Part shown: positions 1 through 64,000 of the stretch, one piece after another
How the letters are laid out: each line of letters begins with the position of its first letter
Position numbering within the stretch: position 1 is the first letter of the stretch
Assembly (NCBI GenBank): GCA_032622095.1
Contig: CP136068.1
Coordinates: forward strand, 49,470,443 to 49,534,442
Direction: 5' to 3'
Length of the DNA: 64,000 bases
Source of the DNA: Siphonodentalium dalli
Taxonomy: Eukaryota; Mollusca; Scaphopoda; Gadilida; Siphonodentaliidae
Notes under the pieces: model-generated
The model's database searches: none
What the model was told of the DNA's origin: nothing
The model's input: the letters and a program-made list of their open reading frames with translations, nothing else
Program-made: the position numbers and the translations under genes

Positions 1-299
1 GAGCTATCGACTTGAAATTTGCTATGTGAATGTATCTTGCCCCGGATACGAATTTTATCGCGTCGACGAGCACGTGCGACGCCAGCGCTTCGCAGACCAG
101 ATCTCGGAAACGGGTGGAGCTATCGACTTGAAATTTGCTGTGTGAATGTATCATGCCCCGGATACGAATTTTATCGGGTCGCCGAGCCCGTGCGACGCCA
201 GCTTCGCGCATGCGCAGACCAGATCTCGGAAACGGGTAGAGCTATCGACTTGAAATTTGGTTTTTGAATAGCCCGGACAACGTCGGGCTCATCGGCTAG
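1..299 (+). mobile_element. Helitron-like element end with 126-bp tandem repeat
   Basis: About 2.4 copies of a repeat containing CTATCGACTTGAAATTTG and CCCCGGATACGAATTTTATC run up to a short hairpin (CCCGGACAACGTCGGG) and end CTAG followed by T. Hairpin plus CTAG|T is the Helitron 3' end signature. The same repeat lies inverted at 9170-10310. The element continues left of the window. Confidence 0.55.
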
Positions 300-300
300 T

Positions 301-322
301 ATATATATATATATATATATAT
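301..322. repeat. (AT)n microsatellite
   Basis: Eleven AT units directly follow the Helitron-like terminus. Confidence 0.9.
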
Positions 323-391
323 GCGAAAAACATCCCTGAACAAACGAAACAATATCCCATTCCGGATATTCTTCCTCTATATTCAAACACG

Positions 392-856
392 TCATTGAAG
401 TGGCAGCGAAAACTTAGAAAGTGCAACGGTTATTTCATTGTCGGCTCCAGTTTCTTTTGTTACATAAATAAGCTTCCCCGAATTATCAATAATTAAGGTG
501 TCCTTTATTTGCAATTCTCCCTCTGGTAGATGTTGGTGAAGGATAAACATTCGCTCCAGAAGAATTTCTGGATCAGACTTAGTATCCTTGTCGTCCACGT
601 GTTCATAAAGAACGGTGTGTACTGTTTCCTGGTTGTCTACAGTTGTATGACCAAACAGGGATTTATCGAATGGAATCTTCGTATTTCTTTTCGCTATCGG
701 AAACCACGGTGACGGCCCCATGTTGACAGAGATATCATGGTGTAGGACATCTTGTAGCAGTTGTTTTCTCGTCTTAACCGGGGCGATGTTGCGTTTTGCA
801 ATTCGAGCGGCGCCCTTACTCACCAAGTATCGGTCAGCTTTAAAATAAACATCTCC
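392..856 (-). CDS. Exon 7: linker and beta substrate-binding domain, stop codon
   Basis: This exon encodes residues 482-635 and the TGA at 392-394. The acceptor TATTTCTAG|GGAG has a good pyrimidine tract and is phase 0, matching exon 6. SKGAARIA (494-501) corresponds to the AYGAAVQAA end of the ATPase domain, and QLLQDVLHHDISVN to the interdomain linker. RNTKIPFDKS, VDNQETV and IIDNSGKLIYVTKETG follow the beta-sandwich in order. The frame stops at SKFSLPLQ, with no lid and no EEVD tail. I see no AATAAA between the stop and the window edge. Confidence 0.92.
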   Translation of the reverse strand, partial: GDVYFKADRYLVSKGAARIAKRNIAPVKTRKQLLQDVLHHDISVNMGPSPWFPIAKRNTKIPFDKSLFGHTTVDNQETVHTVLYEHVDDKDTKSDPEILLERMFILHQHLPEGELQIKDTLIIDNSGKLIYVTKETGADNEITVALSKFSLPLQ

Positions 857-3800
857 CTAGAAATAAAGACCAAAAAGGTCACAATGGGAAAGAAGCTCCA
901 ACGTTCCGAATAACTAGATGCCTTTCGTGGAAGTATCAATATTAGGAAAGCTGGTCAATATTATTAGTCTCCTTCGGCAACATGGAGATTAAATACCTGA
1001 ATGTCGATTTTGAACCCCTTGGCGGAGCCGATGGTTCATTCAAAAAGAGACATACAGGTATTAAATCTCCATGTCCCCATGATAACGACTGGAGGTGAAA
1101 ATTTGTACACAGGGGTAAGTTGACCGGGAATATTATTAGCTAGGTCCCGTTTACCTCGGAATTCTTAAAAGGCCACTACTAATTAATTTATATATATGCC
1201 GGCTATAGGCGACCAAACGACTAGACCCTCGGAGCTGAACATTTGTACACAGAGGTCAATTAACCCGATGAGTGTCATGGTATAGGTGCCATTGGTATCA
1301 GGTGTCTTAAAAGGGCACTAATAACTAAGTTAACTAAATAATTAATTATATACACAACATGGTTGGAAAATAGATTTATATGGGTAAATCGACCCGATGA
1401 GTGTCGTGGGATAGGTGCCGTTGACCTCAGAAAACTTAATTGGACACTAATAAACAGTTTTAATTAAATAATGAAGCATATACCCAAAATGGTTGGACGC
1501 TGGTCGATGGAAATTGGTATACAGAGGTAATTTTAGCACTCTTAATAAATGTAACTAAATAATTAATAATATACCCAAAAATAGTTGGAATATGGTCATT
1601 GAGAATTGATTCATAGGGTATATTGACCCGAGTAGTGTCCTGTGATAAGAGCCGTTGACCTCAGACGACTTAAAGATCCACTAATAAACAATTTTAATTA
1701 AATAATTAATCATATACCCAAAATTGTTGGACACTGTCTTGTCGCCAGAAATTGGTAAGCAGTGGTAAATTGGGACTGTGAGTACCATTGTATAGGTGTC
1801 GTTGACCCTAAATGGGAACCTAGAAATTATATTATCATATATGAGCAATAAAGATGGCATTTCTTATCAGTTTAAAACCCTATGTATGAAAATTGACATG
1901 CATGGGTCACCTGGACAGGGGGATATCATGGGAAAGGCGCCTTTATTATCTACTCAAAGGATATGTAGGCTAATTGGCAGATTGAGGTATTTGACACGGG
2001 TAGTGTCATGTGATAGGTGCCGTTTACCTTAGATGACTTGAAGAAGTACCAACAATTAGCAATACAGAGGGTTTGTTATCAATTTAAAATATAGAGGTAA
2101 CTTTATCCGGTGAGTGTCACACAATAGGTGATGTTTACCTCAGGTGACTAATACTTAATTTAAATGACTTGAAGGGGCATTCATAATTTACTCATTCTTT
2201 ACTCTAGCAACGCCGGGTGCCCCAGCTGGTATTAGATATTTACCACCTCTACCATTTGAATTGTGATGCACATTTACTTGCGCATTAGCCATGGTGAAAT
2301 AAAGATGATTTAAAATGAGAGAGAGACACCACCTGTTATATCATACTGGTTACTGGTTACTAGCCACAATTCATACTAGTGATAAAGACTGCTAGCAGGG
2401 TTACCGGCGTTTCCCATGTTAAAATGATCTTTAAAAACCTCTGCTGTTGACATTCCGTGGGAATAGACTCTTGTTCAATGCGTTACACGTATTCTCAAAA
2501 TTGTATATCCAAATGTCATCACAAAACGTTATTCTTATACATGGATTATAAGTAGTGGCTCACCTTGTCGGAATGATTGCCATTTTGTTTATCGCGACTA
2601 ATTCGTCCCACCAATAAAGAAGAATTTATTTATCGTACAGTCGACGTGGGTTGGAATTGATATTTGTTTTGTTTTTGTGTTTGGTTTTTGTGTTTGGTTT
2701 TAAATATTTTTATTGGGATCAAAATATGAATATTAATTCAAAATACGACAATTATGTTTTATATAGAGATATGTATAAATCAATCTAGTGGGTCAGACTA
2801 ATATTTTGAGGACACCTGGTTATCATATCTCCATGAAGATACAGATGTTTTAAAGAAATGTCCAGGTACGCCTCTGTTCATGGTGCTGTACTGGCTTTTT
2901 ATTCTCAGCTTGAAATAAATGTTTCTATATGTCAGCTACATGTGCCCGATATAGAGCGATATTTTAAGTTGTTCTAAAAATGAAAGAAATCCTCATTTTC
3001 AACAGGCCCATATATTTCCATCTCTCTTGACAAATGGTATCTTCTTTTTTTTTTTTGGAAAATATTTTTGAACAGGAAAGACTTTTGTTATAACACATGA
3101 GCCATTCTAACATACCATCCTCTGACGGTTCATTGTCCCTGTCTGTCTGTCTGTCTGTCTCTCTATATGTCTGTCTGTTTGTCTGTCTGTCTGTGTTCTA
3201 TAGAAATTCACAGGGGACCATCTAGATGATACCAAAGGGGTCTACTAGGGGTAACTTTTTACGAGAAAGATAATGGTGCGGATTAGAATTTTCTAAAGTG
3301 ACGCCGTTGTTGTCAGGGGCAAAAAGGGGGAGGGGCAGAATTTGTTTTGTCGCCGATTGCCACGAAAATTACATACAATCATCCCCATGATATAAAGAAT
3401 CTAATGGTGTGATTTAAATATGTCAAAAGTAGCAACGTTCGAGCCAGTGATGCACGGAAGGGGAGTGGGGCACCAAAATGGATTAAACTAATTTTAGCGC
3501 CGATTTCCACCACCAAATTGATATGTATTCTTCTTCATGATACAAGGAATCTAACTGTGCGATTTAAAGACGCCAAATTGATGTCGTTTGGATGAGAGAT
3601 GGGGGTGGGCAATAAACTTGATAAGGATTAAAACTAATTGCCACCACTCTTATAAGAAATCATCCCCATGGTATGAGGAGTCTAATGGTGTGGCTTAAAT
3701 CTGTCAAAATGGCCTCATTCGAGTCAGGTGTGCTCTGAAAGGGAGAGGGGCACCAAAATTTATACAAAATATTTTTAGCGCCAATTTCCACCAAATTGAT

Positions 3801-6800
3801 ACACGTTATTATTCATGGTACGATGCATCTAATCGTGTGATTTAACGACGCCATATTGGTGCTGTTTGGGTGAGAGATGGGGAGGGGTTTTTCACCAAAT
3901 TTGATAAAAATTTGTTTAGTCGCCGATTAGCACCAAACTTATAAATAATCATCTCCATGATAACAGGAGTGTAATTGTGTGGTCTGAGGATGTCATAAGT
4001 GTCAGTGGTGCATATATGTGAGAAGCCGATTTCCACCAAATTGATACATATTCTTCTCCGTGATACGAGGAATCTAATCGTGAGATTTAGAAACACCAAA
4101 TTTTTGCCGTTTGGGTGAGATATATGGAGACCTTAAATTTGATTCGAATTTGTATACTCGCCAATTTTCACCAATTGTATATATATGCATCTCCATAATG
4201 AGTCTAAGTGTGTGGTTTAATGGTGACAAAAGTGCCGACGGGAGGGTCACCAAAACTGATAAAAAATATTTTAGTACCAATTACCATCAAATTTCCTACA
4301 CGTTCTTCTCAAATGATACGAGGAATCAAATCGTGCTGCCTGTCTTTCTGTCTGTCTGTATATGTTCTATATATAACTTCACGGGGTACAGTCGAGATGG
4401 CACCAAGGCGGTCTAAGAGGGGTAACTTTTTACGAGAAAGATAATGGTGCGGGTTAAAATTTTCTAAAGTGACGCTGTTTGTGTCGGGAAAAAAAGGGGG
4501 AAGGGCGGCAAAATTAAAAAAATATGGTGAAATAGTTTTGTCGCCGATTTCCACCAAACGCATACATAATCACCTCCGCGATGTGACGCTGTTCGAGTCA
4601 GCGTTGCAGGGGTATCAGCAATTGATCTAATAAACTATTTTTAGCGCAGATATCCACCAAATTGATATATTATTCTTCTCCATGATACGCAGTCAATGTT
4701 ATGCGATGCCAGAACAGATGAAAACATTTCCCCCTGGCTGAGTTGTATCCACGAGTTACTAGACAAATGTAATCTGCCGCATATATGGTGTGCAGGTCAT
4801 GCCACCAACGTAGATCAGCTAGTATCATATCTAAAATGTTGCCTTATTTCCGAACAAAGAGATTCTTGGGAACGTGACATGAACAACACAAGTCGTGGTC
4901 AAATATACCGAATTTTCAAACACGACTTTGATTTTGAACCCTATCTTGATACACTTAGCGACCATAACCGAACACTGAACTGGAACATTATGCAAATTCC
5001 GAACTAGTAACCATAAGTTACCAATAGAAACGGGACGGTGGAACAATACTTGCGTGTTATGTGATACAAGGGTAATTGGTGACGAATTTCACTACCTTCT
5101 CGTATGTAAAAATATGAACAACGCCCGGCGCAGATTGTTACCAATGTTAACTGGCCGACGTCCTAATACAATATTGATGAGTGATTTACTCAATGACGAC
5201 AATGTAACACACCTCCGCAAGTTGTGCGAATTTATTAAGCTTGTAAATCGAGAAATGACCGAATAACTCAGCTAGAAAATAGCTCGAACAAGCATTATCA
5301 TAATTTGTGTAAGAACAGTACCGATATACGCATACACACAGTTATTAATATATATTTATAAATATGTATATGTAAGCATATACAATAAATCTATTTAGTT
5401 GTATATGCTTATATATTAGTAATATCCATATACATGTTACAGTGTTATACATATAAGATAGATAGTTTATTACAATACACCAGTGCAGGCAGTTGCAAAT
5501 AACATAAAGTACAAGTAAATTAAACATAATACATAATATATGTGCATATAACAGTAAACAAACCTATAACTACATCATACATACGATTCATAATGAAATA
5601 TAAATTTCCCATAATTTTCATTTCCCCATATTTATATTTGTTCTCCTTTGGAAGAATAACCGGATAATGTTGCACACGGAATTCATAATTACTTCGTCTT
5701 CATTTTTCATTATAAAAATGAATTTATCATCATCGTTCATGTTTGTAAAGTGTATGTTATTAGTGTTAGCAACATCAAATAATTCTTTCCTGAGGTCAGT
5801 GTACGCACTGCATTCCATTATGAAATGTTTTTCAGTTTCAACCTTTTTCCCATCACACATGAGACAAATTCTGTCTTTTAATAACGTCTTTGGTTGTGTG
5901 TGTCGGCCTTTTTCTATAGCTAATATATGATTGCTAACACGCAGTCGGGTGAACATTTCTCTTGCCGTTGGTGATCGGACGTGTTTGAGGTATGGTTCTA
6001 TTTCATATTTGTCTTTGAACGTTCTATATGTTCGTAGTTTATTAGCACCATTCTTTTTGTCGTCATCGAATATATCTTTTTTGAAATTATTTACATGTTC
6101 TGATTTTAGTCTCTCAATTATAAGTTTGTCGGTGAATCCTATCGTTTATGTAGCGATGAAGGTTATGTAATGTAATCCATGTATACAACATTTGTCACCC
6201 GGAAGCTCACATGCCTATGTACATATTGTATATATGTAACTGTTATTATCTCCATACCTATGTATGTATAGGTTTATGAGAAATAAACTGATTGATTGAG
6301 GAATATAATCGTGTGATTTAAAGACGCCAAATTGCTGCCGTTTGGGTGACAGATGGTGTGGGGGGGGGGGGGGGGGTCATAACTATGATCAGAATTTGTT
6401 TAGATCATGATTACCACCAAACCTATATATAATCATCTCCAGTATATCATGGATATATAATGGACGTGGTTTAAATATGTCAAAAGTGGCGCCGTTAAAG
6501 TCATGCACGAGGATGGCAGTTGCACCAAAGCTGATACAAATATACCAAATTTATACACGTTCTTCTCTAATGATACGATGAATTTAATCACATTTGGCGT
6601 CGTTTGGGTCACGGATGGCGAGAGGATATGCACTATCATTTCTATGATTGCTATTCGCCGATATCCACCTATAAGTTATATATAGTCACCAAGCCATCTT
6701 CATATCGTTTTAAGGAGTGATTTTGGCGTTCAAATTTCACAATCTCGACAAAATAATTTATGGTAACCCAATTAAGTCACTTGAACAGTTATATCTTCTC

Positions 6801-9800
6801 AACTGTCATATTGATATGGGGTGGGAATCAGGAAATTCACACAATGAGCTAGCATACATAGAAGAAGCAATAAATGTATATTTATCATTCTATTTAAGAT
6901 ATACAAATATTCTTGCAAACTGAGAGACCTCGAACCGTCAGAGGATTGCATATTAGAATGGCTCATGTATATATTACTAGCAGGTTAGCCCGCCACCGGC
7001 GGCGTTTGTCCGAAATATGACATTTTATGACATGTTTATTTTTTAATATTAATTTAATGTTTTTTAAATGTAATATATTTTTTTTCTGAATTTTTTTCCG
7101 AAACATGACATTTTATGACATGTTTATTTTTTAATATTAATTTAAAGGTACTCAATCCGTAAAGAGGGTCCCCATCTCAACAGATTCCAACAACAACAAT
7201 CCGATCAGAGGGTCCTATATTACTATTTCTTTGGCTTTGGGGGTAAACAATATTTGATTCGAGTCGAGGAACCCATCAAACAAATCTCAGAGTTATTAGA
7301 TATTGATTTTTGAAATTTGTTATGTTCTCGAGATGAGTACTAATAACTGCCGTAATCTGCTCTGGATGTGTACTCCAAATCTATTCAAACAGACAAGGAT
7401 GGATAACTCTAAAATCAAGTGGTAATTTTAACGCAATTTTGACTGAGTTCTGGGCCAGATAGTATTCCCGATAATGAAAAATAATAGAATTCTAAAATCG
7501 ATATCTAACAAATCTGAGCTTTGACCGGTGACTTCCTCGACTCGAATCAAATATTTTTGACCCCCGAACCCATTGAAATAGTAATTGAGAGGAGTTTTAT
7601 CGGATTGAGTACCTTTAATGTTTTTTAAATGTAATATATTTTTTTTCTGAATTTTTTTATTTTTTGTTTCTGGCGGAAAAATTTACCCGATGAAATCTCC
7701 CTTCCTAGGAACGATATTGGGTTTTTCAATATTTTACCCGATTTGACCTTGAATTGATCATTTTCAAGGTCAAGGTCATGTCGGGGTCACAATATATAAT
7801 TTGTGGGTACCCGTTTGAAGGTTAAGACTGACCCGATGAAAAATTCCCCCGTTCCTAGGAACGACAGACATAAGAATGTTTCACACAATGCGACGTCGAC
7901 GATCCCCGTGTGTTTTTACACTTATATACGAAGTTTGAGCTCACCTAGGGCGGAAAAACTTACCCGATCCGCGTTCTTAGGAACACAACAAGCTCATGTC
8001 TATACACGCCCAGACCCAGAAGAGGTATGATTTTATTTAACCTGCACGTGGCCATTGAGCAGCCCCTGACATAGGTTGTCCACCCTTACGAGATGGTCAA
8101 TAGTCCCCGCAAAGTTAATCCCGTCGCGAACCCCATCCTCACAAAGAGCGGACAGTCAATTAATCCCGTCGTGAACGCCATCACCAACGCGACGTAATTT
8201 TGTTTGGTATCATGTGTTGCGTTCTAAAAATAGGAAGGCACTTGTTCCCGTATACGTTTGCGTAAATACGAAATTGTGAGTGTTGGTTTGTAACCGGGAT
8301 TTCTGAGAAGCATTATGCCTATAACTAACCCCCCCCCCCATAAGCCATGACCTAAGTGTCATACATACTATAACAATGATGTTGTAAGAGTACTATGGCA
8401 TCCAATAAATCTCCCCGCATAGGAAACCACTCAATGTTCCCGTATATCTCTCTGCAGATGCTAATACCGTTGAATGGTAAACAGACGCTCTTTATAGCGA
8501 TGTGTCAAAAACAAACGCTCATTAAATAATCACTTGATTAACCCACGCCGTGCCTTGACGGTGATTTGGGAGTGGATAAAGGGTGCTCAGAGCTTCTCCA
8601 AAAACGCGACAACTACGGTGTTCGTGGGTTTTTACCCTTAGATGGGAAGTTTGAACTCAATCGAGCCAGCCGATTTCGATTCTATAAAGTACATATATAC
8701 AGAAGTCTCAAAATATATAGTACTAGAAGGTGACCCGACTTCGTCCGGGCTTGGACCTTGAATTGACCATTTTGAAGGTCACGGTCAGGTGGGGTAACGA
8801 TTTGACCCGCCCAAAACACTGCCCGGACAAAAGTACCCGACAAAAGTACCCGTCGAAATCCATCCGGTTTTACCCGATTTGACCTCGAATTGATAATTTT
8901 GAAGGTCAGGTCGGGGTCACGACTCGACCCGCCCAAAACACTCAGTGGACAAAAGTAACCCCACGTATCAAATTTCGTCGAAATCCCATCAAAATTCGCG
9001 ATTTGACCTTGAATTGACCCGATTTCAAGGTCAAGGTCACGTCGCACGGGCAAATTAATAGGCCTATGCCCGTTCCCGGTCGAAAATACCCCCACATACC
9101 AAGTTTCATCGAAATCGGCTCGGCCGTTTTCGAGTTCATCGCGAACAAAACACTCCCCGGACAAATCTGGCGTCGTACGGGCTCGGCGACCCGATAAAAT
9201 TCGTATCCGGGGCAAGATACATTCACATACCAAATTTCAAGTCGATAGCTCCACCCGTTTCCGAGATCTCGTCTGCGCAAGCGCGAAGCTGGTTTCAAGT
9301 CGATAGCTCTACCCGTTTCCGAGATATGGTCTGCGCATGCGCGAAGCTGGCGTCGCACGGGCTCGGCGACTCGATAAAATTCGTATCCGGGGCAAGATAC
9401 ATTCACATAGCAAATTTCAAGTCGATAGCTCCACCCGTTTCCGAGATCTGGTCTGCGAATGCGCGAAGCTGGTTTCAAGTCGATAGCTCTACCCGTTTCC
9501 GAGATCTGGTCTGCGCATGCGCGAAGCGCTGGCGTCGCACGGGCTCGGCGACCCGTTAAAATTCGTATCCGGGGCAAGATACATTCACATACCAAATTTC
9601 AAGTCGATAGCTCCACCCGTTTCCGAGATCTCGTCTGCGCATGCGCGAAGCGGGCGCCGCACGGGCTCGCCAATACGACAACGTCTACCGCCTGGTCAAA
9701 CGACACACACGTACCAAGTTTCGTCCCGATCGGTCGAGAATCGTAGATTTGTATAAATGACAGACAAACATACATACAAACAGACAGAGGTCTTCAAAAT

Positions 9801-12800
9801 ATATATGAGACTAGCCGATGAGCCCGACGTTGTCCGGGCTATTCAAAAACCAAATTTCAAGTCGATAGCTCTACCCGTTTCCGAGATCTGGTCTGCGCAT
9901 GCGCGAAGCTGGCATCGCACGGGCTCGGCGACCCGATAAAATTCGTATCCGGGGCAAGATACATTCACATAGCAAATTTCAAGTCGATAGCTCTACCCGT
10001 TTCCGAGATCTGGTCTGCGCATGCGCGAAGCTGGCGTCGCACGGGCTCGGCGACCCGATAAAATTCGTATCCGGGGCAAGATACATTCACATACCAAATT
10101 TCAAGTCGATAGCTCCACCCGTTTCCGAGATCTCGTCTGCGCATGCGCGAAGAGGGCGCCGCACGGGCTCGCCAATACGACAACGTTCACCGCCCGGTCA
10201 AACTACACACACGTACCAAGTTTCGTCCCGATCGGTCGAGAATCGTAGATTTGTATAAATGACAGACAGACAGACAAACATACATACAGACAGAGGTCTT
10301 CAAAATATATATGAGATAGATAACACAATTGAGTCTATTCCATTCAATACAATTTCCATACAAAACAGTTACAATTTGTCAAGAGATATGGAAATGTGTC
10401 GAAGGCCTGTTCAAAAATAGTGTGCACAGTGTGCAGTAAAATATATTTTCTTCTGATATAAAAGAAAATGCAGTCAGTAGCACATGACTTTTCAAGATCC
10501 TCCAATACTGACATATGACAAGGATATATCTGCCAAGCGGATTTTTTAGAACAGACTCATCGACTAACATAAACAACTCAAAATCTCGCTCTGTGTCGGA
10601 CACATGTAGCTGATAAACGTGCGCAGCAACATTTCTTTTAAACTGAGAATATTTAGCCAATATATAGCACCATGAACATAGGAGCATCTGGACATTTCTT
10701 TAAAACATCTGTATCTTTATGGATATATGATAGCCAGGACCGGTGTCCTCAAGATCTTAGTCCAACCCATTAGATTTTATTTTTGCGAACTAATGTGTTT
10801 ATGGTGTTCGTGTATCATGTTATAACGTCTCAAGTATACTTAGTTTTAAATAAATAAATACTTCTTTATTGGTGGAACGGATTAATCGCGATAAACAAAA
10901 TGACAATCGACAAGGTGAGCCACTACTTATATTCCATGACTGTAAGAATCGTGTTTTGTGATACTATTTGAATATACAATTTATGAGAATACGTGTGGCA
11001 CTTTGGGCAAGAGTATTCTCTATTCCCAACAAATATCCACAGCATGCAGAGGGTTTCACATAACTTTAACCTGGGCAACGCCGGGTAACCCTGCTAGTCA
11101 GCGATAAATATATTTCATAATTTGTTCATCTGCCCCTGACAACAACAGCGTCACTTTAGAATATTTTAACCCACACCATTACCTTCCTCGTAAAAAGTTA
11201 CCCCTGGCCGACGCATTTGGTGCCATCTAAATGGTCCCCCGTGAAGTTCTATAGAACAGACAGACATTCGTAAATGTAGACACCAAATGTGGCGTCATTA
11301 ACCAACACGATTTGATTCCTCGTATCATTGGAGAAAAACGTTTATAGATTTGGTGGAAATTGGCGATACACATATTCTTTTATCAGTTTTTGACTCATTA
11401 TGAAGATGACTATGTACATCAATTTGATGGAAATCGCAATTAACTAAATTCGTATCAAATTTAGTGCCCCATCTCTCACCAAACGGTACCAATTTGGCGT
11501 ATTTAAATCACACGATCGATTAGAATCCTTGTATCGTGAGGAAGAATGTGTATCAATTTGGCGGAAATCGGTGCTAAAAATATTTCATCAGTTTTGGTGC
11601 CCCCTCCGTGCACCTCTGCCTCAAACGGCGCCAATTTTGACAGCTTTAAGCCACACCATTCGACTCCAGATATAATGGAGACAGGACGTGGCTAGAGGGT
11701 CTCCGTTGGGGGTGTCCACCTTGGGAAATTCCAACTGCTGCAACCCCCCCCCCCTTCAATCAGAATCAAACCAAACACAAGTTTTGCATAATTCCATTTG
11801 CACTCCCTTGCACCTCACTGATCAGGCCTAATATCCTATATATTTATAAACCATGGTTCTATATTCCCGGTAAGACAACATTCATATAGTTTAACCTGAA
11901 AATTGCATAAATCCTAACATCAAGTGGTCTATCTCCAGACAAACGCACACGGCTACGGACAAGAGACCAGGACACACCGGGCGGACCATGGTTGTTCGGC
12001 CCGGTGTGAGAAAATTTTGAAAACTATACAAGAAAATCGCAAATCCTAGCATAGACTGGCCACAACTGAAGCCCGACTGGTTCGGCCCTGTGTGCGAAAA
12101 TTTGAAATCTGAACACGAAAATCGCAAAATCATAGCATCTAAGACTAGCCTCATACCAAGCCTTCCTAGAGTTGGAAATTTCAAACCTAACACCCCCACT
12201 TAAGTTGGAAAATTGCCAACTGATGACAATTCTAATGACAATGTTGACCAAATGTATGACAATATTGTTTTCTTAAATTAACTAGCAGTTTTTGACTGGC
12301 CATGCACGGGGAGGGACCAAGACACAAGCTTTCCAAGTGTTGGAAATTTCCAACCTGTCACCCCCACCCCCAAGGTTGGAAAATTTCCAACTGATGATCA
12401 TTTCAGTCCAAAATTTTGACCAAAAAATAGGAAAATATGCAAATATTGGTCCAAAAACAATTAATCCCCCCAATAAATTGTCTGAAAATCAAACTACAAG
12501 AACATTTTCAACCTATTGTTGGTGTGAAATTTCCAACTAATGTTTTGTCGCCACGTCTCTGAATGGAGATGATTCTGTATAAGTTAGGTGGTAATCGGCG
12601 ACTAAACATATTCTTTTCCAATTTAGGCCCCCCCCCTTCACACCCATCTCTTAGCCAAACGGCACCAATTTGGCGTCTTTAAATCACACGATTAGATTCC
12701 TTGTATCGTTGGGAAGAATGTGTATCAATTTGGTGGAAATCGGTGCTCAAAATATGTTATCAGTTTTGGTGCCCGTCTCCCCTTCCGTGCACCCCTGACT

Positions 12801-15800
12801 CGAACGGCGCCACTTTTGACACCTTTAACCATACCACTAGATACACCATATCATGGATATCATTTTGTATAAGTTCATGATAACGTTCTAACCAGAATCA
12901 GCATGGTATGTCACGAGATGTTATTAGCTACAACTACAACTATTACTTCACAATGTGTTGTAAGAAGTCAGTGTACCACGTTGCTCTATTATGTCATTCA
13001 GTATTCAGAACCTGGATTCCAGAGTATATTGGACATAATAAATCAAACTGATGACATGACACCAGAAGAACCATCACAACTAATGGATTCTTCACCCGTT
13101 TCATTTCGCTGTATACTATCAATGGTCCATACAAGCCTACTGTGTTCACACCAAGGCACCTTTCGTATGTTGGGCGAATCACTTTGTGTGGCTACCACCA
13201 ATTAACTGAGCACGAGGAAAGCCAAGAACCAGACAAACCACGTCGTCTGGTGTCGGGGATCTAGCCTGTTGTATGATAATGTTCATTTCAACTGAATAAA
13301 CATGTCTTGGGAGGTCAATAACTGATAGTAACTTCACAAAAGGACACATATGCTATGAAAGTGTTAGGACTACTTTGTTGAGTATCATCATCCATATTTC
13401 AGAAGTTGATATTCACAATATATCACTTTAATATTGACACGGGACATTACCCCTTATATGAAGATATTATCCACCTATGGGGGGTCTATTCAATTTTGAT
13501 CCGACGTGGTTATGAATACGATAGTTCAGCTAAACGAGGTCCAAATGGTCTTACTGTGCACATTTAATCCAAGGTTACAGCAGTTACAGCGCAACTAATA
13601 TTAATTCTACTATTGTTTGTGTTTTATAATCTAGGATGTGTTGTTTTTTAATTGCCAAGAATCATGGTATAGCTCAGAAGTACGCTCCCCATTATCAAAC
13701 TATCAAAATAAACAGTTATGTATTGTTACCCTACATGATACACTGTAGGCATGAACAGAACTAACACCTATGTTTATCTCCATCATCAATTGCCACCAAT
13801 ATTTCTAAATTAGTACACCGGCTTAGAGTATAGCACAGGATGCTAGACATTCCTCAAGCTTAGATGGAAGTTTACACATACTTTCTAATTTCACATAGAG
13901 AGTTTGATTTTCTCTTCAACTCCATTTCCAAACAACACAGACAGACAGACAATCGCAAATATAGATATAGACAACTGCGTCTTGTTAAAGATGCATAGTC
14001 TAAACTAACGCTCGCAAATTACTATTTCCTTGGCTTCGGGGGTCAAAAATATTTTATTCGAGTCGAAAAACACACCCATCAAAGCTCAGAGTGATCAGAT
14101 ATCGACGTTTGAAATCTATTATTTTTCATCACCATAATTTAGGTGGCCCATAAAACAGTCGAGGTAAGACGGGCTTGGACCAAATTGCGGATGAAGATGG
14201 ATAACTCTAAATCAAGTGGCTTTTTTTTGTGTCAGATATTTGACAAACCGGCAAAATTTCGTTGAACAAAATGTAGATAAATAACAGGTTTTGGGCAATT
14301 TTATACTATAGTTGACTGCATTATTTTTGGGCAATTACTCGATATTGATAACTGAAGCGGCATTTTAAAATGTTGTTGTTGTTGAATCTGGTGATATGAG
14401 AACCATCGAATCGGATTGAGTACCTTTAATTATGTAACTGCAAGCTGTCGGTTGAACGAGAATAACCCATTTGCCTTGATGGAGGATGGTAAAAACATAG
14501 AGTTCTCCCTCTTGCTTTGTTCCGAACGTTTCTGCAGGTCGCATGTTTTAAAATTAACACCCTTTACCGTCCCAATCAATAGAAGGTGTGTATTATGAGA
14601 CAAATTTAACAATAAAATCAATATTAATTGATGGAAGCTTTTCGGGACAGGTGTCCTCGATTCATATCGAATATTTTTACACAGGAGTCTATTTTCAAAA
14701 AATGCTTAGAAGAGATACATTATCTTTAAGTATAAAATGGGAAAACTATATTGAACTATATTGAACATGCATATACCTTTGATTTCAAGAAATATTCCTG
14801 CACTAATTCCTGTACACCTGGGAACTGCATACCGCCCCCAGTCATCAGTACCAGGTCGATGTTTTCCACTGACACGCCTTCCATATTAAGTATCTCATTG
14901 AGAGAGTTCTTGAGAGAAGCAAACGTTTTCCGTACCTCCTATAAACAATCAAATATAGTTTTATATATAGTGTACATGGTTGCATGAGCTCCAAAGCATA
15001 ATCATATATATAGCAAAATTCAATTTTAGCACATTCCTGTGAACAAATTTAATGCACGATGCCAAACAGTTCCCAAGAATAGTTATCGGAGTTATGCATC
15101 ACAATCACAAATGGAAAAGGGATCCCGTTTTGCTAAATAATAAACACGGAGTAGGAACTGCTCCGCGAGACAGACAACACTTCCCAACACTTCCGATCTT
15201 CGGTCCAGTTCACTATCGATCCGTGTCCAGTTCACTCGTGATTTTTGTACAGAAAATGGCGGCTAAGATGACCATGTCGGTGAGTATTCCCCAAAATCTA
15301 CATAACAAGACGTAGTTTTCAAACTGTTCGCATGGGGAAACATACAATAAACACCACAAATTCAAAACACTAACAATTCAGGCAACATGAACACTAATTC
15401 CTTCTATAAATAACCACTGATCAGTCTGATTTCTGTGAAAAAAATTCACATAGCGACAGATAACATCGTTTTTTTTAACAATTTTCTGTTTAGCTGCAGA
15501 TTATAAATGCGTTGCATACACGCCTGGGACCACCAATTTCTCATGTATATATATGGTTTTATACAAAACCTAGCCCACTGTTGACATCGACGATTAGCGA
15601 CGACATGGTGTACGCTCCAGTTCATTAAAACAGAAGCTCCAGTTTAAGTTCACTGCAAGCTAAACACGATACGCTCCAGTTCACTACATCGAACATCGCC
15701 TTCTCAAAAAGCAGTCTTTATGTCTGAAAATGGCTGTCAATATTAATCGAGGGCTGGTTTGCTTTTCAACAAAGATCTAAACAATTTTACTCGACAAACG

Positions 15801-15824
15801 CGCTGATTTTGTGATGCAATTATG

Positions 15825-15855
<31 letters not shown>

Positions 15856-18800
15856 GCACAATTGGTAATTGGTATTGACGGTAAACATAATTCAGATAAC
15901 GCTTTTCTGTTATATATGTATGGAACAAAATGTTTAATGTAGAGGTAATTTCTCAATAAGTGTGTCTTGTAGTCAGTTTTTTGTCGGTGTATGTACTTAT
16001 ACAGATGTGTGTACTCGGGAATCAGTATAGGACTACATTGTAGATGTGCCACCATGGCAAAATGGGACGCATCATTCGCTGATATCACGAAAACAATACC
16101 CGAACTTGCATGTATGAGCCATTAAACAATTGTTCTTCCAGGCTGAGAATGGATGTTATTATTGCAAAGAGAAGCAGGAGACGACCAAGGGTGTAATCTA
16201 TATGAGCACTCTCGACCAGAGACGTGGCGACAGGTGGTGGGGTGTCTCTCACCCCCCCAACTTTGGTCAAAATTTTCAACAGTTGGAAATGTCATACCTG
16301 ACACAACATTAGTTGGAAATTTCACACCAACAATAGGTTGAAAATGTTCTTGTAGTTTGATTCAAACAATTTATTGGCGGGAATTTATTGTTTTTGGACC
16401 AATATTTGCATATTTTCCTCTTTTGGTAAAAAAAATTGGACTGAAATGGCCATCAGTTAGAAATGTTCCAACCTTAGGGGTGTCAGGTTGGAAATTTCTA
16501 ACACTTGGAAAGCTTGTGTTCTTGTCCCTCCCCCATGGCCAGTCAAAAACTTCTAGTTAATTTAAGAAAACAATATTATCCTACATTTGGTCAAAATTGT
16601 CACTAGAATTGTCATATGTTGGAAATTTTCCAACCTATAAGTCGGGGTGTCAGGTTTGAAATTTCAAACTCTATGAATGCTTGAGGCTAGTCTAGATACT
16701 AGGATTTTGCGATTGTTTTGTTCAGATTTCAAAATTTCCGCACACCGGGCCGTACCATGTATGGTCGGCCGGATGTGTCCTGGTCCCTCCCCGTGGCCAA
16801 CATAAAACTGCTAATGAGTTTACGAAAACATTATTTTACTACATTTGGTTTAAATTGTTACTGAAATGGTCATCAGTTGGAAAATTTCCAAACTAAGGGA
16901 GAGTATGAGGTTTGAAATTTCCAACGCTAGGAAAGCTTGAGGAAGTTGAGGTCAGTCTAGATGCCAGGATTTTACGATTTTCTTGTTTAGTTTTCAAAAT
17001 TTTCTCACACCAGGGGCCTATACTATAGAATACAATTTTTGTAATATCAGCGTTAATTTGTGATTTACTAATTTTGTAATACATATTTTGTGTTATATAG
17101 TATTCGACTGTATTTCTATCAGTGTATTTCTTTCATTGTAGATTGAAACTCAACATATGCAAAATACATTGACATGTAATGACTTATATGATCTTTTTGG
17201 AGAACCATCTATATACCGGGATTCACTTGACCGGAAAATCTTTGCATTTGGTGGAGAAAAAGGGGGCCTGGAAGTTTCATTTGTTCATGTTTTCATAGTA
17301 CTCGAACGCTACAGCTTTGTAATATGTAAAAATTCGCAATACGGAATGATAAAGTACTGGCTAAGCGGGTTCTATAGTACAGCAATAATACAATTTTTGT
17401 GAAAATTCATTATTAGATTACAAATGCACAGGCTACATTATTGATTTTTCACGACGATTATCCGTGCGGAAAATGATGAGTGCGATTAGCTGGGTACATG
17501 TTCTTTGTAATGCGGTCACGGAATCTCAATTGTTAACCCATTGAGATGGTTTACGCTCAATGGATTTGAAAGGAGATAGCCATGTCAGCGGCCAAGATTT
17601 TAATTATGAATGGAATTAAAGGTACTCAACCCGATAAAACTCCTCTCAATTACTATTTCAATGGCTTCGGGGTCAAAAATATTTGATTCGAGTCGAGGAA
17701 GTCACCCATCAAAGCTCAGATTTGTTAGATATCGATTTTAGAAATCTATTATTTTTCATTATCGGGAATACTATCTGGCCCAGAACTCAGTCAAAATTGC
17801 ATTAAAATTACCACTTGATTTTAGAGTTATCCATCCTTGTCTGTTTGAATAGATTTGGAGAACACATCCAGAGCAGATTACGGCAGTTAGCAGTACTCAT
17901 CTCGAGTTTATAACAAATTTCAAAAATCAATATCTAATAACTCTGAGCTTTGTTTGATGGGTTCCTCGACTCGAATCAAATATTTTTTACCCCCAAAGCC
18001 AAAGAAATAGTAATATAGGACCCTCCGATCGGATTGTTGTTGTTGGAATCTGTTGAGATGGGGACCCTCTTTACGGGTTGAGTACCTTTAAAGAGTTAGG
18101 GTAGTCGGGCTTGGGCTCAAAACGTATATATAGAAACGATCTTTTGTGCGAAGGTACACGGATACGCGGTGAATCGGGGGGTGGTGGCATTTCGTGTTGA
18201 AACAGTTACTGATAATTTCAGGCTAAGTTGCGTTAATAATCAGTGGACCCCAAATATCTAAACAATTTAATTTGGCCAATAGTGCCGCACAGAATGTTCC
18301 ATGAGTGAATTTTTAGAAAAAATCGGGGTCCCCCGATCCTTAACTTACCAATGTAGTAGTGCGTGTTGGTTATAACCACATGTCATATGTTTACCTAAAT
18401 TCAGCCGCTTAGTTGGGTATAAATGGAAGGTACTGAGAATTAGGTATAGTTTAAGTAGATGGTGCTATATATATGTTTTAAAATCGAGGTTGGGTGTCCC
18501 CGGAGACCCTGGACGAGGGAGTGTTGGTCCACATTGGAATTTCCAAATGAACACCCATCCTTTACACAGGTCGAAAATACCAAGTCCGAGAACAGGCATC
18601 GCACCCCCATCATGGGTTGAATTTTTCCAGCTGCATGTTACCTCAAACTTTTCAACTATTAAGGTCTATATGTTCCCACTAATATTTCAGCCAGACAAAG
18701 CTAGCTAGACAAAAATAGGTTCCACCCTTGGTAATATTGCTATATAAAGTTGATGTGGCCATTTGAACGGCAACCGATGTGTGTGTTTGCCGACCTTTTT

Positions 18801-21800
18801 CGACAAACCGTTAATAAACATGTAACATAAAACATCTGAAAATGGTAAGTATTCCACACGATACTGAAAAAATTACTTTTCATCGTGCGCAATTGTGGTC
18901 AAAATAACCCAAGTAGCGGAAACTAGTCACACATAATGTACCTTTATTCATCAACTAAATCACTCACCAACTGACACAAATAGGCATTACCATATCATTC
19001 GCATATATCATTAGAGTAATTTCCCTTGACAAAATCACAAATGTTCAGATGTGCGTTCAACAAACGGTGGTCGATAGTACTCGATTTGCCGTCTTTTTGT
19101 GATTTACAAGAAATCGCGTTCGCTGTTAGATTACAGTGGTCCATAGTACTCGACACCTTCTGTACGGCTCAAATAAGCCTGCTATTACAAAAATTGTATT
19201 CTATAGTATAGGCCCCTGGCCGAACAACCATGGTCAGCCCGGTGTGTCCTGATCTATTGCTCCGTAGTTGTGTGCATTTGTCTGGAGTTAGACCACTAGA
19301 TGTTAGGATTTGTGCAATTTTCAGGTTCAAAATATATGAATATTGTCATACCGGGTAGATAGATAGAACCATGGTTTATAACTTGGCTAGTAGGCCTATG
19401 AACACTAAATTACTTAGCTGCAAGGAGGGAATGAAATTATGCAAAACCTTTGGTCTGATTCAAGGGGTGTTTTGGTTTGATTCAAGGGGGTGCGAATGGA
19501 ATTATGCAAAACCTTGTCTCTGGTCTTATTCCGGGGGGGGGGGGGTGCAGTTGGAATTATTCAAGGTGGATACCCCCAACGGAGACCCTCTAGCCACGTC
19601 CCTGCTCTCGACATGCGGCCTCGGCTTCAATGGTGTACTCGTTCGTTGTGGATCTGATATCAATAGTCAAATGAAATATCCCTCAACAGCATGGAGTCTT
19701 CCGGTGAAAGCATTGACCTTTCCTGTCCTTATCCATCATATATATAGGAAGGAGAAAAAGAATACCATAGCACCAACACATTATAGGTTTAATAGCGGTT
19801 TGATCTGCATTGAATGGGCACACGCCCCGCTATCCCACTTCCCATTTTCTCGTCCATGGCTGCGACATTATTTCTCCAATATATACGTGTATCTCATTAT
19901 CTCCTCCGTACAGATATACGTGCACTGGTTTTAAATATATATTTCTTTCAAATTGAGATCAATATAATCTCTTTCGACTATAGGGGTGGTAAAAAAATGA
20001 GAATCTCTCATCTGAATCTGCTCGAAGTGTAAAATATGAATCTAGAGGACATTGTTGATCGACAAAGAACTGGGTCTTGTGTTCGGGAAGTGAACCGATC
20101 TTATCTTCGGTGAACTGGAGCTTTTTCGTCACAATTTCAAACCTAAATATCTTATGATTCCAAGGTCATATATCTACTGTCCGCGGGGAGACAACACACT
20201 TTTGACTAATAAAACCCTGCATTATCGTGTCAGTATCGAATGATTCGTTTTTCTCACGTAAATTTGTGTTGAAATTTACCATTGGGGCAATGGCAATTTA
20301 ACACTGAAATGTCTACGCTTAATTTGGCAAATTGGCGCACTGTTTATTGGAAATATCAAATCTCATGAACAGATGGGGATGTGCGGCAGTCATATTTAAC
20401 AAAAAAACGGTAAATTATCTGTCCTTGGTGAAACCATCTACAAAATCGAGCGCCAGCCAACTTAAAAAGATCACGAGTGAACTGGAGTGCATCGGAAGTG
20501 AACTGGACAAAAGATCGCAAGTGGTGTCTGTCTCGATGAGCAGTTCCTACCCCGTGATAAAGAGCGTTTGTTTATTAAGTATATTTTGTTTCAATAGGGT
20601 AAAAGTAAAACGCATTTGTCTCACTGCATGCTGGTCGTAGGTTAAAGCAAATATTCCTCTATTCACGACATCATGATTATTAATGATGACAATGACGATG
20701 TTGATCTTTGAGCACATTAGTTCATTAAAACATTCCGTTATCTGCAGAAATGCCTGTGAAATAAAGTATGCGTTAAATGTACGAGGTACTATGTACGTGA
20801 AGCATGAATAAATGTACCGGGCTCATTTCTTTGAATGTTCCTTCAGTTATCTTGTCAGTAGTGTCGCACCCCGGGAGTTTGATACGCGTTGGTATTCCCC
20901 TATTGACTTGTTTCGAGGCCTCTAGACACTTCTCTCTAGCTTGTTTTTTTAGAACGATATCGATATTTCCAGAACAGTGATAAGATGTGATGTATGATGC
21001 GCAGTCTCCAAGAATATCATCTCCACCTTCAGGAAATAAATAGTTTCGTTACCCCTCAATTACAAACATACCATATAGTTATCAGAGACATATAAAGCAT
21101 GTATAATTTATATATGTGCACATGCCATGAGTGTACAATACAATATATATCTACCTCATTCTTCCGACATTATAAGCAGGCGAGCCGCTGCCCCCATATT
21201 CGATTTTATCCAGGAATCTCCACCCCATATTCGATTTTATCCAGGAATCTCCACCCCATATTCGATTTTATCCAGGAATCTCCACCCCATATTATACTTT
21301 ATCCAAGACATCACGTCGCCACGGTAAGGATAATTAAAGATGCCCCATCAGAATTGCCAACATACTAATTTCCGGAACCAATTGTTTGCATGTCATGGCG
21401 AAAATATAATGGAGAATTGGAATTTAATAGCAATAATTGACGTTCATATGACATACATTACATTTGAGCCACCCAATGTATACTGTACACCGGACATGAC
21501 AATCTGCGGGATGGGATGGACTATGGAATACAATGACAATCTGCGGAACAGAATTTGAAATTGCGTGGAACGGGCGATATCTCGAGGAATACAACACGCA
21601 GAGGGCTCCTTTTTGTGTCTAACGAAAGGCCAATATTCGCCACAGCCACATATATTAACCCCGCCACTTAAAATTGTCGAAATCAAGGCCGTGGAACAGC
21701 GTGAAACAGCTGTAAAAATGTATTTTTACAGCGACAACGCTATGCTGTAAAAATGTATTTTTACAGCGACAACGCTATGCCCACAAGCAAACCTGGTATT

Positions 21801-24800
21801 AAAATGAAGTTTATCATCTATTGCATAACAGCATATATTAGCGCGTTAACCAATGTGATTGACTCACCTAAATGTAAGTTACCACCGGTAGCCTGGACTT
21901 CATACTCCCCCTGGTCGTTGACATAAACTACAGACATGTCCAAATTTCCAGCTCCAAAGTCGATTACAAACACAGTCTTACCATGCAGTATATGGTCTCT
22001 TCCATATCCAATAAGTGCAGCCGTTCTGGAATTAGAGTTAAAAGAGAAATTGTCAGTAAAATCAATAGCACAAAACGGCCGTTGGTTTGTTTCGAAATGC
22101 GTGCATTTCAGATTCCTTAAATTGGAGTTATCATCCGGAAACAAATAAACAGGCCAAATTATACCTGATTTAGAGACTATTTGCAAGACGGGCTCTCGCC
22201 GCAAACGTTAACTCAGAAACAGTCACTCCCTGTCACCGCGTCCGTGCAACCGCTTATACTCACGATGTGCTTTTGATTTGTGACATTACGCTAAATGACA
22301 ATGATCATTTTGTTATTATAGAAGCAACCTTGAAATTAATAAAGTCATTCATGCAGATGATTTTCGTCACATAATCAACAAATTGTCTATTATCTTGATC
22401 TCAACCTCACTATAACCCATACATGTATATATCGTCTGTATAAACACACACCCGACTTCTTAAAAAATCCGCAATACCACGAATAAGATACTGTGTTTAA
22501 AATTCAACATGCATGCATGTACCTGGTATTCATCCACCCGTCATATAAGGATTAACTGTCATGTGGACTGTTTTTATGGAGATGTAACGGTGAGGTAAGT
22601 GGACATAACTTGTGTAAAACCCGAAGGGTTTTACATACAAGTTATGACCACTTACCTCACCGTTACATCTCCATAAAAATAGTCCACATGACAGTTAATC
22701 CTTATATTTATATACATTTAGCGAGAAAGTCACTTTTGTAAATATATTTAAATCGAAAAGTGTATCGTGACAAGATCAGCCCAAAATACCCAATAGCACC
22801 CTTGCCAAAAGTTAATAGGAACAATTTATCTTCATATTGAAACCCGATGATGTATTAAGTCAATCCTGCGCGAGTCCAAATGCGCCCAAAACATTACGCG
22901 TTCGTATTTCCAAACCTAATGACGTATCGATGGTGTTATTAGCTTGGTGTTATGAGGCGTTGCACATTCACCGAGAAATAACTGCAACTAGCCACGTGGG
23001 CGCCGACCAATCAGAATGCTGGATTTAGTGATGACAACACTTAGTGTGTAAATATAAAAAAAATGATTGTATTTAATCATTCCTGCTGCATTACGTTGTT
23101 ATACCTACTCAGCTAGAGTGGAGTGTGGAGTGTGGGGAGTGGAGGTTCGTGTAAGTTTCAAAAACGTGTCCACCATTCTATTATTCTAATCCCCCAATCT
23201 GTGTATGATATGACACAAATAAATAATTTTAAATCTCAATACGCTTACGCTTCGGTGACAAAGTCCACTTCAAGACGAGAAGACCATCTTTTGAGAATCC
23301 TCTTTCTGGTGTCCTCTCTAAAATTGTAACCAACTCTGGATGGCACAGCGATGACCACGTGACACACATCAGACTCTGATAACTGCCACCTCTTGATGGA
23401 TTCTTCAATGGTCTTCTCGATCATGGACAGCCATGCATTCTTCGCATCGGAAACACTGACTTCCGGATACAATCGTTTCCGCCACGTGGCCGCGCTGCTG
23501 GCGATAGACATGCTTTTGGCGCCGAAAACTATCTCCTCTTGGCTGATTGTAGACCCACGATGAAAGCTCATGTCTCCCAAGTTAACGACAGCCCTGGTGC
23601 CTATGTCAGTTGTTTCGTCCAGGAGTAGAATACCGTCGTCATCAACGGAGTAACCATATGCCCTGCGAAATTATTATTATTAGCATATATTACTATATGA
23701 TTTATAATTACCAACGACCGCGCAGAGGGGTAATTGCATACTCACTTCATTGCTTGTATAGTCACCACCAAATTCCGAAAACCAATTGACAAAATTGACA
23801 AAGAAATATGAAGGTGTGTGGATCACACATCCGCGCTTTTCTGGATTAGAAAAAGCTTTGCCATCACTGGACAGCTTATGTCGGCCAAATGCGCCGTGGA
23901 CTCCACCAACTGAGCCATCGCGGGAGTATTGTACTGGTACCGTGGCATACGGCCAGGGGCCTATACTATAGAATACAATTTTTGTAATAACAGGCTTATT
24001 TGAGCCGTACAGAAGGTGTCGAGTACTATAGACCACTGTAATCTAACAGCGAACGCGATTTCTTGTAAATCACAAAAAGACGGCAAATCGAGTACTATTG
24101 ACCACCGTTCGTTAAACGCACATCTAAACATTTGTGATTTTGTAAAGGGAAATTACTCTAATGATATATGCGAATGATTTGGCAATGCCTATTTGTGTCA
24201 GTTGGTGAGTGATTTTCTTGATGAATAAATGTACATTATGTGTGACTAGTTTCCGATACTTGGGCTATTTTGACCACAATTGCGCACGGTGAAATGTAAT
24301 TCCTTCGGTATCATGTGGAATATATACTTACCATTTTCAGATGTTTTATGTAACATGTTTCTTAGCGGTTTGTCGAAAATGGTCGGCAAACACACATATC
24401 GGTTGCCCTTCAAATGGCCACATCAAGTTTATATAGCAATATTACCACGGGTGGAACTGGAACCTGATTTGTCTAGCAAGCTCTGGGCAGGGACAGCGGC
24501 TGAAATATTAGTTGGAACATCTAGACCTTAATAGTTGAAAAGTTGGAGGTACCATGCAGCTGGAAAAATTCAACCCGTGATGGGGGTGCGATGGCTGTTC
24601 TCGGACTTAGTATTTTCGACCTCTGTCAAGGATGAGTGTTCATTTGGAAATTCCAATGTGGACCAACACTCCCTCGTCCAGGGTCTCCGGGGACATCCAA
24701 CCTCCATTTTAAAACATAGGCCTATATATAGCAACATCTACTTAAACTATACCTATACTTAATTTATACCCAACTAACTAAGCGGCTGAATTTAGGTAAA

Positions 24801-27800
24801 CGTATGGCATTTGGTTTATAACCAACACGCACTACTACATTGGTAATTACTACCACTTAATTTTCGAATATCCAGATAACATTATGCCATATTATATACC
24901 ATTTGGAAGAGGAACCAAAAAAGATATATTCCACCAGGATAAGAAGCAGCTGTGGCCTAGGACTGTCCACCAAGTCATAGAGATTCATTCCAAGACCCCA
25001 CCCCCCCCCCCCCTTGTCAACCCAGAATTAATCAGAATTCAAACTAAGAGATATTCCCCTTCCATTGAGTATAATAAACTTTATAGTACAGTCCGGATGA
25101 AAATTAAATACAGGACACACCTTGGTACCTCAACAGAAACAACATGTTCCCAGTTTATTTGACCGGATCTGTTAATAAAACAATATGTTGGAGCTTCCTC
25201 TTTCCAATGGTATATAATATGGAATATGTTGTGTATAATGTGATCTGGTGATTCGAAAATTAAGTGGGCCTTTAAGGATTTAAGGATTAAGGGACCCGGA
25301 TTTTTTCAAAGAATTCAGTCATGGAATATTATGTGCGGCACTATTGGCCAAATTAAATTGTTTAGACCACAAGGTGAACCCAAACCTTTTGAGCACACAA
25401 ATGCCATGCGGGTAAAATATTTTGCATAATGTCATGGTAAATATTTGGGGTCTACTGATTCTTAACGCAACTTAGCCTGAAATTATCAGTGACTGTTTCA
25501 ACACGAAATGCCACCACCCCCGATTCACCGCGTATCCGTGTATCTTCACACAAAGAGTCCAAGCCCGACAATTTACTGTAACTCTTTAATTCCATTCATA
25601 ATTAAAATCTAGGCCGCTGACATGACAATCTCCTTTCAACTCCATTGTATTTAGCGTAAACCATCGCAATGGGTTAAAGGTACTCAATCCGATCAGAGGG
25701 TCCTATATTACTATTTCTTTGGCGTTGCGGGTAAAAAATAATTGATTCGAGTCGAGGAACCTACCAATCAACGCTCAGGGTGATCAGATATCGATATTTC
25801 GTTATTTCTATTCTTTCTGTCCCAGAACACAGTCAAAATTGCGTTATTATTACCACTTGAATTTAGAGTTATCCATCCTTGTCTGTTTGAATAATGTTTT
25901 AATGTACACATCTCGAGCAGATTACGAAGTTAAGGGCAATTATTAGTACTCATCTCGAGAAAATAACAAATTTCAAAAATCAATATCTAATAACTCTGAG
26001 CTTTGTTTGATGGGTTCCTCGACTCGAATCAAATATTGTTTACCCCCAAAGCCAAAGAAATAGTAATATAGGACCCTCTGATCGGATTGTTGTTGTTGGA
26101 ATCTGTTGAGATGGGGACCCTCTGATCGGATTGAGTACCTTTAACAATTGAGATTCGGTGACCGCATTACAAAGAACATGTACACAGCTAATTAACCACA
26201 CTCACCATTATCCGCACGGAAAATCGTTGTGAAAAATCAATAATGTAGCCTATGAAGTTGTAATCTAATAACGATGTTTTTACAAAAATTGTATTATTGC
26301 TGTACTATAGAACCCGCTTAGTCAGTACTTTATCATTCCGTATTGCGATTTTTTACATATTACAAAGCTGTAGCATTCGAGTACTATGGAAACATGCAAC
26401 GATGAAACTTTCAGGCCCCCTTTTTCTCCACCAAATGCAAAGATTTTCCGGTCAAGTGAATCCCGGTATATAGATGGTTCGCCAAAAAAGATCATATAAG
26501 TCATTACATGTCAATATATTTGGCATATAAAGAGTTTTGGGCATATGTTTAGTTTCAATCTACAATGAAAGAAATACACTGATAGAAATATAGTCGAATA
26601 CTATAGAACACAAAATATGTATTACAAAATTAGTAAATAACAAATTAACGCTGATATTACAAAAATTGTATTCTATACTATAGGCCCCAGTACTGAGAAC
26701 TTGGAAAGTGTCCACATGGCTTAATTTAACATTTCCCCTGGGATAAGTTTGTCGTTACAGTTTATACGGCCGCGGGAAATGTCCTGCTACCCAAATGCAT
26801 TGTAAACAGTATAAATATTTAAATTGTGATAACCTGCTAGGATTGGACTAATCGTATTCTGTATTTATAATGCATCTGTAATGATTACAAATTATGAAGT
26901 ATTTGTGTTGTATACAATTTTGTGATAAAGAATGCTATATATATATATGAGCCAAAGTGTTGTATTACTAATCAAATACTTTGAAGATTGGAGAGTATTT
27001 CCAATTACTGTTCGATTATTTTTGATCTGGTAACCTTCTAGCACCAAGCATTGTTTGATTGGGGGGGGGGGGGGGTAGTAAAAAAAATTTGCAGTAAGGT
27101 TTACCGTTTTTTTCGCATCTGGCATTTTTGGGGACCTGCCACCCCAAACCTGCAAAAAAGTATTTTTTTTACTCCCAGTTTTTTACACCCACCCCCCAAA
27201 TTTCACTAAATTTGGTCTAAAACCGCATAAAACTCTAAACTGATATCATTCATATAACTGGGAACGACCTCATTTAGTTCAACCTGTTTCAGAAGCTGTT
27301 TTCAATGAAAAAAAATGTTTTATAAATTGCTGATCATCTGTAAACCTATAGGTCATTGTGCAGGATGCACACAATTTCATAATTTATAACTATTTCCTGA
27401 ATTGTCTGTCAACCAGCTCATTATCTAACATATTCATACCACTTATGTTAATCTACTGGAGCAACTTACTTCTATTATACTAAACTAGCTCCCTTTGGGA
27501 GCCTATATTCAGCGTCAGATGCCTGTGGCCCCCTTTGTGAGACTTCGCGCGCATTTTGATATTAGACAGAGCCTTTATTTAGCGGCGCCCCTTTGTGCGC
27601 TTTAATCACATTTTGATCGTTGAAACATTTTGATTTATATATATTGTTTATAAAAAAATTTTTAGATTGAAATCCTTGCTCAATTTAACAAAACCACTTT
27701 TATTTTATATTTTGTTTAATTCAAAAATTTGATAAAATAACACCATTATAACATCCGCCAGGGTACCCCGAGTCACTGCACCAAAATTGGTTGAACTCAG

Positions 27801-30800
27801 TCCAGGGGACTGGCTTGATGCACTGATGACAGTTATTTTCTGGCCATTGATATCACATTAATTCTATACACATAATGATCTGGGCTTTAGTTGCGTCAAG
27901 ACAAGTTTATTTATTTCAGTTTTACATTTCTTGAAGCTTCTTTCAGAAGGGTGTCAGGAAGGGATTGTTTCACACCACCGTCCCATATGCAACATGCCAT
28001 AGCTTAATGTCATCTACACTAAGGCCCATATGAGGTCACACTAACATAAATATGGTGTTTTTGTTGTTAATTCTTATAATATGTTTTAAACTGTTACAAA
28101 TGTCAAACAAGGGCACAAATGGTCTTTAGTAAAAAAAATTGTATGAGTTTTTTGCCCCTTGTGTGACCGGCCCACTCCGGCATACCTTTCTGCAATTTTT
28201 ATGTTCCTGCCAAAACGAAAATAAAACGACAAATTTAGCATTACAAGTAGATGATGCCATTTACCTCTACTAAGTCTACGCCCGAGTATCAAGTTTCATC
28301 CGTTCAAAACATGGTATTTGTTTTATGTTCAGACGGGGAACTTGTGTGAGTTGATATCGCAATAAACATTGAATTGATATATTCCATAATTGGAAGCGAT
28401 GCTAAAAACATCGTCATAAACTTCCTTGTCAGAAAATCAAAAAGCTGGTGGGTTATATATGATCTCTATATACGGGCGCGTGTAGCTGAAGTAAAAATCA
28501 CGATACGAACTATACACTACCAGCTGACGACAATTTGAAACAATGTGTACCCATCCCCCAAAAGTGAGCTTCATACATTTAAAATATTTGTTTTAATAAT
28601 GCTCACCTGATGTACGCTGTTCCTGGGTCTATACCAACAGCAAACCCATTTGATCTATTGCTGACTGCAGTGCATTTAATATCGCTCCGAACCAACGTCT
28701 CGTTTCGTGGAAGCAATGGAAGCAACTCCCTTATGTCGTATTTGTGTGATCTGAACATTAACTGTGCTAATGGAGTGGAACATATTACCAACCCAACCAA
28801 ACTGACGATAATGATTGTCTCCCTCTGCCTCGACCAATCTATAGATACAAAAACACCATTTAAATATATCTCTTCATTTTTTGCTCTTTTTTTGTTTGTT
28901 TATTAAATACTCATTGACAAGTATAGTTCCCTCATGAAGTGTTCAGAGAAGTTCAACAAACTTTTCTGAACATTTCCAACCAACGAATAATGAATCCTTC
29001 TACACAATGTGTCTGATAATTATTATATGTCTGCCATCCGCTCACATTTCACGAACATGCATGCCCCCAGATGATATAGAACACGCCAATGTATCTTTAA
29101 TTTCATAACTAAATAAAGAGTTAAATTCCCCATGCAGGATCGGGGTTATAATAACAGTCTGTCGGGAGTTACCATTTTCTGTACTAGTACGGTACATTCC
29201 ATGTACGGTATCAGGAACCTGGACAGTTAGTTTAAAGTGATGTGAAACACTCCGATTGGGTGAACAAATAGAAATGGAGAATAATAAAAGTAGTTATTTT
29301 TATGAATATTAACCCAAATTTACAATACACAACGTCATTCTTATATATTAATTCAATGCATTGACTCTCGATGGCGAAATCATTTAGGTTAGTTTATCGC
29401 CGATCGCTGCGTCCCGAATCGAGATGTAAATATTTACAATGAAGCGTAGTTCAGACGGTGATATCTATGTAGTGGTATGGTCAATTTCTTTGAGATTTAC
29501 GGCGATGTTAGTAGAATTCTACATTCCCACAGACGGCATAGCACATGCGTACTAACTTATTAGTTTCACGCACCGAGCAAGTCCATAATATGTCTTTAAT
29601 TATCGATTAACATGTAGTCATGGTTCCAGTCTAATTTTATGACAAGTATTTTACTTGTGCTTTAAATTCTACACTCTAAGAATTATTCAGAACCAACCGG
29701 TTATTCGTGGGTTCTTCAGCGTGAAGAACCGATCCGTGTGAGGAGTGGGTTCTTTACTTTCCGAAGAACCATGTTTTGTCTTATGAACCAAATGAAGTGT
29801 GAAGAACAAAAACTGATTCACAAGAAATAGTTATAGTTCTCGGCAATACAACGATTTATGCTAGTGTTGATTTGAACATAGGTAGCCTTATAAAACACTC
29901 AAGTAAACCAGCATATGCCATGGTATATTAGGGTATTACCTGAATTTACCGGGATAAGCCAGGGTACATCTCACTTATCGGGTTCCTGGACCCATGTAAA
30001 ACCCTAGTAAACCAAGATATACACAGTATATTTCACTTAAAGTGAAATATACTGTGTATATCTTGGTTTAAATAGCGGTGTAAATGACCAATGTAAAACC
30101 CTTGTAAACCAAGGTATACTAGAGTTGTGCCTGAATTATCGGGATATTCCACAGTACATGTCCGGGGCCAATCACTCATGTAATACTAGTATATACTCTG
30201 GATTTTTTATGACCAATTACACAAAAGAGAGAAAGTCCCCTTAAACTCTGAATTTTCCAGTTCTGACACAAGACCCATGTATGCAATTCCAGGATGACCA
30301 CGTATTATTTACAAGGATGTACATGGGTTCCCTGATGTTCACCAAAAGAAGCGTTACGGTTGCCTGGGTCAATGACATGTATAACTAGAGTTTACCACAT
30401 ATTTACTTGGCTATACAGGGGTATCCTAATGTATATTGTTAAATATGTTAATAATGAATGCGTTGGTTATTGTAAACCAGCCATGTTGATATATCTATTC
30501 TTGTCGTTTTGCAAACACCAAACACCAGTTCAAATGTTTCGGCAAAATTCCATACTGCATCCTTTAAAAGAATTTGCCATGCTTCATAAGGTACTGATCA
30601 AGTAACATGTTTAATAACGAAGTGAGTTACAATTTGCTACCTTTTCGGAAAAGCAGAGAATATTGTTATGGATATACTGTTGTTGCCATTTTGCAAGCCA
30701 TATTGAGTAATATTGTCTAAAAAAAACATCAGTGTGACACATTTAAAACCAGATAAAAACAATTTTACTTGAAAAAATGGTCCAAATCTGAAATATTTCT

Positions 30801-32448
30801 GGTAATATCAGTAGTAAAAATTGACCAAGGTGCATCAGTAATGTTAGTATTCAATGTATATAGGTCATATTAGTCAATTGTATTCATCAACCACAATTTG
30901 TAAATTATTGCAGGCACGCTGGGGCAATATCTACCATCTTCCATAATTTTGGCGGTCGTTTTTGCCAAAGTGAAAATATTTGTTCCATTGAGTTGGAATA
31001 TTCATAAATGATGATATGCCTCACTTACACATTACACATTTCTACCCATTTCTTGTTGGCATATGACTAGAATCCCAATGGTGATTTTATGTGAATTTTA
31101 TACCGTATTCTGTAAAATTGAAATTTTGAGGGATCGGAATGGACTGGGACCCACATAATGGCATATCATTGCTCCAATTATCAGTTAACATGGAAATTAT
31201 AAAATATAGTCGCAATCTCAATTCTCAACCAGATCCAAACAGCAGAAACTTATCTAGAAGATATTAATGAAAAATAGTCATATTGTCCCCTTCCGGTGGC
31301 CATTTGGTGGCGATCTTAGACGGGGAGTTACAATTTTACCCTAAAAAGGTGGCACTATGTGTTAGCTTCCCAATATGTATACACTTGACAAGATTTCTCT
31401 CTATAATTTGCATCAAACTGACTTTTTGTGCCTCGTCTGAAAAAAAACGGCGGCCATGTTGGACGGCATGTTGTCTGATGTCTATATAGCGACCGTTTTC
31501 GTGTTAACATTGCTTAAAAGATAAGGGACATAAAAAGGAAGAAAATGAGTGGGGTTAGTTAAGTCCTGTGGTGGAGTGCAGATGTACCCTATCGGCTCAC
31601 AGACTATTATATTTGTGTTTTCACTGCCGTTTCGTGACCTTTGACCTCTGCCCTCTGGTGACATCATCAATGGCAACATAATATTTTATTTGCTACCAGT
31701 GGTTTGAGTATTCAAATACCTACAAAATTACAACCATAATGTTAAAATCCGATGATAATGACATCACTTATATGGGATTCCCCACCCCATCATGATTGGG
31801 AAAATGCAAACTGAGTAAAGCTAAACTTTGACCCAGTAAGTACACTTGGACCAACATATTTGAGCTGGGTACATAAAACACACAGAAATGTGGCGACAAT
31901 AACCCCTTCATCCACAGTGGGCTCCAGTTCGAAGCACATTCGATGACCATTATAAACAATATAAGCATTCAGTAGTATATAATTAATATCTATTGCTACT
32001 GATTACTTATATATACTGTACGTACTGCTTAAATTTATTTAACACGGCCAACGACTGTGGTCGAAAGCTTGGGCAGAATAAATTAATCTATTTTATTATT
32101 CGAAACACCACCTGTTTCAATGGTCGTGTATTAAAATATCGTCGACTTTCCACTGGGAAACACGGGAATTATATACCAACCTATTCGCTGGATTGCCGAC
32201 AGGACAACAACCGTGCATGCAAACATGGCGGCTGGCGATTTTTCAATGTTTCTTCCATCGTCTGTATCGTAGCAAAAGTATTTCAAGGATATCGGGGAGT
32301 CCTGGTTTCTTTGCAAACACACTGCCTGGTAGGGCATCAAATCAACAGGCTTCCATGAGAATACATACGTCAGAACGGAGACAACTACAGACGCAAAGAC
32401 AGGCAGATGCGTCGCAGAAGGGTTGTCGTCAACGAATGGCTGTTCCAT
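392..32448 (-). CDS. Membrane-anchored Hsp70-like protein, 7 exons, 635 aa (whole gene)
   Basis: Joined minus-strand exons 32181-32448, 28607-28838, 23249-23662, 21868-22025, 20818-21026, 14777-14938 and 392-856 total 1908 nt, one open frame with matching phases 1,2,2,1,0,0 and GT/AG at every junction. Hydrophobic segments lie at about 15-32, 72-88 and 97-118. The Hsp70 ATPase domain starts near 154 (phosphate-1 GIDPGTAY, 158-165) and continues through AVPSRV (272-277), EATAALIGYG (304-313), phosphate-2 DFGAGNLD (327-334), LGGDD (357-361) and adenosine motif GGGMQFP (461-467). A beta substrate-binding domain follows (about 513-628), and the protein ends at 635 without a helical lid. HSPA14 also stops near this point, but I do not claim orthology. 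Family members are ATP-driven chaperones. Altered motif residues make ATPase activity uncertain, and membrane location is inferred from hydrophobicity. If exon 1 were not used, Met117 in exon 2 would give a 519-aa form without the membrane segments. Confidence 0.87.
1080..2229 (+). mobile_element. Helitron-like element with degenerate tandem-repeat core
   Basis: Roughly 120-bp units repeat the phrases GACCCGATGAGTGTC, ATAGGTGCCGTTGACCTCAG and TTAATTAAATAATTAAT with strong divergence. The right end reads GCAACGCCGGGTGCCCCAGCTGG|T. A second copy of this end lies inverted at 40511-40610, where TTACTCATTCTTT and the GTGACTAAT region also match. The left boundary is approximate. Confidence 0.5.
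2392..3090 (-). mobile_element. Helitron-like element, copy A
   Basis: On the minus strand it ends in GCCGGTAACCCTGCTAG. The body (TTTATCGCGACTAATTCGTC, CCACCAATAAAGAAG, ACAGATGTTTTAAAGAAATG) matches 10314-11097 in the opposite orientation at roughly 75-80 % by eye. Confidence 0.5.
3142..3194. repeat. (GTCT)n microsatellite
   Basis: Imperfect GTCT/CTGT run inside the left end of the satellite element. A related short run occurs at 4345-4365. Confidence 0.9.
4690..5266 (+). pseudogene. Non-LTR retrotransposon reverse transcriptase, C-terminal remnant
   Basis: Two overlapping frames give the C-terminal end of a LINE polymerase. The first ends in SDHNRTLNW (to about 4985). A frame change continues as LCKFRTSNHKLPIETGRW, then CVLCDTRVIGDEFHYLLVCK. 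This is the Cys/His zinc-knuckle end (FRTSNHxLxIExGR...CxLC...DEFHxLxxC) typical of marine invertebrate LINEs. The 5' part is missing and the frameshift makes it inactive. The 3' end of the same insertion is at 6165-6297 (AATAAACTGATTGATTGA tail). Confidence 0.8.
5618..6165 (-). pseudogene. Second, antisense LINE reverse transcriptase C-terminal fragment
   Basis: On the minus strand the frame stays open from about 6150: FTDKLIIERLK, KLRTYRTFKDKYEIEPYL, then MFTRLRVSNHILAIEKGRH and ICLMCDGKKVETEKHFIMEC, ending NINMGK at 5618. The block order is the same as in the plus-strand LINE, but the sequence differs, so this is another family. It lies inside the 3' untranslated part of the plus-strand LINE in the opposite orientation. 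Confidence 0.8.
6165..6297 (+). mobile_element. 3' end of the plus-strand LINE
   Basis: AT-rich 3' UTR-like sequence (TACATATTGTATATATGTAA) ends in GAAATAAACTGATTGATTGA. The next base resumes the satellite unit (GAGGAATATAATCGTGTG) exactly where it was broken at 4690. Confidence 0.65.
6977..8050 (-). mobile_element. Helitron-like element, interrupted by a TTAA element
   Basis: The minus strand ends in GCTAACCTGCTAG followed by T, with a GC-rich hairpin (CGCCGCCGGTGGCG) just inside. The body repeats TTTATGACATGTTTATTTTT and, further on, ACCCGATGAAATCTCCC, CTAGGAACGA and CTTGAATTGATC. The right boundary is uncertain. Confidence 0.4.
7146..7614. mobile_element. TTAA-flanked foldback MITE, copy 1
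   Basis: It is flanked by TTAA on both sides (7142-7145 and 7615-7618). Ends are AGGTACTCAATCCG and its complement. Long inner inverted repeats carry GATTCGAGTCGAGGAA and CCCATCAAA. TTAA target sites are the mark of piggyBac-type (or Kolobok) transposition. Length is 469 bp with no coding capacity. Confidence 0.8.
8050..8722. other. Intronic sequence, no gene seen
   Basis: It contains short degenerate repeats (TTAATCCCGTCGCGAAC and TTAATCCCGTCGTGAAC) and a C9 run near 8330. No reading frame or RNA signature is supported. Confidence 0.5.
8723..9810 (-). mobile_element. Helitron-like element with two tandem arrays
   Basis: The minus strand ends in GCCCGGACGAAGTCGGGTCACCTTCTAG|T. The first array (8750-9160) repeats CTTGAATTGACCATTTTGAA, GGGGTCACGA and CGACCCGCCCAAAACACT. 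The second (9170-9660) is the 126-bp GTATCCGGGGCAAGATAC unit also seen at 1-299. The other end carries GACAGACAAACATACATAC and AAAATATATATGAGA. Confidence 0.55.
9811..10313 (-). mobile_element. Helitron-like element abutting the previous one
   Basis: It starts CTAGCCGATGAGCCCGACG (CTAG|T on the minus strand) directly after the ATATATGAGA end of the preceding element. It carries two 126-bp units and the same GACAGACAGACAGACAAAC end, so two elements sit head-to-tail. Confidence 0.55.
10314..11097 (+). mobile_element. Helitron-like element, copy B
   Basis: It ends in GGGCAACGCCGGGTAACCCTGCTAG followed by T, with an ACCCGG/CCGGGT hairpin. The body matches 2392-3090 in reverse. Confidence 0.55.
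11110..11673 (-). repeat. About 240-bp satellite units, inverted
   Basis: The same family as 3200-4690, read on the minus strand (CACCAAACGG, GAATCCTTGTATCG, CACACCATT). It continues at 12570-12880 after the insertion. Confidence 0.7.
11682..12561. mobile_element. hAT-type non-autonomous element with 8-bp target duplication, copy 1
   Basis: Ends are CAGGACGTGGC and CAGAGACGTGGC (as complement), flanked by the direct repeat AATGGAGA (11674-11681 and 12562-12569). The insertion lies inside a satellite unit that reads through after removal. The body is rich in TTGGAAATTTCCAAC inverted motifs and carries no transposase. Confidence 0.85.
12570..12885 (-). repeat. Satellite units, continuation
   Basis: It contains CGATTAGATTCCTTGTATCG, GTGTATCAATTTGGTGG and GACTCGAACGGCGCCAC, the inverted form of the units at 3200-4690. 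Confidence 0.7.
12886..13998. other. Intronic sequence, nothing recognised
   Basis: No repeat shared with the rest of the window, no exon-like frame that fits the Hsp70 gene and no RNA signature. A frame at 12903-13205 (+) is open by chance composition only. Confidence 0.5.
13999..14425. mobile_element. TTAA MITE, diverged copy 2
   Basis: The right end is intact (CGGATTGAGTACCT then TTAA at 14426-14429). The left end has decayed, but TTACTATTTCCTTGGCTTCG and TCGAGTCGAAAAA are recognisable. Confidence 0.7.
14777..14938 (-). CDS. Exon 6: Hsp70 adenosine-binding motif
   Basis: This exon encodes residues 428-481, exactly 54 codons, phase 0 at both ends. The acceptor is TGTTTATAG|GAGG and the donor ATCAAAG|GTATAT. 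Residues 453-477 contain NIDLVLMTGGGMQFPGVQEL, clearly the family's DIVLVGGSTRIPKVQ block. The Ser of GGS and the Arg of TRIP are replaced (GGGMQFP). Confidence 0.92.
15060..15720 (+). repeat. Left arm of a large inverted repeat
   Basis: GTAGGAACTGCTC, GAGACAGAC, GTCCAGTTCACT and ACTCGTGAT match the complement of 20470-20570. CTCCAGTTCA motifs recur on both arms. The arms flank the nested transposons at 16217-19604. Confidence 0.55.
15825..15848. repeat. (TA)n microsatellite
   Basis: A run of TA units followed by T-rich sequence. Confidence 0.9.
17011..19218. mobile_element. CAGGGGCC-ended DNA element, copy 1 (nested)
   Basis: Terminal inverted repeats of about 35 bp start CAGGGGCCTATACTATAGAA at each end. 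Subterminal regions repeat the GAGTACTAT and GTACTATAGA motifs. The CAGGGG ends resemble hAT, but I see no target duplication. It has no transposase. A TTAA MITE sits inside (17620-18087). Confidence 0.75.
17620..18087. mobile_element. TTAA MITE, copy 3
   Basis: Ends AGGTACTCAACCCGATAAAA and CGGGTTGAGTACCT (right end), flanked by TTAA at 17616-17619 and 18088-18091. It is absent from this position in the sister element at 23954-26690. Confidence 0.88.
19613..20030. other. Intronic sequence, no gene seen
   Basis: A 187-codon open frame on the plus strand starts inside the hAT element and is mostly repeat. I found no domain in it. Confidence 0.45.
20040..20640 (-). repeat. Right arm of the large inverted repeat
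   Basis: On the minus strand it reads TAGGAACTGCTCATCGAGAC, TTTTGTCCAGTTCAC and ACTCGTGATC, matching 15137-15260. A second block with GCTCCAGTTCACC matches 15605-15690. Confidence 0.55.
20818..21026 (-). CDS. Exon 5: Hsp70 ATPase lobe II
   Basis: This exon encodes the end of codon 358 and residues 359-427. The acceptor TTTCCTGAAG|GTGG completes LGGDD, matching the family's LGGEDFD. Further on, AREKCLEASKQ (387-397) aligns with the LRxxCExAK helix and EGTFKEM (419-425) with RARFEEL. The donor AGCCCG|GTACAT is phase 0. A second in-frame donor 21 bases downstream (CTTCAC|GTACAT) is possible but makes this stretch longer than in canonical Hsp70. Confidence 0.88.
21199..21306. repeat. 31-bp minisatellite, about 3.5 units
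   Basis: The unit CATATTCGATTTTATCC plus AGGAATCTCCACCC is repeated almost without change. Confidence 0.9.
21708..21780. repeat. 35-bp tandem duplication, each unit a palindrome
   Basis: CTGTAAAAATGTATTTTTAC plus AG, followed by CGACAACGCTATG, occurs twice in a row. Confidence 0.9.
21868..22025 (-). CDS. Exon 4: Hsp70 ATPase phosphate-2 motif
   Basis: This exon encodes residues 305-358. The acceptor is CTAATTCCAG|AACGG and the donor CATTTAG|GTGAGT. The translation runs TAALIGYGRD, then VFVIDFGAGNLDMSVV (323-338), then EYEVQATGGNLHLG. This is colinear with the canonical AAAIAYG, FDLGGGTFDVS and VKATAGDTHLG blocks. The middle Gly of the GGG is Ala and the Thr after it is Asn. Both Asp residues (327, 334) are kept. 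Confidence 0.93.
22543..22706. repeat. Near-perfect foldback element of about 164 bp
   Basis: Arms of about 78 bp begin ATATAAGGATTAACTGTCAT and pair almost without mismatch around the loop near CCCGAAGGG. It is a palindromic MITE in intron 3. Confidence 0.85.
23249..23662 (-). CDS. Exon 3: Hsp70 ATPase domain, lobe I
   Basis: This exon encodes residues 167-305. The acceptor ATTTCGCAG|GGCATATG and donor ACCGAAGC|GTAAGC are both phase 2. It contains EEIVFGAKS (209-217), a WRKRLYP segment (227-233) whose Lys229 may correspond to the catalytic Lys71 of Hsc70, and DVCHVVIAVPSRVGYNF (265-281), which aligns with the family's VITVPAYF strand. It ends in the glutamate (304) of the usual NEPTAA motif, here TEATAA. 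Confidence 0.92.
23680..23953 (-). other. Unassigned tRNA-like or coding-like segment
   Basis: On the minus strand CGCGATGGCTCAGTTGG fits a tRNA A box, which suggests a SINE, but no B box follows. The same stretch also holds an open frame (GAFGRHKLSSDGKAFSNPEK ... NWFSEFGGDYTSNE) ending at a GTGAGT donor-like site. Its phases do not fit between exons 2 and 3, so it is not part of the Hsp70 transcript as modelled. Confidence 0.3.
24853..25268. mobile_element. MITE with about 26-bp terminal inverted repeats
   Basis: Left CCACTTAATTTTCGAAT and CCAGAT pair with right ATCTGGTGATTCGAAAATTA and AGTGG. The matching position in the sister element (about 18345) lacks it. Confidence 0.7.
25678..26140. 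mobile_element. TTAA MITE, copy 4
   Basis: AGGTACTCAATCCGATCAGA at the left, CGGATTGAGTACCT at the right, with TTAA at 25674-25677 and 26141-26144. Confidence 0.88.
26691..28606. other. Intron 2, downstream of the nested element and before exon 2
   Basis: It contains a G16 run near 27060, poly-purine tracts and, at 27485-27488, a CTAG|T end with a CTCCCAAAGGGAG hairpin on the minus strand, which may be another Helitron-like terminus. No further exon is seen. Confidence 0.45.
28607..28838 (-). CDS. Exon 2: third hydrophobic segment and start of the Hsp70 ATPase domain
   Basis: This exon encodes the end of codon 90 through the first two bases of codon 167. The acceptor is TATCTATAG|ATTGG and the donor CATCAG|GTGAGC. 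Residues 97-118 form a hydrophobic run followed by basic residues (R119, H121, K122, R126). Residues 155-165 read FAVGIDPGTAY, the Hsp70 phosphate-1 loop, in which the second Thr of the usual GTTY is Ala. Confidence 0.85.
29233..29593 (+). repeat. Dispersed repeat, copy 1
   Basis: It shares with 56283-56655, in the same orientation, AAAGTGATGTGAAACACTCC, GCGTCCCGAATC, ATGTAAATATTTACAA and GCGTAGTTCAGACGGTG. I do not recognise the family. Confidence 0.8.
30009..30069. repeat. Perfect 61-bp palindrome
   Basis: Thirty-base arms beginning AAACCAAGATATACACAG with a one-base centre. Confidence 0.9.
32181..32448 (-). CDS. Exon 1: start codon, N-terminal hydrophobic segments 1 and 2
   Basis: This exon encodes residues 1-89 plus the first base of codon 90. 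The ATG at 32448 sits in a good initiation context (ACAATGG). Hydrophobic runs lie at about 15-32 (LPVFASVVVSVLTYVFSW) and 72-88, separated by a polar loop with two cysteines (44, 59). The donor reads GAATAG|GTTGGT, weaker than the other donors, but its phase 1 joins exactly to exon 2 (G|AT gives Asp90). I recognise no homologous domain in this part, so it rests on the open frame, the phase match and the TATA-like box upstream. Confidence 0.72.
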
Positions 32449-32500
32449 TGTGTAGGCCTCTGATCCGAGCCAATTTTACACGGTAGAGTTACTCCCCGTC

Positions 32501-32513
32501 GCTATATATACGA
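32501..32513 (-). promoter_or_regulatory. TATA-like box of the Hsp70-like gene
   Basis: The minus strand reads CGTATATATAGC about 55 bases upstream of the ATG at 32448, which implies a short 5' leader of about 25-30 bases. No clear array of heat-shock elements (alternating GAA/TTC) is visible in the next 200 bases, so heat induction is not supported. Confidence 0.45.
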
Positions 32514-32892
32514 TATCAGTGGTGTAGATGGCGTCTTGTGAAGTTTAAGCCCGCGCAAACCACCAAGATGTACACAGGCCGCCAGATGTGACAGATTTGT
32601 GTTTAAATACCTGGAAGCAGATCAAAGTACGTGTTGTGGATTTAAGTAGTTACTCTTATATATTTTATAATTTATGTCCATGAATTTGGGAATTATTTCA
32701 TTTTCCACTGGGTTTTTTTTTTTTTACGAAAAAGCCTGTTTTACCCAAAACATTAACAATCGTACAACATCTCACAAAAAGCATCGGCATGTTATCCGCT
32801 CTATCGAGACGAACATTGTACTAAGTCCTGCCACTCAGTGGCGGCCATATTTGATCCATCCAGCTCCCATTCCGCGGTTTAAGTGCTAGAGA

Positions 32893-33225
32893 TTAAACAA
32901 CAACATTTTGTTTAATTCCGCTTCTGTTATCTTAATCGATTAATTGCCCAAATATAATGCTAACCACAGTCAACTATAGTATAAATTTGCCCAAAACCTG
33001 TTATTTATCAACATTTTGTTCAACGAAATTTTGCTGGTTTGTCAACTATCTGACACAAAAAAAGCCACTTGATTTTAGAGTTATCCCTCTTTATCCGCAA
33101 AATTGGTCCGAGACCGTCTTCTCGTCGACTCTTTACTGGGCCACTTAAATTATCGGTAGTGAAAAGTAGTAGATTTCAAAGATCGATATCTGATCACTCT
33201 GAGCTTTGATGGGTGGGTTTCTCAA
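32893..33225. mobile_element. TTAA MITE remnant, copy 5
   Basis: It matches the complement of 14090-14400 (AACAACAACATTTTG, ATCGATATCTGATCACTCTG, TTGATGGGTGGG). Both TTAA ends are lost. Confidence 0.55.
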
Positions 33226-33912
33226 GCGTTAATTCGGATTATGCAACTTTAACAGGAAACCTCCTGCGACATGTGATTGGATTACGTGGGGTTCATCACG
33301 TCATCTAGGTGTACACTGCGAGGCTGATCTGGAGATCTCATAGGAGCTATGGGGTAACTTTGATTAATAACGTACTCACTATATGGCGTACCGGTTAGAC
33401 TTTTTGCAGGATGTATGTGTATTCGCGGATGTTTCATTGTTGCAGTATGTAACTTTTATGACCGCGTTAAATTGCTTTCGATATTTAGGTGTGAACAATG
33501 GCTGGGTCACTATCGAAGATTGTATTATGGGAACACAATGCATAATATAATAGGTAACATTGCTGATGAAGTATGTCTCAGATGGAATGTAGACTAAAGG
33601 TCGTATTGCGATGGATCCGGGGTGTATTTAATCCGATTAGTAGATGTTGGTCCGCATTTAGAGGCTTTCTGGTATGGTGAATGAGAAACCTTCAGCGATA
33701 AGCCGTATATTATAGTTGTTATATAATAATTTTAAGAATTAGTTGTTTTAACGGAATTCATGGAACCACTATATTTTATATTTTATACATGCCTAATAAT
33801 ATAATATTGGGGGCTTTACCATTACTAATTGTGGTTTACTTGTTACGCCACATGGTGGTGTAAGTTGTTTCGGAGATTTTGATATTGTGTGGTGGACTGG
33901 ACGAATGTATTC
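33226..33912. other. Intergenic, nothing recognised
   Basis: No coding, RNA or repeat feature that I can support. Confidence 0.4.
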
Positions 33913-34388
33913 TTGGAGATGTTTTTTTGTACCTTACTCAATCGTACCGATAGAATCACGTAGATGCTGAAATTGTAAAGTTAACGCCACCGGTGTATAA
34001 TATGTTTTTGAAAATATGATAAATCGTATCGATAGAGTCAGGACAGGCTGAAATTGTAAACTTAAAGTCACCGGTGTAATAATATGTTGTTGAAAATATA
34101 AATAATCTGATAGCCTGAAATAATATATAACCCATTGGGAGCCCCTGGTGTATTGGAGATTTTTTTTGTACCTTACTCAATCGTACCGATAGAATCACGT
34201 AGATGCTGAAATTGTAAAGTTAACGCCACCGGTGTATAATATGTTTTTGAAAATATGATAAATCGTATCGATAGTCAGGACAGGCTGAAATTGTAAACTT
34301 AAAGTCACCGGTGTAATAATATGTTGTTGAAAATATAATTAATCTGATAGCCTGAAAATAATATATAACCCATTGGAAGCCCCTGGTG
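33913..34388. repeat. Tandem repeat, two units of about 238 bp
   Basis: TACCTTACTCAATCGTACCG and GAATCACGTAGATGCTGAAA recur at 33931 and 34170, with few changes over the whole unit. Each unit is itself an older doublet (GCTGAAATTGTAAA twice). Confidence 0.9.
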
Positions 34389-34744
34389 TAGTGAAGTGCA
34401 TTATGGGTAATGTTATGCCTGTTCTATTGTGATAACCGCCATCTTTTATTTTCTGGAATTATCGGCGTGTTTTATGAAAATGTCACCAAGATTTCTCCAC
34501 TCGATTCTCTTAAAATGCACCCTAATCGGTCAAATTCTTTTGATAATTCTATCTAAATACATCTTAGCTACTATTCGGATCTGCTGTCCCGGTCGAAAAG
34601 GGTTTAGTTTGACCAAAACGGCTATTGACAAAAGTTTGTTTATAAAATAGCGTATTTATGTTTATGTTCGTTTGTGTTCGTTGTTTAGTAGGACCCATTA
34701 CTAGATTACACGTAGACTCGTAGTACGGCCGTACACGCTGTAAA

Positions 34745-35100
34745 TTTTTTATCGAAAACAAATTCAATTTCTTCCATCTGAAACATAATTACGCTGGACT
34801 CTATCATTTTAAGAATATATAAGTATTACACAGAGACACACGAAGTCTCAACTCAAAATTTAAAAAAAATGACAGTTTTATCGACATAAATCGATTTTAA
34901 TGGCAAATGCCATGTTAAATTTTATCATCGAAAAAAAAATCATTTCTTCCATCTAAAACATAATTGTGTGCTGTACCTATCATTTTAGCAATATATAACT
35001 ATCCCACGCAGACACACCAAGTCTCAGCTTAAAATTTTGAAAAATAAGAGATTTATCAACATAAATCGATTTGTATGGCAGATCCCATGTTAAATAAATT
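34745..35100. repeat. Tandem repeat, two units of about 175 bp
   Basis: TTTCTTCCATCTGAAACATA and ACACACGAAGTCTCA recur at 34925-35030 with moderate divergence. Confidence 0.75.
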
Positions 35101-35149
35101 TTAGGGCTCTGCAAATGTTTTCTGAGCTGTTCCATATTGTGCACCAGTC

Positions 35150-36015
35150 CATATTTGACCGGTTCTACCTGATAATTGTGCGACAGTACAGTCGCGTTAC
35201 TTTATACATCAACATTGGTCATTATCACTCGACAAATTTATTTCGGTCTATCGTATCAACCCCTATTTCCCCCGCGTAGCCTGACTAAGTGTCAACATTG
35301 GTCTTTATCGCTCCACTAATTTGTATCGTTTCATCGGTATGAATTCCATATCCAATTATCCACATATAACCAACCCAACCTCTAATCCCGGTCCAATTTT
35401 TTTTTTCATCGCTATAGTCACGGTACGTAATATTTTATCGCGTGATACTTGTACTTATATGTCGATGGTATTACTATAGTATACCGTATACGTATATCAA
35501 TTGCTATTCCTTTCCATATAATTCTGGTGCCATCTATAGAGATAGAGATAATTTCATACCCCCCCCCCCCATTTTATATCATTGCTGCTTTAGTACAGTC
35601 GCGATGCATTACATGGCAACATCGCTCCACTAATTTATGTCAGTTCATCGGTACGAACCCCTTTTTCTCCGAGTCCATATAACCAACCCAACATCTTATC
35701 CCAGCCTAAATTATTATTTTTATTTTCATCGGTATAGTTGTGTTACATACATATTTTTATCATTTGATTCTAATTTGTATTGTACCACTATAGCAGTCCA
35801 TAAATGACTATTCTGGCACTATATAGAGATGACTAAGATTCTGACACCCCCTTATTTTATAGCCTTGTTGCAACAGTAGAGTTGAGATGCATAATATGTC
35901 AACATTGGTCGTTATCGCTCAACAAATTTATATTGGTTCAACCCTTAGTTCCCTGTATCGCCCACCCCTCCCTCAATTTATTTTTTCATTTGTATTATAG
36001 TCTCGTTACGTACAC
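35150..36015. repeat. Degenerate tandem repeat, about 290-bp period
   Basis: Phrases TCAACATTGGTC, TATCGCTC, TTCATCGGTA, CCAACCCAAC and ATAGAGATA recur about every 290 bp, roughly three times. Confidence 0.65.
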
Positions 36016-36090
36016 ATTTTATCTCTTGTAACTTTTGCTTCAACGCGCCGAGTTCCGCTGCAGAGAATACAAAACTGACAACATTTTTAA

Positions 36091-36143
36091 ATGTAAGCAG
36101 GCTTCAAACTCATCTTAAAGATGAGTTTGAAGCCTGCTTACAT
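36091..36143. repeat. Perfect 53-bp palindrome
   Basis: Twenty-six-base arms beginning ATGTAAGCAGGCTTCAAACT with a one-base centre. It abuts the TIR element at 36145. Confidence 0.9.
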
Positions 36144-36144
36144 A

Positions 36145-37838
36145 GGCCTAAAAAAAATACATTTGTTTCCGCTAACGAGCTGAACAAAATTAGGGTAGGT
36201 AGGTAGGCTTAACTTTTTTTTGTTTGTTAATTTTTTCTTTCTCAGTATATCTTTAAAAATAACTGTATAATACTTGTCAATAACCCAAACTATGCACGTC
36301 TTAGCCCCAATCAGGTTAACCCAAATGACAGAGGAACAAGAAACTCCAATTCAATCTTGCATATGCTTCAATATTTACATATATACTAGTCTATATACTA
36401 ATATATATCTCTATCTAGAATTACCTGTCAACTCCCCTTTCGGGTATTACAGACAGGGTCCAGGTCTCGACTGTGGTCGGCGCTTTGGTGGGCTACTCTA
36501 ACCTACAGTCGGGTTCTTTAACGTGCACATAGTCACCCATGTACACGGGTCAGCCATTTATGTCGGCTCCCGATCCGACAGCGTACCGCACTCACGACAA
36601 CATACCTGGACATGATGTCACCGTGAAGGGAGGTCAGTTTTGTATTCGGATATATATTGTGTGATCACGAATGAGACTTTTCAGTCATACAACGTGGTAA
36701 ACTGACCAAGTTTGGATTTTTGTCAGAATACCCGACTGGGAATCGATCGCCGGACCTTTAGCACGAGAGACCAGTACGCTATCCACTCGGCCACTGACTT
36801 CCCTTATAATCTTTGATAATCCTAATATTTCCCATATGGTCTGGCGACAACTGGAGTCAGCCCAGCACCAGTGCACTGTCACATATTGGAGTGACCGTCT
36901 TGTACCGATCTCTTAATGATGGCTTCACAACCCCACCTTCTCCTCCGCATTCAGTGAAGGATCTAGGTATTTTTTGGGGACACCTGTTTTTGGGCAATGA
37001 TATGCCAAAGGCATAACGTGAAGGCCTGAGCGGAGGAAGGTTTGGGAGGGGGTGACCCCCCTGCTGATGGTGGGGGTTCTCCCCCTGGATTTTTTTTGAA
37101 AATCCATTGCATTTAGAGCTAATCCAGGGCACTTTGAGTCAGTATTTTGAATTTTACTGAGAGGTCAATTTGATCAAGTTTCTCAAGCATAACTTTGGAA
37201 ATTTTTATATATGTATGGATTAGAAATGCTTATAAGTTATTGTCAGATATCTTTTGGTTCAATGGATTATGCTTATCCTGCTTGAAATGAGACTTACCAT
37301 TATCACTCTAATTCATATAATAGGCTATTTTATAAAATTCAAGTGAGACACATACATAATATACTACATGTAGTACAGAAACAATGTATATTAAGTTAGT
37401 AAGTACTATTTATAGTACTATATACATAATCTCTATGTTAATTTTTCATTTGGTATTATGAGATCCCACCTGATAACCAGGTTGATTCGATCAAATTGTT
37501 AATGTTCCTGTACTGTATTTGATTGAAATACTGAAGTCTGAATCATAACAAACCTGAACTGAAACTATTTGAAGTTTTCACAGATGGTTGAAAGCTAGAT
37601 AAAGCCAAACATACTTTACAGTATGATTTCAACGGATAAACTTAAATCTTTTTGTAAACTTAAATTTCTTATGTCAATATATATAAATGTTTTGTATCTT
37701 GTTATGATATGAATTGGGACCTAAATTTTTTTTTTGGTCCAATTTTTTTTCCCGCAATGGCAATAAAAAGTTTAGGGTCGGGGGTTTAAAATAGGGTCGG
37801 TCGGGTTAGCGGAAACAAACGTATTTTTTTTTTAGGCC
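36145..37838. mobile_element. DNA element with about 30-bp terminal inverted repeats
   Basis: Left GGCCTAAAAAAAATACATTT and GTTTCCGCTAAC are mirrored at 37805-37838 (GTTAGCGGAAACAAACGTAT then GGCC). It is non-coding and carries a SINE. The superfamily is undetermined. Confidence 0.65.
36427..36808 (-). mobile_element. tRNA-derived SINE
   Basis: On the minus strand the head reads AGTGGCCGAGTGGATAGCG (A box) and GATCGATTCCCAGTCGG (B box region). The body contains GTGCACGTTAAAGAACCC, widespread in marine invertebrate SINEs. Confidence 0.75.
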
Positions 37839-37976
37839 ATATCCAAGCAAAACTCTGGCTACATCAGAAATTTGTGTATAAGGTGTACTCGCATTTGTTG
37901 CGTTAAAAACCAAAGGTCCCAAGTCAAGGTCCAAAATCTCCAACACACTGATGTGAGGTTTAACTCCATCTACATA

Positions 37977-38374
37977 CAGTAATGTCCAAAGTAATTGACC
38001 ACTTAACCACAGCAGAATTATGGGTTATTTTTCAAGATTTTAAATCCTGAAAAATTACCCATAATTATGCTGTGGTTAACTGGTCAATTACTTTAGGCAT
38101 TACTGTAGCCCGTATAAGGATGTGAGGTCTAATGATAACTCCATCCACATACAGTAATGTCCAAAGTAATTGACCACTTAACCACAGCAGAATTATGGGT
38201 AATTTTTCAGGATTTTAAATCCTGAAAAATTACCCATAATCCTGCTGTGGTTAAGTGGTCAATTACTTTGGGCATTACTGTATCCCATATAAGGATGTAA
38301 GGTCTAATGATAACTCCATCTACATACAGTAATGTCCAAAGTAATTGACCACTTAACCACAGCAGAATTATGGC
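37977..38374. mobile_element. Tc1/mariner-like palindromic MITEs in a 175-bp tandem array
   Basis: Two full 129-bp palindromes (37977-38105, 38152-38280) and a third cut at about 38374. Each begins TA-CAGTAATGTCCAAAGTAA and, where complete, ends with the complement and TA. The spacers are near-identical, so whole units were duplicated in tandem. Confidence 0.85.
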
Positions 38375-38699
38375 GTCCAATATGGTCTACCTAATTCTGC
38401 TCCAAAGACATGTATATTGAATATATGGATGTTTATTGGGGGGAAACCGATTATTTCAATGATAGTTTCATTAACTGGGATGAAAAATCTGACCTACGGG
38501 AGCGCGCGACTGTTTCTTAAGCATATGTGCATATTTACTAAGCCAACAATTGGAATAACAACAGAGAAGATTGGCGGGGGTCCCTTGCGCTTGCGCGATG
38601 TGTCCATCAAAAAATATTTAGACATCTCAAGACACGTAAGACCCAATAACTTAATATACAGAATAGAACCATCTATTGCCTGAGTGACTAAAATTTATA

Positions 38700-39010
38700 T
38701 TTGTTACAATGAGGTCAAATAGTTGCGAAGCCAGCACCACAATTCTTTCCCTCCATAGTAAATCTTAAAACAACTTCTAAAGAATTATTTATTTACCTTA
38801 TATTTGGTATGGAGCATCCTTGGTTTACTGGAGTTCAGATTTGTTAACATCACGTCACCAAGTCAATTACTTGCGAAGCCACAGCCATAACTATTTCCCT
38901 CCATAGTAATTCTCAAAACAACTTCTTAAGAATAATTGACCAGGTCAGTCGCGCAATTATTGGAAGAGCCACAGTCGCGCAATTATTGGAAGAGTCACGG
39001 TCAATCATTT
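38700..39010 (+). repeat. Degraded copies of the TTTAGCTCACC repeat interior
   Basis: CAATGAGGTCAAATAGTTGC, CCTCCATAGTAA and CAGATTTGTTAACATCA resemble the body at 43640-43900. About two units are present. Confidence 0.5.
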
Positions 39011-40510
39011 TTTTTTAAACCAAATTTTACATTTAAATTATTGCTTTATTTAACCAAAAAAAATAATTCAATGAGAAAATTAACTTTTACTACTTGCTAA
39101 ATTTTATCTTTTAATTATTTCATTTAAATTTTAGATTAAAATTTAAAAATATACAGTCCCAGTATTTACAGTATACTAAGTCCAAGTGTGTATAATCTGT
39201 TGAGTGACCCCACAGTCATGTACTTGCTTTGTTAGTAATAATTTGAAGGATTACTTGTTTAAACGCAATTGTTATCAAAATATTTTATGTATTTTTTATA
39301 ATTTCTATTTATATGTAATACTATAATCTTGGTGGCGTTACCATTTCTGACTATGGGTTTCTTGTAAGCACTGTGCATATGTCTGGTCTTGTGGGCGGAC
39401 GAAGTAGAGAACTGTTTATCGAGTTGAGACCTCCGCGGTGAGCTCGTTGTGCACACATGATGGGCGTTCTAGTTTACGAATGTCGACTTGTGGTTTTCGG
39501 CATGACGTTATAGATTACGAATATCGACTAGTTGTGTAACGCATGGTATAAAGTGCCCAATCGGAGAAATAGAAGGTAGAACAAATTTAGTTGCTGGGTT
39601 TTAAATGTGGGAAATCAGACTCATCTGTGCCCCGGCGAGACATAAGATAATCGACGAAGTCTTGTGATATACGTACATATATATCATTAACATATTCTAT
39701 AACCCAACGAGACATAAGATTATCCAAACAATAACCACACATTCACAGTCATGTGGTGACCCTGATAAGACATAACCATATTTGCACAAGCTCATGTTCT
39801 TGTGAAATGTATAACGAATGTCAGCTGGTGTATGGCGAACCAGTCACAGGCATGTCGACCTACGTCAGGTTTTTAACTGAGACAATTACGCACTGGCCTT
39901 CAATATACCGATAAATAAAGCGAAAAAATAAACACAAGAAAGACCGATCGCAATCCCTTACATTTAGCGCACGTTTGCTTCGATATAAGAAAAAAATCTT
40001 GATCTCCTTACAGCACATACATAACAACATAGATGATTTGTCAAAATATGCTTGAGTGGAAATTAGTATAGAAGAATGAAAAACGGCGTTAACAATATCA
40101 TTGTTGGGACACCTGATCGACAAAATATAAAAATCAGTTTTTTTAGAGTGCAATCTGAATCAAATCTCAGAAGTGAGTCAAATAACATAATAATTAAATG
40201 TATCTTTAAATGTAATTTTTTTGATAACCTATTTTCCTTCTCATCTAGATTATAGTGTAAATACAATTATTGAGCCGAAGTGTTATCACTGGAAGAGAAT
40301 ATTTTGTTACTAAAGTTAGATATAGTATTTTCTATCAATTTATTGTATATAGTTTCAGTGGTTTAGAAGGATACTAAGTATTAATTCGACAACACATTTG
40401 ACTTTATTTGATATCTATGTTTAGTGTAATTGTCACGTGTGGGTTATACCAAATGTTTGAGTTGTACAACGCCAGTGATAGTGTAATTGAATTAGATTTT
40501 ATAATACATA
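39011..40510. other. Intergenic, nothing recognised
   Basis: AT-rich sequence. A short repeat GAGACATAAGATTATC occurs at 39640 and 39709. No gene is supported. Confidence 0.4.
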
Positions 40511-41290
40511 CTAACTGGATTACCCAGCGTTGCTCGGGGCAAAGAATGAGTAAATTATTCGTGCCCCATTCAAGTCATTAAATAAATTATTAGTCACCGG
40601 ATGTGAACAGCACCTATTGCATGATACTCTCCAGATAAAATTACATCTGTCTTATAAGCTGATAATAAACGTTTTTACTGATAAATATTGGTGCCTATGA
40701 TGTCAACGGCACCTATCTCATGACAGTCCCCGTACCATGTTACCACTGTATATCAAGTTTCAAACATATATTTTGAGCTGATAATAAACGCTCTTTTTTA
40801 TCATTTGTTAATATAATTGATTAGTACCACTTATAGTCAAAGTCATATATATCATGGCATTAACCTGGTCAGGTGACCCAGGTGTACCAATTTTCCTACA
40901 TATATTCTAACGTCTAAGTTGATCAGAAACGCCCTTTATTGCTCACAATTTAATGCACCTGTAAGTCGGCTGAGGTCAACGTCACCTATCCGAAGTCATA
41001 TGAGGTCAAAGGCACCTATCCCATGACATTCCGCGCGTGTTACCACTATGTACAAATGTTCCCTTATATGCATGATGAGCTGATAATAAACGCGCTTCGT
41101 TGATTATCTATATACATATAAATTATTAATCCCTTTTTAAGTCATTTGAGGTATGAAATTGCTATGGTCAGGTGACCCATTTGTTCCTACATATCGTCTT
41201 AGCTGCCAAGTAACGCTCTTTAAATAATTAATTATTTATTAGTGCCCATCTAAGTCATCTGAGGTAAACGACACTTATCCCATTGGCTGC
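40511..41290 (-). mobile_element. Helitron-like element, second copy of the 1080-2229 family
   Basis: On the minus strand it ends GCAACGCTGGGTAATCCAGTTAG|T. Inside, AAAGAATGAGTAAATTAT, AAGTCATTAAATAA and AGCTGATAATAAACG units match the complement of 1300-2229. Confidence 0.55.
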
Positions 41291-41785
41291 GGACACACGT
41301 ACCACAGTAGCGATGGCACAGTAGGTGTGACAATTTATTATGGTGGAGTTTGGTGACAATTGGTCCGTCATAATTCTGTGCCATAGCTATCCATGTCGCC
41401 CGCTGATTTTCCGCACAATGAGTCGACTGGACCAATTAACCATTGCTTTTCACAAATGTTGATCTCTACTCATTACGTTTTGCTAAATTGTATTCACGAC
41501 GATATATATAATTGCACGATAGATCATCCAGAATTGTGTTTGACCGTGGCCTGGGGTCAATACTATGAAACTTTTTCTTTGTAAGAATCTACAATTGTTT
41601 GTAAGAAATAACAATTTATCATTCCGCCAGTACTATGAACCTACGATTACAAACATAAATCACAAATAGTACGTGTTCTTTGTATTTACAAATATCTCCA
41701 ATCACAAAGAATGTTCGAGTACTATGAAACATAATTTTTCAGTTTTCGCACCCTAAACCCGGATAATATATCCATCTATGATACG

Positions 41786-42160
41786 CAGGGACGTGGCGAC
41801 AGGGGTTCTATTCACCCCCTCGTGAAAATATTTTGTCAGCTGGAAATCTCAAGTACAACCCACAGGGACGTCGTGACAAGGGGGTTGGTTGGGTTATGTT
41901 TCTCGCCCCAAACATTTTATCAACACGTTCACCAGCTGGAAATTTTATACCTGAAACAACATGAATTGGAAATTTTACAACAACAATAGGTTGAACTTGT
42001 TCTGTTATTTTGTTTTTCCAACAATTTATTAGGGGGTATATGTGTTTGATTTAGACCAACATTTGCATATTTACCTCTTTTGGTCAAAAGTTTGGATTGA
42101 AATGGCCTATATTTAGAAATTGTCAAACATTAGGGGGTGTCAGCTTGGATGTGAGGTAGC
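41786..42160. mobile_element. hAT CAGRGACGTGGC fragment
   Basis: CAGGGACGTGGCGACAGG at 41786, with TTGGAAATTT, CAACAATAGGTTGAA and TTTGGTCAAA blocks as in 16217-16500. The other end is not found. A weaker relative lies at 52030-52200. Confidence 0.55.
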
Positions 42161-42295
42161 AGTATGTGTTCCTTGTAACTACTGAAATTACCCTATTTAT
42201 TGAAAGTTACAACGTTAAGGAACTTGTCTAGAATGTCTAGAATGTCTATATAGGGTGTCAAACAGTTTGAAATTATAAAATGACCACCACTCCTA

Positions 42296-42589
42296 TTGGT
42301 TTGGTTTGGTTTATTAGGGTTTATCGTCGTTCTAGCCGCTAGGCCACACACGACGTTGTCAATTTTACAGATGGAGGAAAGACCACACAGAGGCTTGATT
42401 TCACCGAGAAATTGTCCCACTGCGTGTAGAAACCACCGACCCCCGGAAATCAACTGACAAACTTGCCCAGATACACGATTCCGGTCACCCTCCCTATGGT
42501 GGGGTTCGAACCAGCTTCGTCAGCGCTGGACGGCCTGTGACGGTGTAATTCACCTGGCACTCTACCGATTGGACCATGCACCTGGGCCC
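42296..42589 (-). mobile_element. tRNA-derived SINE with 12-bp target duplication
   Basis: On the minus strand the head contains TGGTCCAATCGGTAGAGTG (A box) and GCTGGTTCGAACCCC (B box). The tail is (AAACC)n. Direct repeats CCACCACTCCTA flank it (42284-42295 and 42590-42601). Confidence 0.85.
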
Positions 42590-43476
42590 CCACCACTCCT
42601 ACAACCGAGACAATTAGCACATCCCTGCTTCGATACACCCCCCCCCCCCCCGATAAAATAGAGCCACGTTACTGCCTCGATATGGCATGATAAGAGTAGC
42701 GGATCATTTTGAAATCATAGGATGGTCACAATATATATATAATGCTATACCTTCAAAATAATATTTAGTTTTCACAAACTGAATGGTTGTAAATTTGTAA
42801 AAACAATGATACCAAATTGGTTGTAGTACTCGTTATTACACTGACTTGTACTTACATAAATACACAACAAACGAACAGTTTATTTGTTAACTTTGCGCAG
42901 ACAAGTGATCATCAACTTAGCAACCCGTGAACCGATTGGATAGCTCTGATCAGCGCTCACCTCTCAACTTATGATTGGTTATTTCTTTTGTAACTTTGGG
43001 TTGGCTTTGGCTTGATTCAATATATTGTGAATCCCTCACGGACAAATGTTTGCTCGTAAGCAATCTACAATACTCAACAGTAGATCTTTGTGAAATTTGC
43101 GAGATTTTGTTAGCTCATTGTTTCATAGTACCGGCGTTATCACTAATCACAATATGATAGCACGCATTGTAACTTCCCCATATAAATTGTTGTCAGTTAT
43201 TTTAGCTCTATATACATGTCCGTCTAATTTGAACTGGTATTCAGATAACACTGATAACGGGTGAATGGGAGCAGAGTGGTGAGTTAGTTTTTTCTAAGTT
43301 TTACAGCTGCGTTTTAGGGGTTTCACCTCTCGACCAGTCCAAGGTATTACAATAATGCGGCAAAATTGTCCCTGTACTATGAAACCACTGTGATAGTTAA
43401 CACAAATTTGTAATTACAAATTAATAAATACAATTTGTATTTACAGGTATAAAATTGTTCATAGTATTGACCCCTG

Positions 43477-45109
43477 GTGGCAATCCTCATTTTCTCACAT
43501 ATATATCATTATTGTGGTACGTTTTAGCTCACCTGAGACGAAGTCTCCGGTGGAGCTATAGTCATCACTCCTCGTCCGTCGTCCGTCCGTCCGTCAAGAA
43601 TCATCTTCTTCTCAAGAACCGTAAGACTGAACAGGTTCATATTTGGTGTGGATGTTCCCTAGGTGATTCACATTCAGATTTGTTCAAATGAGGTCATCAA
43701 GTCAATTAGTTCAGAAAGCAGGGCCACAACTCTATTCCTTCATAGAAATTCTTAGAACGACTGCTTTTCCAGAACTATAAGGCCCAATGGGCTCATATTT
43801 GGTGTGGATGTTCCCCAGGTGACTCACATTCAGATTTGTTCAAATGAGGTCACCAGGTTGATTAGTTGAGAAACCAGGGCCATAACTCATAGTAATTCTT
43901 AGCATGACTTCTTCTCAACAAATATTGGGCTGATTTAGCTTATATTTGGTATGGAGGGACATTGGGTTCAGATTTGTTCAAATGGGGTAACATTTTTGCA
44001 TTTTGACCTTGAATTTTTTTTTAGACGCATTACAGCCTCCTATTTCTTACCTAGATTTTTCTTAGCACATTCTTCATCTGTATGGATTTTTGTATCATTT
44101 ATTTAACCCTTTCCTCTCTTGTTTGTATATATAATTCGTCCAAGACAGGATGAATCAAACACCAAATTTGGTTTATGAATTGTTGACACCTATATACAGA
44201 TCAAGTTCAAATATGGGTTTGATCCCATATATTTTAACAGAGTTATGACCCTTTATAATTCACACCTGTAATTGCCAAAGCCCTATGAATTTTAGAGAAC
44301 ATCACACAGCTGAATGCTGTATTATTGAGGAAGCCAATTTATCACTAGGGATACTTGATACTGTGGGGAGAGACTTCTTGCTTCCAGACATGTTTACCAT
44401 CTGTCAAGCTTTGATTCATGACACTGTATTCCAGTTCTCTGTGCAATATTAAGTTAATCCACCTGTTGAAACAGGTTTGTGGCATTTAGTTAAACACCTA
44501 TTCTGCAAAAATAAATAGGAAAAGTCTATTGTTCATTTCCTCAAGCCTGGACATAGTGTCTGACATTTGCAGAATGAGGTCCCCAGATGGTGAATTTAGT
44601 GTTGCTACCCGGTACAGCAGGCTAGCATCACCAAATACACACTCCAGGGACCTAATTCTGCTTAGGCCTCATCTTCTGGGAAGTATCATCAGTATCAAAT
44701 TTTGTTTTAGTTACTTTTTGACTTTTTCCCACTGTTCAGTATCAATGTCCCCCTACTTTGCAGAAGATAAAATGCATAATTGAGGTGTTCAATGGTTGTG
44801 CATCACCAACGTCAACTATAGAACTTCAATCCTAGGTTTATATTGGCCGTTGAGGCCTAATCAGACCGAGGATGGATTTTGGTGATGCTGGCTCGCCTTT
44901 CCGGGTAGTGTCATTAAATTCACCTTTTGGGGACCTTATTCTGCAAATGTCAGACACACTAAATTCAGACTTGGCGGTTTCATATTATTTTCTTAACCAC
45001 CACTTATCCAAATGAGATCATACCAGGGACATAACTCTTTTAAAACAAAAGTTGTTAAATTGAAATCTTTGCTCAATTTTAAAAAAAAATGAAAAAAATT
45101 CAAATTTAA
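43477..45109 (+). repeat. TTTAGCTCACC repeat, tandem unit 1
   Basis: It starts GTGGCAATCCTCATTTTCTC, then TTTTAGCTCACCTGAGACGA, a (CCGT)n stretch and units of TTCAGATTTGTTCAAATGAG. An inner inverted repeat pairs 44550-44620 with 44880-44960 (GTGTCTGACATTTGCAGAAT). The short open frame at 44529-44783 lies in this repeat and is not a gene. Confidence 0.85.
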
Positions 45110-47060
45110 AGTGGCAATCCTGATTTTCTCACATATATATCATTATTGTGGTACGTTTTAGCTCACCTGAGACGAAGTCTCCGGTGGAGCTATAGTCATC
45201 ACTCCTCGTCCGTCGTCCGTCCGTCTGTCCGTCCGTCAAGAATCATCTTCTTCTCAAGAACCGTAAGACTGAACAGGTTCATATTTGGTGTGGATGTTCC
45301 CTAGGTGATTCACATTCAGATTTGTTCAAATGAGGTCATCAGGTCAATTAGTTCAGAAAGCAGGGCCACAACTCTATTCCTTCATAGAAATTCTTAGAAC
45401 GACTGCTTTTCCAGAACTATAAGGCCCAATGGGTTCATATTTGGTGTGGATGTTCCCCAGGTGACTCACATTCAGATTTGTTCAAATGAGGTCACCAGGT
45501 TGATTAGTTGAGAAACCAGGGCCATAACTCATAGTAATTCTTAGCATGACTTCTTCTCAACAAATATTGGGCTGATTTAGCTTATATTTGTTTAGAACGA
45601 CTGCTTTTCCAGAACTATAAGGCCCAATGGGTTCATATTTGGTGTGGATGTTCCCCAGGTGACTCACATTCAGATTTGTTCAAATGAGGTCACCAGGTTG
45701 ATTAGTTGAGAAACCAGGGCCATAACTCATAGTAATTCTTAGCATGACTTCTTCTCAACAAATATTGGGCTGATTTAGCTTATATTTGGTATGGAGGGAC
45801 ATTGGGTTCAGATTTGTTCAAATGGGGTCACTGGGTAAAATATGGGCAGAGCCAGGGACATAACTCTAAAAACAAAAAATAACATTTTTGCATTTTGACC
45901 TTGAATTTTTTTTAGACGCATTACAGCCTCCTATTTCTTACCTAGATTTTTCTTAGCACATTCTTCATCTGTATGGACTTTTGTATCATTTATTTAACCC
46001 TTTCCTCTCCTGTTTTTATATAGAATTCGTCCAAGACAGGATGAATCAAACACCAAATTTGGTTTATGAATTGTTGACACCTATATACAGATCAAGTTCA
46101 AATATGGGTTTGATCCCATATATTTTAACAGAGTTATGACCCTTTATAATTCACACCTGTAATTGCCAAGCCCTATGAATTTTAGAGAACATCACACAGC
46201 TGAATGCTGTATTATTGAGGAAGCCAATTTATCACTAGGGATACTTGATACTATGGGGAGAGACTTCTTGCTTCCAGACATGTTTACCATCTGTCAAGCT
46301 TTGATTCATGACACTGTATTCCAGTTCTCTGTGCAATATTAAGTTAATCCACCTGTTGAAACAGGTTTGTGGCATTTAGTTAAACACCTATTCTGCAAAA
46401 ATAAATAGGAAAAGTCTATTGTTCATTTCCTCAAGCCTGGACATAGTGTCTGACATTTGCAGAATGAGGTCCCCAGAGGGTGAATTTAGTGTTGCTACCC
46501 GGTACAGCAGGCTAGCATCACCAAATACACACTCCAGGGACCTAATTCTGCTTAGGCCTCATCTTCTGGGAAGTATCATCAGTATCAAATTTTGTTTTAG
46601 TTACTTTTTGACTTTTTCCCACTGTTCAGTATCAATGTCCCCCTACTTTGCAGAAGATAAAATGCATAATTGAGGTGTTCAATGGTTGTGCATCACCAAC
46701 GTCAACTATAGAACTTCAATCCTATGTTTATATTGGCCGTTGAGGCCTAATCAGACCGAGGATGAATTTTGGTGATGCTGGCCCGCCTTTCCGGGTAGTG
46801 TCATTAAATTCACCTTTTGGGGACCTTATTCTGCAAATGTCAGACACACTAAATTCAGACTTGGCGGTTTCATATTATTTTCTTAACCACCACTTATCCA
46901 AATGAGATCATACCAGGGACATAACTCTTTTAAAACAAAAGTTGTTAAATTGAAATCTTTGCTCAATTTAAAACAAAAAATGAAAAAAATTCAAATTTAA
47001 AATGAAAAAAAAAAAATCATAATTTTTGTTTCATTTAAACTTTTTTTTTTTTTAGCTCAC
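45110..47060 (+). repeat. TTTAGCTCACC repeat, tandem unit 2
   Basis: Near-identical to unit 1 across most of its length, but longer because an inner block of about 185 bp (TTTAGAACGACTGCTTTTCC onward) is doubled at 45590-45780. A third TTTAGCTCACCTGAGACGA starts at 47053. Confidence 0.88.
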
Positions 47061-47490
47061 CTGAGACGAAGTAACGGGAAATACTTGAATTGTTACAGGC
47101 TATAACAGTGTTACATAAAACGGAGTTAGTTTTGAATAAAATAGGCTTTTAGTCACTTTGTCGACTTCGTGCTCTTATTCTGATATGAACGAACACATAT
47201 ATGATAATATACTATACATCTTCTACATGTGAGACGTGTCAAATAGTGCTTTCGTTACATGAAATACTCAGCGAGTAACACGATGGACGGCAGTGTGTTA
47301 CATGGATTATACTATTGTAAGTAATATCTATATAGAAATCGTTTGTTATTCTGTTCAGCATTAGTTTACTGCGTGTAGATATTTCATATTTAGATGGGCA
47401 GTGTAAAACTGATTTGGAAATATCGAAGTTAACATGATAGTGATACATTTTCAAGCACAAATAAACGTTACACGAAATACTACGATTAGC

Positions 47491-47563
47491 TGTCACTAAT
47501 TTAGTATTATAGTTTAAGGCGGAAAAAACCTTCCGCCTTTATACTAATAATAAATTAGTGGCA
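47491..47563. repeat. Imperfect hairpin, AAGGCGGAA core
   Basis: TTTAAGGCGGAA and TTCCGCCTTT pair across a 6-base loop. The outer arms (CACTAATTTAGTATTA) also pair imperfectly. Confidence 0.7.
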
Positions 47564-49010
47564 ATGACTATATTTGGGTGTAATATGGTGGGCAAGCATA
47601 GATGAGTTAGTTATGATTATTTACTGTTTAATTCACTATTAGATCGCGTTTTCGTTACATTAAGTACAAAATGTGCGACAAGACCAGAGTATGTTAGAAG
47701 GTTTATGTGTTGCAAATTTGCTCGCAAAATAGCCTAATTGTGTGATAAAACTGTCGAATTATATGTGGCACAATGTTTTATTGTTTGGAATTCTAATGTG
47801 AACCACATGTAGGCGTGCTCATATACATGCACTTTTTCCTGAATAGTGGTTACAGGAAAGAGAAAGATGTCAAAATGCCACTGATGTAGAATTCACGAAT
47901 GTGTTATCGCAATTTTTTGGAAGTAGCATCTGTCATGCATGTTGAGGGTGTGGGCAGAACATGTAAAGTGCAATTCCAGTAGAGAGTATGCACATAGGTC
48001 TGGCATATATATGTCGTAGAAAGAGATGAAGTTGTTTTTGTGGTCGAGATGACAGGAACTAGAGATTTTGTGAAACTGTTGTCAAAGTGGTATGCAGATG
48101 GAGATGAAGAGTATTGATTAGACATTTCCGGAGACTGCAGTAGATAGTGAGTATGCTATTAGGACAGTTCCGAGGAAAGTGGTATACAGATGGATTATCA
48201 TGTAAATCGAGAGCGCGGAGAGCTATAGATATGTCGCGAGACTGCAGTAGAGAGTGAACAGGCTTGTAAAACGGGTGGTTAAGACAGATGTCATTTCGGC
48301 CAATTTGGCCGGTTACTTCATGTGACTTTTTCATCTGACGTGTGTGTCGGATAATTGATCTGGAGGATTTATGTAAATGTTAGCCCAAACTACATTTCCA
48401 AGTAACGATGGTTTTGTTGTTTATTTTGAGGAATAATACCGCGTTAGATGAATTCAGCCCAAATATGTTAACAGTTGTCGTGTCAAACATTCGGCAGTAG
48501 GTTAGCGTTATTTAGTATTTGTGGATGTCCTTTAACATGGGGAAAATAGACTACTACGCTTGAACGAGCATGTGAATTTGTCGTTTTTAATGTACAGCAA
48601 CTTGATAATCAATAACAGAGGCATTCTCTGTCAAATAAGGTCGCTCTATTTACGGTATTAATTGCGGAACTTTCTAAAGTAAACTACGCGTAAACGGATA
48701 CATACGGTAAATTATAGAATGTGCCGGAATCGGCCTAATCGCCCCATGGCCAACTCGCCCAGTCGACGTGTGTCAATTCGGTACCTACTATAACATGTAC
48801 CCGAGTCCGATTCGGAATAAAAGATGTATACGGGTGTTATATAGCGTTTGGTCCGTTGTTTCTCAATGAATATTATTGAAATTTGGTGTATATGTCCGGG
48901 CTGGGACATGGAATACAACAACGTTTGAATTGTTTTTAAATTTACAAATTTGTTGATTTTATTCAATTTTATTTCGTTCTGAAAACACACTATAAAGTGT
49001 ATATAATATA
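47564..49010. other. Intergenic, nothing recognised
   Basis: It contains short near-repeats (GACTGCAGTAGATAGTGA at 48135 and GACTGCAGTAGAGAGTGA at 48240). No supported gene. Confidence 0.4.
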
Positions 49011-49015
49011 ATAAC

Positions 49016-49309
49016 GAACACGAGACATACATAATTTATAAACTGTTAACAAAAGATATCAAATTCAATACATGACAAAGATGACTCAGTGGACTTTATA
49101 AAGTGAACATAAAAACATTGAGGTAAGAATCTTTTTAAGGAATGCAACTTTATTTAATGATAATAAACACATAAATTAAAATAACAAACATGAGACATAC
49201 ATGATTTATAAACTGTTAACAAAAGATATCAAACTCAATACATGACAAAGATGACTCAGTGAAGTTTATAAAGTGAACATAAAAATATTAAGGTAAGAAT
49301 CTTTTAAAG
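49016..49309. repeat. Tandem duplication, about 168-bp period
   Basis: CATGACAAAGATGACTCAGT and TTATAAACTGTTAACAAAAG occur twice with few changes. Confidence 0.85.
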
Positions 49310-50753
49310 CATTACTAAACCGTTTAGCACAGACCACAGTCCACTTCACTCATCCGATCATCACCAAACTTCATATTTATCTTGATATTGATCTATCAGA
49401 TGAGAGCTATCAAATATTTTTTTAATTTCATAGGAAAAAATGGTCCCCAGCGGCCATATTGCATTTACGTTATATTTTATCGCGTCATGTCGATATCTAG
49501 TATTACTTAGAAATTTCACCTTTCCAGATTCATAATTGCTCCATTGACTGTAACAGATGAAATTATTCCCCTCTTCGGATAGAGTGTCACTGAAACTTTA
49601 TTTTGTCAGACTGTCTGTATAATCACTGATTATATATGGCAATAATCTGTAATAAGATGTAGCACTATTTTATTTTATATTTACATGCAGTGCTGTTTTT
49701 ATACATCAATTCTAATCCCCCTAGATCATCATGTGATCGATCATACATCGCGCGAGGACCTGGTTGAATTAAGGGGGGTTTTATGGATCACTTCTGTCCT
49801 CAAGCTAGATTATACTTATGACATTTAATGGCATGTTTCTAACGTGGAGGGTTAGATATGCTTGAGAAACCACCACTCTTTAATTCACACCAAGTTCTCA
49901 GCTGTCATGTTCGGATATTAGAACCCATAGCCATGATGTATGGTTTATTTTGTGTATACTAGTAATATAGTTATTTTCAGTACCTTTATATACCAGTACT
50001 GTGTATAACAATGCATATAAATTAATCCATGTATACATGTATATTGATTCAACGGATTCAGTGGTTTTGTCCATCAGTCTATCAAATTTGCGGGGAAAAC
50101 ATGGCCACAAGCAGTACACCCTGCTAAATTTCGAATTTGAATCAATTGGCGCACCCTGCAGCCAGCTTTTATTGGAGAACTTTTTCTTATGTGGATATTT
50201 TGGGTCACCGCTAGATGTGAGCCATATTTTGTTCTCAAACTGTCCTTGTGAAGACATCGCTGCCAGCGGTGATCTTCAATTTTACTATTTTTATGGCTAA
50301 ATAATTTGGTTGATCCTACAGACGACACCCTTGTCCGATCGTCATCAGATTCCACAATTATCTTCTGGATAACCAGGGTGAGAGTAATCTAATTTTCCCG
50401 AATTTCGTTAAAAAACATTACCACAGGCAGCAATTTGGTATCTTACTCTTTGATCCTCTTTTGCATGACTGAATTGTTTAGCAACTGTACAGACATATCC
50501 CTCATCTGGTTTTTATATACATGTATATCTCTTCATGCGGATAGCCAGTATTACGTAGGTACTTCAACTTTCTGCATTCCTGTCATCATTTGAAATATAA
50601 AAATTTACCTGATACATGCACCCTTCAAAATTTGTTTCGTCGTATCTATTTTAATGACCCGTATGGTAATATTGATACAGATATATTTGTCAAACATTTC
50701 TTTGTACAATATACAGGTATTTAGTTTGTAACTAAATCTAGAAATATATAATA
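49310..50753. other. Intergenic, nothing recognised
   Basis: AT-rich. Overlapping open frames on both strands near 49900-50350 show no domain, and I do not call them. Confidence 0.4.
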
Positions 50754-51255
50754 GTAGCTCGTGGACCCCACTTCGTCCGGGATGTTCCCCTCTGATTTTC
50801 GGAGAAATGCGCGATTTAACCTTGAATTGACTATTTTAAAGGTGAAGGTCATGTCGGGGTCACGATTTGACCCGTCCAAAACACTCCCCGGACAAAAGTC
50901 ACGACAAAAGTACCCGTCGAAATCCGCCCGGCTTTATACCCGATTTGACCTTGAATTGACAATTTTGAATGTCAAGATCAGGTCAGGGTCATGATTTGAC
51001 CCACCCGAAACACTCCTGGGACAAAAGTAACAGTAGGTATCAAATTTCGTTGAAATACTTCCGTTTTACCAGATTTTACCTTGAATTGATCTTTTTGAAT
51101 GTCAAAGTCAGGTCGGGATCAAGATTTGACCCGTCCAAAATACTCCCTGGAAATAATTTCCCCTAGGTATCAAATTTCGTCAAATCTGTCCGGCAGTTTT
51201 CCCGGCCATAGCTAACAGACAAACAGACAGACAAATGTCCAAAATATATATTAAA
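50754..51255 (-). mobile_element. Helitron-like element with degenerate 126-bp repeats
   Basis: The minus strand ends CCCGGACGAAGTGGGGTCCACGAGCTAC|T. The body repeats CTTGAATTGACTATTTTAAA, GGGGTCACGATTTGACCCG and ACACTCCCCGGACAAAAGT, as at 8750-9160. The far end has GACAAACAGACAGACAAATG and AAAATATATATTAAA. Confidence 0.55.
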
Positions 51256-51640
51256 CTAGCTGATGTACTCGACTTCGTTCGGGCTAGTTAGGGATTTTTT
51301 TTGTGATCGCCTCCATCTGGACAGTACCCAGTATATACAGCGTCTGGCCAAACTATTGTTCAATTGGTCCAGAAACATGCCTATATCAGCACGTTCGAGA
51401 ACATGGTCCCACGTGAAATTGGACCCGTCCATATTGCTCCCGGGATCGAAGTAGTCCTACACACAAATTTTTAGTCGGATCGGTCAAGGTCCAGAAACAT
51501 GCCTATGAGCGAGGTCAAGTTGACACGTTAAATACCAAATTCGAGCAGTGTTAGAGTCTATAACACATACACACATGCATTCACGCATACACACATACAT
51601 ACATACATACAGACAGGTGTTTAAAAATGTATAATCGATA
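51256..51640 (-). mobile_element. Helitron-like element abutting the previous one
   Basis: CTAGCTGATGTACTCGACTT gives CTAG|T on the minus strand directly after the previous ATATATTAAA end, as at 9811. The far end has a CATACATACATACATAC run and AAAATGTATAAT. Confidence 0.5.
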
Positions 51641-52770
51641 GCTACAACAATTCTATGGTAGATAGTTCACGGCCGACCTGATGCATGCATCTTAGTTTTC
51701 TTGTTGGTGATGAAAGCGCAGAGGAGAAGCAGGTTGATAACAATGTGTAGACGAGGATTGTTGTGAAACGGAAGTAGGGCATGAAGAGGTGGATAAGACA
51801 TATATTGAAATCGAAGGGAAACACCAGGTTGAGGATGTGGACGAGACGTTGTGAAACAGCTGAGTAAACAGGAGGGTATACGACAGATATCATTGACAGC
51901 AAAGGAGAGAAGACGATTTAGGGTGTTTGCGAAGGTGAATATTGACGAATGTTTCATGTCTAGTTGAATGTATCAATACATATATATGTCATAATTGAAT
52001 ACCAATTGAGTAACCAAACTATGTCTTGAATATAGGGATGTGTCAACAGGGGGGTATACGAATTTGGTCAAATTTGGTAAAAAGTTGGAAGTTTCATGTC
52101 TCATTGTTGGATTTTCCAACCAGTAATTTTTGTTGCATTGTTGGTAATAATTTCAGTTGCAAATTTTCCAATCTTTGGAGGGGGAGTCCGGTTGAAATTA
52201 TCCAAAAGGAATTATGCCAATATGTAATGAATTACTGAGTAAAGTTGGAATTTATGAAAGATTGTTGGCCGAGTATATTTCTCAGTTTATCCGCATATTT
52301 AAAGGTTTCACATACTGCTTACTATTAAAGTTTGAAATGTCAGTGATACATTATAAAGATATTGTAAAGGCCATATGTGCCAAAGTTTGGAAGATATCCA
52401 TAGTTGTGATTAGTTTGGTGTTTTCCGTGAAACATATTACAAATTACGATTTGCACGCATTCTTTTCTCTCTTCATTCGCCTGTTTTGGACACGATAGTT
52501 GATCCTAGTGCTTCCGTTTGCGTGCGTGAGAGTCGGGTGCCCTTTATGCGATTTCGGTTACACGCATATGCACTTAAATAACATATGCGCGTATCTGCCA
52601 CATCGCTCACCACTGGTTCAAAATCATCTTCTCAGTTAAAGGTTATATAAATGTTATACTTCGGACATAAATCTTAACTTATTCTTAACCGACCAATCGT
52701 GTACGTAGTCATGCATGTGGGCCAGGTTATTATTGACCAGATAAATTCCTATTTATCTACATGCACGTAC
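51641..52770. other. Intergenic, no gene seen
   Basis: A purine-rich segment at 51660-51920 and a weak hAT relative at 52030-52210. No frame with a recognisable domain. Confidence 0.4.
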
Positions 52771-52774
52771 TTAA

Positions 52775-53254
52775 AGGTACTCAACCCGATAAAACTCCTC
52801 TCAATTACTATTTCAATGGCTTCGGGGGTCAAAAATATTTGATTCGAGTCGAGGAAGTCACCCATCAAAGCTCAGATTTGTTAGATATCGATTTTAGAAA
52901 TCTATTATTTTTCATTATCGGGAATTCTTTCTGGCCCAGAAGATAGTCAAAAATTCGTTATTATTACCCACTTGATTATAGAGTTATCCATCCTTGTCTG
53001 TTTGAATAGTATTTTGGCGTAATATCTCGAGCAGGTTACCAAATTGACGGCAGTTATAAGTACTCATCTCGAGAACATAAGAATTTTCAAAAATCAATAT
53101 CTAATAACTCTGAGCTTTGTTTGATGGGTTCCTCGACTCGAATCAAATATTTTTTACCCCCAAAGCCAAAGAAATAGTAATATAGGACCCTCTGATCGGA
53201 TTGTTGTTGTTGGAATCTGTTGAGATGGGGACCCTCTTTACGGGTTGAGTACCT
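52775..53254. mobile_element. TTAA MITE, copy 6 (480 bp)
   Basis: AGGTACTCAACCCGATAAAA to CGGGTTGAGTACCT, flanked by TTAA at 52771-52774 and 53255-53258. Same length as copy 7, and very similar to it when inverted. Confidence 0.92.
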
Positions 53255-53289
53255 TTAACCTCAAACTAGAGGTGTGACTGTCCCAATGG

Positions 53290-53995
53290 GACTAATGATA
53301 CCCCCCTGTTTTTAAAATACTAAAATGTTTCACATGTCATTAAACATTTAGTTAAAATAATAAAAAAAACAGTTCCCATTGCAGGTGTACAACCCTAACC
53401 CTAATCTTAAACCTATTGACAGTCGAAAAAGGGGAATAACTCCACACAAAAAAGTCGGACAGACATCATAATCGCAGGTGCACAGGTTCCCGTGGTACTA
53501 AATATCAGTGCCAAGATTAAAATAAAACTGACCGAAAAATGTAGGAATAAAAAAGCTCGGACAAAATTATGCATGTTGCAAAAAAAATTCTAAGTCTAAA
53601 AAGGGGGATAACTCCACCAAATAATGTCGGATAGACGTCATAATCGCAGGTGCACAAGTTCCCATGGTACTAAATATCTGTGCCACGTTTTAAAAAAATT
53701 CACCTAAAAATGTAGGAAAAAAGCTCGGACAAAAGTATACATGTTGCGAAAAATTTCTAATTCGAAAAAATGGGGGATAACTCCACTAACAAAAAAGTCC
53801 GACAGACGTCATACTCGCATGTGCACAGATTCCCATGGTGGTTGATGTCTGTGCCAAGTTTCACGGAAATTGATCATAAAACGTCTGAGAAAAACTCAGG
53901 ACAAATTTGTGTCCACGGACGGACGGGCGAACGGACGGACGACGGACGGACGAGCTGACTCCAGTATACCCCCCTAACTTCGTTGCGGGGGTTAT
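53290..53995. repeat. Three-unit tandem repeat, about 165-bp period
   Basis: GGGATAACTCCAC, AGTCGGACAGAC, CATAATCGCAGGTGCAC and TTCCCATGGTACTAAATATC recur. It ends in a GGACGGAC run and GGGGGTTATAATT, matching the opening GATACCCCCC as a loose inverted end. Confidence 0.75.
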
Positions 53996-54469
53996 AATTA
54001 TTTCTAGTGAAATGCTCCCCGTAACACAATTGAGTTGAGATGTTATGTAGGTTACATGCATGATGCATTAAATAGCAGCATCCATTTTGTTTCTCTGGTG
54101 ACTTAGCGCGTGTGATCTGAATGGCCCAGTTGGTTCACGATTGTAACTCACATATACATATCTGATACATCGCTAGTACATGCTCCACTTTGTGTATCAG
54201 GACTGGTGTGTGTGCAGTTACGGCAGAGGGAAGCGGAGCGCACTATATATGACATATATTGTCTCCACAAGTTTCATTCTATATGGTGAATTCTTCATTT
54301 CACCCATACATTTTCCTTCTGGTTTGTTGAAACAATACATGTCCAATATCCCATTTTCATCGTGTTTTGTGTCGAATAAGACAATTATGAAAAAAGTATT
54401 TCATGTAACAATAAAAGCCCACTGTCCAAACTTGAGTTATCATCCGGAAACCAAAGCAAAAAGAAGAAA

Positions 54470-55010
54470 ATTGAATTTTCTAAGTTGAAAAAGTCCATAA
54501 CTCTATGAAAAATCATCGGATCAAACTCAAATTCGAACTCAACCTGTATCGTGATATGACTGATTCACATAAAAACGGTATTTGCAATTAAAGTATCCAA
54601 ACTTGAGGTATCATCCGGAAACCGAATAAGTGAGAAATTTTCTAAGTGAAAAAAAAGTTGAAAAAAAGGGAAATAACTCCACAAAAGAACATCGGATCGA
54701 ACCCATAATTGCAGAGCACCTGTGTGCTTGGTTGAGACACATGTACCATGTTTCAATCAAATCGGATGATCATTACTGGAGTTATAACTCCGGACGGACG
54801 GACGCATGTCCGGACGGACGGATGCACAGAAATTGGAATCACTGACTTTTATGCAATTTTTTTAGATTTGTTTTGAGTTATAAGCATGCCTATAACTCAA
54901 AAAAAATCTCAAAAAATTGCATAAAAGTCAGTGATTCCAATTTCTGTGGACGGATGGACGGAGCTGATTACAATAGTCCCCCGGAAAAAAAATTACGGGG
55001 GACAATAATA
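54470..55010. repeat. Related repeat with embedded 124-bp foldback
   Basis: AAGTCCATAACTCTATG, CATCGGATCAAACTC and GTATCATCCGGAAACC units, GGACGGACGG runs and a closing ACGGGGGACAATAATA. A hairpin (54825-54948) has arms of about 58 bp beginning CACAGAAATTGGAATCACTG. Confidence 0.75.
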
Positions 55011-55890
55011 GGTGGTTAACCTGCATTTTAGTATTTTAATAACCCATAATGTCTATTTGTTCCAAGCGATCACCAAATTACGTGTTCTACCAACTTATTT
55101 TTTTCATTTTTAACCAGACTGAAATATGCGCCAAAATTGATAATGATTCAAATAGCCAGTAACGCTGTCTTTAGTATGGCACCTTATTTACAACTAACTA
55201 AATCGCTGTGAAATGTCGCACGATCTTCGTTAGGAAATAGAATATAGCTAGCTGACTACTGGAAATTATACTTTCCCCACCTCGGACACAGAGAATGATA
55301 TAGTCTGTTATGGTTGACGGGCGAAGTTAGAAAATAATGTTATCAATCTATTTACATGGGAAATATAACTATATAATATAACTATATTAGTCCCAGCTGA
55401 AACTTACCGATCAGCGACTTCCCACCTATATGACCACTGTAGAACGGGCGTTTAATTTCCACAACAAAATACAGCAGATTACGTCTGGTGGAATCAGCAC
55501 ACGCAGTACAAGGTACGTTCAAACGGAGTTAACCTGTCAACCAATCAACGGTTGACAAATATTGTTTTATCATGAGAATGACTTAAATTTGTATTTCCCC
55601 CCCGATGTCTTCCTGACCCAAGGCTAAACCGAAACTAAATAATATTTTTGAAAATGAAAACAGACTATAACCAATTTACTCCACACTAATAATTTTTGCC
55701 AAGCTCTCCCATCGTCACCACCCTCTCGCGAGGTTTCGAAAACAGAAAGCCGAGAAGGATTATGTGCTATCACCAATCGTCACTCCGGTTGTGCTATCAC
55801 GGCCGAGTAACTTTATAGCCATGCATGTGGTGACTCTATACTAACGTTCTTTAACGTGCACACACCGAGGCGTGTACACGCCCTTATGAA
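55011..55890. other. Intergenic, SINE fragment at 55840-55880
   Basis: ACGTTCTTTAACGTGCACAC is the complement of the SINE body motif. Otherwise nothing is recognised. Confidence 0.45.
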
Positions 55891-56110
55891 AAAAATACTG
55901 CATGTATAGTTAAAATACTGTAGTAAAAATACCATAGTAAAATAGTAGAGTAGTAATATTGTGTCGTATTTATGCAGTGATACTTTATTGTTTACTATAG
56001 TATTACTACAATAATACTTTATTAGTATTACAGAAATACTATAGTAAAACTGTATTGCAACTATTGAAAAACTGTAGTATTACTATGCTAAAACAGATAG
56101 TGATACTTAT
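55890..56110. repeat. TAGTATTAC/ATACTATAG-rich simple repeat
   Basis: Imperfect self-complementary ATACTATAGTA words. A second block lies at 56690-57080. Confidence 0.75.
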
Positions 56111-56282
56111 CGATGGTAGCATTTAGATTCCTAAAATTTTAGACAAAACAGAGTGTGGAGGTCATGAATGGCACAATAATCATGTGATTATACCTGAGGT
56201 GTGAAACACTGCTTGACTTAGGCGACTTAGTTACAACAATATTCTTAACCCATTCTGTTAATTTGAGTATGACAACATGTAC

Positions 56283-56655
56283 TTAAAGTGATGTGAAACA
56301 CTCCGCGGTTGGAAGATACAATAGAAATGGAGAATAATCTTGCTCAAACTAGTTATTTTTATGAATATTATTCCAAATTTACAACACACACACCGTCAGT
56401 CTTATATATTTATTAATGCAATGAGTATCGATGGCGAAATTATTTGCGTTAGTTTATTGCCGATTGTTGCGTCCCGAATCAGGATGTAAATATTTACAAT
56501 TGAGCGTAGTTCAGACGGTGTTTTCGATGGTTTGTATGGTCTATTTCTTTGAGATTTTTGGCGATGTTAGTAGAATGCTACATTCCCCCAGTTGGCAATG
56601 CACCCGATTACTAATTTATCAGTTTCACGAACCGGAACAAGTCCATAATATGTAA
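56283..56655 (+). repeat. Dispersed repeat, copy 2
   Basis: The partner of 29233-29593, in the same orientation and alike over its full length. Confidence 0.8.
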
Positions 56656-56689
56656 AAGTACCAGGAGTACTATGATTGCTGCACACATG

Positions 56690-57080
56690 TAGTATGTCCT
56701 TATGTACCAGCTGAATGTACTCTAGTATAATACAGTTATACTGTAGTGTACTATGGTATACCGAGGGATACTGGTATATAATAGTATTACCACAACATAC
56801 TATAGTAAAAGTCACAGGAGTACTATGATTGTTGCATATTATTTCATATTGTACTATAGTATACTGTAGTAGTAATACTGCAGTGTACTATGGTATACCA
56901 TTGGATACTATAGTATTGCCACAACTTACTATATGTATAGTAAAAGTACCATGATGTAGATGCATAGTATTTCCTACTATACTATAGTATACTTTATAGT
57001 TATACTGCAGTGTACTATGGTATACCATAGTAATACCACAGTATACCATAATATTACTATGGTAATAGTAATACTATTGT
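56690..57080. repeat. ATACTATAGTA-rich simple repeat, block 2
   Basis: CAGTGTACTATGGTATACC recurs three times among ATACTATAG words. Confidence 0.75.
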
Positions 57081-57094
57081 ATTTTGTTTTTACA

Positions 57095-57352
57095 TTTATG
57101 TCCGCGCCCTGTCGGACGACGTTCTGCATCCACGACAACATACCTGGACAAATGCTGTAATGGGGGGGGGGGGTATAGGCATTTTTCATTCGGATCTTTA
57201 TTGAGTGATCTCGAATGAGACTTTTCAGCCTGATAAACTTGGTGTCTGACCGAGTTATGATTTGTATCATAATATACCCTGACCAGGTTGCGATCTCCGG
57301 TCCGCTAGCACGAGAGACCAGTACGCTACCTCTCGGCCACCGACTTGAACCC
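57095..57352 (-). mobile_element. tRNA-derived SINE, truncated
   Basis: The same family as 36427-36808: on the minus strand AGTCGGTGGCCGAGAGGTAG, then GGTCTCTCGTGCTAGCGGAC and GGAGATCGCAACC. The body is cut after the TCCAGGTATGTTGTCG motif. Confidence 0.7.
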
Positions 57353-58221
57353 TGGTTAAGGTTACAAACAACTCATTATTTTCCATAGGCGACAGTGTTA
57401 ACTATATGTCCCGCCGGCCATGGGTTAAGCCTATTTGAACTTCAAGTGGTCAATTTTCCATTAGAACGTCATCCGATACACCAGCCTGTGACAACAAACG
57501 CGCCCTTTTCGATATTTTTCGGTATGATTTTCTGTTCCCGCTTATGGAAATTTCCCTCAATCACAGTGGATCAGCGGACACAAACGAAAACCTGAAGTCG
57601 CAGAGTTCGATCGAGGCGAGGGATTTGTGTTGTCAAAGTTTGCAGACACGTTCTGAACTTCTGACACCGTTTTTGCTGCTAATAAACACATTTAGACACC
57701 ACTTCTAAACAGTTTAAGGTGAATGAATATTTCGTCACTAATATTCGAGCCCCGGCGATAAGTTAGAATCAGTTGTCAGTGCTCCACCACGGGGGAAAAA
57801 AAATGCAATTTAATAATCGCCGCGCGACGATTTCTTCCACAAATTATCCCAGAAAATGTAAATTTTCACAATCATCTGCAGCAACTTTTCGCCACAACCA
57901 TTATACCGATCGAAGTGCCTGTCCTCCTCCGACAAATGGGTATATTGAGTGTTGTCATGGAATGTCTCAGTATTGCGAATTTCCAATTTATATACAGGTA
58001 TACCTCTTCGAAATTACTGTCCGGTTAGTCCCAAACTTTTTAATCATTAGTCGCCAAATATCTGTCCGCTTAGTCGTGATTCAACTGAAGAGTACCCTCC
58101 ACAATTTATTGTTGAAAAACACTTTTTTCGCAGATTATATATGCTCTTCATTATATTTTTGCGTGGCGATAACGGTTATGGTGTTCAGGATCTTTATATT
58201 TCCCCGGCAACAACATGATCT
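57353..58221. other. Intergenic, open frame of uncertain meaning
   Basis: The plus strand 57773-58225 is open for 150 codons. CPPPTNGYIECCHG is the only suggestive patch, followed by a possible donor ATACAG|GTATAC. There is no family match, so I do not call a gene. Confidence 0.25.
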
Positions 58222-58225
58222 TTAA

Positions 58226-58705
58226 AGGTACTCAACCCGTAAAGAGGGTCCCCATCTCAACAGATTCCAACAACAACAATCCGATCAGAGGGTCCTATAT
58301 TACTATTTCTTTGGCTTTGGGGGTAAAAAATATTTGATTCGAGTCGAGGAACCCATCAAACAAAGCTCAGAGTTATTAGATATTGATTTTTGAAAATTCT
58401 TATGTTCTCGAGATGAGTACCAATAACTGCCGTCAATTTGGTAACCTGCTCGAGATTTTACGCCAAAATTCTATTCAAACAGACAAGGATGGATAACTCT
58501 ATAATCAAGTGGGTAATAATAACGAATTTTTGACAGTCTTCTGGGCCAGAAAGAATTCCCGATAATGAAAAATAATAGATTTCTAAAATCGATATCTAAC
58601 AAATCTGAGCTTTGATGGGTGACTTCCTCGACTCGAATCAAATATTTTTGACCCCCGAAGCCATTGAAATAGTAATTGAGAGGAGTTTTATCGGGTTGAG
58701 TACCT
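58226..58705. mobile_element. TTAA MITE, copy 7 (480 bp)
   Basis: AGGTACTCAACCCGTAAAGA to CGGGTTGAGTACCT, flanked by TTAA at 58222-58225 and 58706-58709. Inverted relative to copy 6 and nearly identical to it. Confidence 0.92.
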
Positions 58706-60635
58706 TTAAGCGGTGTCTTATACAATACACACGCGACACTGAAACTGATATCCAATCCTGAAGTCTGACCATGGTCAGTTCTAGATATTTCTTTATCATA
58801 ATATATATAGACTGATTAATGTGTCAATGAAACGTAATTTGACGATCAAGGCATGCATAAGAAAAAGTTTACATCAAAATTATCCAAAGTAAACCGATCA
58901 GGAGGGGACTAAAACGGGTATGTATACATGTAGCCATTTTTATATTGGCCCAATGTCCAGTGCAAGAAAAAGACAGTATTTTGTAATTGCAGGTGCTATA
59001 ATACTTCTGATGTGACCGCTGTGAGACACAGGCTGGCGGCTTTTCTGAGACAATGGAGCTTTCCACAGAGGCCACACCCTCAGCGGTAGTCCCGCCCACT
59101 GGTAAAAATACTTTATCCACATAAATATTGTCTGTTACCCGAGATCGACTTCCGAAGTGAACACATCAGCACTCGCCCTTGTGTTAACTAGCAGACTCAT
59201 GTATATGATTCGTGCAAATTGGATCTTTTAACCAGTTTGATTTAAAAAAAAAAAAAATTAAATTAAATTTTGTATTTTTTTTTTAGATTGAACTTTGATC
59301 TGCTGTTGATATTTGATTGACAGCTGTGGAAAGGTCCATTGGTCATGGAATTCTATAACATCCAAGTGAACGTTTGCAACTAAAAGTTCGCGTAACAAAT
59401 CTGGAACATACCACCAAAATTGTATGGTGTGAGGATGGTGTATGCTAGGATATATGAACGATAAACTACTTAATTTACCATTTACCAGTATCATGCAGGG
59501 AGATTATGCAACTGATTTTAAGTTCCTCTAAATTAGCCTGCAAATATCTGTCAAGAATCAACCATGTATTTCATAGCTCTAACATTTAAGCGATAAACAC
59601 ATAATCTGTAATTCCAAAATTTGTCAGCCAAAAATTTTAAATTTATACTATAGTAGCCATCTATGAGGAATTTCATGACAATTTGGCAGACGATTTTTGC
59701 CATATGCGTGAACGTAGCTTAACATAAACTTCAGACAGATGGATGCACGGACATGCAACTAAAACGATGCGACGATTTTCCTTTCGAAATTGGGGTAAGG
59801 GAAATATATGATATTGATTCTATATCCATATGAAACAGGTTTTGCAGTTGATTATAACTATGGAATTATGGGAAGCCATTTAAAATTGTCCTCATTATCT
59901 GATTGGATATCAATAAATGGGTATTTCTTTCTTCTGGAATCTGGACAGTTTTTACATGCGTTGCCCACTTGTGGTATAGGCCTACCAATTACTATATATC
60001 ATCTTTTAGTCGAACATTTGTGTTCGTGTGTGGTACTATATATATACATCCTGTCATCACAATGACATGAAACTAATGGGAAGTGAGTCACCATTTATAA
60101 TTTGTTACAATGTGGTATGTGTTCGAATTTAAATGACCATATCTGACCATATGCCGATTTATTTACGAATATAGTGAACAAATTTGATATTCTATTTTCT
60201 ATGTTATGTATTCCAATCAAATTTTCAGTGGGAAAATAAAAACGAGTTATAAATACCATATAATTACCAATTTCGGATAGCTAGGAGTCGTGTTTTTTTT
60301 TAATGAATGTTCGTTATCATGAAGCGTTATTATAACGAAAAATATTACTAGGCCATACCATAAACTAAATTACACCCATTGAACTTATATGGCGTACACT
60401 TTTAATGTGAACCCCAACGAGAAAAAACCCTTTGTTTGACTGAAAGTAGAATGTGTCCACGTATTGATTCAAAAATAATCATATATCAATTAATGTAGAA
60501 ATAGGAATTTCAAATTTTTCAAAAATACTGAGAAATTGGGCTGGCATTAAATTTTGTCAACAGTTCATAATAATTTCAACGTACAGAATTGGTCGTAAAT
60601 AAGAATAATACCAGTTCTGTCGAGCTTGATACCAG
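58706..60635. other. Intergenic, nothing firmly recognised
   Basis: A GC-richer patch at 58990-59110 has an open minus-strand frame after a possible acceptor (TTTTTACCAG). No domain is evident. Confidence 0.35.
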
Positions 60636-62165
60636 ATCCTTCGCCAGCACAATTATTTGCGCTGAAGTACAATTATTTTCCCTTAAGCGCAATTATTTGT
60701 GCTTAATCGCATTATTTGTGCTTAAGTGGCTTTGTTGTGGATAGAATCCATCCAATGATGATGCAACAGTCAAAATGGTTATCCGTAAAATGCCTATTTT
60801 ATTTTTGAGGGAAGATCAATATTGACGGGGGAAAGAAATGTACATATTTGAGCTTAATCACAAATATTTGCGCTTAAGCACTAATTAATTGTGCTTAAAC
60901 TTGCATATGTTTTCTTAAGCGCGAATGTGTGCTTAAGGGCAAATAGTTGTGCTTAAGCACAAATAATTTCACTTAAGCGCAAATAATTATTAAAAGTTAA
61001 TTTCTGGGAGTCCAAATTCACTATATAATATTTTGTGCTTAAGCGCAAATATTTTTGCTTAACCACAATTATCTGCGCTTAAGCACAATTAGTTATGCTT
61101 AAGTATAAAAAACATTGTGCTTAAGCACAAACATAGGGAAAACCCTATTTTCATATTATCAGCGTCCCTGCCCCCAATAATTTATGTCTTCATGATCATC
61201 ACAGAGATCAAGGATGTTTATAAAAGAGACATATCCTGTACAGATCTATACCATTTCCATGGTCATAAAAGGGGAATTAGGGGTTACTAGGGGATTGCTT
61301 CCCTCATATGGGGGGTCTATATATAGACTTGAGTGATTTGTTTAGCTAGCTGATCCATTTAAAATTAATTGGGGGGGGGGGGTCGATTAATGCATATGAA
61401 TTTTACTAATGATTTGTAATTAAGCACAAATGCGATTTGTGCTTAAGCGTAAATGTTTCACAAATGATTTCCGCTGAAGGTAAATATTTACGCTTAAGTG
61501 CAAATGACATACGTTATTTGCGCTTAAAGGGGTACTGTACCCAAGATGTTGTTGTTGGTTTCTATAATCCCCGAGTCGGAGAATAAGGTAACAACTTTTC
61601 CATTTTTTGAAAGTCTGTTGAGTACGAAGTATTGTTACGGATGGCAAATTTACCGGAATGGAAAAATACAAATTGTCGTTGTCGAGTAATTTTTGTAAAG
61701 TTTTCAACCAAATGAATCAAATAAACATTATATTATATGCTTAGTAGTCCCATATACTCATTTAAGTTAGTGTACCGTCACTAGTCAATGAGTGGCTTGG
61801 GTTTTCTCCCCGTATAAGCATAATGTTTCAAACGATCGTGTGTGCAATTGTTTTCCTAATCCAGTATCCCTCAATTATAATTTGATTACGTTTTGTACAC
61901 GGAAATTCGAATTTTAAGAGACGCCATTTTATGGCTGGAGCCATAAAATCAATTTATATTAAATTATTAACTTTTAAATTATTAAATTTTAAGATAGCCT
62001 ATTAACCTGAGCGTTTACAGAATACATCTTCGACTCGAATTACTTATATTTCTATATAGTATCGATAATAGATCGTTGTTATCACCGGGAATTTATTGAA
62101 AATGGCGTACAGTACCCCTTTAAGCGCAAATATTCACATCAAGCGCAAATAATCACGCTTATAAC
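60636..62165. repeat. Cluster of palindromic GCTTAAGC motifs
   Basis: About 20 copies of a self-complementary word close to TTTGTGCTTAAGCGCAAA, in blocks at 60650-60735, 60845-60990, 61030-61130, 61420-61530 and 62120-62162, with varied spacing and single-base changes. No coding frame explains it. Confidence 0.85.
61528..62119. mobile_element. Second TTAA-type MITE, inserted into the motif cluster
   Basis: Ends AGGGGTACTGTAC and its complement GTACAGTACCCCT, flanked by TTAA (61524-61527 and 62120-62123). Removing it restores TTTGCGCTTAAGCGCAAA. Confidence 0.9.
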
Positions 62166-63600
62166 GAAAATAAGAAATAGATGTGAAAACGACCTCCCAT
62201 ATAATTACGGGTATTACATCATTTTTTTTTCTCTTGATCTGACGTTTAGTCTAAGCAGTTCACTTAGGGCCACGAGTATTAACTTTTTTTATTTCCAAAA
62301 AATTAACAGCCACTGTCACAAAGATACGTATCGTTCAAACAACAAGACACAGGCGTCATGGCTTAATATAGATGTCGTGGAAAAACCCACAGAGAGTTTA
62401 TGAATACAGACTATAGGGATATATAGTTCTAAATTAGTCTTCAAATCTGTTACTATTTTGTCACTATTGAGTTAACAGCGCAACATTCCATCATATTATA
62501 AGATATTACTTTTCTATTTTCTGGTGAATATCTTTAAACTTTACGCATTTTATAAACATTTGCAAAAAGGCATCGGATGAATAAGGTCGGACTATTTCTT
62601 GGCATAATTGGAATTTCCCATTTCGTTTTGTTTATAAGCTTCCTGATTTGTGTCAGTTTATTTTGTTCAAGGTACGGCCATAAAGTGCAGCTGTGTTGCG
62701 CTAGAATAACGTTCGTTTTTGAAGTAAGTCGTTTGTAACTTTGAGCATTTATTTTAAATGGACGTACTGACATTAAAATACATTTTACAAATTCCCGAAA
62801 TCGATAACATGTTAACTGCACCAAGGCTTCGTTATCTGTGCATTTTAGTATTTTTTACACCCGAGTTTACTTATTTATTGCTGTATGTGTGCCAAGAACA
62901 ATCAGCTGTAATTGCGCAGTTTTCTAAACATTCTTTATTTTCGGTATGTTTATAGTATATAGGCCTACTATACTGTAGTCTGTATTGTACGGCATTTTTG
63001 TTGTTGTTGTGTTCGGTTATCACTACTGTCTGACTGTGTTCAAACTCAAACTCAAGTGATTTTATTTGATGCTCAGTATACATAAATTACAATATGGTAA
63101 TGGGGCTCTGTGGAAGCCATGGCTTATGTGTCAGAGCCCTATAATAATACAATAATTATAATATAGACATAATGTGGGTGCAAGTGCAAGAGGAGAAGAA
63201 CAGTTGAGAGAGAGAAAGAGATGTAGGTTGGGGAGGGGGTGGGGTGGTAAATGGTGTGCATAATATGTTGAAGATACGCTCATAAGCAATATAACTATAT
63301 GTTACTTGATTTCCTGAAACATTATTATTTCAATTTAATAAATGTGTAAGGATGTGACTGAGTTACCAGTGGATCTCAGTTGATTTGGGCTAAGAATATG
63401 GTGCTTTGTTTGTTTTTTGTCCTTTGATGAATTTGAATAATATAGAAGGTGATTAACACATATGGGTCATTTATGATACATTATAGCTATTGATAAAGTG
63501 ATCTTTTAGATATTTGGGGTAGTCAATACATGTTTCAATGCGTAATTTGCAATCTTCAGGGAGGCTATTCCATAATGCTCGGGCTTTGTTTGAGATTGCA
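62166..63600. other. Intergenic, nothing recognised
   Basis: A GA-rich stretch at 63185-63240 and otherwise AT-rich sequence. Confidence 0.4.
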
Positions 63601-63866
63601 TTTTTTGATAGGACACCCTCTGACCCCGGACTTCCATAATGGGAATGTGATAGGACACCCTCTGACCCCTGTCCTCCGTAATAGGAATGTGATATGACAC
63701 CCTCTGACCCCGTACTTCCGTAATGGGAATGTGATAGGACACCCTCTGACCCCAGACTTCCGTAACGGGAATGTGATAAGACACCCTCTGACCCAGACTT
63801 TCATAATGGGAATGTGATAGGACACCCTCTGACCCCGGACTTCCGTAATGGGAATGTCATAGGATT
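63601..63866. repeat. 42-bp minisatellite, about 6 units
   Basis: The unit is GATAGGACACCCTCTGACCC plus CGGACTTCCGTAATGGGAATGT. The period is 14 codons, so two minus-strand frames stay open and spell YHIPITEVRGQRVS-like repeats. This is a consequence of the period, not evidence of a gene. Confidence 0.92.
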
Positions 63867-64000
63867 AAATTCATGATATAGATTACCTTTTGATTTTGAG
63901 CGAGTATTATGGCTATGTATATCTGCTAGGTTTGTGAATAATTTTGATAAGGAATCGGGTAGTGCATGTGTATGGTAGTCATGCAGTATTCTAATTAGCT

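Follow-up and report, generated by a model that had tools for sequence, protein, structure and literature searches.

A probable membrane-anchored, lidless Hsp70 of BiP descent in the scaphopod Siphonodentalium dalli

A seven-exon gene on the minus strand of a 64,000-nucleotide stretch of DNA from Siphonodentalium dalli (the window) is probably a strongly diverged duplicate of BiP/HSPA5, encoding a lidless Hsp70 that is anchored by three membrane spans. Hsp70s are generally known as soluble machines, recruited to membranes by their partners, and to our knowledge no multi-pass, lidless and membrane-fixed member of the family has been described in animals. The product is probably fixed in the membrane, since the lid and the retention tail of BiP have been lost and two membrane-spanning-like stretches have been gained. 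A more tentative and broader reading, offered as possible rather than probable, is that a BiP duplicate with a captured promoter and first exon constitutes a multi-pass, lidless, membrane-fixed Hsp70, present as two fast-evolving copies and new in animals.

The gene extends from window position 32448 to 392 and comprises 1908 nt, that is, 635 amino acids plus the stop codon. Exon 1 (32181–32448) holds the start codon and the first two hydrophobic segments (residues 1–89), and exon 2 (28607–28838) holds segment 3, a linker and the first phosphate motif, GIDPGT (28618–28635; residues 158–163). ATPase lobe I, in shortened form, lies in exon 3 (23249–23662), while exon 4 (21868–22025) carries TAAL and the second phosphate motif, DFGAGN. 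Lobe II is divided between exon 5 (20818–21026) and exon 6 (14777–14938), the latter including the TGGG motif, and exon 7 (392–856) supplies the end of the ATPase domain, the interdomain linker, the substrate-binding beta domain and the stop. All six splice junctions are GT/AG and in phase, and the seven-exon model of the original prediction, joined in phase into 635 residues, was right.

Several features of the surrounding sequence are recorded here in their own right. Window positions 1–7560 match C8:49462701–49470257, on the contig that carries the window and just beyond the left edge of the window, as a 7.56-kb tandem duplication of 99.96% identity, which is either a recent duplication or an assembly artefact and which supplies a second, identical exon 7. 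GC-rich repeat arrays with periods of 58, 116–122 and 180 occupy positions 9167–10171 and 1–259, with a frame that encodes a recurring peptide, and related sequence occurs at the duplication's edge. An ORF at 5618–6145, within the large last intron, has a weak zf-RVT match (E=0.046, under the curated cut-off) and is possibly the end of a retrotransposon.

Searches of the genome (2.23 Gb in 9 contigs), with a first query that included some read-through intron residues, found one other copy of the gene. It lies on the same contig at C8:37.051–37.156 Mb, approximately 12.4 Mb from the window gene, and retains exons 1 to 7 in order and on the same strand (exon 1 at 37155721–37155988, exon 2 at 37116345–37116528, exons 3 to 6 within 37097258–37093601 and exon 7 at 37051386–37051853), with GT/AG throughout, no frameshift or stop and approximately 620 amino acids. 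The differences consist of a 16-codon in-frame deletion in the exon 2 linker and an exon 6 acceptor placed three codons further in. Intron 1 measures 39 kb in this copy versus 3.3 kb in the window gene, and the interval between exons 1 and 2 aligns only in patches.

The gene most likely derives from BiP/HSPA5, judging by the positions and phases of its introns. In comparison with both ordinary BiP genes of the genome, the five introns of the Hsp70 part agree in phase in every case and fall at the exact codon in four, the last lying within one residue. The BiP introns interrupt the C of GTTYSC (phase 2), the P of NEP (phase 2) and the first G of HLGGED (phase 1), and follow LNM (phase 0) and the K of FNNK or FNGK (phase 0); those of the window gene interrupt the R of GTAYIR, the A of TEA and the first G of HLGGDD, and follow MSP and FLKSK. 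For the BiP exons, matches were selected by strand and E-value. At none of the five intron places is there a break in the tblastn matches of HSC70, HSPA9 or HSPA13; those of HSPA4 continue across four, the fifth being unclear. HYOU1 was too fragmentary for the comparison; the exon edges used for it are approximate, and some include read-through.

Similarity scores against the window protein were highest for the two BiPs (92.8 and 91.3 bits), followed by Hsp70 (81.3) and HSC70 (77.4). The values for HSPA9 (53.1), HSPA13 (37.0; 279 amino acids), HYOU1 (21.2) and HSPA4 (20.4) are lower bounds, because these sequences are partial. In a protein tree the pair did not group with BiP, but its branch of 2.22 changes per site, for which the program issued a long-branch warning, meets another long branch, so that the tree is uninformative on the position of the pair. 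The exon pattern is the stronger guide to the origin proposed here than either the tree or the BLAST scores. By the position of its 3′ intron, exon 2 corresponds to the signal-peptide exon of BiP, and in the alignment the BiP signal peptides fall opposite segment 3; in a protein that includes exon 1, this segment is internal rather than N-terminal, and segments 1 and 2 come from a new upstream exon.

The ordinary BiP genes are found at C9:31.03 Mb and C9:55.19 Mb (655 amino acids), and both encode a full lid and end in the tails RDEL and KEEL. An origin from HSPA13 was rejected on account of the beta domain, a different exon pattern and the lower score. An HSPA12-like gene was represented by one intronless locus, with no tblastn match to an Hsp70 query. 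A viral source was likewise rejected, as viral contigs searched with the 351-residue ATPase part gave four pattern matches and no relatives. Contamination is unlikely in view of the six introns and the presence of two copies on one large contig. Elsewhere, Hsp70-like pieces at C3:186201084–186202791, three of the four containing stops, are possibly a broken copy; an intact intronless Hsp70 adjoins them on the other strand.

The protein contains a recognisable Hsp70 module. Pfam HSP70 (PF00012) matches residues 264–628 with E=1.5e-30 and 106.5 bits against a curated cut-off of 20.6, and the second copy reaches 91.3 bits. No Pfam match was obtained for lobe I (residues 154–263), even when the ATPase domain was submitted alone, and this lobe was recognised through the motif GFAVGIDPGTAYI and the intron positions. 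Among solved structures, DnaK and BiP are the best relatives, by way of the substrate-binding beta domain, which is present and through which the Pfam match continues to residue 628. The alpha-helical lid is absent, and the protein ends in SLPLQ (SLPVQ in the second copy) with no KDEL-type tail. Although the ATPase domain had been described at the outset as complete and colinear, only the second term holds: completeness is too strong a word for a domain in which lobe I is shortened, very divergent and unmatched by Pfam, and in which residues have changed. In Hsc70 numbering, the equivalents of D10, T13, K71 (with an unsure alignment), E175, D199 and D206 are kept, while T14A, T204N and R342Q are changes, to which the second copy adds D366G; the window gene also lacks the arginine and asparagine of RIINEP. 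For the parts that the kept and changed residues play in the Hsp70 cycle, we take those commonly assigned to them. Nucleotide binding by the protein is plausible from its residues, and a normal ATPase cycle driven by J-proteins is doubtful.

Only three segments in the 635 residues score at or below +3 on an approximate insertion-energy scale: residues 14–32 (32353–32409; 1.52), 71–89 (32182–32238; 1.58) and 96–114 (28765–28821; 0.25). The same three are found in the second copy, with scores of 0.40, 0.91 and 0.31. No Pfam family matched residues 1–153. For comparison, 35 ORFs, each 85 codons or longer, were taken as background from window positions 33001–64000; in their first 89 codons, a segment scoring 1.7 or lower, a cut chosen after the exon 1 values were known, occurs at least once in four of them, and none contains two. 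That the segments are part of the gene is best supported by the second copy, which keeps the seven exons, the frame and all three segments. The predicted three N-terminal membrane-spanning-like segments thus lie in the joined frame and recur in a second gene, the one homologue found, where their absence would have spoken against the prediction. If exon 1 is used, the protein departs from the single N-terminal segment of the HSPA13 type.

Whether the protein has three spans depends on exon 1, which is probably coding, as suggested by its codon usage and by the end of that signal at the splice donor. Between the copies it is 94.0% identical in nucleotides with no indel, whereas its flanks carry five. 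Under a coding-usage model trained on three Hsp70-type genes, with the 31 kb that supplied the 35 control ORFs as background, exon 1 scores 0.014 in frame, above all 35 ORFs (best −0.186) and above its other five frames. When amino-acid composition was removed and only synonymous usage was compared, it exceeded 34 of the 35, in a test of low power, given that exons 2, 4 and 7 fall within the background range. Taken alone, exon 1 has a dN/dS of 0.48 with a bootstrap range of 0.16–1.82, which spans 1 and reveals no constraint on its protein sequence taken by itself, and its substitutions are distributed 4/6/6 by codon position.

The region upstream is slightly better preserved than exon 1 itself. 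Over the 450 bases of 5′ flank (32449–32897), identity to the second copy is 95.5%, above that of every exon but exon 3, which may reflect either promoter constraint or recent conversion. A TATA-like site (32505–32510, minus strand) lies 62 bases 5′ of the start codon, with one change in the second copy, and another, TATAAA, lies at −221 from the ATG. With the promoter patterns used, no full ERSE was found in any of the four upstream kilobases scanned, a result that is uninformative, as the element is absent upstream of both ordinary BiP genes too; a UPRE-like site in the window (−855) and HSE-like sites in the second copy (about −500) are not common to both copies.

Two alternative accounts of the first exon were considered, and the more serious of them, though unlikely, is that transcription begins near exon 1 but another short first exon provides the start, leaving a product with segment 3 as its single anchor, much like HSPA13 or a BiP whose signal is not cleaved. 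Exon 2 has no in-frame ATG downstream of its upstream stop in either copy, and an upstream exon is consequently needed for any protein retaining segment 3. Candidates for that role were sought in the parts of intron 1 that align between the copies: none of nine conserved blocks offered an alternative first exon with a donor above 2.5 common to both, and four blocks yielded no shared candidate for an extra internal exon between exons 1 and 2. The cut of 2.5 would also fail the exon 1 donor, which scores 0.37, a value equalled or exceeded by 10.7% of 655 nearby GT sites and undercut by the donors of exons 3 and 5. At a low cut, which was applied to the exon 1 block only, both copies share ATGs at 32790 and 32784 (donor 32745) and at 32681 (donor 32654), with weak phase-1 donors, as well as an internal ATG at 32337 that would leave only segment 2 from exon 1. 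These weak starts speak for the single anchor, together with a conservation of exon 1 that is no higher than that of its 5′ flank, but the 15-codon stretch from 32790, the sole alternative scored, reaches only −0.538, a value equally low in 13 of 621 CDS windows, while the usage of exon 1 is coding-like and ends at its donor. The same boundary bears on the other, improbable account, in which exon 1 forms an intronless 105-codon gene of its own and lies upstream by chance. Its frame does stay open for 16 codons beyond the donor, up to a stop that is identical in both copies, with only two differences there; however, the 15 codons beyond the donor are noncoding-like in usage, scoring under all 621 overlapping CDS windows, and exon 2 would be deprived of a start.

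The remaining alternatives accept the three segments and concern the side on which the Hsp70 domain lies and whether the genes function at all. A cytosolic Hsp70 domain, as originally predicted, is a variant of the preferred three-span reading and overlaps with it in probability, and we regard it as rather unlikely, though less so than the other alternatives. In its favour, lysine plus arginine number approximately 3 on the side of the N-terminus and loop 2 versus 8 to 9 on the side of loop 1 and the Hsp70 domain, and the N-terminus is acidic, so that charge summed over all loops supports this part of the prediction; on the other hand, the local charge flanking segment 3 is balanced, and both the descent from a luminal chaperone and the conserved cysteines of exon 5 stand against it. 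These four cysteines, at residues 366, 375, 391 and 411, are missing from the two BiPs and retained in both copies despite an exon 5 identity of 51%, which by a simple calculation has a chance of approximately 0.07 and is suggestive only. The N-glycosylation sequons near the linker, at 135 and 150, are both absent from the second copy, a point against the preferred reading. BiP ancestry and the conserved new cysteines lean towards the ER lumen for the Hsp70 module, and a luminal domain is somewhat favoured overall. That both copies are decaying duplicates, functionless relics, is the least probable account of all. Low identity to BiP, altered catalytic residues, the missing lid and an exon 5 dN/dS of 0.80 (bootstrap 0.43–1.47) would fit such decay, but the two copies have stayed free of frameshifts and stops despite a dS of about 0.4–0.5 in exons 4, 5 and 7. 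Whole-gene dN/dS between them is 0.48 (bootstrap 0.37–0.64), which indicates that the pair is under purifying selection, and exon 4, at 0.09, has the lowest value of the seven exons. Synonymous divergence itself differs several-fold among exons (dS of 0.11, 0.16, 0.08 and 0.12 in exons 1, 2, 3 and 6 versus 0.40, 0.43 and 0.49 in exons 4, 5 and 7), which suggests gene conversion.

Among known systems, BiP (GRP78, HSPA5) is the closest, sharing the five intron phases, the best full-length score and a hydrophobic segment in the signal-peptide exon. The window protein differs from it in being only 28% identical, in lacking a lid and a KDEL-type end, in its two extra segments and in starting in a new exon. 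HSPA14 and yeast Ssz1 are cytosolic Hsp70s without a helical lid and without membrane segments; they are lidless like the window protein, and are set apart from it here by this general description rather than by sequence. HSPA13 (STCH) is likewise divergent and has an N-terminal hydrophobic stretch. It is reported to lack a substrate-binding domain (PMC9691929). It ends after the ATPase domain, whereas the window protein has a beta domain and another exon pattern, and a separate HSPA13 gene is found in the genome at C2:103.41 Mb. A gastropod BiP duplicate, hspa5l.1 of Monodonta labio, is reported to have a signal peptide together with a predicted transmembrane domain, with 659 amino acids and a full-length Hsp70 domain at 34–640 (PMC10969875). 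On those figures its length resembles that of the ordinary BiP at C9:55.19 Mb and not that of the lidless window gene. Among the open-licence papers listed for membrane Hsp70, titles and abstract openings describe ordinary Hsp70 at tumour or cell surfaces, and no multi-pass Hsp70 was found among them.

Under the preferred reading of a three-span BiP duplicate, the start codon of the ancestral copy would have disappeared, its role passing to a first exon that came with a new promoter, and the BiP signal peptide would thereby have become the third of three membrane spans. The membrane anchor may then replace the KDEL-type tail as the means of staying in the secretory pathway. Less certain is the placing of the Hsp70 module on the luminal side of the ER or outside, as in BiP, with a weak or nucleotide-gated peptide-binding site kept at the membrane; its possible clients would be nascent or unfolded chains or a fixed partner, handled in the absence of the lid and of the normal J-protein cycle.

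If this reading is true, the protein would be a chaperone fixed in the membrane itself, in which peptide binding no longer depends on the lid, nor perhaps on J-proteins. The exon pattern of BiP would provide a concrete route to such an architecture, with a new first exon turning a signal peptide into a membrane span, which would make the origin of the architecture testable in related genomes.
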